From assembly GCA_031296935.1 (NCBI GenBank), contig JAVDPD010000007.1, forward strand, positions 107,566-171,565: 64,000 nucleotides of DNA, in the 5' to 3' direction. A model generated the notes under the pieces. The model did no database searches and was not told where the DNA came from. It was given only the letters and a program-made list of their open reading frames with translations. The first letter of the stretch is position 1, and every line of letters starts with the position of its first letter. This stretch comes from Cerasicoccus maritimus (GTDB taxonomy: Bacteria > Verrucomicrobiota > Verrucomicrobiia > Opitutales > Cerasicoccaceae). Position numbers and translations under genes: made by a program. Shown piece after piece: positions 1 through 64,000 of this stretch.

Positions 1-2
1 CC

Positions 3-479
3 TATGCGCTGTCGAAACTGGTCTTCGTGGGCGTGCTGGCGGCGTTGCAAGGCGCGTGGATGACGGGCTTTGTTAAAGTGATCTGCCAATTTCCGGGCCC
101 CTGGCTTTCGCAGATTGCGGTCTTGGCCGGCGTTTGTGTGTCGATGACCTTGGTCTGCCTGGGCTTCAGCGCGCTGTTTCGCTCGGCGGAAAAAGCATCG
201 CTCTTGTCGATTTACTTGGTCGGATTTCAGCTGCCGCTCTCGGGCGTGGTGCTGGCTTTGCCGAGTTATCTAATCTGGGTTTGCCGGCCTTTTATCAATG
301 CCTACTGGGGGTGGGGCGGCTACATGAGCTCGATGGTCGACAGCCGAGTTTTCGACGCCTACCGTGATTCCAACAGCGAATGGATTACCTCGCCCTGGCT
401 CGCATTAACGGTGCTCGGGCTCCAAGGCACCGCAGGCATTGTAATGGTTGCGATTGGTTGTTCAAAGAAGCAATGGTGA
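3..479 (+). CDS. ABC-2-type transporter permease, C-terminal part
   Basis: The reading frame is open from the left edge of the window, so this is the 3' end of a longer gene. The visible 158 residues hold several hydrophobic segments (about residues 5-25, 38-60, 70-95 and a last one near the C terminus) and end in a short basic tail, Cys-Ser-Lys-Lys-Gln-Trp. The start of the visible part, with a Ser-Lys followed by a hydrophobic stretch, resembles the membrane domain of ABC-2-type exporters that carry an N-terminal ATPase in the same chain. The substrate cannot be told. A GTG at position 27 would give a 150-residue ORF but is probably internal. Family assignment is by general resemblance only. 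Confidence 0.5.
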
Positions 480-552
480 TTGTTCGGATAAGGTTTAAAA
501 TAATTTTATATATTACTTGAATTGGCGGGAGATCGGGCAATGATTTATCCCA

Positions 553-1239
553 ATGTTTGCTGTTCGCTATTTTATTTTCCTGCTGCTTTTTGTCGTGCTT
601 GGCAGCGAGGCCTTTTCCAAGGAGAAGCTGCTGACCCTGAGTAATAAAGAGGGGCAGGAGATTAAGTGCACGATAACCGGTTTCTATAATGGGAAGCTCA
701 CGCTCAAGCGAGATGACGGCCGCGTGTTTAAATACGATTATGATTTGCTGGATGACGCCAGTAAGGATGTTGCGCGAAATGCAGTGATCGGCATTTTCCC
801 GGCGAGCATTGACGTGCGTTCGTTGTTTACTTCCAGTCGTGAGTCGAAGAGCTACGATATGTTCGGCACCGAGTACCGTAAGGGGACCAAAGAGCGTCGT
901 TTCGGCGTGAAGGTGAAGACGTTTTGCCCGTTTGAAGTCGATGTGGTGGCAGACTGCTTCTTTTACAATGGTTCCAGCTGGGGACGTAAGAAAATCAAAG
1001 GCGTCTGCAAGGACGACAGTATTTGGGAATTCGAAGTCGGTGACAAAACATCCTGGATGGCCATTCAATACAACAGCTTCAGGACGATGGGGCGCTCGAC
1101 GGATTCAAAGAGCGGTAGTAGCCGGATTGACTTGGTGATTTTCTTACGATCTTCCGATGGCGAGATACTGGACCAGTATGCGACCAGTCGCTATGCGGAG
1201 CAGCAGATTGAGGAGAATATCATTTTGAAGAATCTTTAG
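553..1239 (+). CDS. Secreted SHD1-like hypothetical protein
   Basis: The 228-residue protein starts with a signal peptide: a hydrophobic run at residues 5-20 and a likely cleavage site after Ser-Glu-Ala near residue 20. Next comes a small beta-rich module of about 50 residues (Leu-Thr-Leu-Ser-Asn-Lys-Glu-Gly-Gln-Glu, then Gly-Lys-Leu-Thr-Leu-Lys-Arg-Asp-Asp-Gly-Arg). It resembles the SHD1/SLA1-homology-like domain common in exported proteins of Planctomycetes and Verrucomicrobia. The remaining 150 residues are not recognised. An ATG at 540 lies in another frame and is not the start. No strong ribosome-binding site is visible. The role is unknown, probably periplasmic or surface. Confidence 0.7.
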   Translation: MFAVRYFIFLLLFVVLGSEAFSKEKLLTLSNKEGQEIKCTITGFYNGKLTLKRDDGRVFKYDYDLLDDASKDVARNAVIGIFPASIDVRSLFTSSRESKSYDMFGTEYRKGTKERRFGVKVKTFCPFEVDVVADCFFYNGSSWGRKKIKGVCKDDSIWEFEVGDKTSWMAIQYNSFRTMGRSTDSKSGSSRIDLVIFLRSSDGEILDQYATSRYAEQQIEENIILKNL

Positions 1240-1298
1240 AGATAAACTTTAATTCAAGGGCTGAAAGCACGGCTATGTCAGGCAAGCTTGGCCAAGGG

Positions 1299-1979
1299 TT
1301 AGTGAATTGCGGCGAACAGATCGGTTAGCTCGGCCCATTCGGATTCTGGGTCAGCGGCGATGCGGGAGATTCTGCGCTCAAAGTCGGTCCACATTGCGTC
1401 ATCGAGCAGCTCGAATGAATGCCCCCAGAAGTAGAAGACGCCGCTGGTTTTCGCGGCCTCGTACTTGGTGTCAAAATCCTCAGCCAGGAAGTGGCAATGC
1501 GGGTGAAAAGCCATTGGGTCGGCTGGTGGAAAGGCGACGTCTGTTGGCACAATCGTGCGTGCGTAGGCATGGCCAGCTTCGCGCACGAGCTCCATGATGC
1601 GCGCGTCATAGTGGCCGATTGGGTAGGCAAAGCCGTCAACTGGCTGCTGAAAATGCTGCTGCAGGAAGTCGCGCCCATCCACGATTTCGCGGCGCGCCTC
1701 GGCGTCGGGTAGCGTGGGTAAAGAGGGATGGCTGACGGTGTGATTACCGATAGTGAAGCCCTCGTAAACGCCGCGCAGCTCGGACATTGCCAGGCGCAGC
1801 ACCTCGGTCCCCTTGAAGGTGGTCAGGTAGGAACGCTCCTGCTGATAAACGCTGGTGTTCAGGTTAAACGTCGCCTTGGCTTGGTGGCGGCGGAGGATTT
1901 CGATCAGTGGGATATCGGTGGTCACACCGTCATCCCAGCATTGGACAACTCGCATTGGTTTTTGCATGAGTGGCCGCAT
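1299..1979 (-). CDS. Polysaccharide deacetylase (NodB-homology, CE4-like)
   Basis: The protein carries the ordered NodB motifs. Motif 1 is Cys-Trp-Asp-Asp-Gly-Val, with Trp in place of the usual Phe/Thr context and the catalytic Asp-Asp kept. Motif 2 is Gly-Asn-His-Thr-Val-Ser-His-Pro, giving the two metal-binding His. Motif 3 is Phe-Ala-Tyr-Pro-Ile-Gly. A late Trp-Gly-His-Ser-Phe-Glu-Leu corresponds to the C-terminal His motif. It should remove N- or O-acetyl groups from a polysaccharide, but the substrate is not evident. No signal peptide is seen, so a cytoplasmic location is possible. The frame is open back to a GTG at 2084, but the first 35 residues of that version look non-conserved. The ATG at 1979 (226 residues) is preferred and an ATG at 1967 is also possible. 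Confidence 0.85.
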   Translation of the reverse strand: MRPLMQKPMRVVQCWDDGVTTDIPLIEILRRHQAKATFNLNTSVYQQERSYLTTFKGTEVLRLAMSELRGVYEGFTIGNHTVSHPSLPTLPDAEARREIVDGRDFLQQHFQQPVDGFAYPIGHYDARIMELVREAGHAYARTIVPTDVAFPPADPMAFHPHCHFLAEDFDTKYEAAKTSGVFYFWGHSFELLDDAMWTDFERRISRIAADPESEWAELTDLFAAIH

Positions 1980-2183
1980 TTTGAACGGGTAGGGGGCGGC
2001 AACGCCAGCTAAATATAACGCATTATGGGCGCAAGTGGGTTTGTAACCCATTGATCCCCAGCGCGAGTTAATAGTCAGAGCCACTCACTAATAAAATGCT
2101 CAGGTGAGCACTTTATATTTGGCAAATTGGGGTGGATGGAATAGTATTCAAGTGATCATCGTTAATTCATTCTAGCCATCACT

Positions 2184-2314
2184 CTGAGGTAGCGCAGGCG
2201 CGTCCCCGCCCCACACCCCATCGGAGTGGGTTTATTCAATCTACTTTGGGGGATGATGGTTTGGAAAACTGTCAGCATGGGGTGCGGCTCGGGAACGCGC
2301 CTGCGCTACCTCAG
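2184..2314. repeat. Inverted repeat, 20-bp arms
   Basis: Positions 2184-2203 and 2295-2314 are perfect inverted copies (20 bp) separated by about 91 bp. Read outwards, the arms begin with the same short block, CTGAGGTAGCGC. They probably form a long-armed stem-loop or a REP/MITE-type intergenic element. No ORF lies inside. The rest of 2085-2980 has no convincing gene. Confidence 0.8.
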
Positions 2315-2719
2315 TCAGTTTAATAGGAACACCCAACTCTAAACTCCCGAACTTACCCACCTACATACTTATGAACTTACCCATCCAACATCATCCGCCT
2401 TAGCGATCACCACTCAGGTATCCCAGTCGACGCCATGCGGGGGCTTTCGAGTCGCCGTCGTGTGAGAGTTACGTCAGCGGGCCCATTCGCCGCCAGGTAG
2501 GTGTAAAATGCCCGGCGCCCGACGCCCAATGTTGCCGTAAACCAACTCCACGCCGGACGCTCTATGCCAGCCTGCCCAGCGCAGCGTCAGACGTGTGAGC
2601 AGACGTATTTGCGTCGCTCCTGCCGGTGGCCCCTGAGCTGCCTGCGCCCCACCTGCGCCTCGTTGACGGCGAGCGGGCGGGAATTTTGTTCTTTGATAGA
2701 TTGATGCGAGACGGTTTTA

Positions 2720-2732
2720 CCCCCCCCCCCCC
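2720..2732 (+). repeat. Poly-C homopolymer (13 C)
   Basis: A run of thirteen C lies in the intergenic region. No gene with a plausible product spans it, so phase variation is unlikely. It marks a possible length-error or slippage site. Confidence 0.9.
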
Positions 2733-2759
2733 TGGGCACCCCTTGGGGGAGGAAAAAGG

Positions 2760-2978
2760 AAAAAGATTAAAGGAAAAAGTGACTGTGCGCGAATTTGCGA
2801 TGTGGAGTGCGCCAGCCCTCTGGCGCTTTGGAACGGAGCAAAGCCGCTTCGGACCTTCTCGGTTTGCGCAAAATGCTAAAAGCGCCAGAGGGCTGGCGCA
2901 CTCCACAAAGGAATCCGTGTGCGTTGGGATTCTCCAATGCGCCTCGCTGGACTTTAATCTTTTTCCTTTAATCTTTTT
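2760..2978. repeat. Nested inverted repeat element downstream of folB
   Basis: There are two concentric perfect inverted repeats. The outer arms are A-rich and T-rich and 20 bp long (2760-2779 and 2959-2978). The inner arms are 29 bp and GC-rich (2801-2829 and 2879-2907). The element ends two bases from the folB stop codon, so folB transcripts would run straight into it. It could be a MITE-like insertion that now serves as a 3' end or mRNA-stabilising fold. No coding content is seen. Confidence 0.85.
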
Positions 2979-2980
2979 CC

Positions 2981-3349
2981 TCACTTCCCACTCCTCATCC
3001 GCGAAATCGCCACCGCCACCTCGCGGAAATTTCCGGCGATGGGGGCGTTGGGCTTTTTGATCTCCACGTCGACTTGCTGGACGGGCGGGAACGCTTCCAT
3101 GACCTGCGCTGCAATGTGCTCGGCCACGCGCTCGATTAAATTATGCGTCTCTTCTTCGACGACTTTGCGGACGGTTTCAAAGACCAAGGCGTAGTTGACG
3201 GAGTCGTTGAGGTCGTCGCTGAGGCCTGCTTTGCGGAGGTTGAGCCCGAGCGCGAGGTCGACGTAAAACATCTGGCCGTCGCGGCGCTCAAATTCGAGGC
3301 AGCCGTGGTGGCCGCGGAAGGCCATGTCGCGCAGGTGGATTTTATCCAT
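2981..3349 (-). CDS. folB: Dihydroneopterin aldolase
   Basis: This is a 122-residue FolB protein, which cleaves 7,8-dihydroneopterin to 6-hydroxymethyl-dihydropterin and glycolaldehyde in tetrahydrofolate synthesis. Visible family marks are the N-terminal Arg-Gly-His-His-Gly-Cys-Leu block, the Asp-Ser-Val-Asn-Tyr segment, the helix Asn-Leu-Ile-Glu-Arg-Val-Ala-Glu, and the C-terminal Lys-Pro-Asn-Ala-Pro-Ile. The ATG at 3349 is chosen because it lies within the last codons of folP (8-base overlap), which suggests translational coupling. The frame is open further upstream, but that part only reads folP in another phase. It is the last gene of the four-gene operon. Confidence 0.93.
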   Translation of the reverse strand: MDKIHLRDMAFRGHHGCLEFERRDGQMFYVDLALGLNLRKAGLSDDLNDSVNYALVFETVRKVVEEETHNLIERVAEHIAAQVMEAFPPVQQVDVEIKKPNAPIAGNFREVAVAISRMRSGK

Positions 3350-4163
3350 GACGGTAAATCGCATCGGCCATGCGGATGGCGCGTTGGTTGGCTTGCAGGT
3401 CGTGTACGCGAATGATGTCCGCGCCTTGTTGGACGCCGACCACGCTGGTCGCCAGGGTGCCTTCGAGGCGTTGGTCGACATCGAGGTCGAGTGTTTTGCC
3501 GATCACGGATTTGCGCGATGCGCCGAGGAGAATCGGAAAGCCGAGGCTACGCAACTCGCCAAGGCGGCGCATGAGCGTGAGGTTTTGCTCGACGCTTTTG
3601 CCAAAGCCGATGCCGGGGTCGAGCACGATTCGGCTTTTATCCACGCCCGCGTGAAGCGCGAGGTTGATGGAGTGCTCGAGGAAACGCTTCACCTCATCGA
3701 CGATGTCGCCGGTGTATTCCGCGCCGCGGCCGTTGTGCATCAGCACGGCGCCAGCGCCAAATTCGGCCACAGTCGCGGCCATGTCGGGATCGTGTTGGAA
3801 GCCCCAAATGTCGTTGATGATGTGGGCACCGGCTTCGAGCGCCTTGCGGGCCACGGAGGCCTTATAGGTGTCGACCGAAATGGGTGTTTCGAGGACTTCC
3901 TCTAGCGCTTCGAGCACGGGCAGCAGGCGGTCAATTTCCTCCTCGGCGGAGATGGTTTCCGCGCCCGGTCGAGTGGACTCGGCACCGACGTCGATTAGGT
4001 CCGCGCCTTCGCGCACCATTGCTTGCGCCTGGCCGAGCGCGTTGAGCGGCGTGGCGAATTGGCCGCCGTCGGAAAAGGAGTCAGGCGTGACGTTGAGGAT
4101 ACCCATCAGGTAGGTGCGTTGGCCCCAGAGCGGCGGCGTCCAGCGTTGCTTAAGCGTGTCCAT
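3342..4163 (-). CDS. folP: Dihydropteroate synthase
   Basis: This 273-residue TIM-barrel enzyme joins 6-hydroxymethyl-dihydropterin pyrophosphate and p-aminobenzoate to dihydropteroate, and is the sulfonamide target. Visible family motifs are Gly-Ile-Leu-Asn-Val-Thr-Pro-Asp-Ser-Phe-Ser-Asp-Gly near residue 22, Asp-Val-Gly-Ala-Glu-Ser-Thr-Arg-Pro-Gly near residue 60, Asn-Asp-Ile-Trp-Gly in the middle, Asp-Pro-Gly-Ile-Gly-Phe-Gly-Lys, and Gly-Ala-Ser-Arg-Lys-Ser near residue 215. Length is normal. It overlaps the upstream permease gene by 14 bases and the downstream folB by 8, so all are probably on one message. Confidence 0.96.
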   Translation of the reverse strand: MDTLKQRWTPPLWGQRTYLMGILNVTPDSFSDGGQFATPLNALGQAQAMVREGADLIDVGAESTRPGAETISAEEEIDRLLPVLEALEEVLETPISVDTYKASVARKALEAGAHIINDIWGFQHDPDMAATVAEFGAGAVLMHNGRGAEYTGDIVDEVKRFLEHSINLALHAGVDKSRIVLDPGIGFGKSVEQNLTLMRRLGELRSLGFPILLGASRKSVIGKTLDLDVDQRLEGTLATSVVGVQQGADIIRVHDLQANQRAIRMADAIYRHG

Positions 4164-4920
4164 GTTCGTTGTCGTGCCAGTGCATGAGGGTCCAGTAGGA
4201 AATCGCGTGAACCGTGCCCGCCATGACGACGCCAGTCAGCGCCGCAAGTATGCAGAGAGCGGTGACGCCAGCGTAGTTTTGCGCGTCGATGTATTGGCCC
4301 AGCAGTTGGCCAAGGCCGGGTTTTTTCATCATCAGTCCCGCCAGGTAATCTGTCACAATGGCGGCCATCGGCGCGTAAATTGCCGCGCGCTTAATTGCTG
4401 TGAGGAGCTGGGGCAGGGCATGCGGCAGGCGCAGCATGGTGATCTCCTGCCAGTAGCTCGCGCGGTAGGTCGTGAAGAGGTCGAGTAGGGGTTTGTCCGT
4501 TGCCATCAGCGCCGGAGTCGCCACGTAAACGACTGGAAAAAAGCACGCTAGCATCGTGACGATGAGGACCGAAACAAAGCTCGAAACCGGTGCAATGATC
4601 GCGATCGGAGCAAGGGTAATGATGGGCGCCATGCGGAGGATCGTCACCCACGGTGCGAAGGCGAGGCGGAGTCCCTGGTAAGTCATGAGTGCAATGGAGG
4701 TCAGCACGCCCAGCGTCACGGCGAGAAAGAAACCAAGCAGCATCGCCGCAGTGTCCACGCCCAGCGCGGCAAAGAGCGCGCCGCGGTCGGCCCAAAGCGC
4801 TTTCCAAGTGGCGATCGGCCCGGGCAGGACGTTGAGATCGGTGTTGATGAACGCCAGACAGCCCCAAACGCCAAAGAAAATCACCGCGACGATGATCGGT
4901 AGGATGAATTTCAGGTTCAT
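4150..4920 (-). CDS. ABC transporter permease, NitT/TauT (SsuC-like) family
   Basis: This 256-residue membrane protein has about six hydrophobic segments. A cytoplasmic EAA-like loop in its last third contains Ala-Ala-Ile-Val-Thr-Asp-Tyr-Leu-Ala-Gly-Leu and then Pro-Gly-Leu-Gly. This is the layout of importers for nitrate, taurine, alkanesulfonates and thiamine precursors. It starts inside the end of the ATPase gene (4-base overlap) and its stop lies inside folP. No substrate-binding protein gene is in the operon, so the ligand is unknown. Position next to folP-folB makes a folate precursor a reasonable guess. Confidence 0.88.
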   Translation of the reverse strand: MNLKFILPIIVAVIFFGVWGCLAFINTDLNVLPGPIATWKALWADRGALFAALGVDTAAMLLGFFLAVTLGVLTSIALMTYQGLRLAFAPWVTILRMAPIITLAPIAIIAPVSSFVSVLIVTMLACFFPVVYVATPALMATDKPLLDLFTTYRASYWQEITMLRLPHALPQLLTAIKRAAIYAPMAAIVTDYLAGLMMKKPGLGQLLGQYIDAQNYAGVTALCILAALTGVVMAGTVHAISYWTLMHWHDNEHGHA

Positions 4921-5687
4921 GCTTTTTTCGCGTCCTCCTGCACGCGGCTCAGGGCATTGCGCACCTGGTTGACGGCCTCTTGGAAGGCGTCGGTTTCACG
5001 CCACTCCAGCTTGCGAGGATAACTTTCGGGCACGTCAATGATCTCCGCAATGCGGCCGGGATTCGCCGCCAGCACGACCACGCGGTTGGCCAGGAAAACA
5101 GCCTCTGCCGCCGAGTGAGTCACGAGACACGCCGTAAAGTGGCGCTTCTGGCGGACTTTCATCAGGTCGGCGCTGAGCTTGTTGCGGGCAATGGCGTCAA
5201 GGGCAGCAAAGGGTTCATCGAGCAGCAAGGTGCGGGGTTGGGTGATTAACCCACGGGCCAGCGAGGTGCGGACCTTCATGCCAGGGGTCAGTTGCAGCGG
5301 AAAGCGGTTGCTGACGTGGTTGATGTCCCAGAGCTTGAGCACGTCGCGGATGCGTTCGCTAATGGCGGCTGCTTTTAGGCCGCGCAGTCTCAGCGGCAGT
5401 CCGACATTACTCTCGACATTGCGCCAGGGCAGGAGGGCGGATTCCTGGAAAATGTAGGACGTGCGTTGATTGATGTCCCCGCCGCCAGCATGCTGAATTT
5501 GACCAGAGGTGATGGGCGTGAGCCCGGCGATGAGGCGCAGTATCGTCGATTTGCCGCAGCCTCGGGGCCCAATGAAGGCCACAAACTCCTCATTTTGAAT
5601 GTCTAAAGAGAAATTTTCGAGGACAGCCTTCCCGTTGGCATATCGTTTGCTAACTCCCTCAATCCGCAGTTGTGGCTCAGTCGTCAT
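4917..5687 (-). CDS. ABC transporter ATP-binding protein, NitT/TauT family
   Basis: The 256-residue ATPase has the Walker A Gly-Pro-Arg-Gly-Cys-Gly-Lys-Ser-Thr, a Q-loop (Phe-Gln-Glu), Walker B Leu-Leu-Leu-Asp-Glu-Pro with the D-loop Ala-Leu-Asp, and the H-loop Val-Thr-His-Ser. The signature motif is changed: where Leu-Ser-Gly-Gly is expected, the sequence has Leu-Thr-Pro-Gly-Met. This could weaken ATP hydrolysis or be family drift. The ATG at 5687 is chosen because the sequence before it (frame open to 5753) looks non-conserved and the domain starts at once after it. It is first in the operon with the permease, folP and folB. Confidence 0.9.
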   Translation of the reverse strand: MTTEPQLRIEGVSKRYANGKAVLENFSLDIQNEEFVAFIGPRGCGKSTILRLIAGLTPITSGQIQHAGGGDINQRTSYIFQESALLPWRNVESNVGLPLRLRGLKAAAISERIRDVLKLWDINHVSNRFPLQLTPGMKVRTSLARGLITQPRTLLLDEPFAALDAIARNKLSADLMKVRQKRHFTACLVTHSAAEAVFLANRVVVLAANPGRIAEIIDVPESYPRKLEWRETDAFQEAVNQVRNALSRVQEDAKKA

Positions 5688-5839
5688 TCGCGAACAGGAT
5701 GCATAAGTTTCTGGGTAGCAGTCGGCAAGGCATAACGGCGCGAACCTTAGCATGTGTTGTTTTCAATGCAACGCTTAGGTGAAGATTCCTGAAATCACTT
5801 GATTTTAAGGGAAAAGTAAATTGTCTGCATCAACCTTTT

Positions 5840-5989
5840 ATGAACACCGCAACCATACAGTCCACCACCACCGTCAGAAACGCTGGCGCTGCGAAGCGCT
5901 TTTTCAGCGCGGGATGGCAGGTGACCCGTCGTCTGGGTATCTTGTGTTGGGCAATCGCCGTTGCGCTGATTAATCTGGGTGACGCCTAA
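5840..5989 (+). CDS. Possible small membrane protein (49 aa)
   Basis: A short ORF begins with ATG at 5840 and ends with TAA at 5989. It has a Thr-rich N terminus, a basic stretch around Thr-Arg-Arg-Leu-Gly, and one hydrophobic segment (Ile-Leu-Cys-Trp-Ala-Ile-Ala-Val-Ala-Leu-Ile) that could span a membrane. Upstream sequence is AT-rich. No family is recognised and coding is not proven. Confidence 0.3.
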   Translation: MNTATIQSTTTVRNAGAAKRFFSAGWQVTRRLGILCWAIAVALINLGDA

Positions 5990-6243
5990 GCTTGAGGGGG
6001 CATTTTGCTCGATGCGATAATCCGCTGTTGACTCGGGCGTAGTATTGATTTCTATCAGTAACTTTCACGAACAATGATCACGCGACTCAAAGTCCAATTT
6101 TGTCTAGAGGGCCAGCATGGGGATTTATCAAAGAATCCGCAATGGATTGGCTATAGTTCCTTGGGCCAAGGGCCGCGTGTGTGCGATAAACGACTAAAGC
6201 ATTTTTGCGATCGATAGAAGTTTACTACGAACACATTCGCCTG

Positions 6244-6277
6244 GCCCGGTTAGCTCAATCTGCTTCCGGGCTTTTTT
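6244..6277 (+). terminator. Terminator-like hairpin built from tRNA-like ends
   Basis: The stem GCCCGG/CCGGGC is followed by six T. The loop starts with TTAGCTCAAT, which matches the D-arm start of many tRNAs. The element looks like a tRNA gene with its middle deleted and its acceptor stem left to form the hairpin. Confidence 0.6.
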
Positions 6278-6633
6278 GTGCGCTGCTATTGGCGCTGACC
6301 TGCCGCAACCGGTGAGTTAGCTGTCCGGGCGGAGCTTACGTAAGTGATATATAAAAATAAAAAATAAAATAAATTAATATTTTTATTTGACAGAGCAACT
6401 AGCTTCAGAAATATTCCGGACATCAACCAACTAAACGACATGCACCTGATTAACCACATACCAAACTGCTCTGAGCGGCTCGGTGACTTAGGCATTAATA
6501 CCGCCTATGGCTCACAGTCGAGCTGGGCAGATTTTCGCCAAAAGGCGAGAGGGTGCGCTTCACCCAAACCGCGAAAGAGCGGTTGTCGGTTTACCAAGGA
6601 ATAACCGAAATGAGTTATCGAATAACCAGTGAA

Positions 6634-6671
6634 GCCCGAGTCGCCCTCCAACCAAGCGCTCGGGCCTTTTT
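6634..6671 (+). terminator. Rho-independent terminator
   Basis: Stem GCCCGAG/CTCGGGC (7 bp) with an 18-base loop, followed by CTTTTTG and a further T-rich stretch. Confidence 0.7.
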
Positions 6672-6851
6672 GTTTTTACAGCATTTAAAGCAACAGTTGA
6701 ACGGCGTCCTGGCCGCCCTATGCCAGGTAGAACGTCTCGTAAATGGCGTCCAAACCGCGAAACCGGCCACTCCCGGAAATCGCGAGAGGGGCGAAACAGC
6801 AGTGCTTTATCTATATTTATAAATCAAAGCTGGGTATCGCCCCAGCATTCT

Positions 6852-6871
6852 GACGCGAAACTGCGTCTTTT
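6852..6871 (+). terminator. Short terminator-like hairpin
   Basis: Stem GACGC/GCGTC with a six-base loop followed by TTTTA. It lies just before a second hairpin at 6880. Confidence 0.5.
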
Positions 6872-6879
6872 AAATTCAA

Positions 6880-6914
6880 CCGTCGGCGCTCAATGCCCGG
6901 CGGTTCACTTTTTT
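6880..6914 (+). terminator. Terminator-like hairpin
   Basis: Stem CCGTCGG/CCGGCGG (one T-G pair) with a ten-base loop, followed by TTCACTTTTTT. Confidence 0.55.
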
Positions 6915-6921
6915 CGGCAAT

Positions 6922-6943
6922 AGGAAGGTGGTGTAACGGCAAC
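6922..6943 (+). pseudogene. tRNA 5'-half remnant
   Basis: The sequence GGTGGTGTAACGGCAACC matches the D-arm of Gln/Gly-type tRNAs. No matching anticodon or T-arm follows; a double-hairpin spacer starts at once. It is probably a truncated tRNA. Confidence 0.45.
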
Positions 6944-6982
6944 CAAGGCTTTGCCTTGGAACCGAGAAACTGCGTTTCTCAT
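6943..6982 (+). repeat. Double-hairpin spacer, copy 1
   Basis: Two adjacent stem-loops: CCAAGGC/GCCTTGG, then GAACC, then GAGAAAC/GTTTCTC around a TGC loop. Related copies lie at 7276, 7520 and 7653. The second stem differs between copies by paired changes. Confidence 0.8.
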
Positions 6983-7008
6983 GTTGGCCATACTGATGGC
7001 TTTTTTGT

Positions 7009-7084
7009 TCGGCGGTAGTTCAATTGGCAGAACCCCTCCCTGTTAAGGAGGCAGTTACAGGTTCGAAGCCTGTCCACCGAGCCA
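7009..7084 (+). tRNA. tRNA-Asn (GTT)
   Basis: Full cloverleaf. The D-stem is GTTC/GAAC, the anticodon stem CCTCC/GGAGG with loop CTGTTAA (anticodon GTT), the T-stem ACAGG/CCTGT, the discriminator G, and the CCA end is encoded. The acceptor stem has one C-A mismatch at position 5-68. Confidence 0.88.
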
Positions 7085-7100
7085 ATTTCACAAAGGCCCG

Positions 7101-7136
7101 AGCGCATGATAATCGCGCCGCGTTTCTATAATTAAC
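7101..7136 (+). repeat. Post-tRNA short repeat, copy 1
   Basis: A block starting AGCGCATGATAA and ending TAATTAAC follows the tRNA-Asn gene. A related block with the same ends follows tRNA-Cys at 8136. Each can form a small GCGC-stem hairpin. Confidence 0.6.
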
Positions 7137-7140
7137 GAAT

Positions 7141-7172
7141 GGCTGCTGCTGAGATACAATGATCTCCGAAGC
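7141..7172 (+). repeat. Nested hairpin
   Basis: Outer stem GGCT/AGCC and inner stem GAGAT/ATCTC, in non-coding sequence of the tRNA array. Confidence 0.5.
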
Positions 7173-7198
7173 CATCACTATTACCTTAAAGGGAAGAT

Positions 7199-7266
7199 GC
7201 CGCCGTCTGTGTTGGAACACCAGGAAATGGCCCTCTGCTAGGATGCGGAGAAAACCAGACGGCGGC
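7199..7266 (+). ncRNA. Structured RNA-like element with 11-bp closing stem
   Basis: Positions 7199-7209 pair perfectly with 7256-7266 (GCCGCCGTCTG/CAGACGGCGGC). The enclosed 46 bases can form three further hairpins: GTGTT/AACAC, CCA/TGG, and CTC.GC/GC.GAG. A T-run follows at 7271. The multi-branched shape and size resemble a tRNA-sized structured RNA, but no anticodon arm or T-loop is present. Function unknown. Confidence 0.45.
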
Positions 7267-7275
7267 GCAATTTTT

Positions 7276-7312
7276 CAAGGCAAGCCTTGGAACCGAGATG
7301 CTGCGCATCTCA
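7276..7312 (+). repeat. Double-hairpin spacer, copy 2
   Basis: CAAGGC/GCCTTG, then GAACC, then GAGATGC/GCATCTC. The second stem carries paired substitutions compared with copy 1 (AAC/GTT becomes TGC/GCA). Confidence 0.8.
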
Positions 7313-7321
7313 CACTTTTAG

Positions 7322-7408
7322 AGGACGCTGCGTAGTGGGTTACGACGCCGCTTGCTAAGCCGCCGATTCCCCAAGGGGAGTGTGGTTCGATTCCATGCGG
7401 GGGCACCA
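7322..7408 (+). pseudogene. tRNA-Ser (GCT)-like gene with broken acceptor stem
   Basis: D-stem CGTA/TACG, anticodon loop TTGCTAA (anticodon GCT) with one mismatch in its stem, a long variable arm with CCCC/GGGG as expected for Ser, a T-arm with TTCGATT, and an encoded CCA. The 5' seven bases do not pair with the 3' acceptor strand, so a functional acceptor stem cannot form. It is probably a pseudogene or a tRNA needing 5' editing; the former is simpler. Confidence 0.55.
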
Positions 7409-7416
7409 CTTTCTTC

Positions 7417-7439
7417 AAAGCTTTGCAATGCAAAGCTTT
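7417..7439 (+). repeat. Perfect hairpin spacer
   Basis: AAAGCTTTGC and its inverted copy GCAAAGCTTT around a three-base AAT loop, between the Ser-like and Arg-like tRNA genes. Confidence 0.75.
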
Positions 7440-7443
7440 TGTT

Positions 7444-7519
7444 GGGCTCATGGTGAAAGCGAAGATCATACAAGGGCGCGAACCTTGTGTTGGAGGTTTG
7501 AGTCCTCCTGAGCCTACCA
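7444..7519 (+). tRNA. tRNA-Arg-like (anticodon GCG)
   Basis: Acceptor GGGCTCA pairs with TGAGCCT, the D-stem is GTGA/TCAT, the anticodon stem CAAGG/CCTTG, the T-stem GGAGG/CCTCC, and CCA is encoded. The seven-base anticodon loop is GCGCGAA, giving GCG (Arg CGC codon), but the nearly universal U33 is C. The T-loop is TTTGAGT, with T in place of C56. Folding is sound while two diagnostic bases are wrong, so function is doubtful. Confidence 0.6.
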
Positions 7520-7560
7520 GCAGGGCAATGCCCTGCACTCGAGATACTGGCGTATCTCAT
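7520..7560 (+). repeat. Double-hairpin spacer, copy 3
   Basis: GCAGGGC/GCCCTGC, then ACTC, then GAGATAC/GTATCTC. Both stems differ from copies 1 and 2 by compensating changes on the two strands. Confidence 0.8.
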
Positions 7561-7575
7561 ATTCTTTCTTAAATA

Positions 7576-7652
7576 CAGGTGCGTGGCCCAAGGGGCAGGG
7601 GCATCAGGTTGTGAGCCTGGGGAAGTGGGTTCGAATCCCACCCACCTGACCA
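7576..7652 (+). tRNA. tRNA-His (GTG)
   Basis: Anticodon stem TCAGG/CCTGG with loop TTGTGAG (anticodon GTG), T-stem GTGGG/CCCAC with loop TTCGAAT, and encoded CCA. The acceptor is CAGGTGC against CCACCTG, with one mismatch at 7-66. The discriminator is A and no extra G(-1):C73 pair is seen, unlike most bacterial tRNA-His. The D-stem is weak. Confidence 0.75.
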
Positions 7653-7693
7653 CCAAGGCGCAGCCTTGGAACCGAAATGCTGCCGCATCTCAT
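7653..7693 (+). repeat. Double-hairpin spacer, copy 4
   Basis: CCAAGGC/GCCTTGG, then GAACC, then GAAATGC/GCATCTC with one mismatch in the second stem. It follows tRNA-His directly. Confidence 0.75.
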
Positions 7694-7735
7694 GGCTTCG
7701 CGATTAGTCATCGGCTCTTCGTGACTCCCTTTCAT

Positions 7736-7810
7736 CGCAGAGTAGCTCAACGGATAGAGCTCCGGTCTCATACGTCGGCGGTACGGGTTCGATTCCCGTC
7801 TCTGCAACCA
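7736..7810 (+). tRNA. tRNA-Met or tRNA-Ile2 (CAT)
   Basis: D-stem GCTC/GAGC, anticodon stem CCGGT/GTCGG with loop CTCATAC (anticodon CAT), T-stem ACGGG/CCCGT with loop TTCGATT, encoded CCA. The acceptor pairs except for a C-A at position 1-72. An initiator tRNA also has a 1-72 mismatch, but the three G-C pairs of the initiator anticodon stem are absent. Elongator Met or lysidine-modified Ile cannot be told apart here. Confidence 0.8.
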
Positions 7811-7814
7811 TTTC

Positions 7815-7889
7815 GGGTGCATCGTCCAGCGGCTAGGACAATGCATTGTCTATGCGAAAACGTCGGTTCGATTCCGGCTGTGCCCGCCA
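7815..7889 (+). tRNA. tRNA-Asp (GTC)
   Basis: Acceptor GGGTGCA against TGTGCCC with two wobble pairs, D-stem GTCC/GGAC, anticodon loop TTGTCTA (anticodon GTC), discriminator G as expected for Asp, encoded CCA. The base after the anticodon is T rather than the usual purine, and the outermost anticodon-stem pair is a mismatch. Confidence 0.8.
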
Positions 7890-7894
7890 TTTTT

Positions 7895-7968
7895 GCGCGC
7901 ATCGTCCAACGGTAAGACGACGCTCTTCCAAAGCGAGAATGCTGGTTCAAGTCCAGCTGCGCGCACCA
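7895..7968 (+). tRNA. tRNA-Gly (TCC)
   Basis: Acceptor GCGCGCA/TGCGCGC pairs perfectly, the anticodon loop is CTTCCAA (anticodon TCC), the T-stem GCTGG/CCAGC has loop TTCAAGT, and CCA is encoded. The discriminator is A, where most bacterial tRNA-Gly have T. Confidence 0.85.
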
Positions 7969-7975
7969 TTTTGAT

Positions 7976-8050
7976 TACGGGATAGTGTAGTCGGTAACAC
8001 CGCAGATTTTGAATCTGCTATCGGAGGTTCAAACCCTCCTCCCGTAGCCA
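7976..8050 (+). tRNA. tRNA-Gln (TTG)
   Basis: All four stems pair: acceptor TACGGGA/TCCCGTA, D-stem GTGT/ACAC, anticodon stem GCAGA/TCTGC with loop TTTTGAA (anticodon TTG), T-stem GGAGG/CCTCC. Discriminator G and encoded CCA. Confidence 0.95.
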
Positions 8051-8051
8051 G

Positions 8052-8127
8052 GGCGCTGATCCCCAATGGCGAGGGCGCGGGCCTGCAAAGTCCGCTCTAT
8101 CGGGTTCGAATCCCGGCGGCGCCTCCA
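8052..8127 (+). tRNA. tRNA-Cys (GCA)
   Basis: Acceptor GGCGCTG/CGGCGCC, anticodon stem CGGGC/GTCCG with loop CTGCAAA (anticodon GCA), T-loop TTCGAAT, discriminator T as expected for Cys, encoded CCA. It starts two bases after the CCA of tRNA-Gln. Confidence 0.93.
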
Positions 8128-8135
8128 AATTTCAA

Positions 8136-8171
8136 AGCGCATGATAAACTTTGCGCGATTCTGTAATTAAC
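8136..8171 (+). repeat. Post-tRNA short repeat, copy 2
   Basis: A block starting AGCGCATGATAA and ending TAATTAAC, preceded by AATTTCA just after the tRNA-Cys CCA. It is related to 7101-7136. Confidence 0.6.
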
Positions 8172-8188
8172 CCCTCAGTGACGTGATA

Positions 8189-8556
8189 TTATACTGTAAG
8201 CATGAAATAACTCCACTCAGCTAAGATGGCCAAGACTTGTATGCGTGATTTTTCACGTAGTCGAAAAACAGAAACATATTCGAGATATGATTCGTCTCCA
8301 GCGGGCTCAGACATGATCAGAATCGGGACCAGTCCATCTCTCAAACCCATCTCGTAGTAAGTTCCAAATTTCGGCTCCTGCACAAACTTGGCATTTCGCC
8401 ACACACATCAATTTCTGCGCGCTTACCGAACGCTCGGTTTGCGCGCCAATAAACCTTTCCGCGTCGGTCGACGGCGGCGTCTTGCGTCCATTTTGATGGT
8501 CTTGCGATTCTCCGTTCCGTTTCAGGCAGTCTAAGCGACGTGAGAAACATAGACAT
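8189..8556 (-). pseudogene. Frameshifted small unknown gene inside the tRNA array
   Basis: Two minus-strand frames join at about 8404-8410 to give one continuous protein of about 120 residues. The first part ends Lys-Arg-Ala-Glu-Ile-Asp-Val and the second continues Trp-Arg-Asn-Ala-Lys-Phe. The break lies in a short TG repeat (GATGTGTGTGGCG); loss of one TG would restore the frame. The second half holds Tyr-Glu-Met-Gly-Leu-Arg-Asp-Gly-Leu-Val-Pro-Ile-Leu-Ile. No family is recognised. It could be a true pseudogene, a programmed or contingency frameshift, or a sequencing error. Confidence 0.55.
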
Positions 8557-8558
8557 CT

Positions 8559-8630
8559 GAGGATATAGCTCAGTTGGTAGAGCAGTGGATCGAAAATCCA
8601 TTTGTCTCGGGTTCGATTCCCGAACAGAAA
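8559..8630 (+). pseudogene. tRNA-Phe (GAA)-like gene without acceptor stem
   Basis: A good D-arm (GCTC AGTTGGTA GAGC), an anticodon stem GTGGA/TCCAT with loop TCGAAAA (anticodon GAA but C at position 33), and a T-arm TCGGG TTCGATT CCCGA. The 5' and 3' ends do not pair and no CCA follows; the next tRNA begins three bases later. It is probably a decayed tRNA-Phe. Confidence 0.55.
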
Positions 8631-8632
8631 TC

Positions 8633-8711
8633 GGAATAGTAGTGCAGTCAGGTTAGCACACTGGTCTTGTAAACCAGAGGTCGAGGGTTCGAATCCCTCC
8701 TTATCCCACCA
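8633..8711 (+). tRNA. tRNA-Thr (TGT)
   Basis: D-stem GTGC/GCAC, anticodon stem CTGGT/ACCAG with loop CTTGTAA (anticodon TGT), T-stem GAGGG/CCCTC with loop TTCGAAT, encoded CCA. The acceptor GGAATAG/CTTATCC has two mismatches in its middle and one extra base before CCA, so processing or charging may be impaired. Confidence 0.8.
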
Positions 8712-8744
8712 AGGAAGTCACGGCAAAGACTTAAAAATCAGCCA

Positions 8745-8789
8745 CTAGCATAGGGTGCTAGCAATGCCAGTACGAGAGGAACGCAAAGC
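8745..8789 (+). other. Sarcin-ricin-loop-like hairpin
   Basis: Positions 8769-8780 read AGTACGAGAGGA, identical to the invariant sarcin-ricin loop of 23S rRNA. Flanking bases can pair (TGC/GCA and GC/GC around an AA/AA internal loop), and a hairpin CTAGCA/TGCTAG precedes it. The surrounding sequence does not look like 23S rRNA. It could be chance, an rRNA scrap, or an RNA mimic. Confidence 0.4.
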
Positions 8790-8833
8790 AAAAACAAAAG
8801 CCCAAGGGGAGCCTTGGCATTTCGTGAAAGCCC

Positions 8834-8867
8834 GGCGCGGATTGTTTAGCGATAATCAATTCCGCGC
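8834..8867. repeat. Inverted repeat
   Basis: GGCGCGGA and TCCGCGCC arms around an AT-rich centre that itself pairs in part. It lies in the gene-free stretch 8712-9132, which otherwise shows only a second small palindrome near 9054 (GCGGAC/GTCCGC). Confidence 0.6.
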
Positions 8868-9132
8868 CAGCGCCGCGGCCGCTTGAGTCGGCGTGGATAC
8901 CGGTTGCTACTTGACTGGGCAAGACAGCGGCGCATGCCGCGCACGCTGGGTATGGATGCGATTGAGGCGAACCTGAGGGTGCTTTTTTCGCGGAAATACT
9001 CTGCGTTGCAAAGTATGCGCCAAAGTCGCGCCCAGCCAACTGGCCTCCTGAAGCGCGGACCCGCGAGTCCGCCGCGTGGCTGATCGATTGGCCCAACTCC
9101 CCGCGGGCCCATTTTATTCTAATGGCGAATCG

Positions 9133-9407
9133 CTAGAGCACTTTTCATCTAACTTGGCCGATCAGGCCGCAGTGATTTTTCGTGTCCAGCAAGGCTGGCT
9201 TGAGTGTAGCGCACTGGAAGTGCGTGAGTGAAAAGCCAACGAAGCTGGCGCGGAAAAGCGCTCGGTTAAAGGCTTGGGGCCAGATTGGAAGGTCGCGGCG
9301 TTGGCATTTCAATCACGGGCTTCCAGCCCGCTCAATCAATACCGCCTTGCGCTGCTTCCAATCTCATCCCCACCTGATTCGGCCAATTTAGATGAAAAAT
9401 GCTCTAA
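9133..9407. mobile_element. MITE-like element, about 275 bp
   Basis: Imperfect terminal inverted repeats of about 34 bp (9133-9166 and 9373-9407) share the ends YTAGAGCA, TTTTCATCTAA and TTGGCCG. Both flanks carry TCG, a possible 3-bp target duplication. No transposase is encoded inside; the only ORF (9182-9391) has no recognisable content. It is probably a non-autonomous element moved by a transposase elsewhere in the genome. Confidence 0.65.
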
Positions 9408-9488
9408 TCGCCCATGACGAAAGGGACACAACATTCCGCATTCGTCATTCGCTCTTCGCCATCAACTAAACCTCAACCCAACACGAAC

Positions 9489-11006
9489 ATGATCCCGATC
9501 AAATATGTGAACATTCCGTATGAGCACTTTGGTCTCGTTTACCGTGACGGACGTTTCGTGAAACTGCTGAAGCCGGGTCGCACCTGGTACTTCGATCCAC
9601 TCATGCGAGTGTCTATCGGCAAGCTCTGGCAGGGCAAGCCTTGGATCGAAATGCCGGCGACGCAGCTGCGTCAGCTTCGCGAATCTCCCGCCATTCAAGA
9701 GCACGCAGCGTTCATCGACCTGAAGGACACGCAGCGTGCGCTCGTTTGGCTGGACGGCCGTTTCCACGGTATCCTCGAGCCGGGGCTCTACGCCTACTGG
9801 AAGACCGTTGTTGAAGTCCGCGTGGAAATCATGGATGTGCGCAACATCCTGTTCCGCCACGACGAAGCCGACATCATCCTCAAGACCGCCGCGGCCAAGC
9901 GCCACCTCGACGTATACGAAACTGCCGAAAACCTCGGCAGCGTAGTTTACGTGGACGGGCGCTTTCACGGCGTTTACGGCCCGGGAACCATTGGCTACTG
10001 GAAGAACGGTCTGACCGTTCGCCGTGAGTCCTTTGCGCTCCCGTGGCTGCCGATGAATGACAACGAACTCGAAAAGCTTCGTGAAGACGGTCAGCTCGAC
10101 GCGTTCGCATCCTTCGTCGACGTTCAGGACAACCAGCGCGCACTGGTGTGGTTTAACGGCCGCTTCCATTGCATTCTGGGGCCGGGCCTCTACGCCTACC
10201 TAAAGGAAGGGCATGAGGCCCGCGTCAACCTGATCGACGCGACGATGCCGCAGTTCATCTACGATGAGCTCGACGTCATCTTCAAGCACGCCGAGGCGCT
10301 TCGCCAGCTCGCGGTCTACGAAATCGCAGACAACGAGCAGGGCGTGCTTTACCAGGATGGGAAGTTCTCTGAGCTTCTTTCTCCGGGCCGCTACGCGTTC
10401 TGGAAGGATGTAGGCAACGTCCGCGTCCGCCAGTACGATCTGCGTGAGCAAGTCCTCGACGTGAGCGGGCAGGAAATCATGACGGCAGACAAAGTAACCC
10501 TGCGTCTGAACGCCGTGCTGAGCTACCGCATCGTCGATGTCCGCAAGGCGGCTGAAACCGTGAAGGACGCCGAACAGGCGCTCTACCGTGAGCTTCAGCT
10601 GATCATCCGCGCGGAAGTCGGCGGCCGCACCCTCGACCAACTGCTCACGGACAAGACTGCGGTGGCGCACGACGCCCTGAAGTCTATCCAGCAAAAGGCT
10701 GAAGATTACGGCCTCGAAGTCAAGGGGCTGGGGATCCGCGATGTCATCCTGCCGGGTGATATGAAGGAGCTCCTGAACCAAGTCATCGAAGCCGAAAAGG
10801 CCGCCCAGGCCAACGTCATCAAACGCCGCGAAGAAACGGCCGCCATGCGCAGCCAGCTCAACACGGCCAAGATGATCGAAGACAACCCGACGCTCCTGCG
10901 CCTGCGCGAGCTCGAAACGGTCGAAAAGATCGCTGAAAAGTCGAACCTGCAAATCTTCGTTGGGGATGGGCAGGGGCTCACCAAGAGCATCGTCAAACTA
11001 GTCTAA
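9489..11006 (+). CDS. Slipin / SPFH-domain protein with five N-terminal repeats
   Basis: The 505-residue protein belongs to the SPFH (stomatin/prohibitin/band 7) group. The C-terminal half holds the band-7 core (Val-Leu-Ser-Tyr-Arg-Ile-Val-Asp, then Gly-Ile-Arg-Asp-Val-Ile-Leu-Pro-Gly) and a charged helix ending in Glu-Ala-Glu-Lys-Ala-Ala-Gln-Ala. The N-terminal half is unusual: the pattern Asp-Gly-Arg-Phe-x4-Leu-x-Pro-Gly-x-Tyr-x-Tyr-Trp-Lys recurs five times, at nucleotides near 9545, 9750, 9950, 10155 and 10355, a period of about 67 residues. No transmembrane helix is evident. The ATG at 9489 is preferred over the upstream one at 9414, whose 25 residues are low-complexity. Role: probably membrane or protein scaffolding. 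Confidence 0.85.
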   Translation: MIPIKYVNIPYEHFGLVYRDGRFVKLLKPGRTWYFDPLMRVSIGKLWQGKPWIEMPATQLRQLRESPAIQEHAAFIDLKDTQRALVWLDGRFHGILEPGLYAYWKTVVEVRVEIMDVRNILFRHDEADIILKTAAAKRHLDVYETAENLGSVVYVDGRFHGVYGPGTIGYWKNGLTVRRESFALPWLPMNDNELEKLREDGQLDAFASFVDVQDNQRALVWFNGRFHCILGPGLYAYLKEGHEARVNLIDATMPQFIYDELDVIFKHAEALRQLAVYEIADNEQGVLYQDGKFSELLSPGRYAFWKDVGNVRVRQYDLREQVLDVSGQEIMTADKVTLRLNAVLSYRIVDVRKAAETVKDAEQALYRELQLIIRAEVGGRTLDQLLTDKTAVAHDALKSIQQKAEDYGLEVKGLGIRDVILPGDMKELLNQVIEAEKAAQANVIKRREETAAMRSQLNTAKMIEDNPTLLRLRELETVEKIAEKSNLQIFVGDGQGLTKSIVKLV

Positions 11007-11012
11007 CTCAGT

Positions 11013-11047
11013 CCCGGAGGGCCAACGACTCCGGGGCTTTATTTTTT
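11013..11047 (+). terminator. Rho-independent terminator of the slipin gene
   Basis: Stem CCCGGAG/CTCCGGG with a nine-base loop, followed by GCTTTATTTTTTC. Confidence 0.85.
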
Positions 11048-11115
11048 CATTAAACGCCATGCTTGAAATGTACACCGCAAAAATTAACTTTGTGGGGCAA
11101 AGCAATCGCTCCACT

Positions 11116-11421
11116 ATGTCGAAGAAAAACGTTGAAGAGATCGCCTGCTCACTTTGCGGGCGCGCCACTCCGGCCAAGCATGTCGAGAAACATCACCTCG
11201 TGCCGCGATCCAAGGGCGGGACGGACACCATTGATGTTTGCCGAAACTGCGGCGACCAGGTCCATAAGCTATTTTCGAACAACGAACTTCGCGACGAATA
11301 CAATACGCTGGAGAAGCTGCGAACCGCGCCGGGAATGGAGAAATGGATCCGCTGGGTGCGTAAGCAGGATAGCTTCACCTTCTCGATGAAGTCGCCCAAG
11401 GGCCGACGCCCGGACAAGTAA
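11116..11421 (+). CDS. HNH endonuclease-like protein
   Basis: This 101-residue protein has a zinc-binding HNH layout: Cys-Ser-Leu-Cys near residue 11, then Glu-Lys-His-His-Leu-Val-Pro-Arg-Ser-Lys-Gly-Gly, then Cys-Arg-Asn-Cys-Gly-Asp-Gln-Val-His-Lys. The two CxxC pairs and the His-His pair are intact. The ATG at 11116 is chosen because the domain starts just after it; an ATG at 11059 would add 19 residues with no domain. It stands alone with its own terminator. The target is unknown; such stand-alone proteins may be nicking enzymes or have regulatory roles. Confidence 0.8.
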   Translation: MSKKNVEEIACSLCGRATPAKHVEKHHLVPRSKGGTDTIDVCRNCGDQVHKLFSNNELRDEYNTLEKLRTAPGMEKWIRWVRKQDSFTFSMKSPKGRRPDK

Positions 11422-11450
11422 TCCCGGGCATTCATTTTTTATCAATGCAG

Positions 11451-11477
11451 GCAGTCCGTTCGCGGGCTGCTTGTTTT
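11451..11477 (+). terminator. Rho-independent terminator of the HNH gene
   Basis: Stem GCAGTCCG/CGGGCTGC with a TTCG tetraloop, followed by TTGTTTT. Confidence 0.8.
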
Positions 11478-11522
11478 ACTTTGCCGTGCAAAGCTTAACT
11501 GCGCTGGGAGGCGCACATAGTC

Positions 11523-12521
11523 ATGAATACCGAAGAATTGCGCCTGATTCGGGATTGTTTACCCGAGGGGCGCACCAAGTATTATTACTTCAAAGACGCA
11601 TATGTATTCCAGATCCTCAAGTGGAAGCTAGGTGAGGCGCAGGCCACTGCTTCTTCGCTCAAGCAGCATGCGCAATGGCAACGCTTCGCCAAGAAGGAAG
11701 CCTTCGCGCGTTACCTGTCGAAGTGGCCCGATGGCTTGGTCGATGGCGAGCGCTTGGGCTACTATTGGCCGAGTGATCAGCAGGTGCATGCGTTCCGTTT
11801 AACGTTGGGCGAGTGGGGGCAGGAGCCGAGCAATCAGAACGATTCCTGGTTTCAGACTTCGCGTTCCGGCTGGAACCTCGTGCTCCAGCTGAACTTTCCG
11901 GCCGAGCATGATCGCGAATACCGAAACCTGGTTGGGCCGGATGGAGGCAGCTACTTCGCGTGGACGTTTCACCCGGTGCGTGTGGGCCAGTATAATACGC
12001 TGGCTTGGGCGCGTCTGGATATCGACCTTGATCGCGGCGTGGCCTTGATTGAGGAAATTCAAACCGACTGGCTGCGCGAAGCCGCGAGTCAGCGCAGTCA
12101 CTTGGCCAAGGAACTGAAGCAGGGCAGGCTGAAGCTCGATGACCGCTGGTGGCAGTCCACCGTGGGCAACGTGATCAGCTACTTCGACCGCAACCTCGAA
12201 CCCTTGCTCGATGTGTGGGACGAGGCCATGCTGTCGGCGGCTCTGTGGTTCCTCTATAAGGAGCTCGGCGTTTCGCGGGTGTATTATCACACGTGGGAGT
12301 CTGGGCTGCTATACAAGCAACTGCCGGAGGATAGCGCGCCGCCACGCTCACTCTACACCAAGTTGCCGAAGCGATTCGGTTTTGAAAAGGTGGAGATGGG
12401 CCCGAGCTTCCTCGACGAGTCGCAGAAGTCTCGTCGCTTCTGGAAGCGACGCAAGGACAAGCGAACCACCGCAGCTTGGTGGCGCCTGGACCTGGAGTCC
12501 GCCGTTCAATTCGCCAAATAG
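11523..12521 (+). CDS. Unknown protein with Glu-Ile-Gln-Thr-Asp-Trp motif
   Basis: This 332-residue soluble protein starts at ATG 11523 with a GGGAGG sequence upstream. It holds the block Ala-Leu-Ile-Glu-Glu-Ile-Gln-Thr-Asp-Trp near residue 178. A closely similar block (E-I-Q-[ST]-D-W) is known to me from large polyvalent proteins of phages and conjugative elements, where its role is unclear. The C-terminal third is basic and rich in aromatic residues (Arg-Arg-Phe-Trp-Lys-Arg-Arg). No membrane segment or signal peptide is seen. It is followed by a strong terminator and probably forms its own transcription unit. No function is assigned. Confidence 0.8.
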   Translation: MNTEELRLIRDCLPEGRTKYYYFKDAYVFQILKWKLGEAQATASSLKQHAQWQRFAKKEAFARYLSKWPDGLVDGERLGYYWPSDQQVHAFRLTLGEWGQEPSNQNDSWFQTSRSGWNLVLQLNFPAEHDREYRNLVGPDGGSYFAWTFHPVRVGQYNTLAWARLDIDLDRGVALIEEIQTDWLREAASQRSHLAKELKQGRLKLDDRWWQSTVGNVISYFDRNLEPLLDVWDEAMLSAALWFLYKELGVSRVYYHTWESGLLYKQLPEDSAPPRSLYTKLPKRFGFEKVEMGPSFLDESQKSRRFWKRRKDKRTTAAWWRLDLESAVQFAK

Positions 12522-12542
12522 GCATAGTGAAAAGGGGAAAAG

Positions 12543-12587
12543 GGCGGCCCGGCCTTTTTGGTTGGCCGGGTCGCCTATCAATTTTTT
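12543..12587 (+). terminator. Strong Rho-independent terminator
   Basis: A 12-bp stem (GGCGGCCCGGCC/GGCCGGGTCGCC, one G-T pair) with a nine-base loop, followed by TATCAATTTTTT. Confidence 0.9.
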
Positions 12588-12750
12588 GTGCGAGTCATCC
12601 TCTCGCATCCACCGCCGTTCGACTGTTGCTGGCTTTATTGCCGGGAGTAGAAAAGCTGCTTGTGTGGGTTGCCTCGCCGGCGAAACGCATTATATCTTTG
12701 CGTCGACATACGGTGGTGTGTCATGGATTATACTCTCTCCCAGTCTTGTT

Positions 12751-13932
12751 ATGCATTATCGTCGATTTGGCCGAACCGAAATTCAAATGCCCGTCATCAC
12801 TGCGGGTGGCATGCGCTACCAGCAGTCGTGGGAGGACCTCTCCGCTGACAAAATAAAAAAGGAGGAGCAGGAGCGCATCACGAGCTGTATTCATCGCGCC
12901 TTAGAGTTGGGGATTAACCACATCGAGACCGCGCGGGGTTATGGCAGCTCCGAAGTGCAACTGAAGCGTGTGTTGAAAGACATTCCGCGCGAGAAATACG
13001 TTTTGCAGAGTAAGGTTGCGCCGCAAGTGGACCCCAAGAAGTTTGAGGCAATCCTGAACGACACCTTCGACCGTTTGGGCTGCGACTACCTCGATTTGTT
13101 TGGTTTTCACGGTATTAACCTTGATACTATCTTAGATTGGACTGTTCGCAAAGGCGGCTGCATGGAGGTCGCGCGACGCTGGCAAAAAGACGGCCGCATT
13201 AAGCACATCGGTTTTTCTACGCACGCGCCGTGCGATGTCATCGTCCGTGCCGCTGAGACCGGCGAGTTCGACTACGTGAACCTGCACTGGTATTTTATCA
13301 ACCAAACGAACTGGGCCGCGGTTGAAGCTGCAACCAAGCAAGATATGGGCGTCTTCATCATTAGCCCGAATGACAAAGGCGGGCAGCTCTTTAACCCACC
13401 ACAGAAGCTGGTGGACCTGTGCGATCCACTGACGCCGATGGGCTTCAACACGCTCTTCTGTTTGCGTCGACCCGAGGTGCACACGCTGAGTGTCGGCGTG
13501 GCGCAGCCGGATCAATTCGACCCGCAGATCGACGCACTCGAACACTACGACAACATCGACGCGACTATTGCGCCGATTGAGAAGCGCATCAATGACGCCA
13601 TTGTCGCGGAGCTGGGCACCGATTGGTGGCCAAGCTACGTTGAGGGATTGCCGAGCTATTTGAACGCTCCTGGCGAAGTGAATCTGCAATACATTCTGCG
13701 GCTTTGGACTCTGGCCAAGGGCCTCGACATGGATGGCTATGGCAAATACCGCTATGGCATGCTGGGTAATGGCGACCACTGGATGGGCGGCCAGAAAGCA
13801 GTAGACTTTAAGGACGAGGACATCATTAAGGCGGTCAACGGGCATCCCTTTGCTAAGAAAATTCCGGACATCCTGCGCGAAGCACACGAAATATTTAAGG
13901 GCGAAGAGCGTAAGCGTCTTTCCAGCGCGTAG
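12751..13932 (+). CDS. Aldo/keto reductase
   Basis: This 393-residue NADPH-dependent oxidoreductase has the AKR barrel start (His-Tyr-Arg-Arg-Phe-Gly-Arg-Thr). The catalytic Tyr lies in Ile-Glu-Thr-Ala-Arg-Gly-Tyr-Gly, the Lys in Leu-Gln-Ser-Lys-Val, and the His in Phe-Gly-Phe-His-Gly. The Asp usually found four residues before the Ala-x-x-Tyr is Glu here (Ile-Glu-Thr), a conservative change at the catalytic tetrad. The C-terminal 90 residues extend the usual fold, as in the long predicted AKRs with an extra helical tail. The frame is open far upstream, but only the ATG at 12751 gives a family-like N terminus. Substrate unknown. Confidence 0.9.
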   Translation: MHYRRFGRTEIQMPVITAGGMRYQQSWEDLSADKIKKEEQERITSCIHRALELGINHIETARGYGSSEVQLKRVLKDIPREKYVLQSKVAPQVDPKKFEAILNDTFDRLGCDYLDLFGFHGINLDTILDWTVRKGGCMEVARRWQKDGRIKHIGFSTHAPCDVIVRAAETGEFDYVNLHWYFINQTNWAAVEAATKQDMGVFIISPNDKGGQLFNPPQKLVDLCDPLTPMGFNTLFCLRRPEVHTLSVGVAQPDQFDPQIDALEHYDNIDATIAPIEKRINDAIVAELGTDWWPSYVEGLPSYLNAPGEVNLQYILRLWTLAKGLDMDGYGKYRYGMLGNGDHWMGGQKAVDFKDEDIIKAVNGHPFAKKIPDILREAHEIFKGEERKRLSSA

Positions 13933-13942
13933 TTTAGTGGCG

Positions 13943-13996
13943 GCTCAATATTGGTATTGAGTAGCTCTTTTCCGGAAAAGCCTACGTAGGCTTTTT
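13943..13996 (+). terminator. Two hairpins ending the reductase gene
   Basis: CTCAATA/TATTGAG is followed by the palindrome AAAAGCCTACGTAGGCTTTT and a T-run. Confidence 0.75.
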
Positions 13997-14000
13997 GAAA

Positions 14001-14412
14001 ACAACCGCATAGGAAACTCCGCAACAACCGCATAGGAAACTCGAAAAAGCCTTAGTAGGAAACTCCGAAAGAACCGATGCTATCATGCCTCAACAACCGA
14101 TGCTGTACCGCCTCGATAACCGCTCGGTTGTTGGGGCAACACACGGGCGGTTGTTTGCGAAACAATAGAGTAGGAAACTTGAAAAAGTCTTAGAGGGCGT
14201 CTAAAAAGTCTGATCGAGTCGGCGAGATGTATTCGAGAGGCAAAATTTCGGCTTCTGAATCGAGGCGAAACAAGTTTCGTCGAGATGAAGAAATGATATT
14301 TTGGCCTCGGAGGCGCTCTCCGACGAAGACCACTTGAGTTTTTAGACGCCCTCTTAGTAGGAAACTGCGCAATAACCGTGTAGGCTTTTGCGCAACAACT
14401 GTGGTGTTGTTT
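14001..14412 (+). repeat. Degenerate direct-repeat array (AACAACCG / TAGGAAACT)
   Basis: The 9-mer TAGGAAACT occurs five times (near 14010, 14033, 14056, 14171 and 14358). Variants of AACAACCG occur between them, some inverted (CGGTTGTT). Spacing is irregular (23, 23, 115 and 187 bases, the last enlarged by a MITE). There is no cas gene and no constant spacer length, so it is not CRISPR. It could be an iteron-like protein-binding array or decayed tandem duplication. Confidence 0.65.
14193..14353. mobile_element. 161-bp MITE with TTA target duplication
   Basis: 15-bp perfect terminal inverted repeats (GAGGGCGTCTAAAAA at the left, its inverse at the right) flanked on both sides by TTA. It lies inside the direct-repeat array and splits it. 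The ends and a 3-bp TTA duplication fit an IS5-superfamily type of transposition, which is inference. Confidence 0.8.
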
Positions 14413-14651
14413 GGAAGTGGGCAGGGGAGGGATGTTTAAAATCTACGATTGGGGACCAAATCTTGGCACCATTTATAGATAGTCACTTTTTGTTCATTGG
14501 AATTGTATTGGAATTATTATGGTTTGTTAATGAAGTATTAACTATTCAAGTATTATTATAGTGTGCGCGAAAGATTTTGAGGAATTTAAGGGGTATGCTG
14601 GAATGGTTGTTTGCTATTGTTAACATACTCCCGCAACAGTTAATAATTTGT

Positions 14652-16814
14652 ATGAAAAAACTGATACATATCTACTTCTTTGTTCTTCTACAATGCCTGC
14701 ATGCACAAGTATCCATTGTTGAGGTATCTGAAAGCGAACTTTTACTTGAGTGGGATGATCACGGCACTCCCTATCTGTTGCAACAGAGTAGTGACCTCAG
14801 CCTCTGGTCTGATTTAATTGCTTTGCCTCAATCGTATACCAGTTTCGATGCGCCTTACGATTCTCTGCCAGTATTCTTTAGAATTCTCGATGTGGATTCT
14901 TCAGTGTTGCGTGAGTCAAAAGGAGCAAGCCCATATACTGTCGGCGCTTATCAGCAGGTATTGGATTCATTGCCATTTGGTGAGCAAACCGACGACTACA
15001 CTGATGCTCAGCTTGGCTTTATATCGCGAATAGACGATCTGGTAATAACAAGTGATGACGGTGATGTTATTTGGGATTTGGGAGATTTTGAGTTCCTTCA
15101 GGAAGAAACTGCACCTCTGACGGTCAATCCGAGTTTATGGCGTCAAGCCAAGCTCAACTACGAGTATGGCCTATACGAAGTTACTGACGGAATATACCAA
15201 GTAAGGGGATATGATTTAGCGGTCGTTAGCTTTATCCGTGGAGATACTGGATGGATTGTCGTTGACCCGTTATCTTCTGTTCAAACGGCAGCAGCGGCTC
15301 TGGATCTGGTAAATACAGAGTTCCCTGGAGTGCCCGTTACAGTTGTCATTCATACGCACTCTCATATCGACCATTTTGGTGGGGTGGCTGGCGTTGTAAC
15401 GGAGGAACAATATGACAACGGAGAAGTAGAAATTGTAGCTCCAGTTGATTTTATCGATGACGCAATTACAGAAAATGTAATGGTATCGGCTCTGCGCAGG
15501 CGTGGAACTTATATGTACGGCATTAATTTACCAGTGTCAGCAACTGGGAGGGTCGACGCCGGTCTCGGGAAAGGGGTTGCTTTTGTTGATGGCGCAACGA
15601 TCTCGTTATATGATCCAACAATTACCATTTCTGAAGATACAACGATGACGCTTGATGGAGTCGATTTTGAATTCGTTTACACGCCAGATGCCGAGGCGCC
15701 TACCGAGATGTATTTTTACTTACCAGATTTCCGTGCGCTCTGCATGGCTGAGTTGGCAACTCGAACCATGCATAACGTATATTCTCTGAGAGGAGCTAAG
15801 GTTCGTGATGCATTGGAATGGTCAAAATATTTGAACACCGCTTTACAAACATACGGTGATGAATCTGACTACTTGTTCAACGTTCACAACTGGCCTTTTT
15901 TTGGTAGTGAAGCCATCATAGAGCACCTGACTCAACAACGTGATTTAATGAGGTTTCTTCACGATCAGACGCTTTTTTGGATGAATCAGGGTTACACCAT
16001 GACGGAAATAAGCGAGTTGGTTGAGTTGCCCTCGGGATTAAGTGAGATATTTGCGGATCGTGGCTATTATGGCACGGTGAGCCATAATGTCAGAGCGGTT
16101 TATCAGAGGTATCTTGGCTTTTACGATTCCAATCCAGCAAATTTGAACCCCCACGAGCCTGAAGTTGCTGGTCCTTTGTATGTTGAGGCCTTTGGGGGAA
16201 CGGAGAGCACGCTTCAAATAGCTCGTAAGGCTTATGCGAGTGGAGATTATCGATGGGCCGCTGAAGTCCTTAACCACTTAATCTTTGCTGACCCGGACAA
16301 CGTCGAAGCTACGAACCTTCAAGCAGATACTCTGGAACAGCTCGGCTATCAATCTGAGTCTGCTCCTTGGCGGAATGAGTATCTTACTGGAGCATACGAA
16401 TTGCGTGGGAACGAGGTATCCTATCCTGACACTGACAATAGCATCCTTTTCACTGCAATGGAAAATGATCAGTATCTGGATATGATGGCTACGTTTGTTA
16501 GCGCTGAAAAAGCTGATGGTAAAAGCTATAAGATTAATATGATAATGATACAATCTGATGTTGAAGATGATTTTGCCGTGGAACTCTCAAATTCCGCCAT
16601 TTCATACACGGAGGGAGTGTTATTTGAGGACGCTGACGCAACACTTACAATCAATCGTGATACGATTGAAGACATTCGTAATGGGGTCGCCACGATAGTT
16701 GAAATCTTTGAAGATGGTTTAATTGAGGTTTCTGGAAGCTTTGAAGATCTCGTTGCATTTTTTGAAGTCTTCCAATTTTCAATTGATGGGGACTTTAATA
16801 TCGTAACACCCTGA
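14652..16814 (+). CDS. Secreted alkylsulfatase-like metallo-beta-lactamase-fold hydrolase
   Basis: The protein (720 residues from the ATG at 14652) begins with a signal peptide, a lysine pair and a hydrophobic run ending near Leu-His-Ala. A short beta module (Tyr-Leu-Leu-Gln-Gln-Ser-Ser-Asp-Leu) of the kind seen in exported Verrucomicrobia proteins follows. Then comes the SdsA1/BDS1-like alkylsulfatase core with the zinc motif His-Thr-His-Ser-His-Ile-Asp-His near residue 235, the segment Asn-Val-His-Asn-Trp-Pro, and a C-terminal dimerisation and sterol-carrier-like part. It should hydrolyse alkyl sulfates outside the cytoplasm. Base composition is clearly more AT-rich than the flanking genes, a sign of transfer. 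The frame is open to 14577, but that extension hides the signal peptide. Confidence 0.85.
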   Translation: MKKLIHIYFFVLLQCLHAQVSIVEVSESELLLEWDDHGTPYLLQQSSDLSLWSDLIALPQSYTSFDAPYDSLPVFFRILDVDSSVLRESKGASPYTVGAYQQVLDSLPFGEQTDDYTDAQLGFISRIDDLVITSDDGDVIWDLGDFEFLQEETAPLTVNPSLWRQAKLNYEYGLYEVTDGIYQVRGYDLAVVSFIRGDTGWIVVDPLSSVQTAAAALDLVNTEFPGVPVTVVIHTHSHIDHFGGVAGVVTEEQYDNGEVEIVAPVDFIDDAITENVMVSALRRRGTYMYGINLPVSATGRVDAGLGKGVAFVDGATISLYDPTITISEDTTMTLDGVDFEFVYTPDAEAPTEMYFYLPDFRALCMAELATRTMHNVYSLRGAKVRDALEWSKYLNTALQTYGDESDYLFNVHNWPFFGSEAIIEHLTQQRDLMRFLHDQTLFWMNQGYTMTEISELVELPSGLSEIFADRGYYGTVSHNVRAVYQRYLGFYDSNPANLNPHEPEVAGPLYVEAFGGTESTLQIARKAYASGDYRWAAEVLNHLIFADPDNVEATNLQADTLEQLGYQSESAPWRNEYLTGAYELRGNEVSYPDTDNSILFTAMENDQYLDMMATFVSAEKADGKSYKINMIMIQSDVEDDFAVELSNSAISYTEGVLFEDADATLTINRDTIEDIRNGVATIVEIFEDGLIEVSGSFEDLVAFFEVFQFSIDGDFNIVTP

Positions 16815-18174
16815 CGCTCTGTCAGTTGGCGCGGCAACGTGTCCGGGGGTTCGAATCCCTCCTTCTCCGCCACTAGGGCTGAAACTCGAACTCTCACTCC
16901 CACTTCTGGAAAATGTTGGCATTAGGTCACTTGCGATAAATTCCAGTTGGACCAAATAGAGAGAAGTTCGTATTTTGAGCGTGGTGCATGGTTTTCCGCT
17001 GGGTAGGCGGTCATTTTCGGGGTCGAACTTTTTGATGCAAATGCCCTTCAGGATGAGCCGCAGGGCTTCCTTCTGGTCCTCATAGGGTAATGCGTCAAAA
17101 GTGTCTTTAAAGTGGCTTAGACGCGCTGCAATGACCTCGTGATCGGTCACGACGCGCTCCTTGTAATCAATGTCGATCCTGACCTTATCGCGCTCGATTT
17201 CGACGGCGTGTTTGTCGGCGGCGAGCTTTTCAGCCTCGGCGCGAATCTCGAAGCTGAAATGACGGTCGCCTTTTCCCGCAAGTTCAAGGTAGTGGCGTAG
17301 CTGGGCGCTGATTTCGCCGTGACGCTTGTTGAGCTCGGCGAGCTTCTTCTTGAGCGGGCGCAAAGACTTCTGTTTCTGGCTGTTGGATGCGGCAATCGCC
17401 TTCTTGATGATCGCGGGATTCTGACCCAATTCGCCAATCAGTTCGACGACAATCTTTTCCAGCGGGCGGGCTGGTACGCTACGTAGTGGACAATCGGCGT
17501 GCCGTCCGTCCCGGTTGACGCAACCACACTTGTAATAAAGGTATTGCTTGCCGTTGGCGTCCTTTTTGCCGCTGGGATGCGGAATTAGCGCATTGCCACA
17601 ATGCCCGCAGTGGGCAAGGCCCTTGAGCGCGGCTTGATGCTTGTCACTCTGCCGAACGGCGGGCGCCGGTTTGAGTTCGCGCTTGTTCAATGACTCATTG
17701 GCCTTTTCCCAAAGCTTGGGCGAAACGATGCCCGCATGTTCGCCGGGGTATTCCTGATCGCGGTGGCGAACCACGCCCTTGTAGAGCGGATTGGCGACCA
17801 GTTGCTTAATCTTATCGGAGCGGAAACGCTTGCCGCCAACTTGCTTTTCGCCGCCCCGAGACTGATAAACACGTTGGCGGGTGCGGGCTCCCTCGTCGTT
17901 GATCTGCTGGGCAATCATGGTGGCGTCGCCCCATTCGGCGGCTAGCGTGTAGATTCGCTTAACCAGCGCGGCCTCGTCTTGATTTGCGCTTAGCTTCTTG
18001 GTTTGCGGGTCGTAGTCGTAGCCGAGGGGGATGGTTCCCCCGGCCCATTTGCCGCGCTTGGCGCGTTCGGCCAGTTTGTCCGAGATACGCTCGGCGGTCA
18101 ACTCCCGCTCATATTGCCCGAAGCCTAGAAGCATATTGAGCATGAGCCGTCCGGCAGGCGTGCCGGTGTCGCCA
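16779..18174 (-). pseudogene. Large serine recombinase, N-terminal catalytic domain lost
   Basis: The frame from 18174 starts inside Ser-Gly-Asp-Thr-Gly-Thr-Pro-Ala-Gly-Arg-Leu-Met, a conserved block near the end of the serine-recombinase catalytic domain. It continues through the recombinase domain (Leu-Gly-Phe-Gly-Gln-Tyr-Glu-Arg-Glu), a zinc ribbon (Cys-Gly-His-Cys-Gly ... Cys-Gly-Cys ... Cys-Pro), a long coiled coil and a C-terminal tail. The catalytic Ser and about 110 residues are missing; the gene is cut exactly at the end of the lactonase gene. The last 35 codons read through the tRNA scar in antisense and into the alkylsulfatase gene. Probably inactive. Confidence 0.85.
16841..16872 (+). 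other. 3' end of a tRNA gene (probable attachment-site scar)
   Basis: GGGGGTTCGAATCCCTCC with the acceptor strand and an encoded CCA form the T-arm and 3' end of a Ser-type tRNA. Upstream sequence is the alkylsulfatase gene and not the tRNA 5' half. A lone tRNA 3' end next to a recombinase gene is the classic trace of site-specific integration (attL or attR). Confidence 0.75.
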
Positions 18175-19215
18175 CTAATCTATAACCAGTAAACTGACGG
18201 GACTCCCGAATTGGTTAACTTTGATCTTCGAGGTAGGGAGGCCTGTTTCGGGGGATAGCTCATGCGCAACAATCGCATTGGATGTCTGGCAAGCAACGAG
18301 TAGCCAATCGCCACTTGGGTGAATCATTAAATCGCGTGGACCGGCTCCACCGGTAGAGTAGTAAGATTGTCGCTGTATCTCACCGCTTGGGTTTTTGCTA
18401 AAGATGGATAGCGTTTCCGTTGCTCGATCTACTGCATAGATTAGCGGTAATTTCGGGTGCATACGAATTGCGCTGCAATGGGGAGCTTGCTTGGTTTCGG
18501 GTGGTAAAACAGATTGGGCACTCGCCCAATGGCAGCTTGCATACTCTTCATCCCACCTCCCATGGTAGAGTCGGCCGTCCAGCTCTGCTATGCAGTATAT
18601 GTCTTTGCCATCCTCGGAGAAAAGAGAATGTCGCGGTCCGGCTCCAGCGGGTAATTCAATCGCACTGTAAGGTGCCAGATTTTCTGGTTTATTGCAGTCA
18701 TGAATCCAGATTTTATCGCAACCAAGATCGTTTATGAGCATCCATTTTCCAGATGGTGAAAATAAGACCTGATGTGGATGAGGTGATTGTTGGCGCTTTA
18801 AATTCGGACCTTTGCCAGAGTAGCGGTAGGTTGCGATTTCTTTGCCATTGGAAGCACATAGTAACATGGCTGTGCCCTCAAGGTAGTTGGTTATGCCGAT
18901 CAAATCTCTCGAAGGGTGAGTTGCCAGATGGCATGTGGCTCGGCCATTGGAATTTGCGGTCCACACGGGCGTCAAGGTCTGGTCTTTATCTATGAATGCT
19001 GTCACTGTGCCAGGGCCGTCGATTACCTCCGATACAGTATAAATAATGCCATCGGAGCCAACTGCACTATACGATGGATTTATCAGGTTGGAGTTTGCGA
19101 ATGCGCATTGTAAGTCGCCGGTCCTTGAGTCAAACTCTGCGATGCAAAGTCCGATGCCAGTTGAATTGGGCGTATGGTTGTAAGTGCCTATTAGTAATCT
19201 GGTTAGCTTAATCAC
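18175..19215 (-). CDS. Lactonase family protein (seven-bladed propeller, Pgl-like)
   Basis: This 346-residue protein resembles YbhE-type 6-phosphogluconolactonases. It shows repeated propeller blades with His-Pro-Ser-Gly or Ser-Pro-Ser-Gly-Lys-Trp turns, Pro-His-Pro-His-Gln-Val near the middle and Gly-Ala-Gly-Pro-Arg-His/Asp-Leu in two blades. The start is GTG at 19215; no better ATG is seen. Its stop codon sits at the cut end of the recombinase gene, so the 3' end is a rearrangement junction although the family-typical C terminus seems complete. It should hydrolyse a sugar lactone in the cytoplasm. Confidence 0.82.
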   Translation of the reverse strand: MIKLTRLLIGTYNHTPNSTGIGLCIAEFDSRTGDLQCAFANSNLINPSYSAVGSDGIIYTVSEVIDGPGTVTAFIDKDQTLTPVWTANSNGRATCHLATHPSRDLIGITNYLEGTAMLLCASNGKEIATYRYSGKGPNLKRQQSPHPHQVLFSPSGKWMLINDLGCDKIWIHDCNKPENLAPYSAIELPAGAGPRHSLFSEDGKDIYCIAELDGRLYHGRWDEEYASCHWASAQSVLPPETKQAPHCSAIRMHPKLPLIYAVDRATETLSIFSKNPSGEIQRQSYYSTGGAGPRDLMIHPSGDWLLVACQTSNAIVAHELSPETGLPTSKIKVNQFGSPVSLLVID

Positions 19216-19369
19216 GTCTAATTGATTCCGTTGTAGATGAGTTCATTGTTGGTGGGCTGTGCATTATCGGCGTGGGATATCTTTAGACTCACGGAAGATC
19301 TACTGTAAACGTCCGGTGACCGGCCCTATTGAAGCGGAGTGTCGTTGGGCAGTGACCTGCTCCCAATCT

Positions 19370-19760
19370 TCATACTAGAGGCAGTGCTAGGATTTTCCGC
19401 TTCGATTGGGTTATTGTTGCCTTGGATGTAGCTTGCTGGGCGTATTCGGCCGGATGCCGATAGCCCAGCGAACTGTGTGGTCTATACGTATTATAATCGA
19501 GGCGATATTCTTCAAGCTTTTCCCTGGCCTCGGACAGGGAAAAGAAGGTCTCAGTGTTCAACAGCTCATTGTGGAGCTTGCCATTAAAGGATTCTATGTA
19601 GTAGTTTTCGGTTGGTATGTCTGGTCGGATAAAATCAAGCTGAACCTCTTTGGCATAAGCCCAGGCATCGAGCACTTTGCCAGCAAACTCAGGTCCCATT
19701 GTCCACGGTGATTGCCTGTGTGCGCACCGGCGGTGCGAGTAGCCACCGAGGAATCCACCA
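19370..19760 (-). pseudogene. IS3-family transposase (OrfB), 3' fragment with frameshift
   Basis: It holds the C-terminal part of the DDE integrase core: Val-Asp-Asn-Gly-Thr in one frame, then Glu-Phe-Ala-Gly-Lys-Val-Leu-Asp-Ala-Trp, Glu-Ser-Phe-Asn-Gly-Lys (with the last catalytic Glu), and Arg-Pro-His-Ser-Ser-Leu-Gly-Tyr. One extra T near 19700 breaks the frame, and the first part of the gene is missing. It resembles the IS407-type branch of IS3. Confidence 0.85.
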
Positions 19761-19969
19761 GCAACCCATAACCCAACCAACATAAACAATCCGCCGAAGT
19801 CTCAATTGAACCGATACGAAAAGTGAGGGCCGATCAATGATGTAGAGCGCGATGGCAACTGCGTTGAGAAAAAGCGAATCTGAACGCTGTTCATTGAAAA
19901 TTCCGGGAACGGGGTGACGTCTGCTTTGATCATCATAAAATCGAGGGTCTCAGAGAAGACGCTGTTACC

Positions 19970-20145
19970 TCAGAATTTATAGGCGAAGATGCCGCCACCC
20001 GAGAGCGAGCAGCCCGCGAGAATCGCGGTCCAGGCGCCGCTGTCGTTCCCTTTTTCCAATAGAGTCCGCCAATGATAGCGGCTCCGGCTCCTCCGACGTA
20101 GATCGCATAGGTGACCATGAACCACATGACGATGTATTCGTAGAC
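19970..20145 (-). pseudogene. Sodium:solute symporter fragment
   Basis: A membrane segment (Tyr-Val-Gly-Gly-Ala-Gly-Ala-Ala-Ile-Ile-Gly-Gly-Leu-Tyr-Trp-Lys) is followed, after a frameshift near 20040, by Gly-Ala-Trp-Thr-Ala-Ile-Leu-Ala-Gly. This is typical of the middle of SSS-family transporters. Both ends are lost. Confidence 0.6.
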
Positions 20146-20152
20146 CTAAAGA

Positions 20153-20425
20153 ATGCTCCAAAGAAAAAGGCGAAGAACTGTTCGCAATCGATCGCTTACG
20201 GCCTACATCTCTGCGGGTACCTTTCTGGTCGCCGTGTTCATGGACCGGTTCTGGAAAAAACTCCTTATGTTCGTGGCGGTCTGTGTCCTGGCCATTGTGA
20301 TGAATACTTTCCGTTACCTGTTCCTGATGGGCTGGGCCTACCACTATGGCGTGGTGCCATCGATGAAAAGCCGCCTCCTGCGCCGGTGCATTGAACGCGT
20401 GGTTTGCGACGCCCTTGTTGAATAA
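20153..20425 (+). pseudogene. Exosortase-like fragment, C-terminal part
   Basis: The 90-residue ORF holds two hydrophobic segments. The second contains Ile-Val-Met-Asn-Thr-Phe-Arg-Tyr-Leu and ends Trp-Ala-Tyr-His-Tyr-Gly, matching the Asn-x-x-Arg and His-x-Gly region of exosortases. The first residues, Arg-Ser-Leu-Thr-Ala-Tyr, fit the position just after the catalytic Cys, which is missing. The fragment starts where the symporter fragment ends. Confidence 0.45.
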
Positions 20426-20506
20426 CTCAAGCTGGACAATAAACTAGTCGGAATGTTGGTTGTCGATTCCGACGTTGGTAATCTACTATTGCAGACTGAA
20501 ACTCGT

Positions 20507-20531
20507 CCCGCCTAGCAGTTCACCAGGCGGG
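20507..20531. repeat. Inverted repeat between two convergent genes
   Basis: Arms CCCGCCT and AGGCGGG around an 11-base loop, just outside the 3' end of the RadC-like gene. It may act as a bidirectional terminator, but no T-run follows. Confidence 0.5.
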
Positions 20532-20543
20532 GCAGGTGGCTTT

Positions 20544-20996
20544 TCAGCAAAGCCCATTCTCATTGGATGAATAGTATCCGATTCCTTTTGGATCGGATTT
20601 TGGATCACCACAAATGATGTGGTCGAGCAAGGGAATCTGCATCAATTTAGCGCACTCTCCGAGACTGCGAGTCATGCTAATATCTTGCTTTGATGGGTAT
20701 GGATCGCCACTGGGGTGATTGTGTGCAACTGCGATGTTGGCGGCGTTCGTCAGAATCGCCACCCGGAATACTTCCGCCGGGCTGACTAGCGCTCCGCTGA
20801 TCGTTCCGAGTGCAATCATGGTTCGGCTTGTCGGTTGATTTTTGCGGTTCATACAGATGACCCAAAAGCTTTCCTGCATGAGATAATTATCGAATGCCCC
20901 CTGCATGTATTGATAGATCATCGCCGGGCTGTCGAGTGGTGTGCTCTGGCATTCCGAGACCAGTGAATACTTAATCGAAGCTTCGTAGATTTTCAT
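20544..20996 (-). CDS. RadC-like JAB-domain protein
   Basis: This 150-residue protein has the JAB/MPN metalloprotease-like signature Ala-His-Asn-His-Pro-Ser-Gly-Asp-Pro near residue 88, followed by the conserved Asp of the zinc site. RadC-like proteins of this size are common on integrative and conjugative elements, where they are often called DUF2466/anti-restriction neighbours; their function is unsettled. The ATG at 20996 is chosen because AAAGG lies seven bases before it; the upstream extension to 21080 has no homology. It is divergent from the relaxase gene. Confidence 0.88.
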   Translation of the reverse strand: MKIYEASIKYSLVSECQSTPLDSPAMIYQYMQGAFDNYLMQESFWVICMNRKNQPTSRTMIALGTISGALVSPAEVFRVAILTNAANIAVAHNHPSGDPYPSKQDISMTRSLGECAKLMQIPLLDHIICGDPKSDPKGIGYYSSNENGLC

Positions 20997-21080
20997 TTCA
21001 TACCTTTCATTTTGAAAGGCTTCCGGCCCCTCAAAACCAATGAGGGTTTGAACTGGAAACCGTTCGCGCTTCGCGCTCAC

Positions 21081-21407
21081 GCGAGCTCAAGGTGGAGGCG
21101 CAGCACTACCTTGAACCGTGTGACACCATTGGAAAAAACGGGAACAGTTTCTTTTCCGGCGCGGCCTAATGCGCCGCAATTTTCGCCCGATTTTTCTGAG
21201 CGATTTGAGCGCAATTTATGAACCGGAAACTTCGGCGGTGACTGGCGCAATAATTGGGGAATCCGCGATTGGACAACTTCCCTATTAAGCGGGCGAATCC
21301 TACGATAATATAGCCTTAGCTCGTAAGGGGTAAGGCGTCCCCCACCTAAAGAAACGCCCCAATGCGTTTCAGAACATAAATAACACCGCGCCAAGTAGCG
21401 TCAAAAC
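21081..21407. other. Divergent regulatory region, candidate oriT
   Basis: This is a gene-free stretch between radC-like and mobF, the usual place for the transfer origin of a MobF relaxase. It holds nested inverted repeats GCCTTA/TAAGGC (21313-21318 and 21331-21336) with CTTA/TAAG inside, preceded by an AT-rich segment, and a GC-rich palindrome near 21160. No nic-site consensus can be confirmed by eye. Confidence 0.35.
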
Positions 21408-24233
21408 ATGCTCAGTCCCAAGCCACAATACAACCTGCGGAATGCCAAGGAATACTTCCGTGAACACTTGCAGGTAGGCGACTACTACGCCCAAGAGAAT
21501 GAGGTACAGGGCGAGTGGTTTGGGCAAGGAGCGGAAAAATTGGGACTGCAAGGAGCCGTAAAAGAGCAACAATTTGTGGCCTTATGTGAAGGGAATAATC
21601 CCGTCACTAACGAGCGCCTAACTGCGCGTAAAAATACGACGCGAACCAAGGACGGCAAGGAAGTCGCCAACCGCCGCATCTTCTACGACTTCACGATAAG
21701 CCCGCCCAAAAGCGTGTCGATTGCCGGGCTCTATCAGGACGTGCGCATCGTCCACATTCACAATAAAGCAGTCCAAACAGCGATGCAGGAAATGGAGAAA
21801 TTCGCCATGACCCGCGTCCGTAAAAATCGGCGCTCCGATGACCGAACAACCGGCAACGTGATCGGTGCGGCCTTCCGTCACGATACGAGCCGGGCGCTTG
21901 ATCCGCATTTGCACACGCATTGCATCGTCATGAATGCGACCTATGATCCGGTCGAAAATCGGTGGAAAGCATTGCAGAATTACGAGATGCTAAAGGCGCA
22001 AAAATTTGTCGAAAACTTGTATTACCACGAGCTTGCCAAGGGACTCAAGCAATTGGGCTACGTGATCGAGAACAATGCGCGTGATTTTGAAATCAGAAGC
22101 ATATCGCCCGAATTGATTGAAAGATTCTCGAAGCGTCACCAGCAAATTGATGCGGGCGTGCGGGAGCATTTATCGAAGGGAAATCGGCCCAAGAATTTGA
22201 AGGAATTGCGGGCGCAAATTGCGCACGAAAAACGGGACCGCAAAATCAAGGAATCGTCGGCGTCAAATTTGCACGCTCATTGGAGTGGCCAAATGACGCC
22301 TGCCGACATCGCGTCATTGGCGCCAGAAAACGCGCCCAATTCCGTCGATAAAATCACGCCGGATATACAAGCCATTGTCACTTGGGCCGATGAACGGGTG
22401 TTCGAGCGCAAGTCCGTGGTGGAATATTACCAGCTCAAAGCGGCGGCATTGATCCGGGGCCGGGGCGAGGATTTCACCCTCCAAAATCTGGACGCCGAAA
22501 TCGCCCGCCGAAATTACCTCAAAAATGAGCGCGATCACAACATTACCACCCACGTTGCAATCGACCGCGAACTCGCAATCGTGGACACCGCCCAAAAAGG
22601 GCGTAATCAGCACGCGCCATTCTGCGAAAATTATCAGCCGTCAATTGCGACGATAACCGACGAACAAAAATCCGCGGTTGAGCGGATCCTTGGGAGCCAA
22701 GATTATGTGACGCTTTTCCGGGGCGGAGCCGGGACCGGCAAAACCTTCGCGCTCCAAGAAGTGAATCGAGGATTACAGGATGCGGGTTATTCGGTGGTCG
22801 TTTTGGCACCGCAGCGCCAGCAGGTCATTGACCTGCAAAACGACGGATTTGAAGCGCAAACCGTCGCCCGGTTTCTGGCGAAAAGCGAACTGCCCGGTAA
22901 CGCGGTCGTCGTCATTGACGAAGCCGGGCAGATTGGCGGCAAGCAAATGTCGGACCTTTTCACGACGCTGAAAGCGAGTGAAACGCGCATCATTTTGTCG
23001 GGCGACACGCGCCAGCATGGCGCCGTGGAAGCCTCGGACGCGCTCCGGGCCATAGAGAAATACGCGCATCTTCATCCCGCTGAACTGACCGCGATTCGTC
23101 GGCAAGACCCGGCCAAGGGTCGTGACGAAAATGAGCGCGTTTTCATCGGCGAATACCGCGAAGCGGTGAAAGCCGCTTCCAAGGGTGAAGTCGTCGAGTC
23201 GTTTGAACGACTCGACTCCCTTGACAGCGTAGTGGAAGTCGATGAGGCCAATCGACAGGCGACTTTAGCCGATGATTATTTGCAGGCGCGTCAGGCCGGA
23301 GAAACCACGCTGATTGTCGCCCAAACTTGGGATGAAATTCACGCCGTCAATGCGGCGGTGCGTCAGCGGCTCAAGGACGAGGGCCAGTTGGGGAAGGATA
23401 CGAAGCTGGCTTTCTACGAAAGTCGCGACCTGGATAATGCGCAAAAGCGCGATGCGCGTTATTACCAACAAGGCGACTATGTTTACTTCATCAAAAAGTA
23501 CGGCCGATTCGGCAAAGGCGAACTTGCGAAAGTCGAGGGCGCCAGTGAGCAAGGCTTGTCCCTGCTCAAAAATGGCAAGGTAACGACGGTCAGCTTTAAG
23601 CAGTCCAAGCACTTCGTTGTCGCTCGCCAGCGTGAGCTTGAACTGGCGCCGGGTGATCGCCTCCAAATGAATTTCAACGGCAAGTCCGTTGATAGCAAAC
23701 CTATCGTTAATGGCGAACTGGTGACGGTTTCCCGTATAGCTAAGAACGGCAAAATTGCCGTCGTCGATGATCGGGGCCAGCGCAAAACATTGGCGCCAAC
23801 GCAGCGCCTAGCCAATCTCGGTTACGCCGTAACCTCTTACGCCTCTCAGGGCAAAACCGTGGATACGGTTTTATTTTCGGACTCGCAAAATCGCGCGGCG
23901 ACGAATCGCAATCAGTGGTACGTGTCGATTTCGCGGGCGCGGCGAAAGATCAAGATTTACACTTCAGACAAGGAAGCCCTGCGCGAAAATCTGCTGCGCC
24001 TCGGCGAGCGCGCCTTGGCGCTGGATTTGGCGGCGAAGGCCAAGCTGTCCGACGCTTTAGCGAAAGAATCCATTAAGTTGGCTCAACGCTCCCGCATGAT
24101 CGCCGAGCATATTGCCAAAGGGCAATTGCTGAAACAATTGCGCGAACCGTCGCCTTCGCCCCTACAGCGTATCCAGCCGCCCCGCCGCACACTCAGCCGG
24201 AGCCAAAGCCGGGGTATGCGACAATCAATGTAA
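21408..24233 (+). CDS. MobF-family conjugative relaxase-helicase (TrwC/TraI-like)
   Basis: The 941-residue protein has a relaxase domain and a helicase domain in one chain. Near the N terminus are Gly-Asp-Tyr-Tyr (candidate nicking tyrosines, about residue 26) and the histidine triad Pro-His-Leu-His-Thr-His near residue 167. Further on are the Walker A Gly-Gly-Ala-Gly-Thr-Gly-Lys-Thr near residue 440, the Walker B-like Val-Val-Ile-Asp-Glu-Ala, and the C-terminal helicase motif Thr-Ser-Tyr-Ala-Ser-Gln-Gly-Lys-Thr. It would nick oriT and unwind the transferred strand. No coupling protein or type IV secretion genes are in the window, so the element is probably mobilizable rather than self-transmissible. 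It may once have belonged to a plasmid. Confidence 0.93.
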   Translation: MLSPKPQYNLRNAKEYFREHLQVGDYYAQENEVQGEWFGQGAEKLGLQGAVKEQQFVALCEGNNPVTNERLTARKNTTRTKDGKEVANRRIFYDFTISPPKSVSIAGLYQDVRIVHIHNKAVQTAMQEMEKFAMTRVRKNRRSDDRTTGNVIGAAFRHDTSRALDPHLHTHCIVMNATYDPVENRWKALQNYEMLKAQKFVENLYYHELAKGLKQLGYVIENNARDFEIRSISPELIERFSKRHQQIDAGVREHLSKGNRPKNLKELRAQIAHEKRDRKIKESSASNLHAHWSGQMTPADIASLAPENAPNSVDKITPDIQAIVTWADERVFERKSVVEYYQLKAAALIRGRGEDFTLQNLDAEIARRNYLKNERDHNITTHVAIDRELAIVDTAQKGRNQHAPFCENYQPSIATITDEQKSAVERILGSQDYVTLFRGGAGTGKTFALQEVNRGLQDAGYSVVVLAPQRQQVIDLQNDGFEAQTVARFLAKSELPGNAVVVIDEAGQIGGKQMSDLFTTLKASETRIILSGDTRQHGAVEASDALRAIEKYAHLHPAELTAIRRQDPAKGRDENERVFIGEYREAVKAASKGEVVESFERLDSLDSVVEVDEANRQATLADDYLQARQAGETTLIVAQTWDEIHAVNAAVRQRLKDEGQLGKDTKLAFYESRDLDNAQKRDARYYQQGDYVYFIKKYGRFGKGELAKVEGASEQGLSLLKNGKVTTVSFKQSKHFVVARQRELELAPGDRLQMNFNGKSVDSKPIVNGELVTVSRIAKNGKIAVVDDRGQRKTLAPTQRLANLGYAVTSYASQGKTVDTVLFSDSQNRAATNRNQWYVSISRARRKIKIYTSDKEALRENLLRLGERALALDLAAKAKLSDALAKESIKLAQRSRMIAEHIAKGQLLKQLREPSPSPLQRIQPPRRTLSRSQSRGMRQSM

Positions 24234-24325
24234 GGCTAGCTAATATGGAAATTTAGAATAAAGGTAAAGGCAGTTGAACAGGTATGAGTTGTCGCTATCC
24301 ATTTTGAGGTTATATGAACTGAAAG

Positions 24326-25477
24326 CTAGCGAATCACACGGAATCCTAAGGCTTCCAATACACCAAGAACATAGCGATGTGGGATACGCTCTTGTTCAAG
24401 TCTAAGGTTGTGGCTTGCAATGTAGGAATGGAGAGCCAGTTCTTCGGCGTTCAGGCTATCAGATGGGATGGGAGATGAATCTACCCCTTTGCCAACTAAC
24501 TCATGAAACTCATTCAAAAGTGTTCGCTCCATTAGCACGCCACGAGTGGATGATGAATGCTCCTTAAACCTTCCATAGATGCATAGACCATGGCAATCGA
24601 GATCTCCCCAGTAAAAAACTTCTCGCTGATTTACCCAATCTTGCTGTGCCAATAGCGATGCTGCGCCACCGCCTCCCCAGACTCCTAGTGTGTTCTTATA
24701 TTGTGGAAGCGAGAGCAAAGGAGTTCTATTCTCACTGATGAGCAGCTTGGACGGTAAGTTCATCTTCGCCAGCGTATGGAGGGGAAGCGCAATCCAATCA
24801 CCAGGTATACCATTTGGAATGTAGTTGGGGTCGAGGAAACGTACCCAGCAGGTATATGGCTGCTTTCTGAAGCCATACCTCAGGTCGAAGTCAATCGAGC
24901 CGTCAAGAACGTGTTGGGGCGCAACAAGCTCAAAAATTTCAGACAGTAGCCTCTCGTGTTCCTCAAGATATTTGGAATGTGGTGCTGCGGCGAATTCGCG
25001 CCTATAGATGTCTGGGCGTGGATTGTTGAGATATTCCTTTACGATGTTGAGTATGTTGTGAAACTCGCTCGATGAGCTAATGAGTTGAGATACATTTCGG
25101 AAACACCATTCTGTTAGTACTGGGTAGGATTGGCTGAGCAGGGCAAACGATTCCCTGGCCTTATCTACCTCGTCCAGGCGACCAGCGCTACGATACACAT
25201 CATTCGAAGTGTCAAAGATAATCCGTTGTGGAATCTGATTGTTTACAAAGGTACGGCGTGACTGGAATTCAATTCTGTAGCCATAGCCAATTTGTTCTTT
25301 GGATTTTCTAACTAGACCTCTAATCCATTCATCCATCTGAGTGAAAGACATTTCACTCTCTTTGGGAGTCTTGAATGGAACAAGCCAAGGCACAAATTCT
25401 TCACCCCTAAGCTCAGCAATTAAAAATCTTTTTACCTGTCTCGCGGCCTTGGCAGAAATTTGTTCTGAAGTTATCAT
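24326..25477 (-). CDS. jetD: Wadjet JetD nuclease subunit
   Basis: This 383-residue protein has a helical N-terminal region (DUF3322-like). The C-terminal Toprim-like (DUF2220) domain carries Ser-Glu-Asn-Arg near residue 246, Trp-Gly-Gly-Gly-Gly-Ala-Ala near residue 268 and Gly-Asp-Leu-Asp-Cys-His-Gly near residue 292. These are the metal-binding acidic residues of the topoisomerase VI-like nuclease that cuts small circular DNA in Wadjet. It is the last gene of jetABCD, 16 bases after jetC. AT-rich composition differs from the relaxase gene. Confidence 0.92.
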   Translation of the reverse strand: MITSEQISAKAARQVKRFLIAELRGEEFVPWLVPFKTPKESEMSFTQMDEWIRGLVRKSKEQIGYGYRIEFQSRRTFVNNQIPQRIIFDTSNDVYRSAGRLDEVDKARESFALLSQSYPVLTEWCFRNVSQLISSSSEFHNILNIVKEYLNNPRPDIYRREFAAAPHSKYLEEHERLLSEIFELVAPQHVLDGSIDFDLRYGFRKQPYTCWVRFLDPNYIPNGIPGDWIALPLHTLAKMNLPSKLLISENRTPLLSLPQYKNTLGVWGGGGAASLLAQQDWVNQREVFYWGDLDCHGLCIYGRFKEHSSSTRGVLMERTLLNEFHELVGKGVDSSPIPSDSLNAEELALHSYIASHNLRLEQERIPHRYVLGVLEALGFRVIR

Positions 25478-25493
25478 CGCATGGGGGGAGGAT

Positions 25494-28400
25494 TCACTGT
25501 GCAGCTACTGGCTTCTCAGCAAGGCGAACTTTTTCCTCAATGAGCTCCTTGGTCATTGTTAAGATTCGTGAGCGGTCTTTCTTATCCTCTCCAGTGCTTT
25601 TTACCGTCATTATGTAATAGTCCATATATGGAACTACAATGAGCGATTTGGGGTCAAGGGGTGCAACTACCATCGTCTGAAAGCCAAAGCTTTCAAAGAG
25701 TTCCAGGACATATTGAGCATAGATATCATCAACCTTGGCGAATGCTTCATCAATGACCACGAAACGGAAACGTGACTCAATCGGGTTTTGTGGATCGAGA
25801 TTGTATTGGTAGGTTAGCGCTGCTACCAGAATCGTGAATGCAAGTTTGGCTTTCTCACCGCCTGATGAAGTTTCAGTCGATCTGAATGTTCGAATTTCAG
25901 AGCCATCTGCTATGCTTAGTTCATCTGCCGCAAAGTCATACCAATTGCGGACGTCACAAGCGGTTTTAGCCCATCCATCTTCTGCTGATAGATCATCAAT
26001 GAATGGCTTAATGGTTGTGAAGAAGGCCTCAGCTTCCTCGTAGGTGCGCTCTCCACCCAATTTATTGCTGAGTGACTTGTTGAGGTATTCCCGAAGCTTG
26101 TCACGCTGATGGAAATTTGCCCTGACGTAGCGCAGGCGGGTGTATGTGCCTTGGTTATATTCGATTTCGCGCAAGGCGTCACTGATTTCATCAATCCGCC
26201 TTTTCATCTCAATATCAGCATTGCGAAGTTCATGGTTTAATTGTCCCAGCTCATTATATAAGCGATCACGAGCCATTTTGCGGAATCGTTCCTTGTGTTG
26301 AGGAAGCCCCTCACTACTGATTCTTAGATACTCTTTTCGGAATTCCTTGAGATAGCCAATCTGGGGAACAAGCCTTTGCCAGAATCCATCCTCACGGAAT
26401 GCTTCTAAGAAGCTAGCCATTGCAGCGACAATGTCTTCCGTAAGCTTATTTAGTTTTTGCTCTGCACCCCTTATTTCTGATTCCAGCATCTCACGAGTTT
26501 TATTGTCATCATCGAGGATGGTATCAATTTTCAACAAGCATGATTTGTTGTATTTATTCTCTGCTTCTTTCAATTCATCCGGTTTGGGAGTAGAAAGTCG
26601 CATTTTAGCATTTCTGGCAATAAGCAGGCTATTACGCCATCCTTCCATGCGAGATTCAAACTTGGATTTGGCAGTGTTTAAATCTCGCATATATTGAGAG
26701 ATTTCTCGTTGTTTGCATACGGCTTCCGAGATGCGATCATCGAGTTCTGCAATATCTGTGTTCTCCTTCTTGAACTTATCGATATCCAGCTCTATTTCTG
26801 CTATCCGGCGTTCGAAAGCTGCGGCATCTAGTTCTGACCAGAGAGTAACTTTCAGCACTGTATTGCCATGATGCGTGACATCCCGCCAGTAGGTTTCTCG
26901 AATGTTAAGGTTTTCCTCGACTTTCTCTAGGCGATTAATGTCTTGGCTGAAATTGTTGATTGATTGTGCAAGTTCGTCCTGCTTTTGCTTATTGTCCCAA
27001 CCAAGTACAAAATTCTTTGGATCACGGCTATTCTCGCGGTCGTCCTTTCGGATTCTGCCATTGTCATAGCGTATCTGCCCTTGAATGGTCACGGCTCGTC
27101 CACGATAGTCTTTAAACGCATCGGTATTCCTGATGCATTTGATTGGGAATCGTTGCCGAACTTCGCGGCGAACCCATCCTCCAAATTCATGTTGCAGGTT
27201 ATAGGACAATTTTTGGGCTAGGGAATCTGGACCGCTTTGTTTGTCGCTCCGAAAGCCCAGATTGTCATTGGGATCTACCTTTTCATACTCAAGAAGCATC
27301 CCTCTTCCAGCCTTATTACGCAGTTTATTGCGTTCAGCGTACTCAACAACTTTACCATGCAATTCAGGCGGGATAAGAAGCGTTTTGCCAAATCCATTGA
27401 GGACTAGCTCAATCGCGAGTTGCCAATCAGACTCTTCCTTGGAGACCTGAATTAGCTCTGCTGCAAAGGGAAGTCGATTGAGTGCTATACCAAGAGCCTC
27501 GCACATGAGTTCGCGTAGTTCCTTTAGAGGCAATGGGATATTGGATTTTGATCCCTGCAGCTCTCGAAGTTCTGCTATTTCGGTTTCGCGTTGTTCTCGG
27601 ATAGCGTTGAGACGAGTTCTGCATTTTAACGCATCATTGCGGGCCTCTTGGAACTCATGGGGTGCCTTGCTGTGGAGTTTTCTTACAGTCTTAATCGTAT
27701 CCTTGAATGTGTTGTAGTCTGTTGGCTTAACAGGAATCTCCAATGCTGCCAACGCAGAGTTAAATTCCCTCAGTCTAGATTTGCAGTCTGTAAGAGAGCG
27801 AGTTTGCTGCTTTAAGTCTTCCTCAAGAGCCTTAAGTGCTGAGCCCTTAGTTTCCTTCTCCAGATTCAACTTTAGAATTAGATTATCGAGGGTTTCCTTT
27901 TCCTTTTCTTTCTCAGCATATTCCTCATCCTTTACTACGATTTCGTATCTTGCTTCCTCTACAGCTTCTTGGAAGATTAGTTCTTGGCGGTTCTTAAAGA
28001 AATAATTCCTGACTACCTCGCATCTTTCTAGTTCAAGTTTGTGTTCGCTGGCTTTAATGTATTGGTCGCCCTTGTTCTCGATTGGCGTAAGTTTTTTTAA
28101 GTGATCCTCGCTGCGGAGGATTTGCTTATAGGCCTTTTCAAGATCAACATAGTGGCGAGTGATTTCCTGGACCTGAGCTTCATAGTCTTTTGCATCGAGC
28201 ATGTAACGTCGAATGAAAGAATTCAGATTTTCGATCTCTTTAACGGCCACAGTTTGATTGAAGACGTCAAGGGCCTTGGACCTCATGTTGCACCATGAGC
28301 GAATTTTTTCAAAATATGCGCGAACGGCATCTGGCACGGTGAAACCTCGCCGCTTGAGTTCCGCTTTGATTGAGCGAAGTTCTTTGAAACTGGATAGATC

Positions 28401-28880
28401 AACCTTGATGGATGACGATTCTTCTCGATAAAAATAACAACGTTTACGATCACCACCACTCATGTACATGATCTGCCCAATGGAAAAATACTTGCCGTTG
28501 GAGTGGTTCCTGAAAACTGCTAGTAGCGTGGATAGAGTACCTTCTTGGGGGCGAAGATATTCGGGTGACGCCTGAATTTGCCCCTCTTGGCTGACTTCCT
28601 TGAAGGCACCTTTGATGTATGAGTTTTCGTTGCGTCCCTTGCGCTTCCCGTAGGAGCTTGCAGATACATTATAATTGCGGTTGCTCTCAACCAAGAGCGT
28701 CAGTAGCGCATCACTAATAGTTGTCTTTCCGGTAGCGTTATTGCCGATGAGTAATGCGGGTTGCCCAGCGAAATCTAAAACGAAAATATCCTTATCAAAA
28801 GTGCCCCAGTTTTGGATCTCCAGACGCTCTAAACGAATGCCCGATTCCGAGAGTGGAGAATGATCTTCAAAAAGTTCCAT
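25494..28880 (-). CDS. jetC: Wadjet JetC SMC-like ATPase
   Basis: This 1128-residue condensin-type motor resembles MukB. It has the Walker A Gly-Asn-Asn-Ala-Thr-Gly-Lys-Thr-Thr near residue 46, long coiled coils on either side of a central region, the ABC signature Ser-Ser-Gly-Gly-Glu-Lys-Ala-Lys near residue 1005, and the Walker B Phe-Val-Val-Ile-Asp-Glu-Ala-Phe. With JetA and JetB it forms the loop-extruding complex that measures DNA topology and triggers JetD on plasmids. It starts three bases after the jetB stop. Confidence 0.95.
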   Translation of the reverse strand: MELFEDHSPLSESGIRLERLEIQNWGTFDKDIFVLDFAGQPALLIGNNATGKTTISDALLTLLVESNRNYNVSASSYGKRKGRNENSYIKGAFKEVSQEGQIQASPEYLRPQEGTLSTLLAVFRNHSNGKYFSIGQIMYMSGGDRKRCYFYREESSSIKVDLSSFKELRSIKAELKRRGFTVPDAVRAYFEKIRSWCNMRSKALDVFNQTVAVKEIENLNSFIRRYMLDAKDYEAQVQEITRHYVDLEKAYKQILRSEDHLKKLTPIENKGDQYIKASEHKLELERCEVVRNYFFKNRQELIFQEAVEEARYEIVVKDEEYAEKEKEKETLDNLILKLNLEKETKGSALKALEEDLKQQTRSLTDCKSRLREFNSALAALEIPVKPTDYNTFKDTIKTVRKLHSKAPHEFQEARNDALKCRTRLNAIREQRETEIAELRELQGSKSNIPLPLKELRELMCEALGIALNRLPFAAELIQVSKEESDWQLAIELVLNGFGKTLLIPPELHGKVVEYAERNKLRNKAGRGMLLEYEKVDPNDNLGFRSDKQSGPDSLAQKLSYNLQHEFGGWVRREVRQRFPIKCIRNTDAFKDYRGRAVTIQGQIRYDNGRIRKDDRENSRDPKNFVLGWDNKQKQDELAQSINNFSQDINRLEKVEENLNIRETYWRDVTHHGNTVLKVTLWSELDAAAFERRIAEIELDIDKFKKENTDIAELDDRISEAVCKQREISQYMRDLNTAKSKFESRMEGWRNSLLIARNAKMRLSTPKPDELKEAENKYNKSCLLKIDTILDDDNKTREMLESEIRGAEQKLNKLTEDIVAAMASFLEAFREDGFWQRLVPQIGYLKEFRKEYLRISSEGLPQHKERFRKMARDRLYNELGQLNHELRNADIEMKRRIDEISDALREIEYNQGTYTRLRYVRANFHQRDKLREYLNKSLSNKLGGERTYEEAEAFFTTIKPFIDDLSAEDGWAKTACDVRNWYDFAADELSIADGSEIRTFRSTETSSGGEKAKLAFTILVAALTYQYNLDPQNPIESRFRFVVIDEAFAKVDDIYAQYVLELFESFGFQTMVVAPLDPKSLIVVPYMDYYIMTVKSTGEDKKDRSRILTMTKELIEEKVRLAEKPVAAQ

Positions 28881-28883
28881 GCA

Positions 28884-29495
28884 TTAATCCAATTCGATTT
28901 CGTCTCCAGCCGTTTTCGCACCTTTTCCAAGTTTCAGATGCTCCCATTGACTGATAAATTCAGGAGTTACTAAGCTGTTGATTGATGGCAGTATTCTATA
29001 CATGCCTTCGTCCGCTTTTGCGTCACGAATCACGCGCAATTCTGATATTAGTTTGTTAATTTGAGTTTCAAACTGTTGACGCCCCCGCCATTCATCATTG
29101 CGAGCGACTTGGGGTATTGCTTGATACTCTTCGAACAGTTCGTGCAATAGTATTGTGGGTGGCTCAAACGATCCAACGTTCTCTTGATGCTGTACATAGT
29201 GCTTCTTAAGAAGGATGCATATTGCCGTGACTGGGAAAGAAAGGCGGCGAGCTTTGGTCAGCTTCGGCAGGTCTCTGAAGCCGTCAGGTGCATCATCTCG
29301 CGGAATATTGCTTAGATATGCGAATTCATCGTGCTCCACCACAACTAGCAACATACCAATTTTGATGAAGTACTGTTCGATTTCCTGGCGATAGCTAAGG
29401 ATCAAGCTCCAACTCTTCTCATCATCTGAATAGATGGTGTCTTGTAGAAGCTTTATAAGTACCGGAAAATATGGCTCGTATCGTGGCCAGTTCAT
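28884..29495 (-). CDS. jetB: Wadjet JetB (MukE-like kite subunit)
   Basis: This 203-residue DUF4194-type protein has two winged-helix-like helical regions. It carries the block Arg-Asp-Leu-Pro-Lys-Leu-Thr-Lys-Ala-Arg-Arg-Leu-Ser typical of the family and an acidic tail. It starts within the last codon of jetA (4-base overlap), as is usual for this operon. Confidence 0.92.
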   Translation of the reverse strand: MNWPRYEPYFPVLIKLLQDTIYSDDEKSWSLILSYRQEIEQYFIKIGMLLVVVEHDEFAYLSNIPRDDAPDGFRDLPKLTKARRLSFPVTAICILLKKHYVQHQENVGSFEPPTILLHELFEEYQAIPQVARNDEWRGRQQFETQINKLISELRVIRDAKADEGMYRILPSINSLVTPEFISQWEHLKLGKGAKTAGDEIELD

Positions 29496-31039
29496 GGATT
29501 GGTCTGGTTAAAATTAGAGAGATTTATTATAACTCGCGGAAACGTTAAGTGCATGGCATTGGCATCGCTTCCAGGAATCACAACGGAATCCTCTTCTCCC
29601 TGAATGAAACGACATTTATTGTCGTCAGCGATCTGTAGATATACGGCTAGCTCAATAAGTCCGTGCTTGAGAGGCTTTTGCTTGATGATTTCAGGAAGCG
29701 TCAAAGTGTCCTTTTTTAGAATCTTGAAACACTGATGAATATTCGTAACAAGGGCTTCATAGTCGATGCGCTCCATTGCTGCAACCGACTTAGCAGCAGC
29801 ATCTTGTTCCGCTTTTGTTTGCTCAAATACGTTGGCTTCTTGCTTCTGTAATTTAGCGGTTGGACGGAAAGGTCTATAGTCATCTATCATCCTGAATGTC
29901 GGCAAGTCATCCACTACGGCGAATTTTTCAGGATTCTGGACAACGAAGTCCTCATCCATAAAGTGAGAGAGAATAGACTGAATCTGGGCGAGTAGCTTCT
30001 GGCGTTGAGCGTTGGCTTTATCGTCAAGGACACGTCGCAGTTGCCTGCTAAGTCTCTGGACAGTCTTATTGACGCGCTGAGCTTCTTGGAGAAGGCGTCG
30101 CTCAAAAGACATGATTTCGGACATGTCAAAGGAAGACAGCTCCGGGATTTCCGTTAGATTTTCCCGGAGAGAATCTAGTTTCATTAACTGCTCGGGGGAG
30201 TTCAAGAGGGCCAGAAAGCCAAAGAAAGACTGTCCTTGATCTGAATTGCGAATGTGCTCGTCATGATCGAGCATATATTCAAGGACATCTCCACGACTAG
30301 TCGTGTTGCCTATACTTGAGCTTTGGATGTCTTTGGCAACTTCTCGGAAGTCTTCCTCTACTTTTCGAAAATCACTACCAAGGGCTCTGATGTCATCCGT
30401 TAAATTACGAAAATGTTCACGAATCGTGTGCGGATTTTTATCAAAAATACCGTCTTGCGATATTCGGTCAATGTCACGCTGTATGGCATCTCGTCTAGCT
30501 TCTAGCCTGGATATGTAAGTTTCTACATCGCCGTGCCCCATTAAGACCACCTCTTCGAGAATCGCAAAAATGCGCTTCAGACTGGTTTCGGCGGCTACTG
30601 GGCGCCGTGCTTCCTGTAAGCCGATGACAAATTGAATGGCTTCTTCGGTAGATGCTCGAAGGGTGAAAACGTAGGTATCTGTTTCATTGTCATGGCTACG
30701 CCATAAAATCTGCTCTGCTTCGGAGGCCCACGAGGATAAAATGCTCTCGGTAGGGCCTTTTAAGGCATCAAAACCCTGATCTACTAGATATTCCTGAAAT
30801 GTCGTTAGCTCAACGACGAGCTGATCAGATACGATTTCTGTCCTTGAGCGCGTTTTGAAAGATTCAATTAAAAACGAAAGAATAAAGGCTGCATTGGTTT
30901 TCTTCAACAATCCCCATGCTGCATTGTTTTCACGTAAATCCTCTAGCGTTTGAACATCCAAGATTTCTTTATCTAAAGAGTAATATTGACAGACCAAGGT
31001 GAAACTTAGCCCTACGTAGCAAGTGTAAACTTCGTTCAA
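29492..31039 (-). CDS. jetA: Wadjet JetA (MukF-like kleisin)
   Basis: This 515-residue DUF3375-type kleisin matches the family. After about 30 residues comes Leu-Arg-Glu-Asn-Asn-Ala-Ala-Trp-Gly-Leu-Leu, the usual start of the domain. Winged-helix regions follow, then a central coiled coil (residues about 180-370) and a C-terminal winged helix. The first 30 residues are rich in Tyr and Cys and not typical, so a TTG start nearer the domain is possible. It is first in jetABCD. The DUF3375/DUF4194/DUF2220 set defines type I Wadjet. Confidence 0.92.
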   Translation of the reverse strand: MNEVYTCYVGLSFTLVCQYYSLDKEILDVQTLEDLRENNAAWGLLKKTNAAFILSFLIESFKTRSRTEIVSDQLVVELTTFQEYLVDQGFDALKGPTESILSSWASEAEQILWRSHDNETDTYVFTLRASTEEAIQFVIGLQEARRPVAAETSLKRIFAILEEVVLMGHGDVETYISRLEARRDAIQRDIDRISQDGIFDKNPHTIREHFRNLTDDIRALGSDFRKVEEDFREVAKDIQSSSIGNTTSRGDVLEYMLDHDEHIRNSDQGQSFFGFLALLNSPEQLMKLDSLRENLTEIPELSSFDMSEIMSFERRLLQEAQRVNKTVQRLSRQLRRVLDDKANAQRQKLLAQIQSILSHFMDEDFVVQNPEKFAVVDDLPTFRMIDDYRPFRPTAKLQKQEANVFEQTKAEQDAAAKSVAAMERIDYEALVTNIHQCFKILKKDTLTLPEIIKQKPLKHGLIELAVYLQIADDNKCRFIQGEEDSVVIPGSDANAMHLTFPRVIINLSNFNQTNP

Positions 31040-31116
31040 CGGTTGCTAATTGCTGTATTTGTAATAGACTATAGTTCGGTGTAGCCATATAGAAATAAAC
31101 TCAACTGTGTCGCTTA

Positions 31117-32967
31117 TTATCCTGCCATCCGTTGGGCGATTGTCGCGATTTCAGGTTCGCTTAGGCGTTCTAAGGTCCATCCTTTTGCAAACTTAGCTGT
31201 CTCGGATTTCGGAAGCTGATCATCATTTAGGTCGCGGATACGAACTCGTGCTGGCATTGCAGCGCCTTCACCTACGAAAATCGCTTCTTGTTGAGCGAGA
31301 TTTGGTAAAGCCTTCGTCATACCTGATAAACCATCTGGTAAAAAACGAGATACATGCTGTTGGTCTGCTGCATTGGTTAATCTCAAAACGAGCCAAGTGC
31401 CACATTGTGAAATCACTGTGCTTTCAACGTCAGCAGGCCTCTGACTAACAAGCATCAATCCGATACCGTATTTCCGGCCCTCACGAGCGATTCTTCGGAT
31501 TGCAGTTTGCGCTGCTGCGTACTCGGCTTCGCCTCTGTCTGGAACATATCGGTGAGCTTCTTCGCAAACAAGAACAACTGGATCGCGTTTTCTTTCTTCC
31601 GTAGTTTGATGAACTTTATACTGAAATAATAAACGGGCAAGCATGGCGGCAAGCGGACCAGCGACCTCGTTCGGAAGGCCAGAAATGTCCAGAATCCGAA
31701 TGTCTTGATCAACGCCACCATCTCCCTGAATCTGGCCGACTAATTGGGCGATGATGTGTTCAAGGGATGGGCTCTGCTGATCCCATTCCTGCATCATGAA
31801 ACGAATCCTAGGATCACGCCTCAAGACTGAGAGTTTATCCAAAATTGATTTGAACTTAGTCGCAAATTCGGAAGCTGCAACACTCTGAAGTGTGTCCTTC
31901 TGCACGCGTGCCGCCTGCAAATAAAAAACATGATTGTAAAACTCTTGGAGGCTAAAAGGACGAGGCTTGTCGTGGTCAAACTCAATCAGTTCTTCGATTT
32001 TTACCCCTGCCTTGGGACGTGGTGCATCATGGTCTAGGCCATCCTTAGGTGCTGCCCCACCGTGTGCAGTGGGAGAAGGATCAACAAGTCCGGCGGCAAC
32101 CATACGGGCATAAGTGATGGCTTTATAGATGATGTTGTTCTGAGAGGTTGCTTCTTGTTCGGTTTTTCCGATCACTAAAGACCTGAACTCATCTGCCGAC
32201 ATGAGCCAGTAAGGAAGGCTTATTGGAAAGCCGATAGTTTCCTCGTTTCCAAGCGGATCATAAGCACGATAAACGATCGCACGTTCTTTGAATGCGTGAC
32301 CATACTCTCCGTGGGGATCTATAATCACGATTCTTGGGTGGCAAACTGTTTTAGGCTCTGGAACGTGCTCCAACATGCTGTGCAGCAAGGCGGCAACGGC
32401 TCCAGACTTTCCAGAACCAGTTGAACCAAGTACCGCGCAGTGCATACCTAGCATTTTATCTATGTTTGCACGACAAATAGCATTGTCTGCGCCGACATAA
32501 TCGGCGAATGGAAAGAGTGGGCTGTATTCACCGTCATTTTGTTGCCCCTCAGCTGCTGAATATATTTGAGTCGTTTCTTCGCGAGTGAGTAGATGCACGC
32601 TCTGACGTGGGAGCGGGTATGTAGTTACGCCTCGAACAAATCGTAACTTATTATCTGCTGCATTCCATACGCCTTCGGCAAACAATTCGACTTCCATTAA
32701 CCGCTGATCTGCATCCGGCGGAATTGGTTTAGCAATCTCAGGAATTTCCTCTGATCGCATTCTCAGGAGCGTTACGAAACCAAATATCAGACGCCTTCCA
32801 AAATGGACTTTTACGATGCTACCAATTTGCCCGATCGGATAAACCCTACCTTCATAAGTTCGGGTGAGCTCCGTGACATCTCCGGATAACTCAACTCGGA
32901 TAGTATTTCCTGACACCTCGACTATGTGCCCAATCTTTAAGTCAGAAATTAGGTCAAATGTGTTCAT
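31117..32967 (-). CDS. HerA-like ATPase of a SIR2-HerA defence system
   Basis: This 616-residue FtsK/HerA translocase has an N-terminal HAS-barrel (first 75 residues), then the Walker A Gly-Ser-Thr-Gly-Ser-Gly-Lys-Ser near residue 180, and the Walker B Ile-Ile-Asp-Pro-His-Gly-Glu-Tyr near residue 212. Late motifs are Val-Cys-Glu-Glu-Ala-His-Arg-Tyr-Val-Pro and Ile-Ala-Arg-Glu-Gly-Arg-Lys-Tyr-Gly. The start codon overlaps the stop of the SIR2 gene by ATGA, so the two are translated together. The pair matches the two-gene SIR2-HerA (Nezha) anti-phage system. Confidence 0.92.
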   Translation of the reverse strand: MNTFDLISDLKIGHIVEVSGNTIRVELSGDVTELTRTYEGRVYPIGQIGSIVKVHFGRRLIFGFVTLLRMRSEEIPEIAKPIPPDADQRLMEVELFAEGVWNAADNKLRFVRGVTTYPLPRQSVHLLTREETTQIYSAAEGQQNDGEYSPLFPFADYVGADNAICRANIDKMLGMHCAVLGSTGSGKSGAVAALLHSMLEHVPEPKTVCHPRIVIIDPHGEYGHAFKERAIVYRAYDPLGNEETIGFPISLPYWLMSADEFRSLVIGKTEQEATSQNNIIYKAITYARMVAAGLVDPSPTAHGGAAPKDGLDHDAPRPKAGVKIEELIEFDHDKPRPFSLQEFYNHVFYLQAARVQKDTLQSVAASEFATKFKSILDKLSVLRRDPRIRFMMQEWDQQSPSLEHIIAQLVGQIQGDGGVDQDIRILDISGLPNEVAGPLAAMLARLLFQYKVHQTTEERKRDPVVLVCEEAHRYVPDRGEAEYAAAQTAIRRIAREGRKYGIGLMLVSQRPADVESTVISQCGTWLVLRLTNAADQQHVSRFLPDGLSGMTKALPNLAQQEAIFVGEGAAMPARVRIRDLNDDQLPKSETAKFAKGWTLERLSEPEIATIAQRMAG

Positions 32968-34142
32968 AATACACAGGCTTCCGCCCCACTGTTTAGCATC
33001 TTAGTGACTCCGGCAAACTTCCACCAATCTCGTTCGACTCCATTAGTTGGAGGCGCATGGGGGGCGCTTGGACCAACGTATAAGCCATCTTTTGAAATAA
33101 TATACACTCGCTTCCCCCACGACCGACTCCTCCACCTTTCAATGGTAGGATTGAGGTTTGCTGCGAAGGCAAGAATCGTCGTTTTGTTCTTAGGCCTTTG
33201 AAGCGCCAGTTCTATTTCTTGGTTAATGTGTTCGTCGCCAAAGCTATATCCGCATATTGCGAGAACGTTCTCACCTGGAGCACCTAGTGCTCGCCTAAAT
33301 AGATCGAATTGGGCTGCGAAGGGGTCTTGTTGGGTCGCGAAATATTTGGTTGATTGCGGGTAAATAAGAACCCGAGATAACTTCTTCGGATATAAATCAC
33401 CATCCCTTACTCGCCAAACTTGGTCATCCTCCCCCCAATGCCAGTCAATCGATCCATGAAGTTTAATCACATGAGCCCTTTCACGAAGATTCGGTTCTTC
33501 ATCTCCATATCGATGACTCCGGTAGGCGACTGCTCCGCCGGAGAATCCGTCCCAATATGAGAAACCACCAAGCGCAAGAGCATCTTCAAGCAGAGTATCA
33601 TAATTGGTGGTAAAGAGCCGAACAGCTCTCCGGCGTTCTGCCACTCCTGCCTGGCTCCGATTAAAGAGCGCTGATACAAACTCCAAATGATCGTCTATTT
33701 TTACGATTCGGTTTTGAAGGGTTCCTATCTCCTCTGGTGTCCCATCATTTTTCTGAGGCTTGTATCCCCAACGAATTGTTTCAGCAATCCAAGTTAGAAG
33801 TCGCTGATGAAGTTCATCCAATTCATCAACTGAAAGAGTGATGCCATCAAATGTGATGCTTTTATTTTTGGAACGACCAGCGATTGCTCGGTGGTCGCTG
33901 AGTTGACTCAAAATATGCTCAATATGCGAATTTTCGGAAAGCTGACTTTGGATGTATTCAATTACTTTAATGTCGCTTGTCTCTCCGTCCTCTTTCGCTC
34001 TGACAAAAACTCGATTGGTAAGGGGCCACATGAGTGGTATTCCTGCGTCCAGACTGATTCCGGCTCCGAATAACCATGACTGACTACTCGCGGCTAATAG
34101 ATTGTCGAGTTGAGCCAGACTGTCTTTTGCGTTTGGGTCCAT
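32964..34142 (-). CDS. SIR2-domain effector of a SIR2-HerA defence system
   Basis: The 392-residue protein carries the SIR2 NAD-binding signatures: Phe-Gly-Ala-Gly-Ile-Ser-Leu-Asp-Ala-Gly-Ile-Pro near residue 28, Thr-Thr-Asn-Tyr-Asp near residue 178, Lys-Leu-His-Gly-Ser-Ile-Asp near residue 226, and Cys-Gly-Tyr-Ser-Phe-Gly-Asp near residue 295. In characterised systems this domain degrades NAD and, with HerA, can also act on DNA, aborting infection. It is the first gene of its pair, and the region upstream is AT-rich and suits a promoter. Confidence 0.92.
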   Translation of the reverse strand: MDPNAKDSLAQLDNLLAASSQSWLFGAGISLDAGIPLMWPLTNRVFVRAKEDGETSDIKVIEYIQSQLSENSHIEHILSQLSDHRAIAGRSKNKSITFDGITLSVDELDELHQRLLTWIAETIRWGYKPQKNDGTPEEIGTLQNRIVKIDDHLEFVSALFNRSQAGVAERRRAVRLFTTNYDTLLEDALALGGFSYWDGFSGGAVAYRSHRYGDEEPNLRERAHVIKLHGSIDWHWGEDDQVWRVRDGDLYPKKLSRVLIYPQSTKYFATQQDPFAAQFDLFRRALGAPGENVLAICGYSFGDEHINQEIELALQRPKNKTTILAFAANLNPTIERWRSRSWGKRVYIISKDGLYVGPSAPHAPPTNGVERDWWKFAGVTKMLNSGAEACVL

Positions 34143-34447
34143 GAAGTATGTAATGCTACCAATACCTGCTAATGTAAATTGCTAGTAAAAACCAATGGCT
34201 ATTTTACTTACATTCTTGATTGGAGAAATCCAATAATATCCGCCGTATGGCGGGAATTTTTTTCAAATTCGCCGAGCGGATGGTAGATTTTTAATTCAAG
34301 CACAGTATTTATCTAGGCCAAATATTACTGATTATCAATGTCTTAGGTTATTCGATTCATACTTAAATCAAATTGTGCAACCGAAATTGCGGGTCATTCA
34401 GCCGCTTATTGCCTCAATATCACCGCTCTATTTGATTCATGGCGTGC
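34143..34447. other. AT-rich intergenic region upstream of the defence genes
   Basis: No gene is seen. It should hold the promoter for the minus-strand SIR2-HerA operon and a plus-strand terminator-like hairpin at 34240. No operator palindrome stands out. Confidence 0.5.
34240..34263 (+). terminator. Terminator-like hairpin
   Basis: Stem CCGCC/GGCGG with loop GTAT, followed by GAA and seven T. It faces away from the defence operon and would stop transcripts entering it from the left. Confidence 0.7.
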
Positions 34448-35716
34448 TTATCCTCTGCTTTGCGCCTCCCATCGCTGCTGTAGTTTGGCGAATCCAGCGC
34501 GTTGCTCCTTGGCGCTAAGATAGACGAGGCCCCGCAACCGCCGCTCGCTGTAAAAGGCGATTTCAGTGGGATTGGTGAGGCTGCTTAGAGCTTTCTGCAC
34601 GCCAGTGGGAAGCCGTACCAAACGTAGAATGCCCCGAATATGAGTGCGTGAAAATCCCTCGCGTTCAGCGATTTGCGTAATCGTGAAGCCCGGCGTATTG
34701 GCAAGCTCCTGCGTCCATCCTTGGGCAAGGTGGATCGGGTGTTGATAAGTAGCGCCTTTTGGTTGGCAATCCGTATCCGGCCCCATGATTTTATCAAGGT
34801 ATCCGGCGGGCAGTTGGAACGGTTCGACGGCGAAAGCCTCCCCGAGCCAGCGAGCGCCCGGCAACCCGACAACACAATTCAACTCAAAGTTAGTTCGACT
34901 TACGACACCGCGCACTCCGCCACCTGCATCGAAATACGAACCATCTTTCGATTTTTCGACGAATTTGGAACTGCTTCTGAATAAGGAAGTTATGAAGAAG
35001 TCAAATTCGATGCGGTACCAGTCGGTTCGTATTTGGGTCTCGAAGGCATCGTGGTCCTTGGGCAATTCGTCTTTTTCTGGAACAATTCGGCGGATGGTGA
35101 TCTTGCGAATGAGTTTGCCCATCAGTTCGATACGTTCCTCGAATGGGAGGACTTGAAATAGCTCTTCAAAGTTGCAGAGCGCTTCAGCGATGAGGGTTTC
35201 ATCAGTTGTTGCCCGTTCGCGCAGTTCGATTTCGCTTTTGAGTTTTTCGACTGAGACTTCAGCCTGTTGGCGGTCTTGCGATAACTCATCGGCTTCCTTG
35301 AGGAGTTGGCTGGTGAAGCTGCCAGCGCCTTTCTTTTTAGCGAGACTGAGGCAGTTCGCGAGTTGGCGATCAATTTCTTTGATGTGTTTCTTGGTCTCAG
35401 CGAGTTCACTTTTTAGAGGTTTTAGCGCTTTACGCTGGCGGGTGACGGTTCCCTTGATCGTCGATTTAATGATTTCGGGATGACGCCCAAGCTCCCCGAT
35501 TGCATTCACAATGAAGGTATCGAACTTTTTACCAGGGAGATTGCGGATATCGCATTTGCTGGCCTTCTTGTAGCGGATGACGTCTTGACAGGTGTAATAA
35601 GGCCGCTGCTCCCCAGTTTTGGTTCGCTTGCCACCGGGTTTGGGTGACATGGCGCAGCCACAGCATCCGCACTGAATTAGTCCTTTGAGGGCGAGTTCGT
35701 GTTTATTGCGGGTACG
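34448..35716 (-). pseudogene. Second large serine recombinase, C-terminal half only
   Basis: The open frame begins at 35716, just after a stop, inside the zinc-ribbon region (Leu-Lys-Gly-Leu-Ile-Gln-Cys-Gly-Cys-Cys-Gly). It continues with the coiled coil and a C-terminal helix-turn-helix-like segment (Ile-Ala-Glu-Arg-Glu-Gly-Phe-Ser-Arg-Thr-His-Ile). The catalytic and recombinase domains are missing. It differs in sequence from the fragment at 16.8-18.2 kb, so it derives from another element. Together the two mark the edges of the accessory region. Confidence 0.85.
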
Positions 35717-35749
35717 CTACTACCCGGCTAATGGTAACCGAACTGCTCA

Positions 35750-36234
35750 ATGTCAAATATCTCGCATAGTGTGATGTTTTTACGGGTTTTGCTACCTAGC
35801 GCCAAATTTCCATTTCCGATAGACTGGGTTATGCAGATGTCGCCATCACGATCCTGTCCCCATCAACTGGAAACTTCTTCTGAGCTAATTGATGAACTCA
35901 AGTCATTGGCCGATCAGAATGAACGCCGATCCCTGATCGCCACAGGAGCCATCGCTGTGGTGACGGCGATATTGCTACCCATGGTTGCGCTGCAGTTGGG
36001 AGTGAAAGTAACCGACCGCTCGTTTAGCTTTTGGTTTGGCGGCCTGATCGCGGAACTGCTGATTGTTTTCGCGGTGTGGTATGGCGCGGTTCTTTGGATC
36101 GCTCCACCGCGATCGAACATGCAAAAAATGCTGGAGGCGATCAAGTTTGCGGCCTCAAACCCAATTTCCGTGAGCTTAAGTCAGAGCGGTCAACAAGTGA
36201 CCATTTATTTGCCTGAGGAGCATGTTGTGCTGAC
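35750..36234 (+). pseudogene. Membrane-protein fragment of unknown family
   Basis: The frame encodes two transmembrane helices, residues about 64-85 and 95-118 counted from 35750, flanked by charged segments (Leu-Lys-Ser-Leu-Ala-Asp-Gln-Asn-Glu-Arg-Arg). The 3' end runs into the antisense of an AAA+ gene fragment near 36235, so the original C terminus is lost. A start at the ATG near 35831 is as likely as 35750. Confidence 0.45.
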
Positions 36235-36576
36235 AGGGGCAGCGGCAATCACGACCAGATCATCACGGTGGTTTTCCATTTCGGTCAGGATGCAGGCGAT
36301 GGCTTCCTGAGCGTACAGATCGTCATCGCGTCCGGCCAACATGTAAGCTTCATCAATGAATAACACACCGCCGAGCGCCTCCTGAATGCGTTCTTTGACA
36401 ATACCGGGCGTTTGCCCAAGGTAGCCGCCAACCAGACCGGATTTATCCACTTCAATCGTGTGGCCCGAACTGAGGTAACCGGCGGCATGCAGAATTTTCC
36501 CCACCAGTCGTGCCACAGTCGTTTTACCCGTCCCGGGACTGCCATTAAATACCATGTGCAGTGAGGGAGATCGCAG
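36235..36576 (-). pseudogene. AAA+ ATPase fragment (CbbX/SpoVK-like)
   Basis: It contains Leu-His-Met-Val-Phe-Asn-Gly-Ser-Pro-Gly-Thr-Gly-Lys-Thr-Thr (Walker A), Gly-Gln-Thr-Pro, and Val-Leu-Phe-Ile-Asp-Glu-Ala-Tyr (Walker B). It ends after Leu-Val-Val-Ile-Ala-Ala, just where sensor 1 would continue. Both ends are cut, and the fragment lies head-to-head with a helicase fragment. Confidence 0.8.
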
Positions 36577-37648
36577 GCGCGTGATCTGGATTGCTCAGAC
36601 GGATGAACTTTGCGAGCAAGCAGTGCAGGCTTTTCGACAGGTATGGTTGAATGTAGGCGCGGAACGGACGGATCTCCGAATTATTCGCTTGTGGGGTGGC
36701 AATCGTAACCCTGCAGTGTACGAACCGTCCAAGCCAGTTGTGGTGGTGGCGTCGATTCAGACCCTGAATAGTCGAATGGGTGCAGAGCAGTTGGAATGGT
36801 TGAAGGAACCGGGTCTGACAGTAATTGATGAGTGTCACCACGCCATTACACCTAGCTACACGGGGCTACTTCGGTGGCTGGATGCGGAAACAACCCTTAA
36901 CAAGGAATATGGGTCAATCGAGCCAGTGATTATCGGCTTGAGTGCAACTCCTTTTAGAAGTGATGACGACGAGAGCCAACGGTTAGCTCGACGATTTGAT
37001 AATCAGTGGCTTCCCGTTGAACAAGCGGATCTGCACGCACGGCTGCGCCGCCAAGGAGTATTGTCCGAAGTAGATTATCAATGTATTGATTCAGGAGTAG
37101 GGATTCGGCCCGAGGAGGAAGAACGATTGCTAGAGCTTTGGGATCAACGTGACGGTTTGGATTTTGAGCGATTGGTAGAAGAAATCAATCAGCGACTAGC
37201 AAAAAATCCGAAGCGCAATCAGGCGATTGTGGACTACATTCAGCAAGCAAGAGCACATTCGACCTTGTTTTTTGCAAATTCAGTAGAGCATGCGGAAGAA
37301 GTCGCAGCCCGTCTGAATTTGCAGGGCGTGCCAGCGGCTGCAATCAGTGGCAGAACTCCTCGGTCATCGCGTCGATATTTCCTCGATCAGTTTCAGGCAG
37401 GGGAGATTCGAGTTCTCTGTAATCACAGTGTTCTGACGACCGGATTTGATGCCCCTAAAACAGATATAGTAATTATTTCCCGTCAGGTATTTAGCCCTGT
37501 TCGCTACATGCAGATGGTCGGGCGTGGCTTACGCGGGGAAGCGAATGGAGGTACAGCCCGTTGCCTGATCGTCACTGTATTGGATAATTTGGGCCGCTTT
37601 CAGGATCGTCACCCCTACCATTACTGTGCAAAATACTTTACCATTTAA
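36560..37648 (+). pseudogene. SF2 DEAD/DEAH helicase, 5'-truncated
   Basis: The 364-residue frame starts after the Walker A region. Motif Ia-like Trp-Ile-Ala-Gln-Thr-Asp-Glu-Leu, motif II Asp-Glu-Cys-His-His-Ala, motif III Leu-Ser-Ala-Thr-Pro-Phe, and the C-terminal RecA domain with Thr-Gly-Phe-Asp-Ala-Pro and Gln-Met-Val-Gly-Arg-Gly-Leu-Arg-Gly are present. The ATP-binding P-loop is missing, so it cannot work alone. The 3' end, after Asp-Arg-His-Pro-Tyr-His-Tyr-Cys, may also be cut. Confidence 0.8.
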
Positions 37649-38494
37649 TTCGGAGAGCACCCAAAATTTGAGAATGTGAGTCAATTCGAAGAACTCCTGA
37701 AGCTTAATCCTGTTTTTGGCTCTGCATGAATCAATTGCTTTTGGGGTGAAAGTGGAGTCAACTGACGGAGGAGTTTCTCTGGGAAACGCTTTCTGGCTTT
37801 CTGTGGGGGCAGGGAAAGTATTTCCGCTTGAATGTTTTCGTGAAGTTTCGCCAACCGCAGTATTTGCCGGACTCGGCCACCTGAAACTTGTGCGCACTCG
37901 GATATGTAAGCTGTTTACACTTCGACCTTGATTGCCAGCGCGGATGTGTGGTCGCGCTCTGCCGCCAATTACCAAGTCTATAGTACCAAGGACGCGCATC
38001 AGGATACCGTTGCCTATTTTCGACAGTGCTTCCCGTAGCAGAATCCGCAGTATGATCCCAGTTATTTCGCTTTCCCCATTGCGGTGAAGTAAGGCAAACG
38101 ATTTGGGCAATTCCAACTATTCCTGGTGCCTGAGGATTGAAAATTTTCAATCTTTAAAATTCTTTGTTTGAGATATCTAGGCCAATTTTTCGCTCTTCTC
38201 ATCGGCAGTCACCTGTCTTTTGAATGAAATAAAAGCACTCGAATTTGAGTGCTTTAACGGCTCGGCAATCGGGCGATTTTGAAAAGGTCATTTGTCAATT
38301 AGTTGATCAGGCGCTTGCTGCGCGAGTATTCCTGCATGCCCTCTGGATTGGGGTGTTTCCAGTAATGGATAATCTAAGTAAATAGCATGAATTTTACGGT
38401 TAGCTAAACACTAATTGTGAATAACTTTCGCTTGGCATCCCAGTGACTATTCCTCTTTCTGCATGGCTCCGCATCACACTATCTACTATAAGCC
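37649..38494. other. Intergenic region before the giant gene
   Basis: No gene of family-like content is seen in 845 bases. It holds an 18-bp perfect palindrome at 38135-38152 (GATTGAAAATTTTCAATC) and a hairpin at 38232. It also holds a short minus-strand frame (38301-38368) that reads like the C terminus of a lost gene. The promoter of the giant gene should lie here or just upstream of 38495. Confidence 0.5.
38232..38258. terminator. Bidirectional terminator-like hairpin
   Basis: AAAGCACTC and GAGTGCTTT arms around a six-base loop, with A and T runs on the outer sides. Confidence 0.65.
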
Positions 38495-41400
38495 ATGAGA
38501 TTTTTAATTACTCTAATCGTGTCCTTTCTTGCGCTATCTTCGATGGTGCAGGCAAAGAGCAAGCATCAGTCCCGTGATGGCGGTGGCGATCTCTGGTTCT
38601 GGAGCAACGCGTTCAGCAAGGGCAATGGCCCGGATAACTGCGTGGAGCATTACTCCGGAAGTTACTACGGTAAGAAAAAGGGGCACTCTTGTTGGGACTG
38701 GTGGTGTGACGACGACGATGACGAGCCAACTGACGAAGCGCCAGAGGCCGTCATTTACGCCGATCCGCTGGAGGGATATCAGCCGCTGAAAGTCTGGTTA
38801 TCGGCCAAATTGTCCGAGGATGATTATGGAGTCGCCAGCGTCTCATGGGACTTCGGCGATGGGGCCAGTTCCAATCAGGAGGCGCTTTGGCATGAATTTG
38901 CCCAGCCGGGTGATTACACCGTGACGCTGACGGTATGGGATTCAGCGGGCCAGTCGGATACGGAAACAACAACAGTGACCGTGTTGCCTTTGCCGGATGA
39001 ACGCGTGGTCAAGGGCCTACTGGCCTATTATGAGTTTTCTGCTGGAGCAGGCGATACGATCTTTGACCGCTCTGAGGTCGGTGAGCCAATTGATCTGATC
39101 ATCAATGAGCTGGACAACGCAGCCTGGCTTGAATGCGGGGGCTTTGCTCTGCTTGAGCCCACATTCGCGCAAAGTTTTGGCTCAGCGGATAAAATTATCA
39201 GCGCCGTGAAGCATTCGCACGAAATCACCGTAGAGCTATGGGTGAATCCGGCCAATGCGCAGCCGGGCGAAGAAGGCGTTTTATTCCAGATAGCCACGAT
39301 TGGGCCGAACAACGTCAAGCTGGATGTTGTCCGACAGGACGACCTTTACCGCGTACGCTATCGCTCAAAGAGTCATGGTAATCAGGATGTCATCTACAGT
39401 CCGGCGGAAGCAGCGGATTCGCAATTGACCCATATTGTCTTCATGCGTGAGCACCAGCACCACAAGGGACGTCTATATATCAACGGCGATTTGGTGGCGA
39501 CTGCGAAGATGACCGGAACCATTTTTGCACGGAATGATCCCTACCAAGTCCGTCTAGGATCGGATGCTGAAGATGGCGCGAAGCCTTGGTTGGGCGATTA
39601 CTTCCTTAGCGCGGTTTACGAACGGGCGCTCTCAGCGGATGAAGTGGCTCAAAACTATTTGGCGGGCCTGCCCACAGCCAACAGTGTGCAAGCGATCATT
39701 GCCGCTGAGCCGGTTTCGGGAGACGCCCCGCTAACGGTGGCTTTCAGCGCGACGGATTCGTCAAGCTGCCGAGGCTCGCTGATCGACTACGCCTGGAACT
39801 TTGGTGACGGCGCGACGGGTTCCGGCGTGAGCGTTTCTCATGAATATCTTCAAGGGGGGCTTTATGAGGCCGTCTTGACGGTCACGGCAACCGACGGCGC
39901 CAAAGCTAGCTCGACGGTGCTAATCGATGTGGCGGTGCCCAATCTTCCGCCTGCTATCTCTATTCAATCACCGGTCAGTAGCCAGACCTACACGGACGCT
40001 GAGTTGCCCACCTTTGCAGCCTTGGCCACCGACAGTGACGGCTCTGTGTCTTCAGTCGAGTTCTTCCTCGATGGCGGCTCCATTGGTAACGGGACCTTCA
40101 ATGCCACTACTGGCTTTTACGAATTTACCCTGACTTCGCCGCTGAGCGCACAGGAGGATGTCTACCTATTGGCCGCCATGGCGACGGATGATGATGGCGC
40201 GACGGGCCTGAGTCAGGATGTTGGTTTCCGGGTTGAGTCCGCCAATGAAGCGCCGACAGTCGAAGATGTCACGTTTACCATGCTAGAGGACGGCATCCTG
40301 AACTGGAGCCTGACTGGACAGGACGCCAATGGGGATGTGTTGACCCTGGCCATCGTTGATGCGCCCGCGAGCGGCGAACTCCTGAACATCAATCAGGAAC
40401 CCGGCCAGAATATCCTCACCGGCCAGTATGTGCCACCCGCGAATGCTTTTGGCGCAGTCACGTTCTCTTACGAAGCCAGTGACGGACAGCTAAGCTCCAA
40501 TCTGGGAACCGTTACGGTGCAGGTGCAGCCAGTCAACGATGCGCCGACCGGCTCTCTATCGCCGGTTACGGTCACCGAAGACAGTGATCCCACCGTTATT
40601 GATTTGCTGCTGGCGTTTTCGGATGTCGATGATGGCGTTGGCGCCCTAAATTTTTCCGTTCAGTCCAATTCAAATCCGAGTTTGGTGACGCCTTCTATTA
40701 CCGGTTCTTCTCTGTCGCTGGCCTATGCTGCTGACGCTGAAGGCGTATCGAGCCTTGTCATACGAGCAACTGACACAGTCGGAGATTACATCGATGCAGC
40801 CTTCGCGTTGACGGTCAGTAATGTGAATGATGCGCCGGTCATCACCAGCAGCCCGGTCACTAGCGTCGATGAGGACACACCCTATGTCTACGCGGTTACC
40901 GCAGAGGATATTGATGCGGGCGACGCAGTGACCCTGACCACGGGTAGTTTGCCTGCATGGTTAAGCTTTGACGGTGTAACCTTGAGCGGCACGCCGGATA
41001 ACGACGATGTTGCCGACTACAGCATTAGCATTACGGCAACCGACATCGCAGGCGCTACGGATACCCAAAGCTTCACTTTGACGGTCAACAATGTCAACGA
41101 CGCGCCAACGGCATTGGCGGCAAGCTTTGAAACGGATGAAGATACTGCCTTGAATGGAATCCTCAGTGGGATCGATGACGACGGTGATCCTTTGACTTTC
41201 GCTGTGGCAGCTTTGCCGACCAACGGCGTGCTCACGCTCAATGCCGATGGAACATTCACTTACACCCCCAATACGGATTTTAACAGCAGCGATAGTTTCA
41301 CGTTCACTGTTTCCGATGCTCTCGAAACTTCAGATCCCTCTCTGGTCACGATTACGGTCAATCCCATCAACGACCTTCCGGTCGCCGCCATTGAGCCATT

Positions 41401-44400
41401 CACCGTCAATGAAGACACGACGACGCCGATCACGATCAACGCTAGCGATGTGGACGGTGATACTCTGACCGCGACCATCAATTCTGTCAGTGGAGGAGTG
41501 CTGACAGGTGACTTGGATGCGGGGTATGTCTTCACGCCCGATGAAAACTATCATGGTCCAGCCTCGTTCGAGCTTGTTTTAAGCGATGGCAATGGCGGGG
41601 ATGTGACGCTCGTTGAGAATTTTATGATCAATGCCGTAAACGATGTGCCAGTAGCGCACTCTCTTTCCGCTGAAACGGATGAAGATACGTCGGTTGCAAT
41701 TACGCTCACGGGTTCGGACATCGACGGGGATTCCTTGACCTACGCCATCGCCACTGCTCCGGTCAACGGTGTTCTAAGCGGCTCCGCGCCCAATCTGACC
41801 TACACACCAGGCGAGAACTATAATGGCAGCGACGTCTTCACCTTTACGGTGAGCGATGGGACGGATGGCTCAGCAGCCGCCACTGTTAGCATCACCATTA
41901 TTCCGGTCAACGACGCACCGACCATAACCAGCGCACCACTCTTGGAAATCGATGAAGATACGCTCTACCGCTACGATGTTACTGCGAACGATGTGGATAC
42001 GGACGATGTGGTGACTGTAACGGCGGATGTTCTGCCGAGCTGGCTGAGCTTTAATGGAACCACGCTGTCGGGCACGCCTGCAAATGAGCACGTTGGCGAG
42101 CACGCCATCGTGCTGACGGCAACGGACATTGCCGGTGAACCTGCGACGCAAAGCTTCACCATCACCGTAATCAACGTCAATGATGCTCCTGTGGGCATTG
42201 CGGCGAACTTTTCCACCGATGAAGATGTGGCGCTGAGTGGCAATCTTACTGGCTCTGATGAGGACGGCGATTCCTTGACTTTTATTGAGGCGAATCAACC
42301 CAGCCATGGCGCTCTGGCGATCAACACAGATGGTTCGTTCACTTACACGCCGGTGGGAGACTATCACGGGCCGGATTCCTTTTCGTTTACCGTGTCAGAT
42401 GACACGGAGACGTCGAGCGCGGCGATAGTCAATTTGACCGTAAATCCCATCAACGATTTGCCGGTCGCTATTGTTGAACCTTTCACCGTCGATGAGGACA
42501 CGGCGACGCAGATAACAATCAACGCCAGTGATGTGGATGGTGATACGCTTACCGCGACCATTAATTCGGTGAGTGGCGGCACGCTGACCGGCAACCTGCT
42601 TTTGGGTTATACCTTCACGCCCGATGAAAATTACTTTGGTCCTGCTACGTTTGAGTTTGTTTTCAGCGATGGCAATGGCGGTTCGGTTACCCTAGTTGAG
42701 AATTTCACCATCAACGCCGTAAACGATGCGCCAGTAGCGGATGCCCTCTCGGTTGCAACCGACGAGGATATGCAGGTCGCCATCACGCTCACTGGTTCGG
42801 ACATTGACGGTGATTCCTTGACTTACGCCATCGTCACTGCTCCAGCCAACGGAATTCTGAGCGGCACCGCGCCAAATCTGACCTACACGCCAGGCGAAAA
42901 CTATAATGGCAGCGACGTATTCACCTTTACAGTGAGCGATAGTACGGAAGTATCTGCCCACGCATCGATATCCATTACCGTCAATCCGGTCAACGACGCA
43001 CCGACCTTCACCAGCAGTCCTGTTTTCAGCGTTGATGAAGATACATTATACAGCTACGCGCCAGTTGCTGATGATGTGGATGCTGGCGACATCGTAACGC
43101 TCACTGCGACTGCTACGCTACCTTCTTGGTTGAGCTTTGACGGAACAACGTTAAGCGGCACGCCAACCAACGCTGAAGTTGGCGAACACAGCGTTGAGTT
43201 GATCGCTACGGACATTGACGGGGACTCAGCATCACAGAGCTTCATCATTACGGTGATTAATGTTAATGACGCGCCTGTGGCTATTGCTACGAGCTTTACC
43301 ACCGATGAAGATGTGGCGCTTGAGGGCAATCTCACCGGCTCGGATGACGACGGCGATTCATTGACTTTTGCTGCTGTAGCTCAACCCAGTCATGGCGCTC
43401 TGGCGATCAACCCGGATGGTTCGTTTACTTACACGCCGGTGACGGACTATCACGGGCCGGATTCCTTTGCTTTCACCGTGTCAGATGCCACGGAAACGTC
43501 GAGCGCGACGATAGTCACATTGACCATCAATTCCACCAATGACCTGCCGGTTGCCACTGTTGAACCATTCGCAGTTGATGAGGACACGGCGACGCCGATC
43601 ACGATCAACGCCAGTGATGTGGATGGCGACACGCTTGCCGGGACCATCAATACCGTGAGCGGCGGCACGCTGACCGGCGATCTGCTGTCGGGCTATACGT
43701 TCACGTCCGATGAAAATTACTTTGGTCCCGCTTCGTTCGAGCTTGTAATCAGCGATGGCAATGGCGGGAATGTGGCGCTCGTTGAGAATTTCACCATCAA
43801 TGCCGTGAACGATGCGCCAATTGCGGACGCCCTCTCAGTTGTAACCGACGAGGATACACCGGTTGCCATCACACTCACTGGTTCGGACATTGATGGCGAT
43901 TCCCTGACTTACGCAATTTTCACTACCCCGGCCAACGGAAGTCTTAGTGGCTCGGCGCCATATCTGACCTACACACCAGGTGAAAACTATAGTGGCAGCG
44001 ATGTCTTTACTTTTACGGTGAGTGATGGAGCGGAAGCATCCACTTCCGCCACTGTGAACATCACCATCAATCCGGTCAATGACGCGCCGGTTGCCGCCTC
44101 TGATAGCTTTGATGTGGATGAGGATTCGACCTACTCCGGACAATTGGCCGGAACTGATGTTGAAAACGACGCCCTCATATATGCCATTGTAGCGCCGCCC
44201 AGCCATGGAAGCGTGACTCTGGGCGTTGCGGGGAGCTTCGAATACACCCCTGAGCCCAACTATGATGGGCCGGACAGCTTTCAGTTCACCGCGTCGGACG
44301 CATCCAGTGAGTCACTACCAGCGGAAGTGACTGTATTGGTGCGAGGCGTCAATGACGCTCCTTCCATTACGAGCATTCCAGTGACCAGCGTAGACGAAGA

Positions 44401-47400
44401 CACTGCATATAACTATACAGTAACAGCGATTGACGAAGACGTTAGTGATACAGTGACGGTGACGGCAGGCGATTTACCCTCTTGGCTAAGCTTTGACGGA
44501 GTCACCTTGAGCGGAACACCCGCGAACGCTGATGTAGCAGCCTATAACATTACGCTAACGGCGACGGACTTGGCGGGGGAAACCGACGTACAGAGCTTTG
44601 TGCTAACAGTGAATAATGTGAATGATAAGCCGGTAGCGCAAGCTGGAGCGTTTACGACCTCGGAAGACACCGTATTATCCGATCTACTCATTGGCAGTGA
44701 TGAAGACCCTGATGACGCACTGCTTACTTTCACCGTCACGACTGAGCCAAGCCTGGGCGTGATTACAGTGGAAAGTGATGGTAGCTTTACCTACACGCCG
44801 AATGAGAATGAGCATGGCTACGACAGTTTTGAATTTGTAGTTTATGATGGTGAGGTGAATTCTGATCCTGCGCTGGTCGAAATAACCATCACTCCAGTTA
44901 ACGATGCGCCGAAAATTATATCGACTGCTCAGACTACTGCGACTGAAGGTGAGCTCTACAAGTATACAGTTGCCGTCTCTGACCCGGATGATTCGAATGA
45001 TGGAGTATCGTTAGTCTATTCGCTAAGTGGCGCGCCACTTGGAATGGCAATTACGGAAACCGGCGTTATTTCCTGGGTTCCCGGTGAAGGCGTTAGCACG
45101 TCTGGCAATGTTACTTTAACCGTGTCTGACGGCGGCGAAGACGGAGCTCAACCGGATACAGAGGCCTTTTCGATTTCAGTGATTCCGGTTAATAATTTGC
45201 CAACCGCCGATGATCAAGTAGTCGACGGCGATGAAGACACGGTTTTGAGCTTTAGCCTGACGGGCAGTGATCCTGAAGGCGAGCTACTCAGCTACACGCT
45301 GCAAAGCCTGCCCGGCAATGGGGCGTTAGCAAATGCAAGTGGAACTCTCATTTCATCGATCCCGATGATCATTACTCTCGCCGACATGCCTTTATCGTTT
45401 ACCCCCGACGGGGACTACTATGGCCAGGAGTCGTTGAACTTCATCGTTAGTGATGGTGAATTGGAATCTGCTCCGGCGACGGTTACTTTGAACGTTGTCA
45501 GCATCAATGATTTGCCGAGCGCCAACAATGGCTCTGTCACGACCAGTGAAAATGTTGCGGTTACCATGCCGCTTGCTGGGATAGACCCAGAAGGTGAGCC
45601 ATTGAGTTATAAATTTGATGCTCTGCCAAACACTGGAGTTATAACGCTGCAAGATGGCGCTGAACTGAGTTCGGCTGATACTTTGATTTCGAATGACGAT
45701 CTGCCGCTAACGTATACGCCCAATGACGGTTTCTTTGGTCTTCAAACATTCGTGTTCCGTGCATTCGATGGAATAGATTATTCCGAACCCGCATTGATCA
45801 GCGTGACGGTCAACCCAGATCCGCGTTCAAGAACGTTTACCACGTCAGCCGATTTCGCCGAGGGCTTGTTATTTGGAGTCAGCAGTGAAGAAATCGCCGA
45901 TCAGTTGCAAACCAGTGTGGATCTTGCGCGGTTCAATTATCTTTGGGTGCCCGTTTACACGAAAGGCACTGTGTGTCGTATCGACACCGACACGGGGCGT
46001 GTGCTCGGCGAATATTGGGCAAATCCCCAAGGGGCAACGAATCCTAATCCCACCCGTGTCGCTATCGATCAGCGGGGCAATGCCTGGATAGGCAACTTGC
46101 GTGATAATTCCATCATTAAGATCGCTACTCCCGATAGTGGTCTTTACGTGGACCGAAACGGTAATGGGGTGCTTGATACATCTGCCGGCCTTGATCAAAT
46201 GATGGAATGGCCGCTGCCGACTGACGGGTCATCTCCCAGCGCGGACTTAGCTACTGATGAATTGATCTTGCTCTATATTAAAACCGATGTTGCTGGCTTA
46301 CGACACGTTTCGGTAAACCCGGATGGCAATGTCTGGGTTGGTGGGTCTAATGGCGTATGGCAGCTCTATAACGGTGAGAGCGGAGCGCTCATGGAGGAAG
46401 AACTATTGCCTGCTACCCGCGGCTCCTATGGCGGCTTTACTGATTTTGATGGCGTATTGTATTCTGCCGGGGCTGATTTCTTGCGTTGGGATCCGACTGA
46501 GCCTGTTGATGAATTGGACCCCCAGTGGATGGGGGCGCGTCGCCATGGCTGGAGTGTTCTGAAGGATTACAACAATGATATCTGGGTCAGCCGTGACCGC
46601 ACCTCAGAGACCTTTAAATACGACATAGAGGGTAACTTTATCGGGTCTTATCCGCACGGGCATAATTACGCGCAGGGGATGACGCTTGGGGATGACGGTC
46701 ACATCTGGATTGCTCACTCTCACTGTAGTAATACGGTCGGCCGTCTTCTGCCGGATGGCACCTATATCGGAAAGGTCAAGGTCGCCAACCATGGTCCAAC
46801 TGAGGTTGCAGTCGACCGCAAGGGGTACATTTGGGTAAGCGGCACCAGTGGGGTGGTTCAGCGCATCAACCCACTTGCAGGGCCGATTGGATTGGATGGA
46901 GTAACTCCAGTGGGTGAGGTCGATATTCAGTCTCCCTACTTGGGCGGCACGCTTTGGACTTACGGGGATTTTGGCGGAAACGCTTCAACGATTGATAGCG
47001 AATCCGGTGAATGGCAGTTTGATTTCGACAGCGAAATCTATGGGGCGACATGGGGACCGCTTACCTGGAATGTTGAGCTATGCAATGACGCAAGTATCGT
47101 TGTGAGTGTTCGCACCAGTCAAAATGGGGTAAGCTATGGACCTTGGGAAGAAGTTGGTTTTGAACAGGCCCCCACATCTACAGGGCGTTTCATTCAGGGT
47201 AAGGTGGTGTTTAATCCTGCGGAGTCTGGCGAAAGCCCCATTCTCAAGGACTTAACGATTGGCACAGAAGGCTATGACCAGCCGATTGCGGTCAAGGATT
47301 GGTATGTGGAGGCTGGGGAGACTATCCAAGGACTATGGCCTGACACTATTGAACTGCGTGGTGCCATTTGCCGAAGCGCCCACGAATTTGACATCGCCCC

Positions 47401-50400
47401 CACCTACCTTTGGGAGCTCGTATCGGGGCCGGGCACGGTCTCATTTGCCAATAATGATGCAACCCAACTTCGACCTGCGGTTCAATTCAGCATCGATGGC
47501 GACTATGTGCTGCGCTTGACCGCAACCACGGATACTGAAGTTCGCACCGACACACTGGCCGTCAATTTGATGCCGTACAACAAGGCTCCGTTTGTGAATG
47601 CGGGTAGTGACCGTTATGTAACGCATGAAACTGATCCATTGGTCTTGGATGGTGTTGTTCGTGATGACGGTTTGCCCCTCGAATCAACGGTGTCGATTCT
47701 CTGGGAGAAAAAGTTTGGTCCGGGATCGGTAAATTTCTCTGATCCTAGCGATCCGAACGCAATTGCGACCTTCAGTGAGCCAGGCATCTACTTGCTGTCT
47801 CTTACCGGAAGTGATGGTGAGTTGGAGAATACGGACGGATTAGAAGTGCGGGTGGCAGCGGAGTGTTCAGTAAACAATATCCGTGGTCTGGTTTCCTGGT
47901 GGCAGGCTAATTGCGATTCGATCGACCACGTGTCGGCGAATGTCGGCTTTCTGGAAAATTACGATGATCCTTCTTTGGCTTTCGTAACGGGTAGAGTCGC
48001 TGCTGGCTTCTTTTTTGATGGGGTGGATGACCGCATTAATGTCTTTGCTTCGCCATCTCTGGATGTTTCTTTGGATGCAGGCGTCAGTTGGGAGATGTGG
48101 ATTAAGCCAGATGGACTCCGCAATGCCCGACTCCTAGATTATGGGTCGGAAGCTGGCCAGGGGGTTTCGCTTTCGATGACAAGTTCTGGCGGGCTGATCT
48201 GGGATGTTGTGGATCGTGATGGCAACAGTCACGTCCTCACGACGAGTAATGGCCTTACCAATGGAGCATGGAATCATGTTGCCGTGACCTACAATAAATT
48301 CTCCGGCATGGCGGAAATTTACCTGAATGGATCGCCACGCACATCGAGCTACATTGGGGCGTTCATGGTTCAAACGTCTTATGATGTATTCATGGGCAAT
48401 GATTATGCCGAGACCATGCCCTTCCGGGGAATCATGGATGAAATTACACTTTATTGCCGAGCGTTGTCCCCCTCCGACGTTTATGGAATCTACAATTCTG
48501 GTGCGGTCGGCAAGTGCCCAATTCACACGAATATTCCGCCCGTAGTCAGCGCTGGTGGTCGCTATGCAATACCCGAACCTTTTGGAGAGATACTCCTTGA
48601 GGGAAGTGTGAGTGATGATGGCGTGCCCTCAGTGGATTCACTTACTTGGGAGTGGGCGCAGACCTCTGGCCCGTCTAGTGCGTTAATGGATGACACCTCT
48701 TCATTGACGCCACAGGTCACGTTTGTTGAACCAGGATTCTATACCTTCACCCTGTCCGCATTTGATGGAGAACGGCGGGCGGAAGACACCGCAATTGTCA
48801 GCGTAGGACAGATTTGCCGGGTGAATTCGCCCAGCGGATTGGTAGCTTGGTGGCGTGGTGAGCGTAGTTTGTTTAACGAAGAACAGAATCTAAATGCATC
48901 CGCTCCAGCGCCAAACTATCGCGTTGGTCTGGTAGGCGAATCCTTTGACTTCGGATCATTTGAGCGGGCGATTAAAGTCGATTCCCGTCCGTCTCTGGAT
49001 ATCGCTCAAAGTGAGGAAGGTTTTTCGATTGAGTTCTGGGCAAATCCAGATGTGAACCGCAGTCAAGGCACTGATTCGCCTAAGAGTCTGATCGAGTGGA
49101 GTGGTCTTGATGGCCGTGGCTTACGCATCACTCACCATAATCATCGTGATTTGACGGTGTATATTGATCAGCGTGATGGGAACTCTGCTTCCTACAGCAC
49201 AAATAATAGTGATTTCTTTTATGAAGGTTCTTGGTACCACATCACTTACATTTACAACCGCACCGCTGGATCTTTGAAGTTGTATGTCAATGGTGGCGTT
49301 TTCCGTGAATGGAATATCGGCGATTTGGACATCGATACTTTCGGCGATCTTTGGATTGGCGGACGTCCTTTCACAGAAGGATACTTTGATGGTCGTATAG
49401 ATGAGTTAGCCCTCTATAGTCGACCGCTGGTTCAATCAGAGGTTTTTGACATTCATGCGGCAGGTTCATTCGGTAAGTGTCCACTGGGCGATAATGTTGC
49501 TCCAACGGTTAATGCTGGTTTGGACAGCGGCATCAGTTCAACTGCCGAGTCACTACAACTTCAAGGCGTGGTGGAGGATGACGGTTTACCGGATTATGGA
49601 AGCCTGTCGATTTCTTGGGATGTGGTGCAGAGCCCGACGGGTAGTGTGGTGAGTTTTGCCGATGTCGGTGATCCGCAGACGCGCGTTACCTTTAGCGAAA
49701 CGGGCCTTTATGTCCTCAAACTATCCGCAACCGATGGCTTGGCTCAGGCTGATGACATTGTCGCGATACGAGTTGGTGAAAACTGCAGCATGGAAGTTCC
49801 TGAGGGAGTAGTTGCTTGGTGGACGTTTGACGGATCGACCTATGAGGAGATTGCCCAGACCGAGGAGGTAGCAGGTGAACTTAGCTATCGGACAGGCAAG
49901 ATTGGGGCTGCGTTGAATTCCAACTCGCAGGCAAACTCATTGATCGCTTTGGCTAGGCCCAATCTGGATCTCGGGCAAAGTGAAGCTGGATTTACCATCG
50001 AAGGTTGGCTGAGAGCGGACTCGAACCGCAGTCAGGGCACTAACACGCCCAAGAGTATTGTGGAGTGGACGGGAAGTGATGGCCGTGGCTTGCGCATTAG
50101 CCACCACAACCATCGCGATCTTACCTTTTACTTTGACCGGGTTGATGGTTCGTCTACGACCTGCACCACCCACGACCGCAATTTCTTCTACGAGAACGCG
50201 TGGTATCACATTGCCTATGTCTTTAACCGCAATCAGCAGGTCCTGACCCTTTTTGTAAACGGTAATGCTTTCCAGAGCTGGAGTGCTGGAGATTGGACGG
50301 CTGATACGGTTGGCGACCTCTACATTGGTGGGCGCCCGTTCCAAGAAGGATATTTTGACGGAGCCATTGATGAATTGACGTTCTATAATCTGCCGCTAAA

Positions 50401-53400
50401 CGCCTCGCAGATTTACGCGATTCATGGCGCGGGAGCAGATGGTAAATGTCCGCTGACCGGAAATCGGGCGCCGATTGTGGATGCGGGCGAAGATACGGGC
50501 CTCGTGTCTGAGGCAGATGCGTTGCTTCTTTCTGGAAATGTGGTGGATGACATGCTGCCAGAAGGGAATTTGAGTATCCAATGGGAAATGGCGTATGGCC
50601 CCAGTGGTGGCGCGGCTTCTTTTGCTGATCCGAGTGATCCAGCAACGCAAGTAACTTTCAATCTACCCGGACTATATATCCTGAAGCTTAGCGCCAGCGA
50701 CGGATTGGCGATGAGCGTGGATACCCTGAGCGTTCGCGTTGGGCATACCTGCACCGTTGCTCCTCCTGAGGGTATGGTAGCCTGGTGGCCGATGAATAAT
50801 ACTGCTTATGAAGAAGTTGAAGGCCGTTATGAATTGACTGAAAATCCAGATTACCGAACCGGCATGGTTGGCTCCGCCTTGAGCGTTAGCAATGCGGAGG
50901 ATGTTATCCAGGCTCCCGAGCGAGACAGTTTCAATATTGGCCAAAGCACGGAGGGATTCAGCATCGAGTTCTGGACCTATCCAGATGTGAATCGGAGTGA
51001 AGGCACGAATGATCCCAGAAGCATAATTGAATGGACTGGCGTTGATGGACACGGCTTGCGCGTGACACACCATAATCATCGAGACCTTACGCTCTATTTT
51101 GATCGTACCGATGGATCTACGACCGCTCTAACCACGCATGACAGTAATTTCTTTTATGAGGGATCGTGGTACCACATTGTTTATACCTTTGATTTAGCGG
51201 AAGAGCAAGTAACGCTCTACGTGAATGGCGCGGCCTACAAGAATTGGACGATATCTGGAGAATCAATCGACACGACCGGTGATATCTGGATTGGCGGACG
51301 TCCACTGTGGAGTCAAGCAGCATACAAAACTTTGGGAATGTATGATGGGGCCATTGATGAGCTGTGTCTGTATGCTCGCCCACTTTCCCAAATCGAAATT
51401 TTTGCTCTGCACGCTGCTGGTGATCACGGGCGCTGTCCATTAACGAATAACCGTCCTCCGCTGGTTCTTGCGGGAGATGATGTTGGCATTCCTTCTACGG
51501 ACCAAATCTTAGTGATGGCTGGTCAGGTATCTGATGATGGCTTGCCTGAGTCGGGTATATTAACCATCGACTGGAACGTTGTGCACCAGCCCACTGGAGC
51601 CACCGTGGAAATTACTGATCCGACTGATCTCAATACCCAAGTTACCTTTGGTCAAGAAGGTGTCTATGTTCTGCAATTGGAAGCATCCGATGGACTGGCG
51701 ACTTCGAAAGATCTGGTGGCAGTCCGCGTAGGCGTGCACTGTGGAGTGGAAGCTCCCGAGGGACTGACTGCGTGGTGGCCTCTGAATAATGATGGCCTCG
51801 AAGTGGTCGCCAATGTGTTGGGAACCTCAGATGATCCGCGATACCGTTTGGGCCAAGTTGGATCAGCGCTCAATAGCAGTGCGCAGCGGGATGTTATCAT
51901 TACACCGGAGCACGCGAACTACGATCTCGGTTCATCATCGGATGGCTTCACCATTGAGTTTTGGGCGGACCCGGATTCGAATTACAGTCAGGGGACTAAT
52001 TCACCGAAGAGCCTGCTTGAATGGACCGGTGTGGATGGCCGCGGCATGCGGATTAGTCACCATAACCATCGGGACATTAGCTTGATCTTTGATCGGATTG
52101 ACGGCTCTACAAACACTTACACTTCCCATGACAGTAACTTCTTTTACGAGAGCAATGGCTGGTATCATTTGGCTTACGTCTATGACCGACCAGAAGGTAT
52201 GCTTTATTTCTACGCCAATGGCGCACTCTTTAAGAGTTGGGCGGTAGGTGATCTGGAGGCTGACACGCTGGGGGATGTATGGCTGGGAGGACGCCCCTTC
52301 ACGGAAGGCTATTTTGATGGTGGTCTGGATGAAGTAAGCTTCTATGAGCGTCCACTGACTTATGTTGATATCTATGCAATTTTTGCTGCGGGAAGCTATG
52401 GCAAGTGCCCACTGACGCCCAATTCTGCGCCAACCGTCAATGCGGGGGATGACGCCGCTTTGGCTGATGTCAGTGAGGTGCTCACACTCCAGGGCATTGC
52501 CTATGATGATGGACTGCCCGGTGCGGCAACTTTGGAAACGGAGTGGAGTGCCGTAGTGACTCCAGTAGGGGGCAGTGTTACCTTTGGGGATGCGACTGCC
52601 CTAAGCACGACGGCAACTTTCAGCAGCAATGGTCTCTACCTCCTCAAGTTGATTGGGCGTGACGGTTTGGAAGAATCTGAAGATGCACTGGTCGTGCAGG
52701 TTGGCGCGACGTGCAATATGGTTCCTCCGGCAGGTCTGGTTGCCTGGTGGCCTTTCGAGGGAGACACGATGGAGGTGGTTGAGAATGTGCTCGGCATCGC
52801 GGCAAACCCGAGCTTCCGAACTGGTCAGGTCAATGATGCGCTGAATGCTTCGACTATGAATAGTCTCGTAGTGGTTGAAGAAAGCCCCAATTTAAATCTG
52901 GGCAGCAATCCAGATGGATTTACCATTGAATTTTGGACTTACCCCGACCGTAACCGCAGTGAAGGCACTGATGACTCCCGCAGCTTGATAGAATGGACTG
53001 GTGTCGATGGCAGAGGGCTGCGCATCGCACACGAAGATCATCGTGATCTCACCATTTTCTTTGATGGAACGGATGGCTCCGGCGCCAGTTATACCACGCA
53101 CGACAGTAATTTCTTTTACGAGGGTTCTTGGTATCACATCGCCTATGTTTATGACCGGGTTGCGGGTGAGCTTCGGATGTATGTCAATGGCGGGCTTTTC
53201 CGGCAATGGTTCCCTGGTAACATTGAAGTCGATACCACGGGGGATATTTATTTTGGAGGCAAGCCCCTCTGGGAAGGAGCGAATACTCTATACGGATTTT
53301 TCGATGGAGCATTGGATGAGGTCAGTTTCTATGATCGCCCGTTGAGCTACACCGACATTGCCGGCATTCATGGCGCTGGGGCCCAGGGCAAATGTCCAAT

Positions 53401-56400
53401 GCTCCGTAACGGCGCACCTTCTGTATTTGCCGGTTATGACATTTCCTTGGGAGACACTACGCAGGTAGCCATCCTCGAAGGAACTGCTGTTGATGACGCG
53501 ACACCCTTGCCGCTTACTTACGACTGGAGCGTGTTGGGCGGACCCGCAGGAGGTGTCGCTGATTTCTCTGATTCAAGTAGCTTAACTCCATCGGTGAGCT
53601 TCTCCTCAGATGGAGTCTACGTCCTTCAGCTTGCTGCCAGCGATGGCCTTGCTCGTGGAGCAGATCAGGTAACTGTCAGGGTCGGAGTGGCCTGCGTCGT
53701 TGATTTGCCTTCCGATGCGGTTGCCTGGTGGTCGATGGATTACTCTTCTGATGACAAGGTAAGCCAAGTGACGGATGAACGCGATGGACCGCGATACCGC
53801 ACAGGTCTGGTAGGAGGAGCTCTTAATGCTTCCGCCTCTCAAGACGTTATTATTACAAGTGAGCGACCTGAACTGGATATTGGCAAGAGCGCTACTGGCT
53901 TCACTATCGAATTCTGGGCCGATCCTGATACCAATCGTAGCGGTGGAACCGATACCGCTAAAAGTATGCTGGAGTGGGTAGGTGTTGATGGTCGTGGATT
54001 GCGTATCAGCCATGAAAATCATCGAGATATTTCATTACGCTTTGATCGTACTGATGGAACGACATCCTTCTTCACGACCCACAACCGCGATTTCTTCAAT
54101 GAGAGCAATGGGTGGTATCACCTCGCATTCGTCTATGACCGTCTTGCTGGCAGCCTGGAATTATTCGTCAATGGCGCCAGCTACCTTGCTTGGGCAGTGG
54201 GGGACTGGGAAGCGGATACGACCGGAGCATTGCTGATCGGTGGTCGTGATCACAGCGAGGGTTACTTTGATGGAGCGCTGGACGAAGTTACCTTGTATAG
54301 CCGTCCTCTCTCCGCGCTAGAAGTGTCCTCTATTAACGATGCTGGGAGCAGTGGCAAGTGCCTGCCCAGCACCAGGCATAATGGACCAAGTCTTACGATT
54401 GCCGCACCGAAGCGCGTGACGTTGCCCAACACGGGGATTCAGTTACGTGGAACGATCATCGATGATGGCGAGCCGCTTGGATTGTCAATGACTGCGAATT
54501 GGGCGCAAATAGATGGTCCGGCAGCCGCAATCTTTGATCAAGATTCCTTCACCGACCCCGTGAACGGCGTCATTGACACCATCGTTCATGCGAACGAAGT
54601 AGGAAGATATACGTTCCTTGCTACGGTGAGTGATGGAGTGCTCGAAGCCTCCCGTTCACTGGAAGTCTGGGTCTCAGAATTGGCCAATGTAGCTCCGGTG
54701 GCGCAAGCGGGAGAGGACATCACGATTACCGAGCCGGCCAATACAGTACTGCTCAATGGTTATGGCTTTGATGATGGACTGCCAGGAACTGGATTGAGTT
54801 ATTCGTGGACTCAACTAAGTGGACCTCTGGGAATCAGCATTGATACTCCCAACGCTGAAGATACGTCAGTCACCCTTGCCGGTGAAGGCATATATGAGTT
54901 CGAGTTAACTGTCAGCGATGGAGAGCTCAGCTCCAACGACAGCGTCAGGGTTGTCGTCCAACCTAAGAACAATGATGCGCCAACTGCATTGATCACTTCT
55001 GCCGATGAATTGGAGTTGCCTGGGGAACTGGCGATTTCAGTCGAAGTCAGCGATGATGGATATCCACTAGGAGGGCAATTCACGGGTGAATTGGTTCAAA
55101 TTGCTGGACCAGGAACTATGACTTTCAGTGAATCGACGTTAGATTTTGGCCCCCTGACTAAAACGCCGCTGAGCCAAGTTGTTGATCTCACCACTAGCTT
55201 TACTGCTCCCGGCGACTACGCTTTCGAACTGCGCCTTAGTGACGGCGAGCTCACGACGATCATACGTCAATCAGTTGAGGCATTCATTCAGCCGGAAGTC
55301 GATCTGACTTCGCCAAGCGATGGCTTCGTTTACGATCCGGGCCAAAACATTACCTTCCAGGCCAACGCAACTTATTTAGGCCAGCCGGTCAGCTCCGTCG
55401 AGTTTTACGCCAACGGAACCTTGCTTGGGTCGGTCGGACGTATCTCAGGCACAATCACGCATCGTTTGGTAGTGCCAGCCAGTGAATTAGGTGTGCTGAA
55501 TGACTATGCAGAAGTCTATGCCGAAGTCACCGTCGGAACACGTTCTACGCAAAGCAACACCAGCAGTATCGCAGTTGTCGATGGAAGCGCTCCGGCTCCC
55601 GATGCTCTGCTTGAATCTCCTTTGGAGGACACGGTTCTAACCGCGCCAACGCCAATCATCGGCACGGTCACCTCAAGCATCCTCAAGGAATACCGCTTCC
55701 AATACCGCCTCAAAGGCGAGTCCGATTGGCAAACCGCCTTCACCGGGACCACCGAGGCCGCCAGCGCCGAGCTCGGCACCTTTGATCCTACTTTGCTCCT
55801 CAACGGTATTTATGAGGTGCGCCTCCAAGCCGAGGATTTGCTGGGCCGCACCATCACCGACGGGCCGATCAACTTCATTGTTGATGGCAACATGAAGGTC
55901 GGCCATCTCGAGCTGCAATATCAAGACCTGCAAGCGAATCTGCCGGGGCTACCCCTCACGGTAACCCGTCACTATGACACTAAGCGTGCGGCACAGGATG
56001 GAGACTTCGGCTACGGTTGGTCCTTGTCAGTTGCAGATGTTTCGATCCAAAAGAACCGCTCCTTGGCCTATGATTGGTATATGGACTTTGCAGGTGGTTT
56101 GACGTGTCCGTTATTCTTAACCGACACGGCTTCGCATATTGTTACCGTGACCTTCGCCAATGGTGAATCACATGCTTTCTATGGTATTGCCGTTAACTCC
56201 AACACTGAAGGCCAATGCTTCTCCTCAGCAGGATTGGGCACCCCGGCATCACTGATCTTTGAACCACTTGCAGGCGAGAAAGGAACGCTTGAGGTAAAGG
56301 GCGAAAACCTCGGTTTCCTGAGTAGTGCCAATGGTCCGGTTCAATTGTTCGACATTGATGACGGCTCCGATTTCGACCCAATTGAGTTCGTCTACACGGC

Positions 56401-59400
56401 AGTGGATGGCGTTCAATACCACATCCACGAAGATGATGGATTGACCTACGTTGAGGACCGTCACGGCAACAGCATCACCATTGATGAAAATGGCTACCAT
56501 CATTCTTCGGGCCAGAGTATCGCTTTCACACGCAACGCGGATGGACGTATCGAGAAGATCACGGATCCGGCTGGCACCGAACTGAGCTATTACTACGATG
56601 CCAATGGCGATCTGGTGGCCTTTACGGATCGTGCCGGTTTTGACCAATTCTACAGCTACCACCCCGCACCAAATGAGCACCATCTGCTGGAAATCACTGG
56701 CGACGATGGCGTGCTTGCCACCCGCAACGAATATGACGAGGAGGGTCGCCTGTCGCGTGTTGTGGACGCTAATGGGCAGGTGACAACGTATACCTATGAT
56801 TTGACGGGTCGTTCTCAGACCGTGCGTGACCGCTTGGGCCGGGAAACGACCATTGTCTACAACGAGCGCGGTAACGTCACTTCGCAGATAGCGCCAGATG
56901 GTGGCATCACCCAGAGGTTTTACGAAGATCCGAATAACCCGGATCGTGAAACGAAGATCATTGATCCACTGGGTACGGTCTCGACGGCGACCTATGATCC
57001 TGACACCGGTAGAGTTCTATCCACCACTGAGGGCATTACGGATGAGGATCCCGTTGGCTTCACGACTACCTACGCTTATGATGATCCAGCAAATCCTCAT
57101 TTAAAAACTGCCGTTACGGATCCGCGAGGCAGCACCACCAACTATGCCTATGATGTTGCGGGCAACATGACGTCGATGACGGACGCACTTGGTAATGTGA
57201 CCAGCTACACCTATGATGCGGAAGGCAATCAAACCAGCAAAACGGATGCTTTGGGCAATAAGGTGGAGTGGGAATACAGTGCTTATGGCTTACCCATTGT
57301 CGAGCGCCGGGTGGCGCCAGACGGAACTGTCTACAGCGAAGTATTCAAAACCTACGATGTCGATGTGGACGCAGATAATAACGGCGATCCCGACGGCAAT
57401 GGCATTGGCGTGAAGATTGCCGAGTCGATGACCCGAACCAATTACGATGGTTCGACCACGGATTTAAGCGCCAGCTTCAGCTATGATGGTGAAGGAAAGC
57501 TGCTTTCGATTGTTTATTCTGACGGCACGTCGACTACTCAGAGCTATAACGAAAATGACAAGATCGTTCAGGTGATCGATGAGGCAGGCCAAGTTGTTGA
57601 TTATATCTACGACAATCGTGGGAACCTGCTGGAAACGCAGATGCCAGGTGGCGTAACCATTGCGTCCACCTATGATGCCGCCGGACAAATCCTGAGCACC
57701 TCAAACCCCAATGGCGATGCCGCGACCTATACGTATGATTCGATGGGGCGCATCACCAGCTTCAGCTACCCGGACGGATCAAGCTCTACGCAGACCTACG
57801 ACCTCCTGGGCCGCATGGTGAGCGAAGTCGATGAGTTAGGGCGAACCGTCACTTACGAATACGATCCTCGCGGTAATTTGCTGGAACGCACGCACGCCGA
57901 TGGCACGAGTGAGAGTTACTTCCACGACGAAAACGGCAACCGCGTGGCGCTCTACAACCGTGAGGGCATGGCGACGCTCTTTGAATACGACGAGCTGAAC
58001 CGTCTGGTTCGCACCGAATTCATCGGTGAAGTTGATGCGCAAGGTCTCGACCTTGACCCATCGGATAACGCGGTGTCAGAAACCGTCTACGATGCGATTG
58101 GCCAAGTATCAATGACCATTGATCCACGGGGCAATATCACGGAGTTCGTCTACGACAACGACTGTGGTTGTAAGGGTCGTCAGACTTCTTACACCGATGC
58201 CCTGGGCCGCAACATCACGAAGGCTTACGACGAACTCGGCAACAAGGTTTCTGAAACCGATGCCGCTGGTAACACGACCTTTTTTGCCTATGACGCTCGT
58301 CAGCGTTTGGAAACGGTGATCAACCCTGATGGCACCCAGATCGATTACCAGTATGATGTTCTTGGCCGCCGCACCCGAGAAGTGGATGAACTGGGCCATG
58401 TAACCGATTTCGACTACGATCCTTTCGGACGCGTAACGCAGCAGCGCCGTTACTTGGATTATGCCGGGTTAGGCAATCCGATCACCACGAACGCGGATCG
58501 CATCATCGAGCAGACCTTTACTTACAGTAATATTGGTCTGCCGCTGACTCAATCGGATCCCAATGGCAATGTCAGCAGCTTTGAATACGACGAGTTGGGC
58601 CGACGCACGAAAGTCATCGACGCCCTTGGCCGTGAGCGCACCTTTGACTATGACGAGATTGGCAATCTAGTTTCGCAAGCAGATGCACTGGGCAGGATCA
58701 CCTCGTTTGAATACGACATCAATAACTACCGCTTCCGCACCACCTATCCTGATGGCGGTATCACTGAAACCGCTTACGACGCCTTCGGACGGCAAGTATC
58801 GACGCTTGATCCGCTCGATAACGAAACGAGTTTCGCCTATGATGATCAGGGACGTCTGTTGCAAATCACCGATGAGCTTGGGCAAACGACGCAATACGAA
58901 TACGACGTCAGCGGAAATCAAACCAAGGTCATTGACGCCTTGGGCCGTGAAACCGTCTTTGTCTATGACGCCGCCAATCAGCTCATTGAACGTCAACTAG
59001 CCGATGGCTCCACCCAGTCATTTGAATACGATGACCGGGGTTTGGTCTCCAAGGAGGTTGACCAGAACGGCAACGCCAAAGCCTTCAGCTACGATGTTCG
59101 GGGACGCCTACTCACCGTTACGGAGTTGGACGAAAATGACAATCCGCTCGCGGTCACCTCTTACGAATACGACGATGCCGGTCGCCGGACGGCTCAAGTG
59201 GATGGCCTGGGACGTCGCACCGAATTCACCTACGATGCGCTTGGTCGCTTACTCACCAAGGAAATGCCGGGTGGCGAAATCGAGTCCTACACTTACGATG
59301 CGGCCTCAAACTTGGTGACTCGCACCGACGCCAACGGTTACGCAACAACCTACAACTACGACCAGTTGAACCGCTTGGTTGAGCAGTCAGCAGATTCCAC

Positions 59401-62400
59401 CCACCCGTCGCTCTCGCTCAGCCATGTTGCGGCCAGCATTGATTACGTCTACGACGAGGTTGGGCGCATGACTTATTCCTCACTGCGCTCGGCGGAAGCC
59501 TTCGGAGAAACCGTTTTGCATGAGGAAGCATTCACCTATGACTCGCGTGATCGTCTGACGCTCAAGTCCACCCCGGACGGCGATTTGAGCTATACTTACG
59601 ATGTGGCCAGTAACCTGACCTCGCTCAGTTCCAATAATCCGAACGGAGTGAATGTCGCCTATGGGTATGATGAGCTGAACCGCTTGCAGTCGGTTACTGA
59701 CAACGCGGGCTTCATGCCTTCATCCACCGTTCACACCTATGCTTACACGCAGGTTGGTTCGATGGATCAGATGACCTACGCCAACGGCATTCGCCATGAG
59801 TTTACCTATGACCAGCTCAATCGCCTGACCGACCTAGAAGTGCGTGATGGATCGTCACTGGTGCAGAGCTACGGCTATACACTCAGCCCGACCGGTCAAA
59901 AACTCGCGGTGAACGAAAGCACCGGGCGCGATGTCGCCTGGAATTACGACGACCGCAATCAATTAGTCAGGGAAATTGTGGCGGACGACCCATTCGGCCA
60001 AAACGGAACCGTCGATTACACTTACGATGACGCTGGCAATCGCGAGACCCGGAGTTCCTCCATTCCATCCATCAATACCCAGTCGTTTAACTACACCGTT
60101 AACGACCGCATTGTTGGTTACAGCTACGACGCCAACGGCAACACCACCGCTGGCCCTGCGTCCGAACCGGGATACACCGACGTGTATGATTTCCGGGACA
60201 AGCTAGTGCGCCGCACCAAGAGCGACGGGACCATTATTGACATCTCCTACGATGCCGCCGGAAACCGTATCGGTAAAATCGTTTCAGGCGGCCCGAGCGC
60301 GGGCTCCACGACGCTTTATCTAATCGATGGCAACAGCCTAAGCGGATTTGCGCAAGTGGTGGAAGAGCTGTCCTGGAACGGCACCGCCTTTGTGCCGCAT
60401 CGTAGTTACGTCTATGGCCTCGGCTTGATCGCACAGCACCAGTGGCTGGAGAATCCGCTGACGCAGACCTTTGACTGGGAAACGAGTTACTACCATTACG
60501 ATGGCCAGGGCAGCATTCGCGCACTCTCGGACGAAACCGGCCTCCTCACGGACAGCTACGATTACGATGCCTTCGGAAACCTGCTGCGTGCGACTGGCAC
60601 GACCCCGAATACCTACCTCTATCAGGGGCAGCAATTCGATGGCGACCTCGGGCTCTACTACTTGCGGGCGCGCTACTTAGATACCGATCTGGGTCGTTTC
60701 CACACGACGGATCCCTTCGACGGATTCGCGGATGAACCGCTCTCGCTCCACAAATACCTCTACGCCTTCAACGATCCGGTCAATTTGGGCGATCCGAGTG
60801 GCTACTTTCCGATGAGCGCCTTCGGCATGCTTAGCTACTTCACGGCTTATGTGGACACGCTTAGCAGCTATACGAACCTGATCATGTTCTACTACAAGCT
60901 CATGATGCGGAGCGCCAATGCGCATAATATTTCGCAGCTCAATGCGGCGCTGGATGAGTTTGATACCACCGCAGGTTCGTTTGAAACCTTCCTGCTGGCG
61001 AACCCGGTCGATGTCGATATGATGTGGAATTCCTTCGTCGACCGTGCGGCGGAACTTGGCGAGGAAATGAAGGAGCTCGCCTGGTGTGTCTCGCATATCA
61101 TCTACGGCACGGGCGAAGGCTTTGTGGAGACCGGTTGGGACACGCTTAAGACCTTCGGGCAGGCGCTCTGGTGGGCGGGCAAGACCTTCTTCAAATACAG
61201 CCCGACCACACCGTGGGGCGTTTACAACACGATCAAGGACGGGCCCCAGATCATCACCCAGCTCAATGCTCTTTGGGAAGGTATCAACCAGATGGTCTAC
61301 CACTTGACCGAAAAGGTCTATAACAACGACTGGATGGGTATTGTCGAAGGCTTCAGCCCGGACCTATACACGGTGCTCGCCTGGCACGACGACGAACTGA
61401 AGATGGACATCCTGCGGGATGATTACTGTCTGGCCATCGGGCGTCTCATTGGCGGTGTCGGCTTCGAAGTGGTTATGACCGTCGCTACGGCTGGCGCTGG
61501 CCACGCCCTGAAAGCCGTCAAATGCTCGAAGCTTGTCGTAGGTGCGGTAACCAAGCTCGATAACGTTGCTCCGGACAGCTCGATAACCCGCTTCCTCAAG
61601 CGCAACACCGGCTGCTTCGTCGCCGGAACACTGGTTTGGACCACGGCTGGGGCCGTCCCGATTGAAGACCTGGCGTTGGGCGATGCTGTCCTGACTGATG
61701 CTGAGGCCGCGCAGCACGAAGTCATCAATGAACAGCCGGATCGATCAATCGAAGTGAAGCTCTCGCTGGCTGAAGCCGATGGTGACCGCTTCGACATGCA
61801 ATCGATTGTCAGCGGGCAATGGTTGAAAGCCATGACCGGCCTCGCTGAAGCCGACGGCTGGCGCTACCTGCAAGACTTCGAATTAACGGGTCAAGTCGTC
61901 GATGTCGAGGTGATCGGCCAGAGCGACCACATGGATGGTGCTCCCAGAGTCGCGATGCTTACTCATCGCGAGGGCATTACGCAGAAGGTAACCATCGCGC
62001 TGGAGGGCTTTGACGCACCCGTCGTTACCACCCCCGAGCATCCATTCTGGTCTGTCGATCGCAACGGCTGGGTCCGCGCCGGATCACTCGCCGAAGGTGA
62101 GCAGCTACACTCCTATGTCCACGGCACGGTCAGAATCGAAGCTCTGTCCCGAATCTACGATGATCGCCCGGTCTATAACATCGAGGTCACCGAGCACCAT
62201 AATTACTTTGTGGGTGACGCCGCAGTGCTCGTGCATAACTCGGACGACTGTGCGATTGATATCGAAGTAAGTGGGAAAGTAGTAGCAAGTGCTGCGAGAT
62301 CAGCTTTGGATGAGGTTGCATCTTTTAGGAAAGAACTTGGCCTTCCCTCGGTTGAAGCAGAAAATGCTGCTAGAGCAGCAGCACAAGCAGCGGGTAAGAA

Positions 62401-62740
62401 AACTTTGCCTAAAGGAAATACTATTGCAAAACTTGAGATTGATGGAGCGGAATATTGGGGTTGGAACGGCCACGGACAAGGTCTAGTGAATGGACATTAT
62501 ACTCACACTGGTTTTAATGTGAATGTCCAAACAGCCAGCCACGCAGAGGCAGATGTGTTTATTCAGGCTATGTTGGGTGATAAGTTTAACATTAATAATG
62601 CTCGTTTGATCGTTGACAGACCGTTGTGTGCGGCCTGTGGGGACAACGGAGGAGTCTTGTCACTAATGAGAGATTTAGGTCTCAAACAGCTTGAAGTAAT
62701 TTCACCTGCAGGTTCAGTTACACTTAGAATAACAGATTAA
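38495..62740 (+). CDS. Giant RHS-repeat polymorphic toxin (8081 aa) with Hint and deaminase C terminus
   Basis: One uninterrupted frame of 24.2 kb. Order of parts: signal peptide (cleavage near Val-Gln-Ala, residue 20); PKD domain (about 83-167, Trp-Asp-Phe-Gly-Asp-Gly); LamG (172-393); PKD (395-483); Ig-like (486-580); about twenty cadherin-like/Ig repeats (585-2440); beta-propeller of the Vgb/SMP-30 type (2450-2850); seven LamG-PKD units (about 3030-5300); Ig-like domains to about 5690; RHS-type entry and YD repeats (5700-7290); RHS core with Gly-Arg-Phe-His-Thr-Thr-Asp-Pro (about 7399); Hint protease (Cys7707 to His7914-Asn7915); toxin domain (7916-8081) with His8016-Ala-Glu8018 and Cys8045-Ala-Ala-Cys8048, the zinc site of the cytidine-deaminase fold. 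The shell should encapsulate the toxin and Hint should release it. The substrate (DNA, RNA or nucleotide) is not known. It is followed by immunity genes. Confidence 0.93.
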   Translation: MRFLITLIVSFLALSSMVQAKSKHQSRDGGGDLWFWSNAFSKGNGPDNCVEHYSGSYYGKKKGHSCWDWWCDDDDDEPTDEAPEAVIYADPLEGYQPLKVWLSAKLSEDDYGVASVSWDFGDGASSNQEALWHEFAQPGDYTVTLTVWDSAGQSDTETTTVTVLPLPDERVVKGLLAYYEFSAGAGDTIFDRSEVGEPIDLIINELDNAAWLECGGFALLEPTFAQSFGSADKIISAVKHSHEITVELWVNPANAQPGEEGVLFQIATIGPNNVKLDVVRQDDLYRVRYRSKSHGNQDVIYSPAEAADSQLTHIVFMREHQHHKGRLYINGDLVATAKMTGTIFARNDPYQVRLGSDAEDGAKPWLGDYFLSAVYERALSADEVAQNYLAGLPTANSVQAIIAAEPVSGDAPLTVAFSATDSSSCRGSLIDYAWNFGDGATGSGVSVSHEYLQGGLYEAVLTVTATDGAKASSTVLIDVAVPNLPPAISIQSPVSSQTYTDAELPTFAALATDSDGSVSSVEFFLDGGSIGNGTFNATTGFYEFTLTSPLSAQEDVYLLAAMATDDDGATGLSQDVGFRVESANEAPTVEDVTFTMLEDGILNWSLTGQDANGDVLTLAIVDAPASGELLNINQEPGQNILTGQYVPPANAFGAVTFSYEASDGQLSSNLGTVTVQVQPVNDAPTGSLSPVTVTEDSDPTVIDLLLAFSDVDDGVGALNFSVQSNSNPSLVTPSITGSSLSLAYAADAEGVSSLVIRATDTVGDYIDAAFALTVSNVNDAPVITSSPVTSVDEDTPYVYAVTAEDIDAGDAVTLTTGSLPAWLSFDGVTLSGTPDNDDVADYSISITATDIAGATDTQSFTLTVNNVNDAPTALAASFETDEDTALNGILSGIDDDGDPLTFAVAALPTNGVLTLNADGTFTYTPNTDFNSSDSFTFTVSDALETSDPSLVTITVNPINDLPVAAIEPFTVNEDTTTPITINASDVDGDTLTATINSVSGGVLTGDLDAGYVFTPDENYHGPASFELVLSDGNGGDVTLVENFMINAVNDVPVAHSLSAETDEDTSVAITLTGSDIDGDSLTYAIATAPVNGVLSGSAPNLTYTPGENYNGSDVFTFTVSDGTDGSAAATVSITIIPVNDAPTITSAPLLEIDEDTLYRYDVTANDVDTDDVVTVTADVLPSWLSFNGTTLSGTPANEHVGEHAIVLTATDIAGEPATQSFTITVINVNDAPVGIAANFSTDEDVALSGNLTGSDEDGDSLTFIEANQPSHGALAINTDGSFTYTPVGDYHGPDSFSFTVSDDTETSSAAIVNLTVNPINDLPVAIVEPFTVDEDTATQITINASDVDGDTLTATINSVSGGTLTGNLLLGYTFTPDENYFGPATFEFVFSDGNGGSVTLVENFTINAVNDAPVADALSVATDEDMQVAITLTGSDIDGDSLTYAIVTAPANGILSGTAPNLTYTPGENYNGSDVFTFTVSDSTEVSAHASISITVNPVNDAPTFTSSPVFSVDEDTLYSYAPVADDVDAGDIVTLTATATLPSWLSFDGTTLSGTPTNAEVGEHSVELIATDIDGDSASQSFIITVINVNDAPVAIATSFTTDEDVALEGNLTGSDDDGDSLTFAAVAQPSHGALAINPDGSFTYTPVTDYHGPDSFAFTVSDATETSSATIVTLTINSTNDLPVATVEPFAVDEDTATPITINASDVDGDTLAGTINTVSGGTLTGDLLSGYTFTSDENYFGPASFELVISDGNGGNVALVENFTINAVNDAPIADALSVVTDEDTPVAITLTGSDIDGDSLTYAIFTTPANGSLSGSAPYLTYTPGENYSGSDVFTFTVSDGAEASTSATVNITINPVNDAPVAASDSFDVDEDSTYSGQLAGTDVENDALIYAIVAPPSHGSVTLGVAGSFEYTPEPNYDGPDSFQFTASDASSESLPAEVTVLVRGVNDAPSITSIPVTSVDEDTAYNYTVTAIDEDVSDTVTVTAGDLPSWLSFDGVTLSGTPANADVAAYNITLTATDLAGETDVQSFVLTVNNVNDKPVAQAGAFTTSEDTVLSDLLIGSDEDPDDALLTFTVTTEPSLGVITVESDGSFTYTPNENEHGYDSFEFVVYDGEVNSDPALVEITITPVNDAPKIISTAQTTATEGELYKYTVAVSDPDDSNDGVSLVYSLSGAPLGMAITETGVISWVPGEGVSTSGNVTLTVSDGGEDGAQPDTEAFSISVIPVNNLPTADDQVVDGDEDTVLSFSLTGSDPEGELLSYTLQSLPGNGALANASGTLISSIPMIITLADMPLSFTPDGDYYGQESLNFIVSDGELESAPATVTLNVVSINDLPSANNGSVTTSENVAVTMPLAGIDPEGEPLSYKFDALPNTGVITLQDGAELSSADTLISNDDLPLTYTPNDGFFGLQTFVFRAFDGIDYSEPALISVTVNPDPRSRTFTTSADFAEGLLFGVSSEEIADQLQTSVDLARFNYLWVPVYTKGTVCRIDTDTGRVLGEYWANPQGATNPNPTRVAIDQRGNAWIGNLRDNSIIKIATPDSGLYVDRNGNGVLDTSAGLDQMMEWPLPTDGSSPSADLATDELILLYIKTDVAGLRHVSVNPDGNVWVGGSNGVWQLYNGESGALMEEELLPATRGSYGGFTDFDGVLYSAGADFLRWDPTEPVDELDPQWMGARRHGWSVLKDYNNDIWVSRDRTSETFKYDIEGNFIGSYPHGHNYAQGMTLGDDGHIWIAHSHCSNTVGRLLPDGTYIGKVKVANHGPTEVAVDRKGYIWVSGTSGVVQRINPLAGPIGLDGVTPVGEVDIQSPYLGGTLWTYGDFGGNASTIDSESGEWQFDFDSEIYGATWGPLTWNVELCNDASIVVSVRTSQNGVSYGPWEEVGFEQAPTSTGRFIQGKVVFNPAESGESPILKDLTIGTEGYDQPIAVKDWYVEAGETIQGLWPDTIELRGAICRSAHEFDIAPTYLWELVSGPGTVSFANNDATQLRPAVQFSIDGDYVLRLTATTDTEVRTDTLAVNLMPYNKAPFVNAGSDRYVTHETDPLVLDGVVRDDGLPLESTVSILWEKKFGPGSVNFSDPSDPNAIATFSEPGIYLLSLTGSDGELENTDGLEVRVAAECSVNNIRGLVSWWQANCDSIDHVSANVGFLENYDDPSLAFVTGRVAAGFFFDGVDDRINVFASPSLDVSLDAGVSWEMWIKPDGLRNARLLDYGSEAGQGVSLSMTSSGGLIWDVVDRDGNSHVLTTSNGLTNGAWNHVAVTYNKFSGMAEIYLNGSPRTSSYIGAFMVQTSYDVFMGNDYAETMPFRGIMDEITLYCRALSPSDVYGIYNSGAVGKCPIHTNIPPVVSAGGRYAIPEPFGEILLEGSVSDDGVPSVDSLTWEWAQTSGPSSALMDDTSSLTPQVTFVEPGFYTFTLSAFDGERRAEDTAIVSVGQICRVNSPSGLVAWWRGERSLFNEEQNLNASAPAPNYRVGLVGESFDFGSFERAIKVDSRPSLDIAQSEEGFSIEFWANPDVNRSQGTDSPKSLIEWSGLDGRGLRITHHNHRDLTVYIDQRDGNSASYSTNNSDFFYEGSWYHITYIYNRTAGSLKLYVNGGVFREWNIGDLDIDTFGDLWIGGRPFTEGYFDGRIDELALYSRPLVQSEVFDIHAAGSFGKCPLGDNVAPTVNAGLDSGISSTAESLQLQGVVEDDGLPDYGSLSISWDVVQSPTGSVVSFADVGDPQTRVTFSETGLYVLKLSATDGLAQADDIVAIRVGENCSMEVPEGVVAWWTFDGSTYEEIAQTEEVAGELSYRTGKIGAALNSNSQANSLIALARPNLDLGQSEAGFTIEGWLRADSNRSQGTNTPKSIVEWTGSDGRGLRISHHNHRDLTFYFDRVDGSSTTCTTHDRNFFYENAWYHIAYVFNRNQQVLTLFVNGNAFQSWSAGDWTADTVGDLYIGGRPFQEGYFDGAIDELTFYNLPLNASQIYAIHGAGADGKCPLTGNRAPIVDAGEDTGLVSEADALLLSGNVVDDMLPEGNLSIQWEMAYGPSGGAASFADPSDPATQVTFNLPGLYILKLSASDGLAMSVDTLSVRVGHTCTVAPPEGMVAWWPMNNTAYEEVEGRYELTENPDYRTGMVGSALSVSNAEDVIQAPERDSFNIGQSTEGFSIEFWTYPDVNRSEGTNDPRSIIEWTGVDGHGLRVTHHNHRDLTLYFDRTDGSTTALTTHDSNFFYEGSWYHIVYTFDLAEEQVTLYVNGAAYKNWTISGESIDTTGDIWIGGRPLWSQAAYKTLGMYDGAIDELCLYARPLSQIEIFALHAAGDHGRCPLTNNRPPLVLAGDDVGIPSTDQILVMAGQVSDDGLPESGILTIDWNVVHQPTGATVEITDPTDLNTQVTFGQEGVYVLQLEASDGLATSKDLVAVRVGVHCGVEAPEGLTAWWPLNNDGLEVVANVLGTSDDPRYRLGQVGSALNSSAQRDVIITPEHANYDLGSSSDGFTIEFWADPDSNYSQGTNSPKSLLEWTGVDGRGMRISHHNHRDISLIFDRIDGSTNTYTSHDSNFFYESNGWYHLAYVYDRPEGMLYFYANGALFKSWAVGDLEADTLGDVWLGGRPFTEGYFDGGLDEVSFYERPLTYVDIYAIFAAGSYGKCPLTPNSAPTVNAGDDAALADVSEVLTLQGIAYDDGLPGAATLETEWSAVVTPVGGSVTFGDATALSTTATFSSNGLYLLKLIGRDGLEESEDALVVQVGATCNMVPPAGLVAWWPFEGDTMEVVENVLGIAANPSFRTGQVNDALNASTMNSLVVVEESPNLNLGSNPDGFTIEFWTYPDRNRSEGTDDSRSLIEWTGVDGRGLRIAHEDHRDLTIFFDGTDGSGASYTTHDSNFFYEGSWYHIAYVYDRVAGELRMYVNGGLFRQWFPGNIEVDTTGDIYFGGKPLWEGANTLYGFFDGALDEVSFYDRPLSYTDIAGIHGAGAQGKCPMLRNGAPSVFAGYDISLGDTTQVAILEGTAVDDATPLPLTYDWSVLGGPAGGVADFSDSSSLTPSVSFSSDGVYVLQLAASDGLARGADQVTVRVGVACVVDLPSDAVAWWSMDYSSDDKVSQVTDERDGPRYRTGLVGGALNASASQDVIITSERPELDIGKSATGFTIEFWADPDTNRSGGTDTAKSMLEWVGVDGRGLRISHENHRDISLRFDRTDGTTSFFTTHNRDFFNESNGWYHLAFVYDRLAGSLELFVNGASYLAWAVGDWEADTTGALLIGGRDHSEGYFDGALDEVTLYSRPLSALEVSSINDAGSSGKCLPSTRHNGPSLTIAAPKRVTLPNTGIQLRGTIIDDGEPLGLSMTANWAQIDGPAAAIFDQDSFTDPVNGVIDTIVHANEVGRYTFLATVSDGVLEASRSLEVWVSELANVAPVAQAGEDITITEPANTVLLNGYGFDDGLPGTGLSYSWTQLSGPLGISIDTPNAEDTSVTLAGEGIYEFELTVSDGELSSNDSVRVVVQPKNNDAPTALITSADELELPGELAISVEVSDDGYPLGGQFTGELVQIAGPGTMTFSESTLDFGPLTKTPLSQVVDLTTSFTAPGDYAFELRLSDGELTTIIRQSVEAFIQPEVDLTSPSDGFVYDPGQNITFQANATYLGQPVSSVEFYANGTLLGSVGRISGTITHRLVVPASELGVLNDYAEVYAEVTVGTRSTQSNTSSIAVVDGSAPAPDALLESPLEDTVLTAPTPIIGTVTSSILKEYRFQYRLKGESDWQTAFTGTTEAASAELGTFDPTLLLNGIYEVRLQAEDLLGRTITDGPINFIVDGNMKVGHLELQYQDLQANLPGLPLTVTRHYDTKRAAQDGDFGYGWSLSVADVSIQKNRSLAYDWYMDFAGGLTCPLFLTDTASHIVTVTFANGESHAFYGIAVNSNTEGQCFSSAGLGTPASLIFEPLAGEKGTLEVKGENLGFLSSANGPVQLFDIDDGSDFDPIEFVYTAVDGVQYHIHEDDGLTYVEDRHGNSITIDENGYHHSSGQSIAFTRNADGRIEKITDPAGTELSYYYDANGDLVAFTDRAGFDQFYSYHPAPNEHHLLEITGDDGVLATRNEYDEEGRLSRVVDANGQVTTYTYDLTGRSQTVRDRLGRETTIVYNERGNVTSQIAPDGGITQRFYEDPNNPDRETKIIDPLGTVSTATYDPDTGRVLSTTEGITDEDPVGFTTTYAYDDPANPHLKTAVTDPRGSTTNYAYDVAGNMTSMTDALGNVTSYTYDAEGNQTSKTDALGNKVEWEYSAYGLPIVERRVAPDGTVYSEVFKTYDVDVDADNNGDPDGNGIGVKIAESMTRTNYDGSTTDLSASFSYDGEGKLLSIVYSDGTSTTQSYNENDKIVQVIDEAGQVVDYIYDNRGNLLETQMPGGVTIASTYDAAGQILSTSNPNGDAATYTYDSMGRITSFSYPDGSSSTQTYDLLGRMVSEVDELGRTVTYEYDPRGNLLERTHADGTSESYFHDENGNRVALYNREGMATLFEYDELNRLVRTEFIGEVDAQGLDLDPSDNAVSETVYDAIGQVSMTIDPRGNITEFVYDNDCGCKGRQTSYTDALGRNITKAYDELGNKVSETDAAGNTTFFAYDARQRLETVINPDGTQIDYQYDVLGRRTREVDELGHVTDFDYDPFGRVTQQRRYLDYAGLGNPITTNADRIIEQTFTYSNIGLPLTQSDPNGNVSSFEYDELGRRTKVIDALGRERTFDYDEIGNLVSQADALGRITSFEYDINNYRFRTTYPDGGITETAYDAFGRQVSTLDPLDNETSFAYDDQGRLLQITDELGQTTQYEYDVSGNQTKVIDALGRETVFVYDAANQLIERQLADGSTQSFEYDDRGLVSKEVDQNGNAKAFSYDVRGRLLTVTELDENDNPLAVTSYEYDDAGRRTAQVDGLGRRTEFTYDALGRLLTKEMPGGEIESYTYDAASNLVTRTDANGYATTYNYDQLNRLVEQSADSTHPSLSLSHVAASIDYVYDEVGRMTYSSLRSAEAFGETVLHEEAFTYDSRDRLTLKSTPDGDLSYTYDVASNLTSLSSNNPNGVNVAYGYDELNRLQSVTDNAGFMPSSTVHTYAYTQVGSMDQMTYANGIRHEFTYDQLNRLTDLEVRDGSSLVQSYGYTLSPTGQKLAVNESTGRDVAWNYDDRNQLVREIVADDPFGQNGTVDYTYDDAGNRETRSSSIPSINTQSFNYTVNDRIVGYSYDANGNTTAGPASEPGYTDVYDFRDKLVRRTKSDGTIIDISYDAAGNRIGKIVSGGPSAGSTTLYLIDGNSLSGFAQVVEELSWNGTAFVPHRSYVYGLGLIAQHQWLENPLTQTFDWETSYYHYDGQGSIRALSDETGLLTDSYDYDAFGNLLRATGTTPNTYLYQGQQFDGDLGLYYLRARYLDTDLGRFHTTDPFDGFADEPLSLHKYLYAFNDPVNLGDPSGYFPMSAFGMLSYFTAYVDTLSSYTNLIMFYYKLMMRSANAHNISQLNAALDEFDTTAGSFETFLLANPVDVDMMWNSFVDRAAELGEEMKELAWCVSHIIYGTGEGFVETGWDTLKTFGQALWWAGKTFFKYSPTTPWGVYNTIKDGPQIITQLNALWEGINQMVYHLTEKVYNNDWMGIVEGFSPDLYTVLAWHDDELKMDILRDDYCLAIGRLIGGVGFEVVMTVATAGAGHALKAVKCSKLVVGAVTKLDNVAPDSSITRFLKRNTGCFVAGTLVWTTAGAVPIEDLALGDAVLTDAEAAQHEVINEQPDRSIEVKLSLAEADGDRFDMQSIVSGQWLKAMTGLAEADGWRYLQDFELTGQVVDVEVIGQSDHMDGAPRVAMLTHREGITQKVTIALEGFDAPVVTTPEHPFWSVDRNGWVRAGSLAEGEQLHSYVHGTVRIEALSRIYDDRPVYNIEVTEHHNYFVGDAAVLVHNSDDCAIDIEVSGKVVASAARSALDEVASFRKELGLPSVEAENAARAAAQAAGKKTLPKGNTIAKLEIDGAEYWGWNGHGQGLVNGHYTHTGFNVNVQTASHAEADVFIQAMLGDKFNINNARLIVDRPLCAACGDNGGVLSLMRDLGLKQLEVISPAGSVTLRITD
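40843..44640 (+). repeat. Tandem super-repeat (about 1.08 kb, three full copies plus a partial one)
   Basis: A four-domain block recurs inside the giant gene: a putative-Ig (He_PIG-like) domain beginning Thr-Ser-x-Pro-Val, then three cadherin-like domains. Block starts lie near 40846, 41926, 43012 and 44366. Long stretches of near-identical DNA between copies show recent tandem duplication. Confidence 0.8.
47590..54370 (+). repeat. Seven LamG-PKD repeats (about 0.97 kb each)
   Basis: Each unit has a PKD-like domain (Ala-Gly-x-Asp ... Asp-Asp-Gly-Leu-Pro) followed by a LamG domain that opens with Cys and Val-Ala-Trp-Trp and closes with Gly-Lys-Cys-Pro. LamG starts lie near 47866, 48813, 49783, 50750, 51739, 52713 and 53692. 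The two Cys of each unit could form a disulfide outside the cell. Several units share a His-His-Asn-His-Arg-Asp segment. Confidence 0.85.
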
Positions 62741-62742
62741 TT

Positions 62743-63162
62743 ATGGAAATTGCGTTTTTAGATAGTATGAAAAGCGATTCGAGGGAAAAGATACTAGTAG
62801 ATCGTTTACAATTAATATCCGACTTAAGGTTTGTAGAAATTTGGCTTAAATACCCCAGGTTTCCGATGCTAGGCGTTTTAATAAACTCAGATGATGCCTT
62901 CCTTCAAGCATTTCGATTTCAGGGAGATCCAGGTTTTTTTTCTAACAACCCTAGTCGTAGCGAATGTGATGAATTGGTAGAGTTTGAGCTTGAAAATGGA
63001 CAGGTTGATGAATTTCCAAGCAAATCTTGCTATACGAAAAAGGAAGCAATTCGGGCATGTCTAGACTTTGCAGTAGACGGTAAATTTCCTGATTGGATTG
63101 ATTGGATTTACGCCGGTATGGATGGAGCTGATTCGCCTAATGATAAATTAAGTCCTGAATGA
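62743..63162 (+). CDS. Imm1-like immunity protein
   Basis: This 139-residue protein begins two bases after the toxin stop codon. Its C-terminal part holds Glu-Leu-Glu-Asn-Gly-Gln-Val-Asp-Glu-Phe-Pro, then a helix with Ala-Ile-Arg-Ala-Cys-Leu-Asp-Phe, and Gly-Lys-Phe-Pro-Asp-Trp-Ile-Asp-Trp. This is the layout of the Imm1 family, known as immunity proteins for deaminase-type polymorphic toxins. It is acidic and AT-rich like the toxin domain. It should bind and block the toxin in the producing cell. Confidence 0.78.
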   Translation: MEIAFLDSMKSDSREKILVDRLQLISDLRFVEIWLKYPRFPMLGVLINSDDAFLQAFRFQGDPGFFSNNPSRSECDELVEFELENGQVDEFPSKSCYTKKEAIRACLDFAVDGKFPDWIDWIYAGMDGADSPNDKLSPE

Positions 63163-63566
63163 AATTCGAAGTAGGCATTGTTCGCACAAAATACGAAGAT
63201 CCTGAGTCGGACTTTATGACGTCAGTAACTTTTGCTAATAGCGGTTTTGAAAAATACCTTACGATATCCAGGCCTGGAAGAAAGTATTTTGAAGCTACGT
63301 CTGAGTTTGATGGAGGGTTGGCAGATATCGAATGTGAACTCAATAACCAAGTGAATTTGTCCCAAGGAGGAATTAAGCTTTGCTCTTTGAGTGATCATGA
63401 GTTTCGAATTCAGTTTTCAGCTGAGGAAGCCATGTCAATAGGGGATTCAGAAGTCATAGTTGAGTTCCCCCATGGTGGTATAGAGTTGAGAGATGTTGCG
63501 GTAGCTGTAGAAAACATTTTTAGAGATACCGATGTATTTCGTCACCTTGACAAGTCTGATATCTGA
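63159..63566 (+). CDS. Second small protein of the toxin-immunity locus
   Basis: This 135-residue protein starts within the stop of the Imm1-like gene (ATGA overlap), so it is probably co-translated. It is acidic, with no signal peptide and no recognised domain. A Phe-Pro-His-Gly-Gly-Ile-Glu-Leu segment lies near residue 107. By context it may be a second immunity protein or an accessory factor of the toxin. Confidence 0.75.
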   Translation: MKFEVGIVRTKYEDPESDFMTSVTFANSGFEKYLTISRPGRKYFEATSEFDGGLADIECELNNQVNLSQGGIKLCSLSDHEFRIQFSAEEAMSIGDSEVIVEFPHGGIELRDVAVAVENIFRDTDVFRHLDKSDI

Positions 63567-63589
63567 CCTTTAGCAGAATTTCTCGGATC

Positions 63590-63928
63590 CCGGACAGCTC
63601 GATAACCCGCTTCCTCAAGCGCAACACCGGCTGCTTCGTCGCCGGAACACTGGTTTGGACCACGGCTGGGGCCGTCCCGATTGAAGACCTGGCGTTGGGC
63701 GATGCTGTCCTGACTGATGCTGAGGCCGCGCAGCACGAAGTCATCAATGAACAGCCGGATCGATCAATCGAAGTGAAGCTCTCGCTGGCTGAAGCCGATG
63801 GTGACCGCTTCGACATGCAATCGATTGTCAGCGGGCAATGGCTGGAAGCCATGACTGGCCTCGCCGAAGCCGACGGCTGGCGCTACCTGGAAGACTTCGA
63901 ATTGACGGGCCAAGTCGTTGATCTGTAA
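63590..63928 (+). pseudogene. Orphan copy of the Hint start (toxin-cassette scar)
   Basis: It repeats 61571-61905 of the giant gene in the same reading phase: 251 bases are identical, then about nine differences occur in the last 85 bases, and the frame ends at TAA 63926. It encodes Cys-Phe-Val-Ala-Gly-Thr to Gln-Val-Val-Asp-Leu, only the first half of Hint, and has no start codon of its own. It lies just after the immunity genes, as expected of a displaced C-terminal tip left behind after exchange of toxin modules. It may serve as a recombination substrate. Confidence 0.88.
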
Positions 63929-64000
63929 GCGTCCGAGCTCCATCCCACTTGACTACCAATGGTAAGCATTGTCGTTTCTCATTGGTAAGGGTTTGTAGTT

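What the first reader, a model, noticed from the sequence alone, without database searches (positions are those of the whole stretch)
38495..62740. 8081-residue secreted RHS toxin carrying a LamG/PKD/cadherin stalk
Seen: a single frame joins a signal peptide, two very long repeat stalks, a propeller, an RHS shell, a Hint protease and a deaminase-fold tip. RHS and Hint-toxin proteins are known, but a stalk of about 5600 residues in front of the shell is far beyond the usual. It suggests a surface-anchored long-reach contact toxin. Lack of a type VI PAAR domain and presence of a Sec-type signal peptide point to a different export route. The route is inference.
Basis: partly seen in the sequence, partly recalled or inferred. 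Interest (0 to 1): 0.8.

Follow-up and report, generated by a model that had tools for sequence, protein, structure and literature searches.

The report
Giant stalked polymorphic toxin, swappable tip
A bacterium of the Verrucomicrobiota carries one 24-kb gene for an 8,081-residue secreted protein that looks like a very long stalk ending in an exchangeable toxin, followed by the gene that probably protects the producer; relatives carry a similar stalk with other endings.

Summary
One uninterrupted frame of 8,081 codons (38495-62740) encodes a signal peptide, 18-19 cadherin/Ig-like repeats, a propeller-like region, a LamG/PKD stalk, an RHS shell, a Hint domain and a MafB19-type deaminase tip. 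No exact direct repeat of 25 nt or more lies in the gene, so repeat collapse is unlikely. Two nucleotides after the toxin stop is an Imm1-like gene, overlapped by a second small gene, then a 333-bp copy of Hint DNA, 97.6% identical, cut by a multi-copy repeat at the contig end. GC drops from 0.58 to 0.41 at the Hint/tip border and returns at the Hint copy. That is the signature of tip exchange. Four relatives in the order carry the same propeller-LamG/PKD-RHS body with unrelated tails; one (G002) has a NucA/NucB tip and two spare cassettes with 89-92% identical RHS core DNA. So this is a polymorphic toxin system, a known kind, new in its stalk. Contact killing of bacteria is inferred. No type VI sheath gene was found; export route and anchor stay unknown.

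The parts
38495..62740 (+). giant toxin gene, 8,081 aa
38495..38554 (+). Sec-type signal peptide, residues 1-20 (read by eye; similar start in G002)
38555..38734 (+). short Cys/Trp/Asp-rich segment after the signal peptide, similar in G002
38738..39934 (+). region with two PKD domains (second placed by eye)
40247..45814 (+). first stalk: cadherin-like/Big_9/He_PIG repeats, about 90 aa each
45890..47374 (+). propeller-like region, used as marker of the family
47867..54604 (+). second stalk: about seven LamG + PKD units of about 325 aa
54605..55864 (+). PKD/Big_7 linker before the shell
55889..60802 (+). RHS shell, from DUF6531 to the core motif ending DPSG (residues 5799-7436)
60803..61612 (+). 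region between RHS core and Hint, no convincing family match
61613..62239 (+). Hint domain, C7707, TPEH (H7849), HN (N7915)
62240..62737 (+). toxin tip, MafB19-like deaminase, HAE (8016-8018) and CAAC (8045-8048)
62743..63162 (+). Imm1-like gene, 139 aa, 2 nt after the toxin stop, likely immunity gene
63159..63566 (+). second small gene, 135 aa, start overlaps the stop of the one before (ATGA); weak sub-cut-off Imm10 match
63590..63922 (+). copy of Hint-region DNA (61571-61903), 325 of 333 bases identical: cassette remnant
63924..64000 (+). end of a multi-copy repeat (perhaps an insertion element; no transposase shown) that cuts the Hint copy; contig ends here

Best explanation
A polymorphic toxin locus. 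The giant protein leaves the cytoplasm by Sec, stands on or is shed from the cell surface on two repeat stalks with lectin-like LamG domains, and carries its deaminase at or inside an RHS shell. The Hint domain cuts at its C-terminal Asn and frees the deaminase, which enters a neighbouring bacterium and deaminates nucleic acid. Imm1 protects the producer and its kin. The tip, with its immunity gene, is replaced by recombination inside the conserved DNA in front of it (RHS core or Hint); displaced pieces stay behind as remnants or spare cassettes. Shown here: gene, domain order, motifs, immunity-like gene, Hint copy, GC borders, unrelated tails on related bodies, spare cassettes in G002. Inferred: surface display, contact, cleavage, entry, target, and that the exchange ran through Hint in this strain.
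For: Domains and motifs. Tip relatives sit at the C-termini of other toxin types: a protein annotated HecA-family adhesin (Agrobacterium), RHS proteins (Burkholderia, Methylosinus), a 952-residue Rhizobium frame; also a 235-residue Nostoc protein without a name; the gene behind the Burkholderia tip is annotated Imm1. The window's next gene matches the genes behind four such tips by profile (probability 80.5, E 1.3e-5), the second gene does not (0.08). Hint copy 97.6% over 333 bp; GC change points 62255 and 63584. Five bodies: all 10 core pairs 44-87% identical, no tail pair better than E 0.015. G002: two orphan cassettes, 743 bp at 88.7% and 1,281 bp at 91.9% core identity, both matches ending at G002:C3:703717, three bases behind the DPSG codons, each followed by a new tail and a small gene of lower GC. 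Zhang 2012 describes this logic (passages).
Against: Imm1 is under Pfam's cut-off (14.1 of 22.4 bits). In 1 of the 5 tip relatives fetched (Methylosinus, partial match) a transposase on the other strand, not an immunity gene, follows. G005 has no RHS copy downstream and G003 only a 48-bp one. The Hint copy in the window is followed by no second tip on the contig.
Confidence: 0.78

Rival explanations
1. The protein is mainly a giant adhesin for polysaccharides or particles; the tip is a passenger with little effect.
For: Most of the length is LamG, PKD and cadherin-like repeats; NCBIfam gives weak, sub-cut-off matches to the BapA/Bap/LapF large adhesins (51.7 of 180 bits). That such repeats are common in adhesins is recalled.
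Against: RHS shell and Hint, catalytic motifs kept in the tip (5 of 5 aligned), immunity-like gene in tight spacing, unrelated tails on related bodies.
Confidence: 0.1
2. A toxin against eukaryotes (grazers or hosts), delivered by the lectin stalk.
For: LamG units are lectin-like; one stretch also matches the lectin-fold family PF07953 (75.8 bits), which I read as a shared fold only.
Against: An immunity-like gene next to the toxin points to targets that include the producer's own kind; tip relatives sit at the ends of RHS and HecA-type proteins.
Confidence: 0.07
3. An assembly or gene-fusion artefact, or a decaying gene.
For: The contig ends 1.3 kb behind the gene in a repeat; the Hint copy is cut.
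Against: No exact direct repeat of 25 nt or more within the gene; codon-position pattern; long frames with the same domain order in G002, G003, G005, G156.
Confidence: 0.03

Closest known systems
Sec-exported RHS-Hint polymorphic toxins (the 'T2SS' class of Zhang et al. 2012, PMC3482391; passages seen, not the whole text)
   Same: RHS repeats, Hint before a C-terminal toxin, immunity gene behind it, cassette remnants; LamG at N-termini of such toxins is reported there.
   Different: About 8,000 residues against a peak of 1,400-1,600 for RHS toxins; cadherin/Big_9 stalk plus propeller plus about seven LamG/PKD units. The words cadherin and PKD do not occur in the held text of that paper.
WapA of Streptococcus and Bacillus (PMC12704120: listing and start of abstract only; rest recalled)
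   Same: Exported RHS protein with polymorphic C-terminal toxins used in competition.
   Different: Gram-positive and shorter (recalled); here, if the cell has an outer membrane as its phylum does (recalled), that has to be crossed, and no wall-binding domain was found.
T6SS Rhs toxins (7q97; Tse5, 8cp6)
   Same: RHS region, PDB sequence matches E 1.1e-52 (the best) and 9.4e-45.
   Different: No PAAR, no VipB match in the genome, signal peptide, long stalk, Hint.
Orphan rhs cassettes of enterobacteria (PMC3967940, PMC3150448, PMC7043789: listing and start of abstract only)
   Same: Spare 3' cassettes of core plus tip plus immunity behind a main gene, as in G002.
   Different: The main gene here is a giant with a signal peptide; in the window the homology lies in Hint.
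Teneurin-like proteins (9pt5, 9ifo)
   Same: RHS region matches by sequence (E 6.8e-28, 4.1e-27); a propeller before the shell is a general likeness (recalled).
   Different: Stalk composition and tip.

Membership tests
Polymorphic toxin system | Constant N-terminal body with unrelated C-terminal tips | tested here: met
   Five bodies: all 10 core pairs match at 44-87% identity; tails unrelated, best E 0.015; different Pfam tips in own and G002; the tails of G003, G005, G156 have no Pfam name
Polymorphic toxin system | Immunity gene directly behind the toxin | tested here: met
   Presence only: 62743-63162, profile match to genes behind four tip relatives, second gene as negative comparison; protection not tested
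Polymorphic toxin system | Exchange by standalone cassettes | tested here: met
   Hint copy in the window; two orphan cassettes in G002; 118-bp RHS copy in G156; only 48 bp in G003, none in G005
Polymorphic toxin system | Toxicity and protection | not testable with these tools
   bench work needed
PT-HINT domain | Pfam match over cut-off and Cys, TxxH, HN motifs (motifs recalled) | tested here: met
   39.2 bits, cut-off 27.7, over profile positions 57-137; the start is matched by Hint_2 (31.3, cut-off 28.4); motifs at 7707, 7846-7849, 7914-7915; cleavage not testable
MafB19-like deaminase | Pfam match over cut-off, HAE and CxxC | tested here: met
   32.1 bits, cut-off 27; motifs invariant in 5 of 5 aligned; fold and activity not tested
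Imm1 | Pfam match over cut-off | tested here: inconclusive
   14.1 bits, cut-off 22.4: not reached; hhalign support
Imm10 (second gene) | Pfam match over cut-off | tested here: not met
   13.5 bits, cut-off 28.6
T6SS Rhs effector | PAAR domain or T6SS genes | tested here: not met
   no PAAR; VipB 0 matches in own genome, E. coli control positive
CdiA (two-partner secretion) | Filamentous-haemagglutinin repeats and TPS domain | tested here: not met
   no such family reported in any piece
T9SS cargo | C-terminal sorting domain, SprA in genome | tested here: inconclusive
   only a sub-cut-off Por_Secre_tail match (19.1 of 23 bits) inside the stalk; the SprA search had no positive control

The most novel reading that the evidence does not exclude
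Opitutales have evolved their own class of long-reach toxins: a Sec-exported RHS toxin on a stalk whose length is tuned by repeat number and whose LamG units choose the surface it binds, with tips swapped from a cassette store behind the gene, working across an outer membrane by an export route that is not type V, VI or IX.
Probability: 0.35. Interest if true: 0.75.

Novelty: new variant of a known kind. Interest (0 to 1): 0.55.

Why it matters
Zhang et al. 2012 already name Verrucomicrobia often among phyla with polymorphic toxin parts (48 mentions), so the presence of such a system is not new. New is the body: several times longer than usual RHS toxins, built from two kinds of repeat stalk and a propeller, kept in several Opitutales genomes with different tails, and with the traces of tip exchange preserved in one locus and spare cassettes in a relative. 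It makes two questions testable: how an RHS toxin of 8,000 residues gets out of the cell without type VI machinery, and whether stalk length sets the killing distance. My paper searches for this family (open-licence PMC papers only) found no paper on it.

Tried and rejected
Type VI delivery: rejected. CdiA-type: rejected. Repeat collapse: rejected. Receptor-binding lectin family PF07953: lies in the LamG stalk, read as a shared lectin fold, not as kinship. Second gene as Imm1: no support; as Imm10: cut-off not met; no match in plasmids and none in the other 371 of 372 order genomes. Tip in viral contigs: none confirmed. PADLOC for Hint-tip and the two small genes: no match. Tip in the PDB by sequence: two matches at E 0.15, not meaningful. 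Propeller in plasmids: no match. The other RHS frames of the genome that I fetched (C19, C46, C47, C49) gave no blastp match to the propeller or the Hint. The repeat at 63924 as an insertion element: not shown; the long frame beside its one internal copy (C13) has no Pfam match. The last genome search, on a sample of the phylum, found only own and G195 among 387 at E 1e-20; G002, G003 and G005 are not among its listed rows, so it does not bound the family. L080, a Verrucomicrobia MAG contig with a 45% match, was not studied further. Papers on MafB19 were listed but none opened.

Full report
What is there. The frame 38495-62740 is open for 8,081 codons. Pfam places PKD, cadherin/Big_9 repeats, LamG/PKD units, a Big_7 linker, 24 stretches of RHS repeat, Hint and a MafB19-type deaminase in that order, with a propeller-like region between the two stalks; NCBIfam adds the RHS core domain TIGR03696. 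The shell begins near residue 5799. The gene holds no exact direct repeat of 25 nt or more, so the stalk is not a place where reads of ordinary length would collapse.

Source. G003 is called same genus by the tool, and its contig of 283,112 bases has the length and the match of JAVDPC010000003.1, Cerasicoccus frondis NBRC 105381. The window (G000, 4.81 Mb, 66 contigs, 97.6% complete) is therefore most likely from another Cerasicoccus species. This is an inference from kinship, not a named record.

The 3' end. The toxin stop is followed after 2 nt by a 139-aa gene and then, with an ATGA overlap, a 135-aa gene. The first resembles Imm1 weakly by Pfam (below cut-off) and better by comparison with the genes behind four relatives of the tip (hhalign probability 80.5, E 1.3e-5; for the second gene 0.08). 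Then comes a copy of Hint-region DNA: 325 of 333 bases identical; of the 8 differences 6 are silent. It is cut at 63923/63924 by a sequence found at seven further places of the genome at 74-77 bases, each with a different flank, six of the seven at contig ends. This could be the end of an insertion element, but no transposase was found beside the one internal copy. The search with 61400-62740 found no third place in the assembly; another PT-HINT protein lies on C5. GC is 0.58 before 62255, 0.41 up to about 63584 and 0.60 after it; third-position GC is 0.67 in Hint and 0.32 in the tip. The first border lies 16 bases behind the Hint HN codons. The simplest reading is that tip and both small genes came in together, or in two steps, by recombination in Hint DNA.

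The tip. A tblastn of 72,556 plasmid records gave 7 records, 5 of them with 80% or more of the tip in one place. I fetched 5 of the 7 (one of each of the two pairs of records from the same species) and aligned 4 of those 5, leaving out Methylosinus, which matches only 57% of the tip. HAE and CxAC are invariant in all five aligned rows, window included. The carriers differ: a HecA-family adhesin, RHS proteins, a 952-residue Rhizobium frame, a 235-residue Nostoc protein. In B. glumae the next gene is annotated Imm1. In a sample of the phylum the tip is rare: 2 of 387 genomes, own included, the other weak (27% over 92 aa, E 6.3e-4).

The family. With the propeller region as query, 40 of 372 sampled genomes of the order match at E 0.001 or better (at most three candidates were scored in each genome listed). 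Eight of the 40, own included, match over nearly the whole query, the seven others at 36-67% identity; the remaining 32 match only over short parts, mostly the PKD-like end. Five of the 8 have a complete C-terminus: own, G002 (stop-to-stop frame 6,756), G003 (4,527, N-terminus cut by the contig end), G005 (7,678) and G156 (4,347); G195, G348 and G053 are cut at the C-terminal side by contig ends. All five have LamG, PKD and RHS by Pfam. One of the four genomes of the genus (G001) shows no such gene in this search. Repeat numbers in the stalk differ (Big_9 stretches: 18 in own, 11 in G002, 20 in G005, 1 in G156). Among the five only the window's gene has a Hint; the others go from the RHS core to tails of 129-245 residues, so Hint belongs to the variable end on a longer time scale.

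Polymorphism. All 10 pairs among the five cores match (44-87% identity), while no tail pair is better than E 0.015; with the two G002 orphans and the short G003 gene added, the one tail pair better than 0.01 is own against the short G003 gene (E 3.3e-10), which I read as their shared Hint (tails were cut at the first DP behind the L[HN]KY motif, so own's tail holds a few residues of core). The G002 tip is NucA/NucB (34.1 bits, cut-off 23.8); the tails of G003, G005 and G156 have no Pfam name. Behind the G002 toxin stand a small gene (Imm30 below cut-off) and two orphan cassettes, each a piece of RHS core (743 bp at 88.7%; 1,281 bp at 91.9%), a new tail and a small gene. GC of core, tail and small gene is 0.59/0.43/0.34 in the main gene, 0.56/0.47/0.36 in the first and 0.59/0.38/0.38 in the second orphan. 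Both homologies end three bases behind the DPSG codons. Tails and small genes of the orphans have no Pfam name. G156 keeps a 118-bp RHS remnant, G003 a weak 48-bp match and, further down, a separate 1,730-residue RHS frame with RCC1-like repeats, Hint and an unnamed tip; G005 shows nothing.

How it most likely works. Sec export, display on the stalk, LamG binding to the own or a foreign surface, RHS shell as container, Hint cleavage to free the deaminase, entry into a neighbour, nucleic-acid deamination, Imm1 as protection. Only the anatomy and the traces of exchange are shown. No VipB match is present; four secretin matches are (their systems were not examined), so a type II-like exit is possible but untested.

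Comparison. Zhang et al. 2012 (PMC3482391; passages found by term, not the whole text) describe this logic: tip exchange with immunity genes as remnants, Hint release probably on contact, LamG at N-termini of Sec-type toxins, Imm1 with SCP1.201 deaminases and Imm10 with Pput_2613 deaminases, RHS toxins peaking at 1,400-1,600 residues, and a longest toxin of 13,652. The word MafB19 does not occur in the held text, so the pair MafB19-type tip plus Imm1 rests. The system is thus a known kind. New are the stalk design, the family in Opitutales and the well-preserved exchange traces. Searches for papers on such a family found none; the library is limited to open-licence papers.

Noticed in passing
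window 24326-31039 (-): Complete Wadjet-type JetA-JetB-JetC-JetD operon (PADLOC E 1.8e-80, 1.8e-28, 9.3e-239, 3.3e-87).
   Followed up: partly
window 31117-34142 (-): HerA plus SIR2 gene pair (PADLOC E 3.3e-140 and 4.3e-151) next to the Wadjet operon.
   Followed up: partly
window 21408-24233 (+): TrwC-type relaxase with helicase domains: a mobilisation gene next to the defence genes.
   Followed up: no
window 36554-37648 (+): Helicase of 364 aa (Helicase_C, ResIII) upstream of the giant gene; whether it is a fragment was not checked.
   Followed up: no
window 7009-8707 (+): Nine tRNA genes within 1.7 kb.
   Followed up: no
L025, L026, L027, L028: The genome holds further large RHS frames on C19 (2,577 aa), C49 (3,628), C46 (1,719 and 2,448) and C47 (4,419), with no blastp match to the propeller or Hint of this gene.
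   Followed up: partly
L072:9024-13591: Two orphan RHS cassettes in tandem behind the G002 orthologue, with unnamed tips and unnamed small genes.
   Followed up: partly
L074, L075, L076, L079 (N-termini of the orthologues): G005, G195, G348 and G053 seem to share another N-terminal module (APSxNG...LNGG...VPGxP) instead of the Cys/Trp/Asp-rich segment of own and G002; it could be an anchor or sorting signal (by eye).
   Followed up: no
L069:2564-7753 (-): C. frondis has a separate 1,730-residue RHS frame with RCC1-like repeats, Hint and an unnamed tip behind the giant gene.
   Followed up: partly
L029:1940-3331 (+): A phage-integrase-family gene lies beside the copy of the 63924 repeat on C37.
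   Followed up: no
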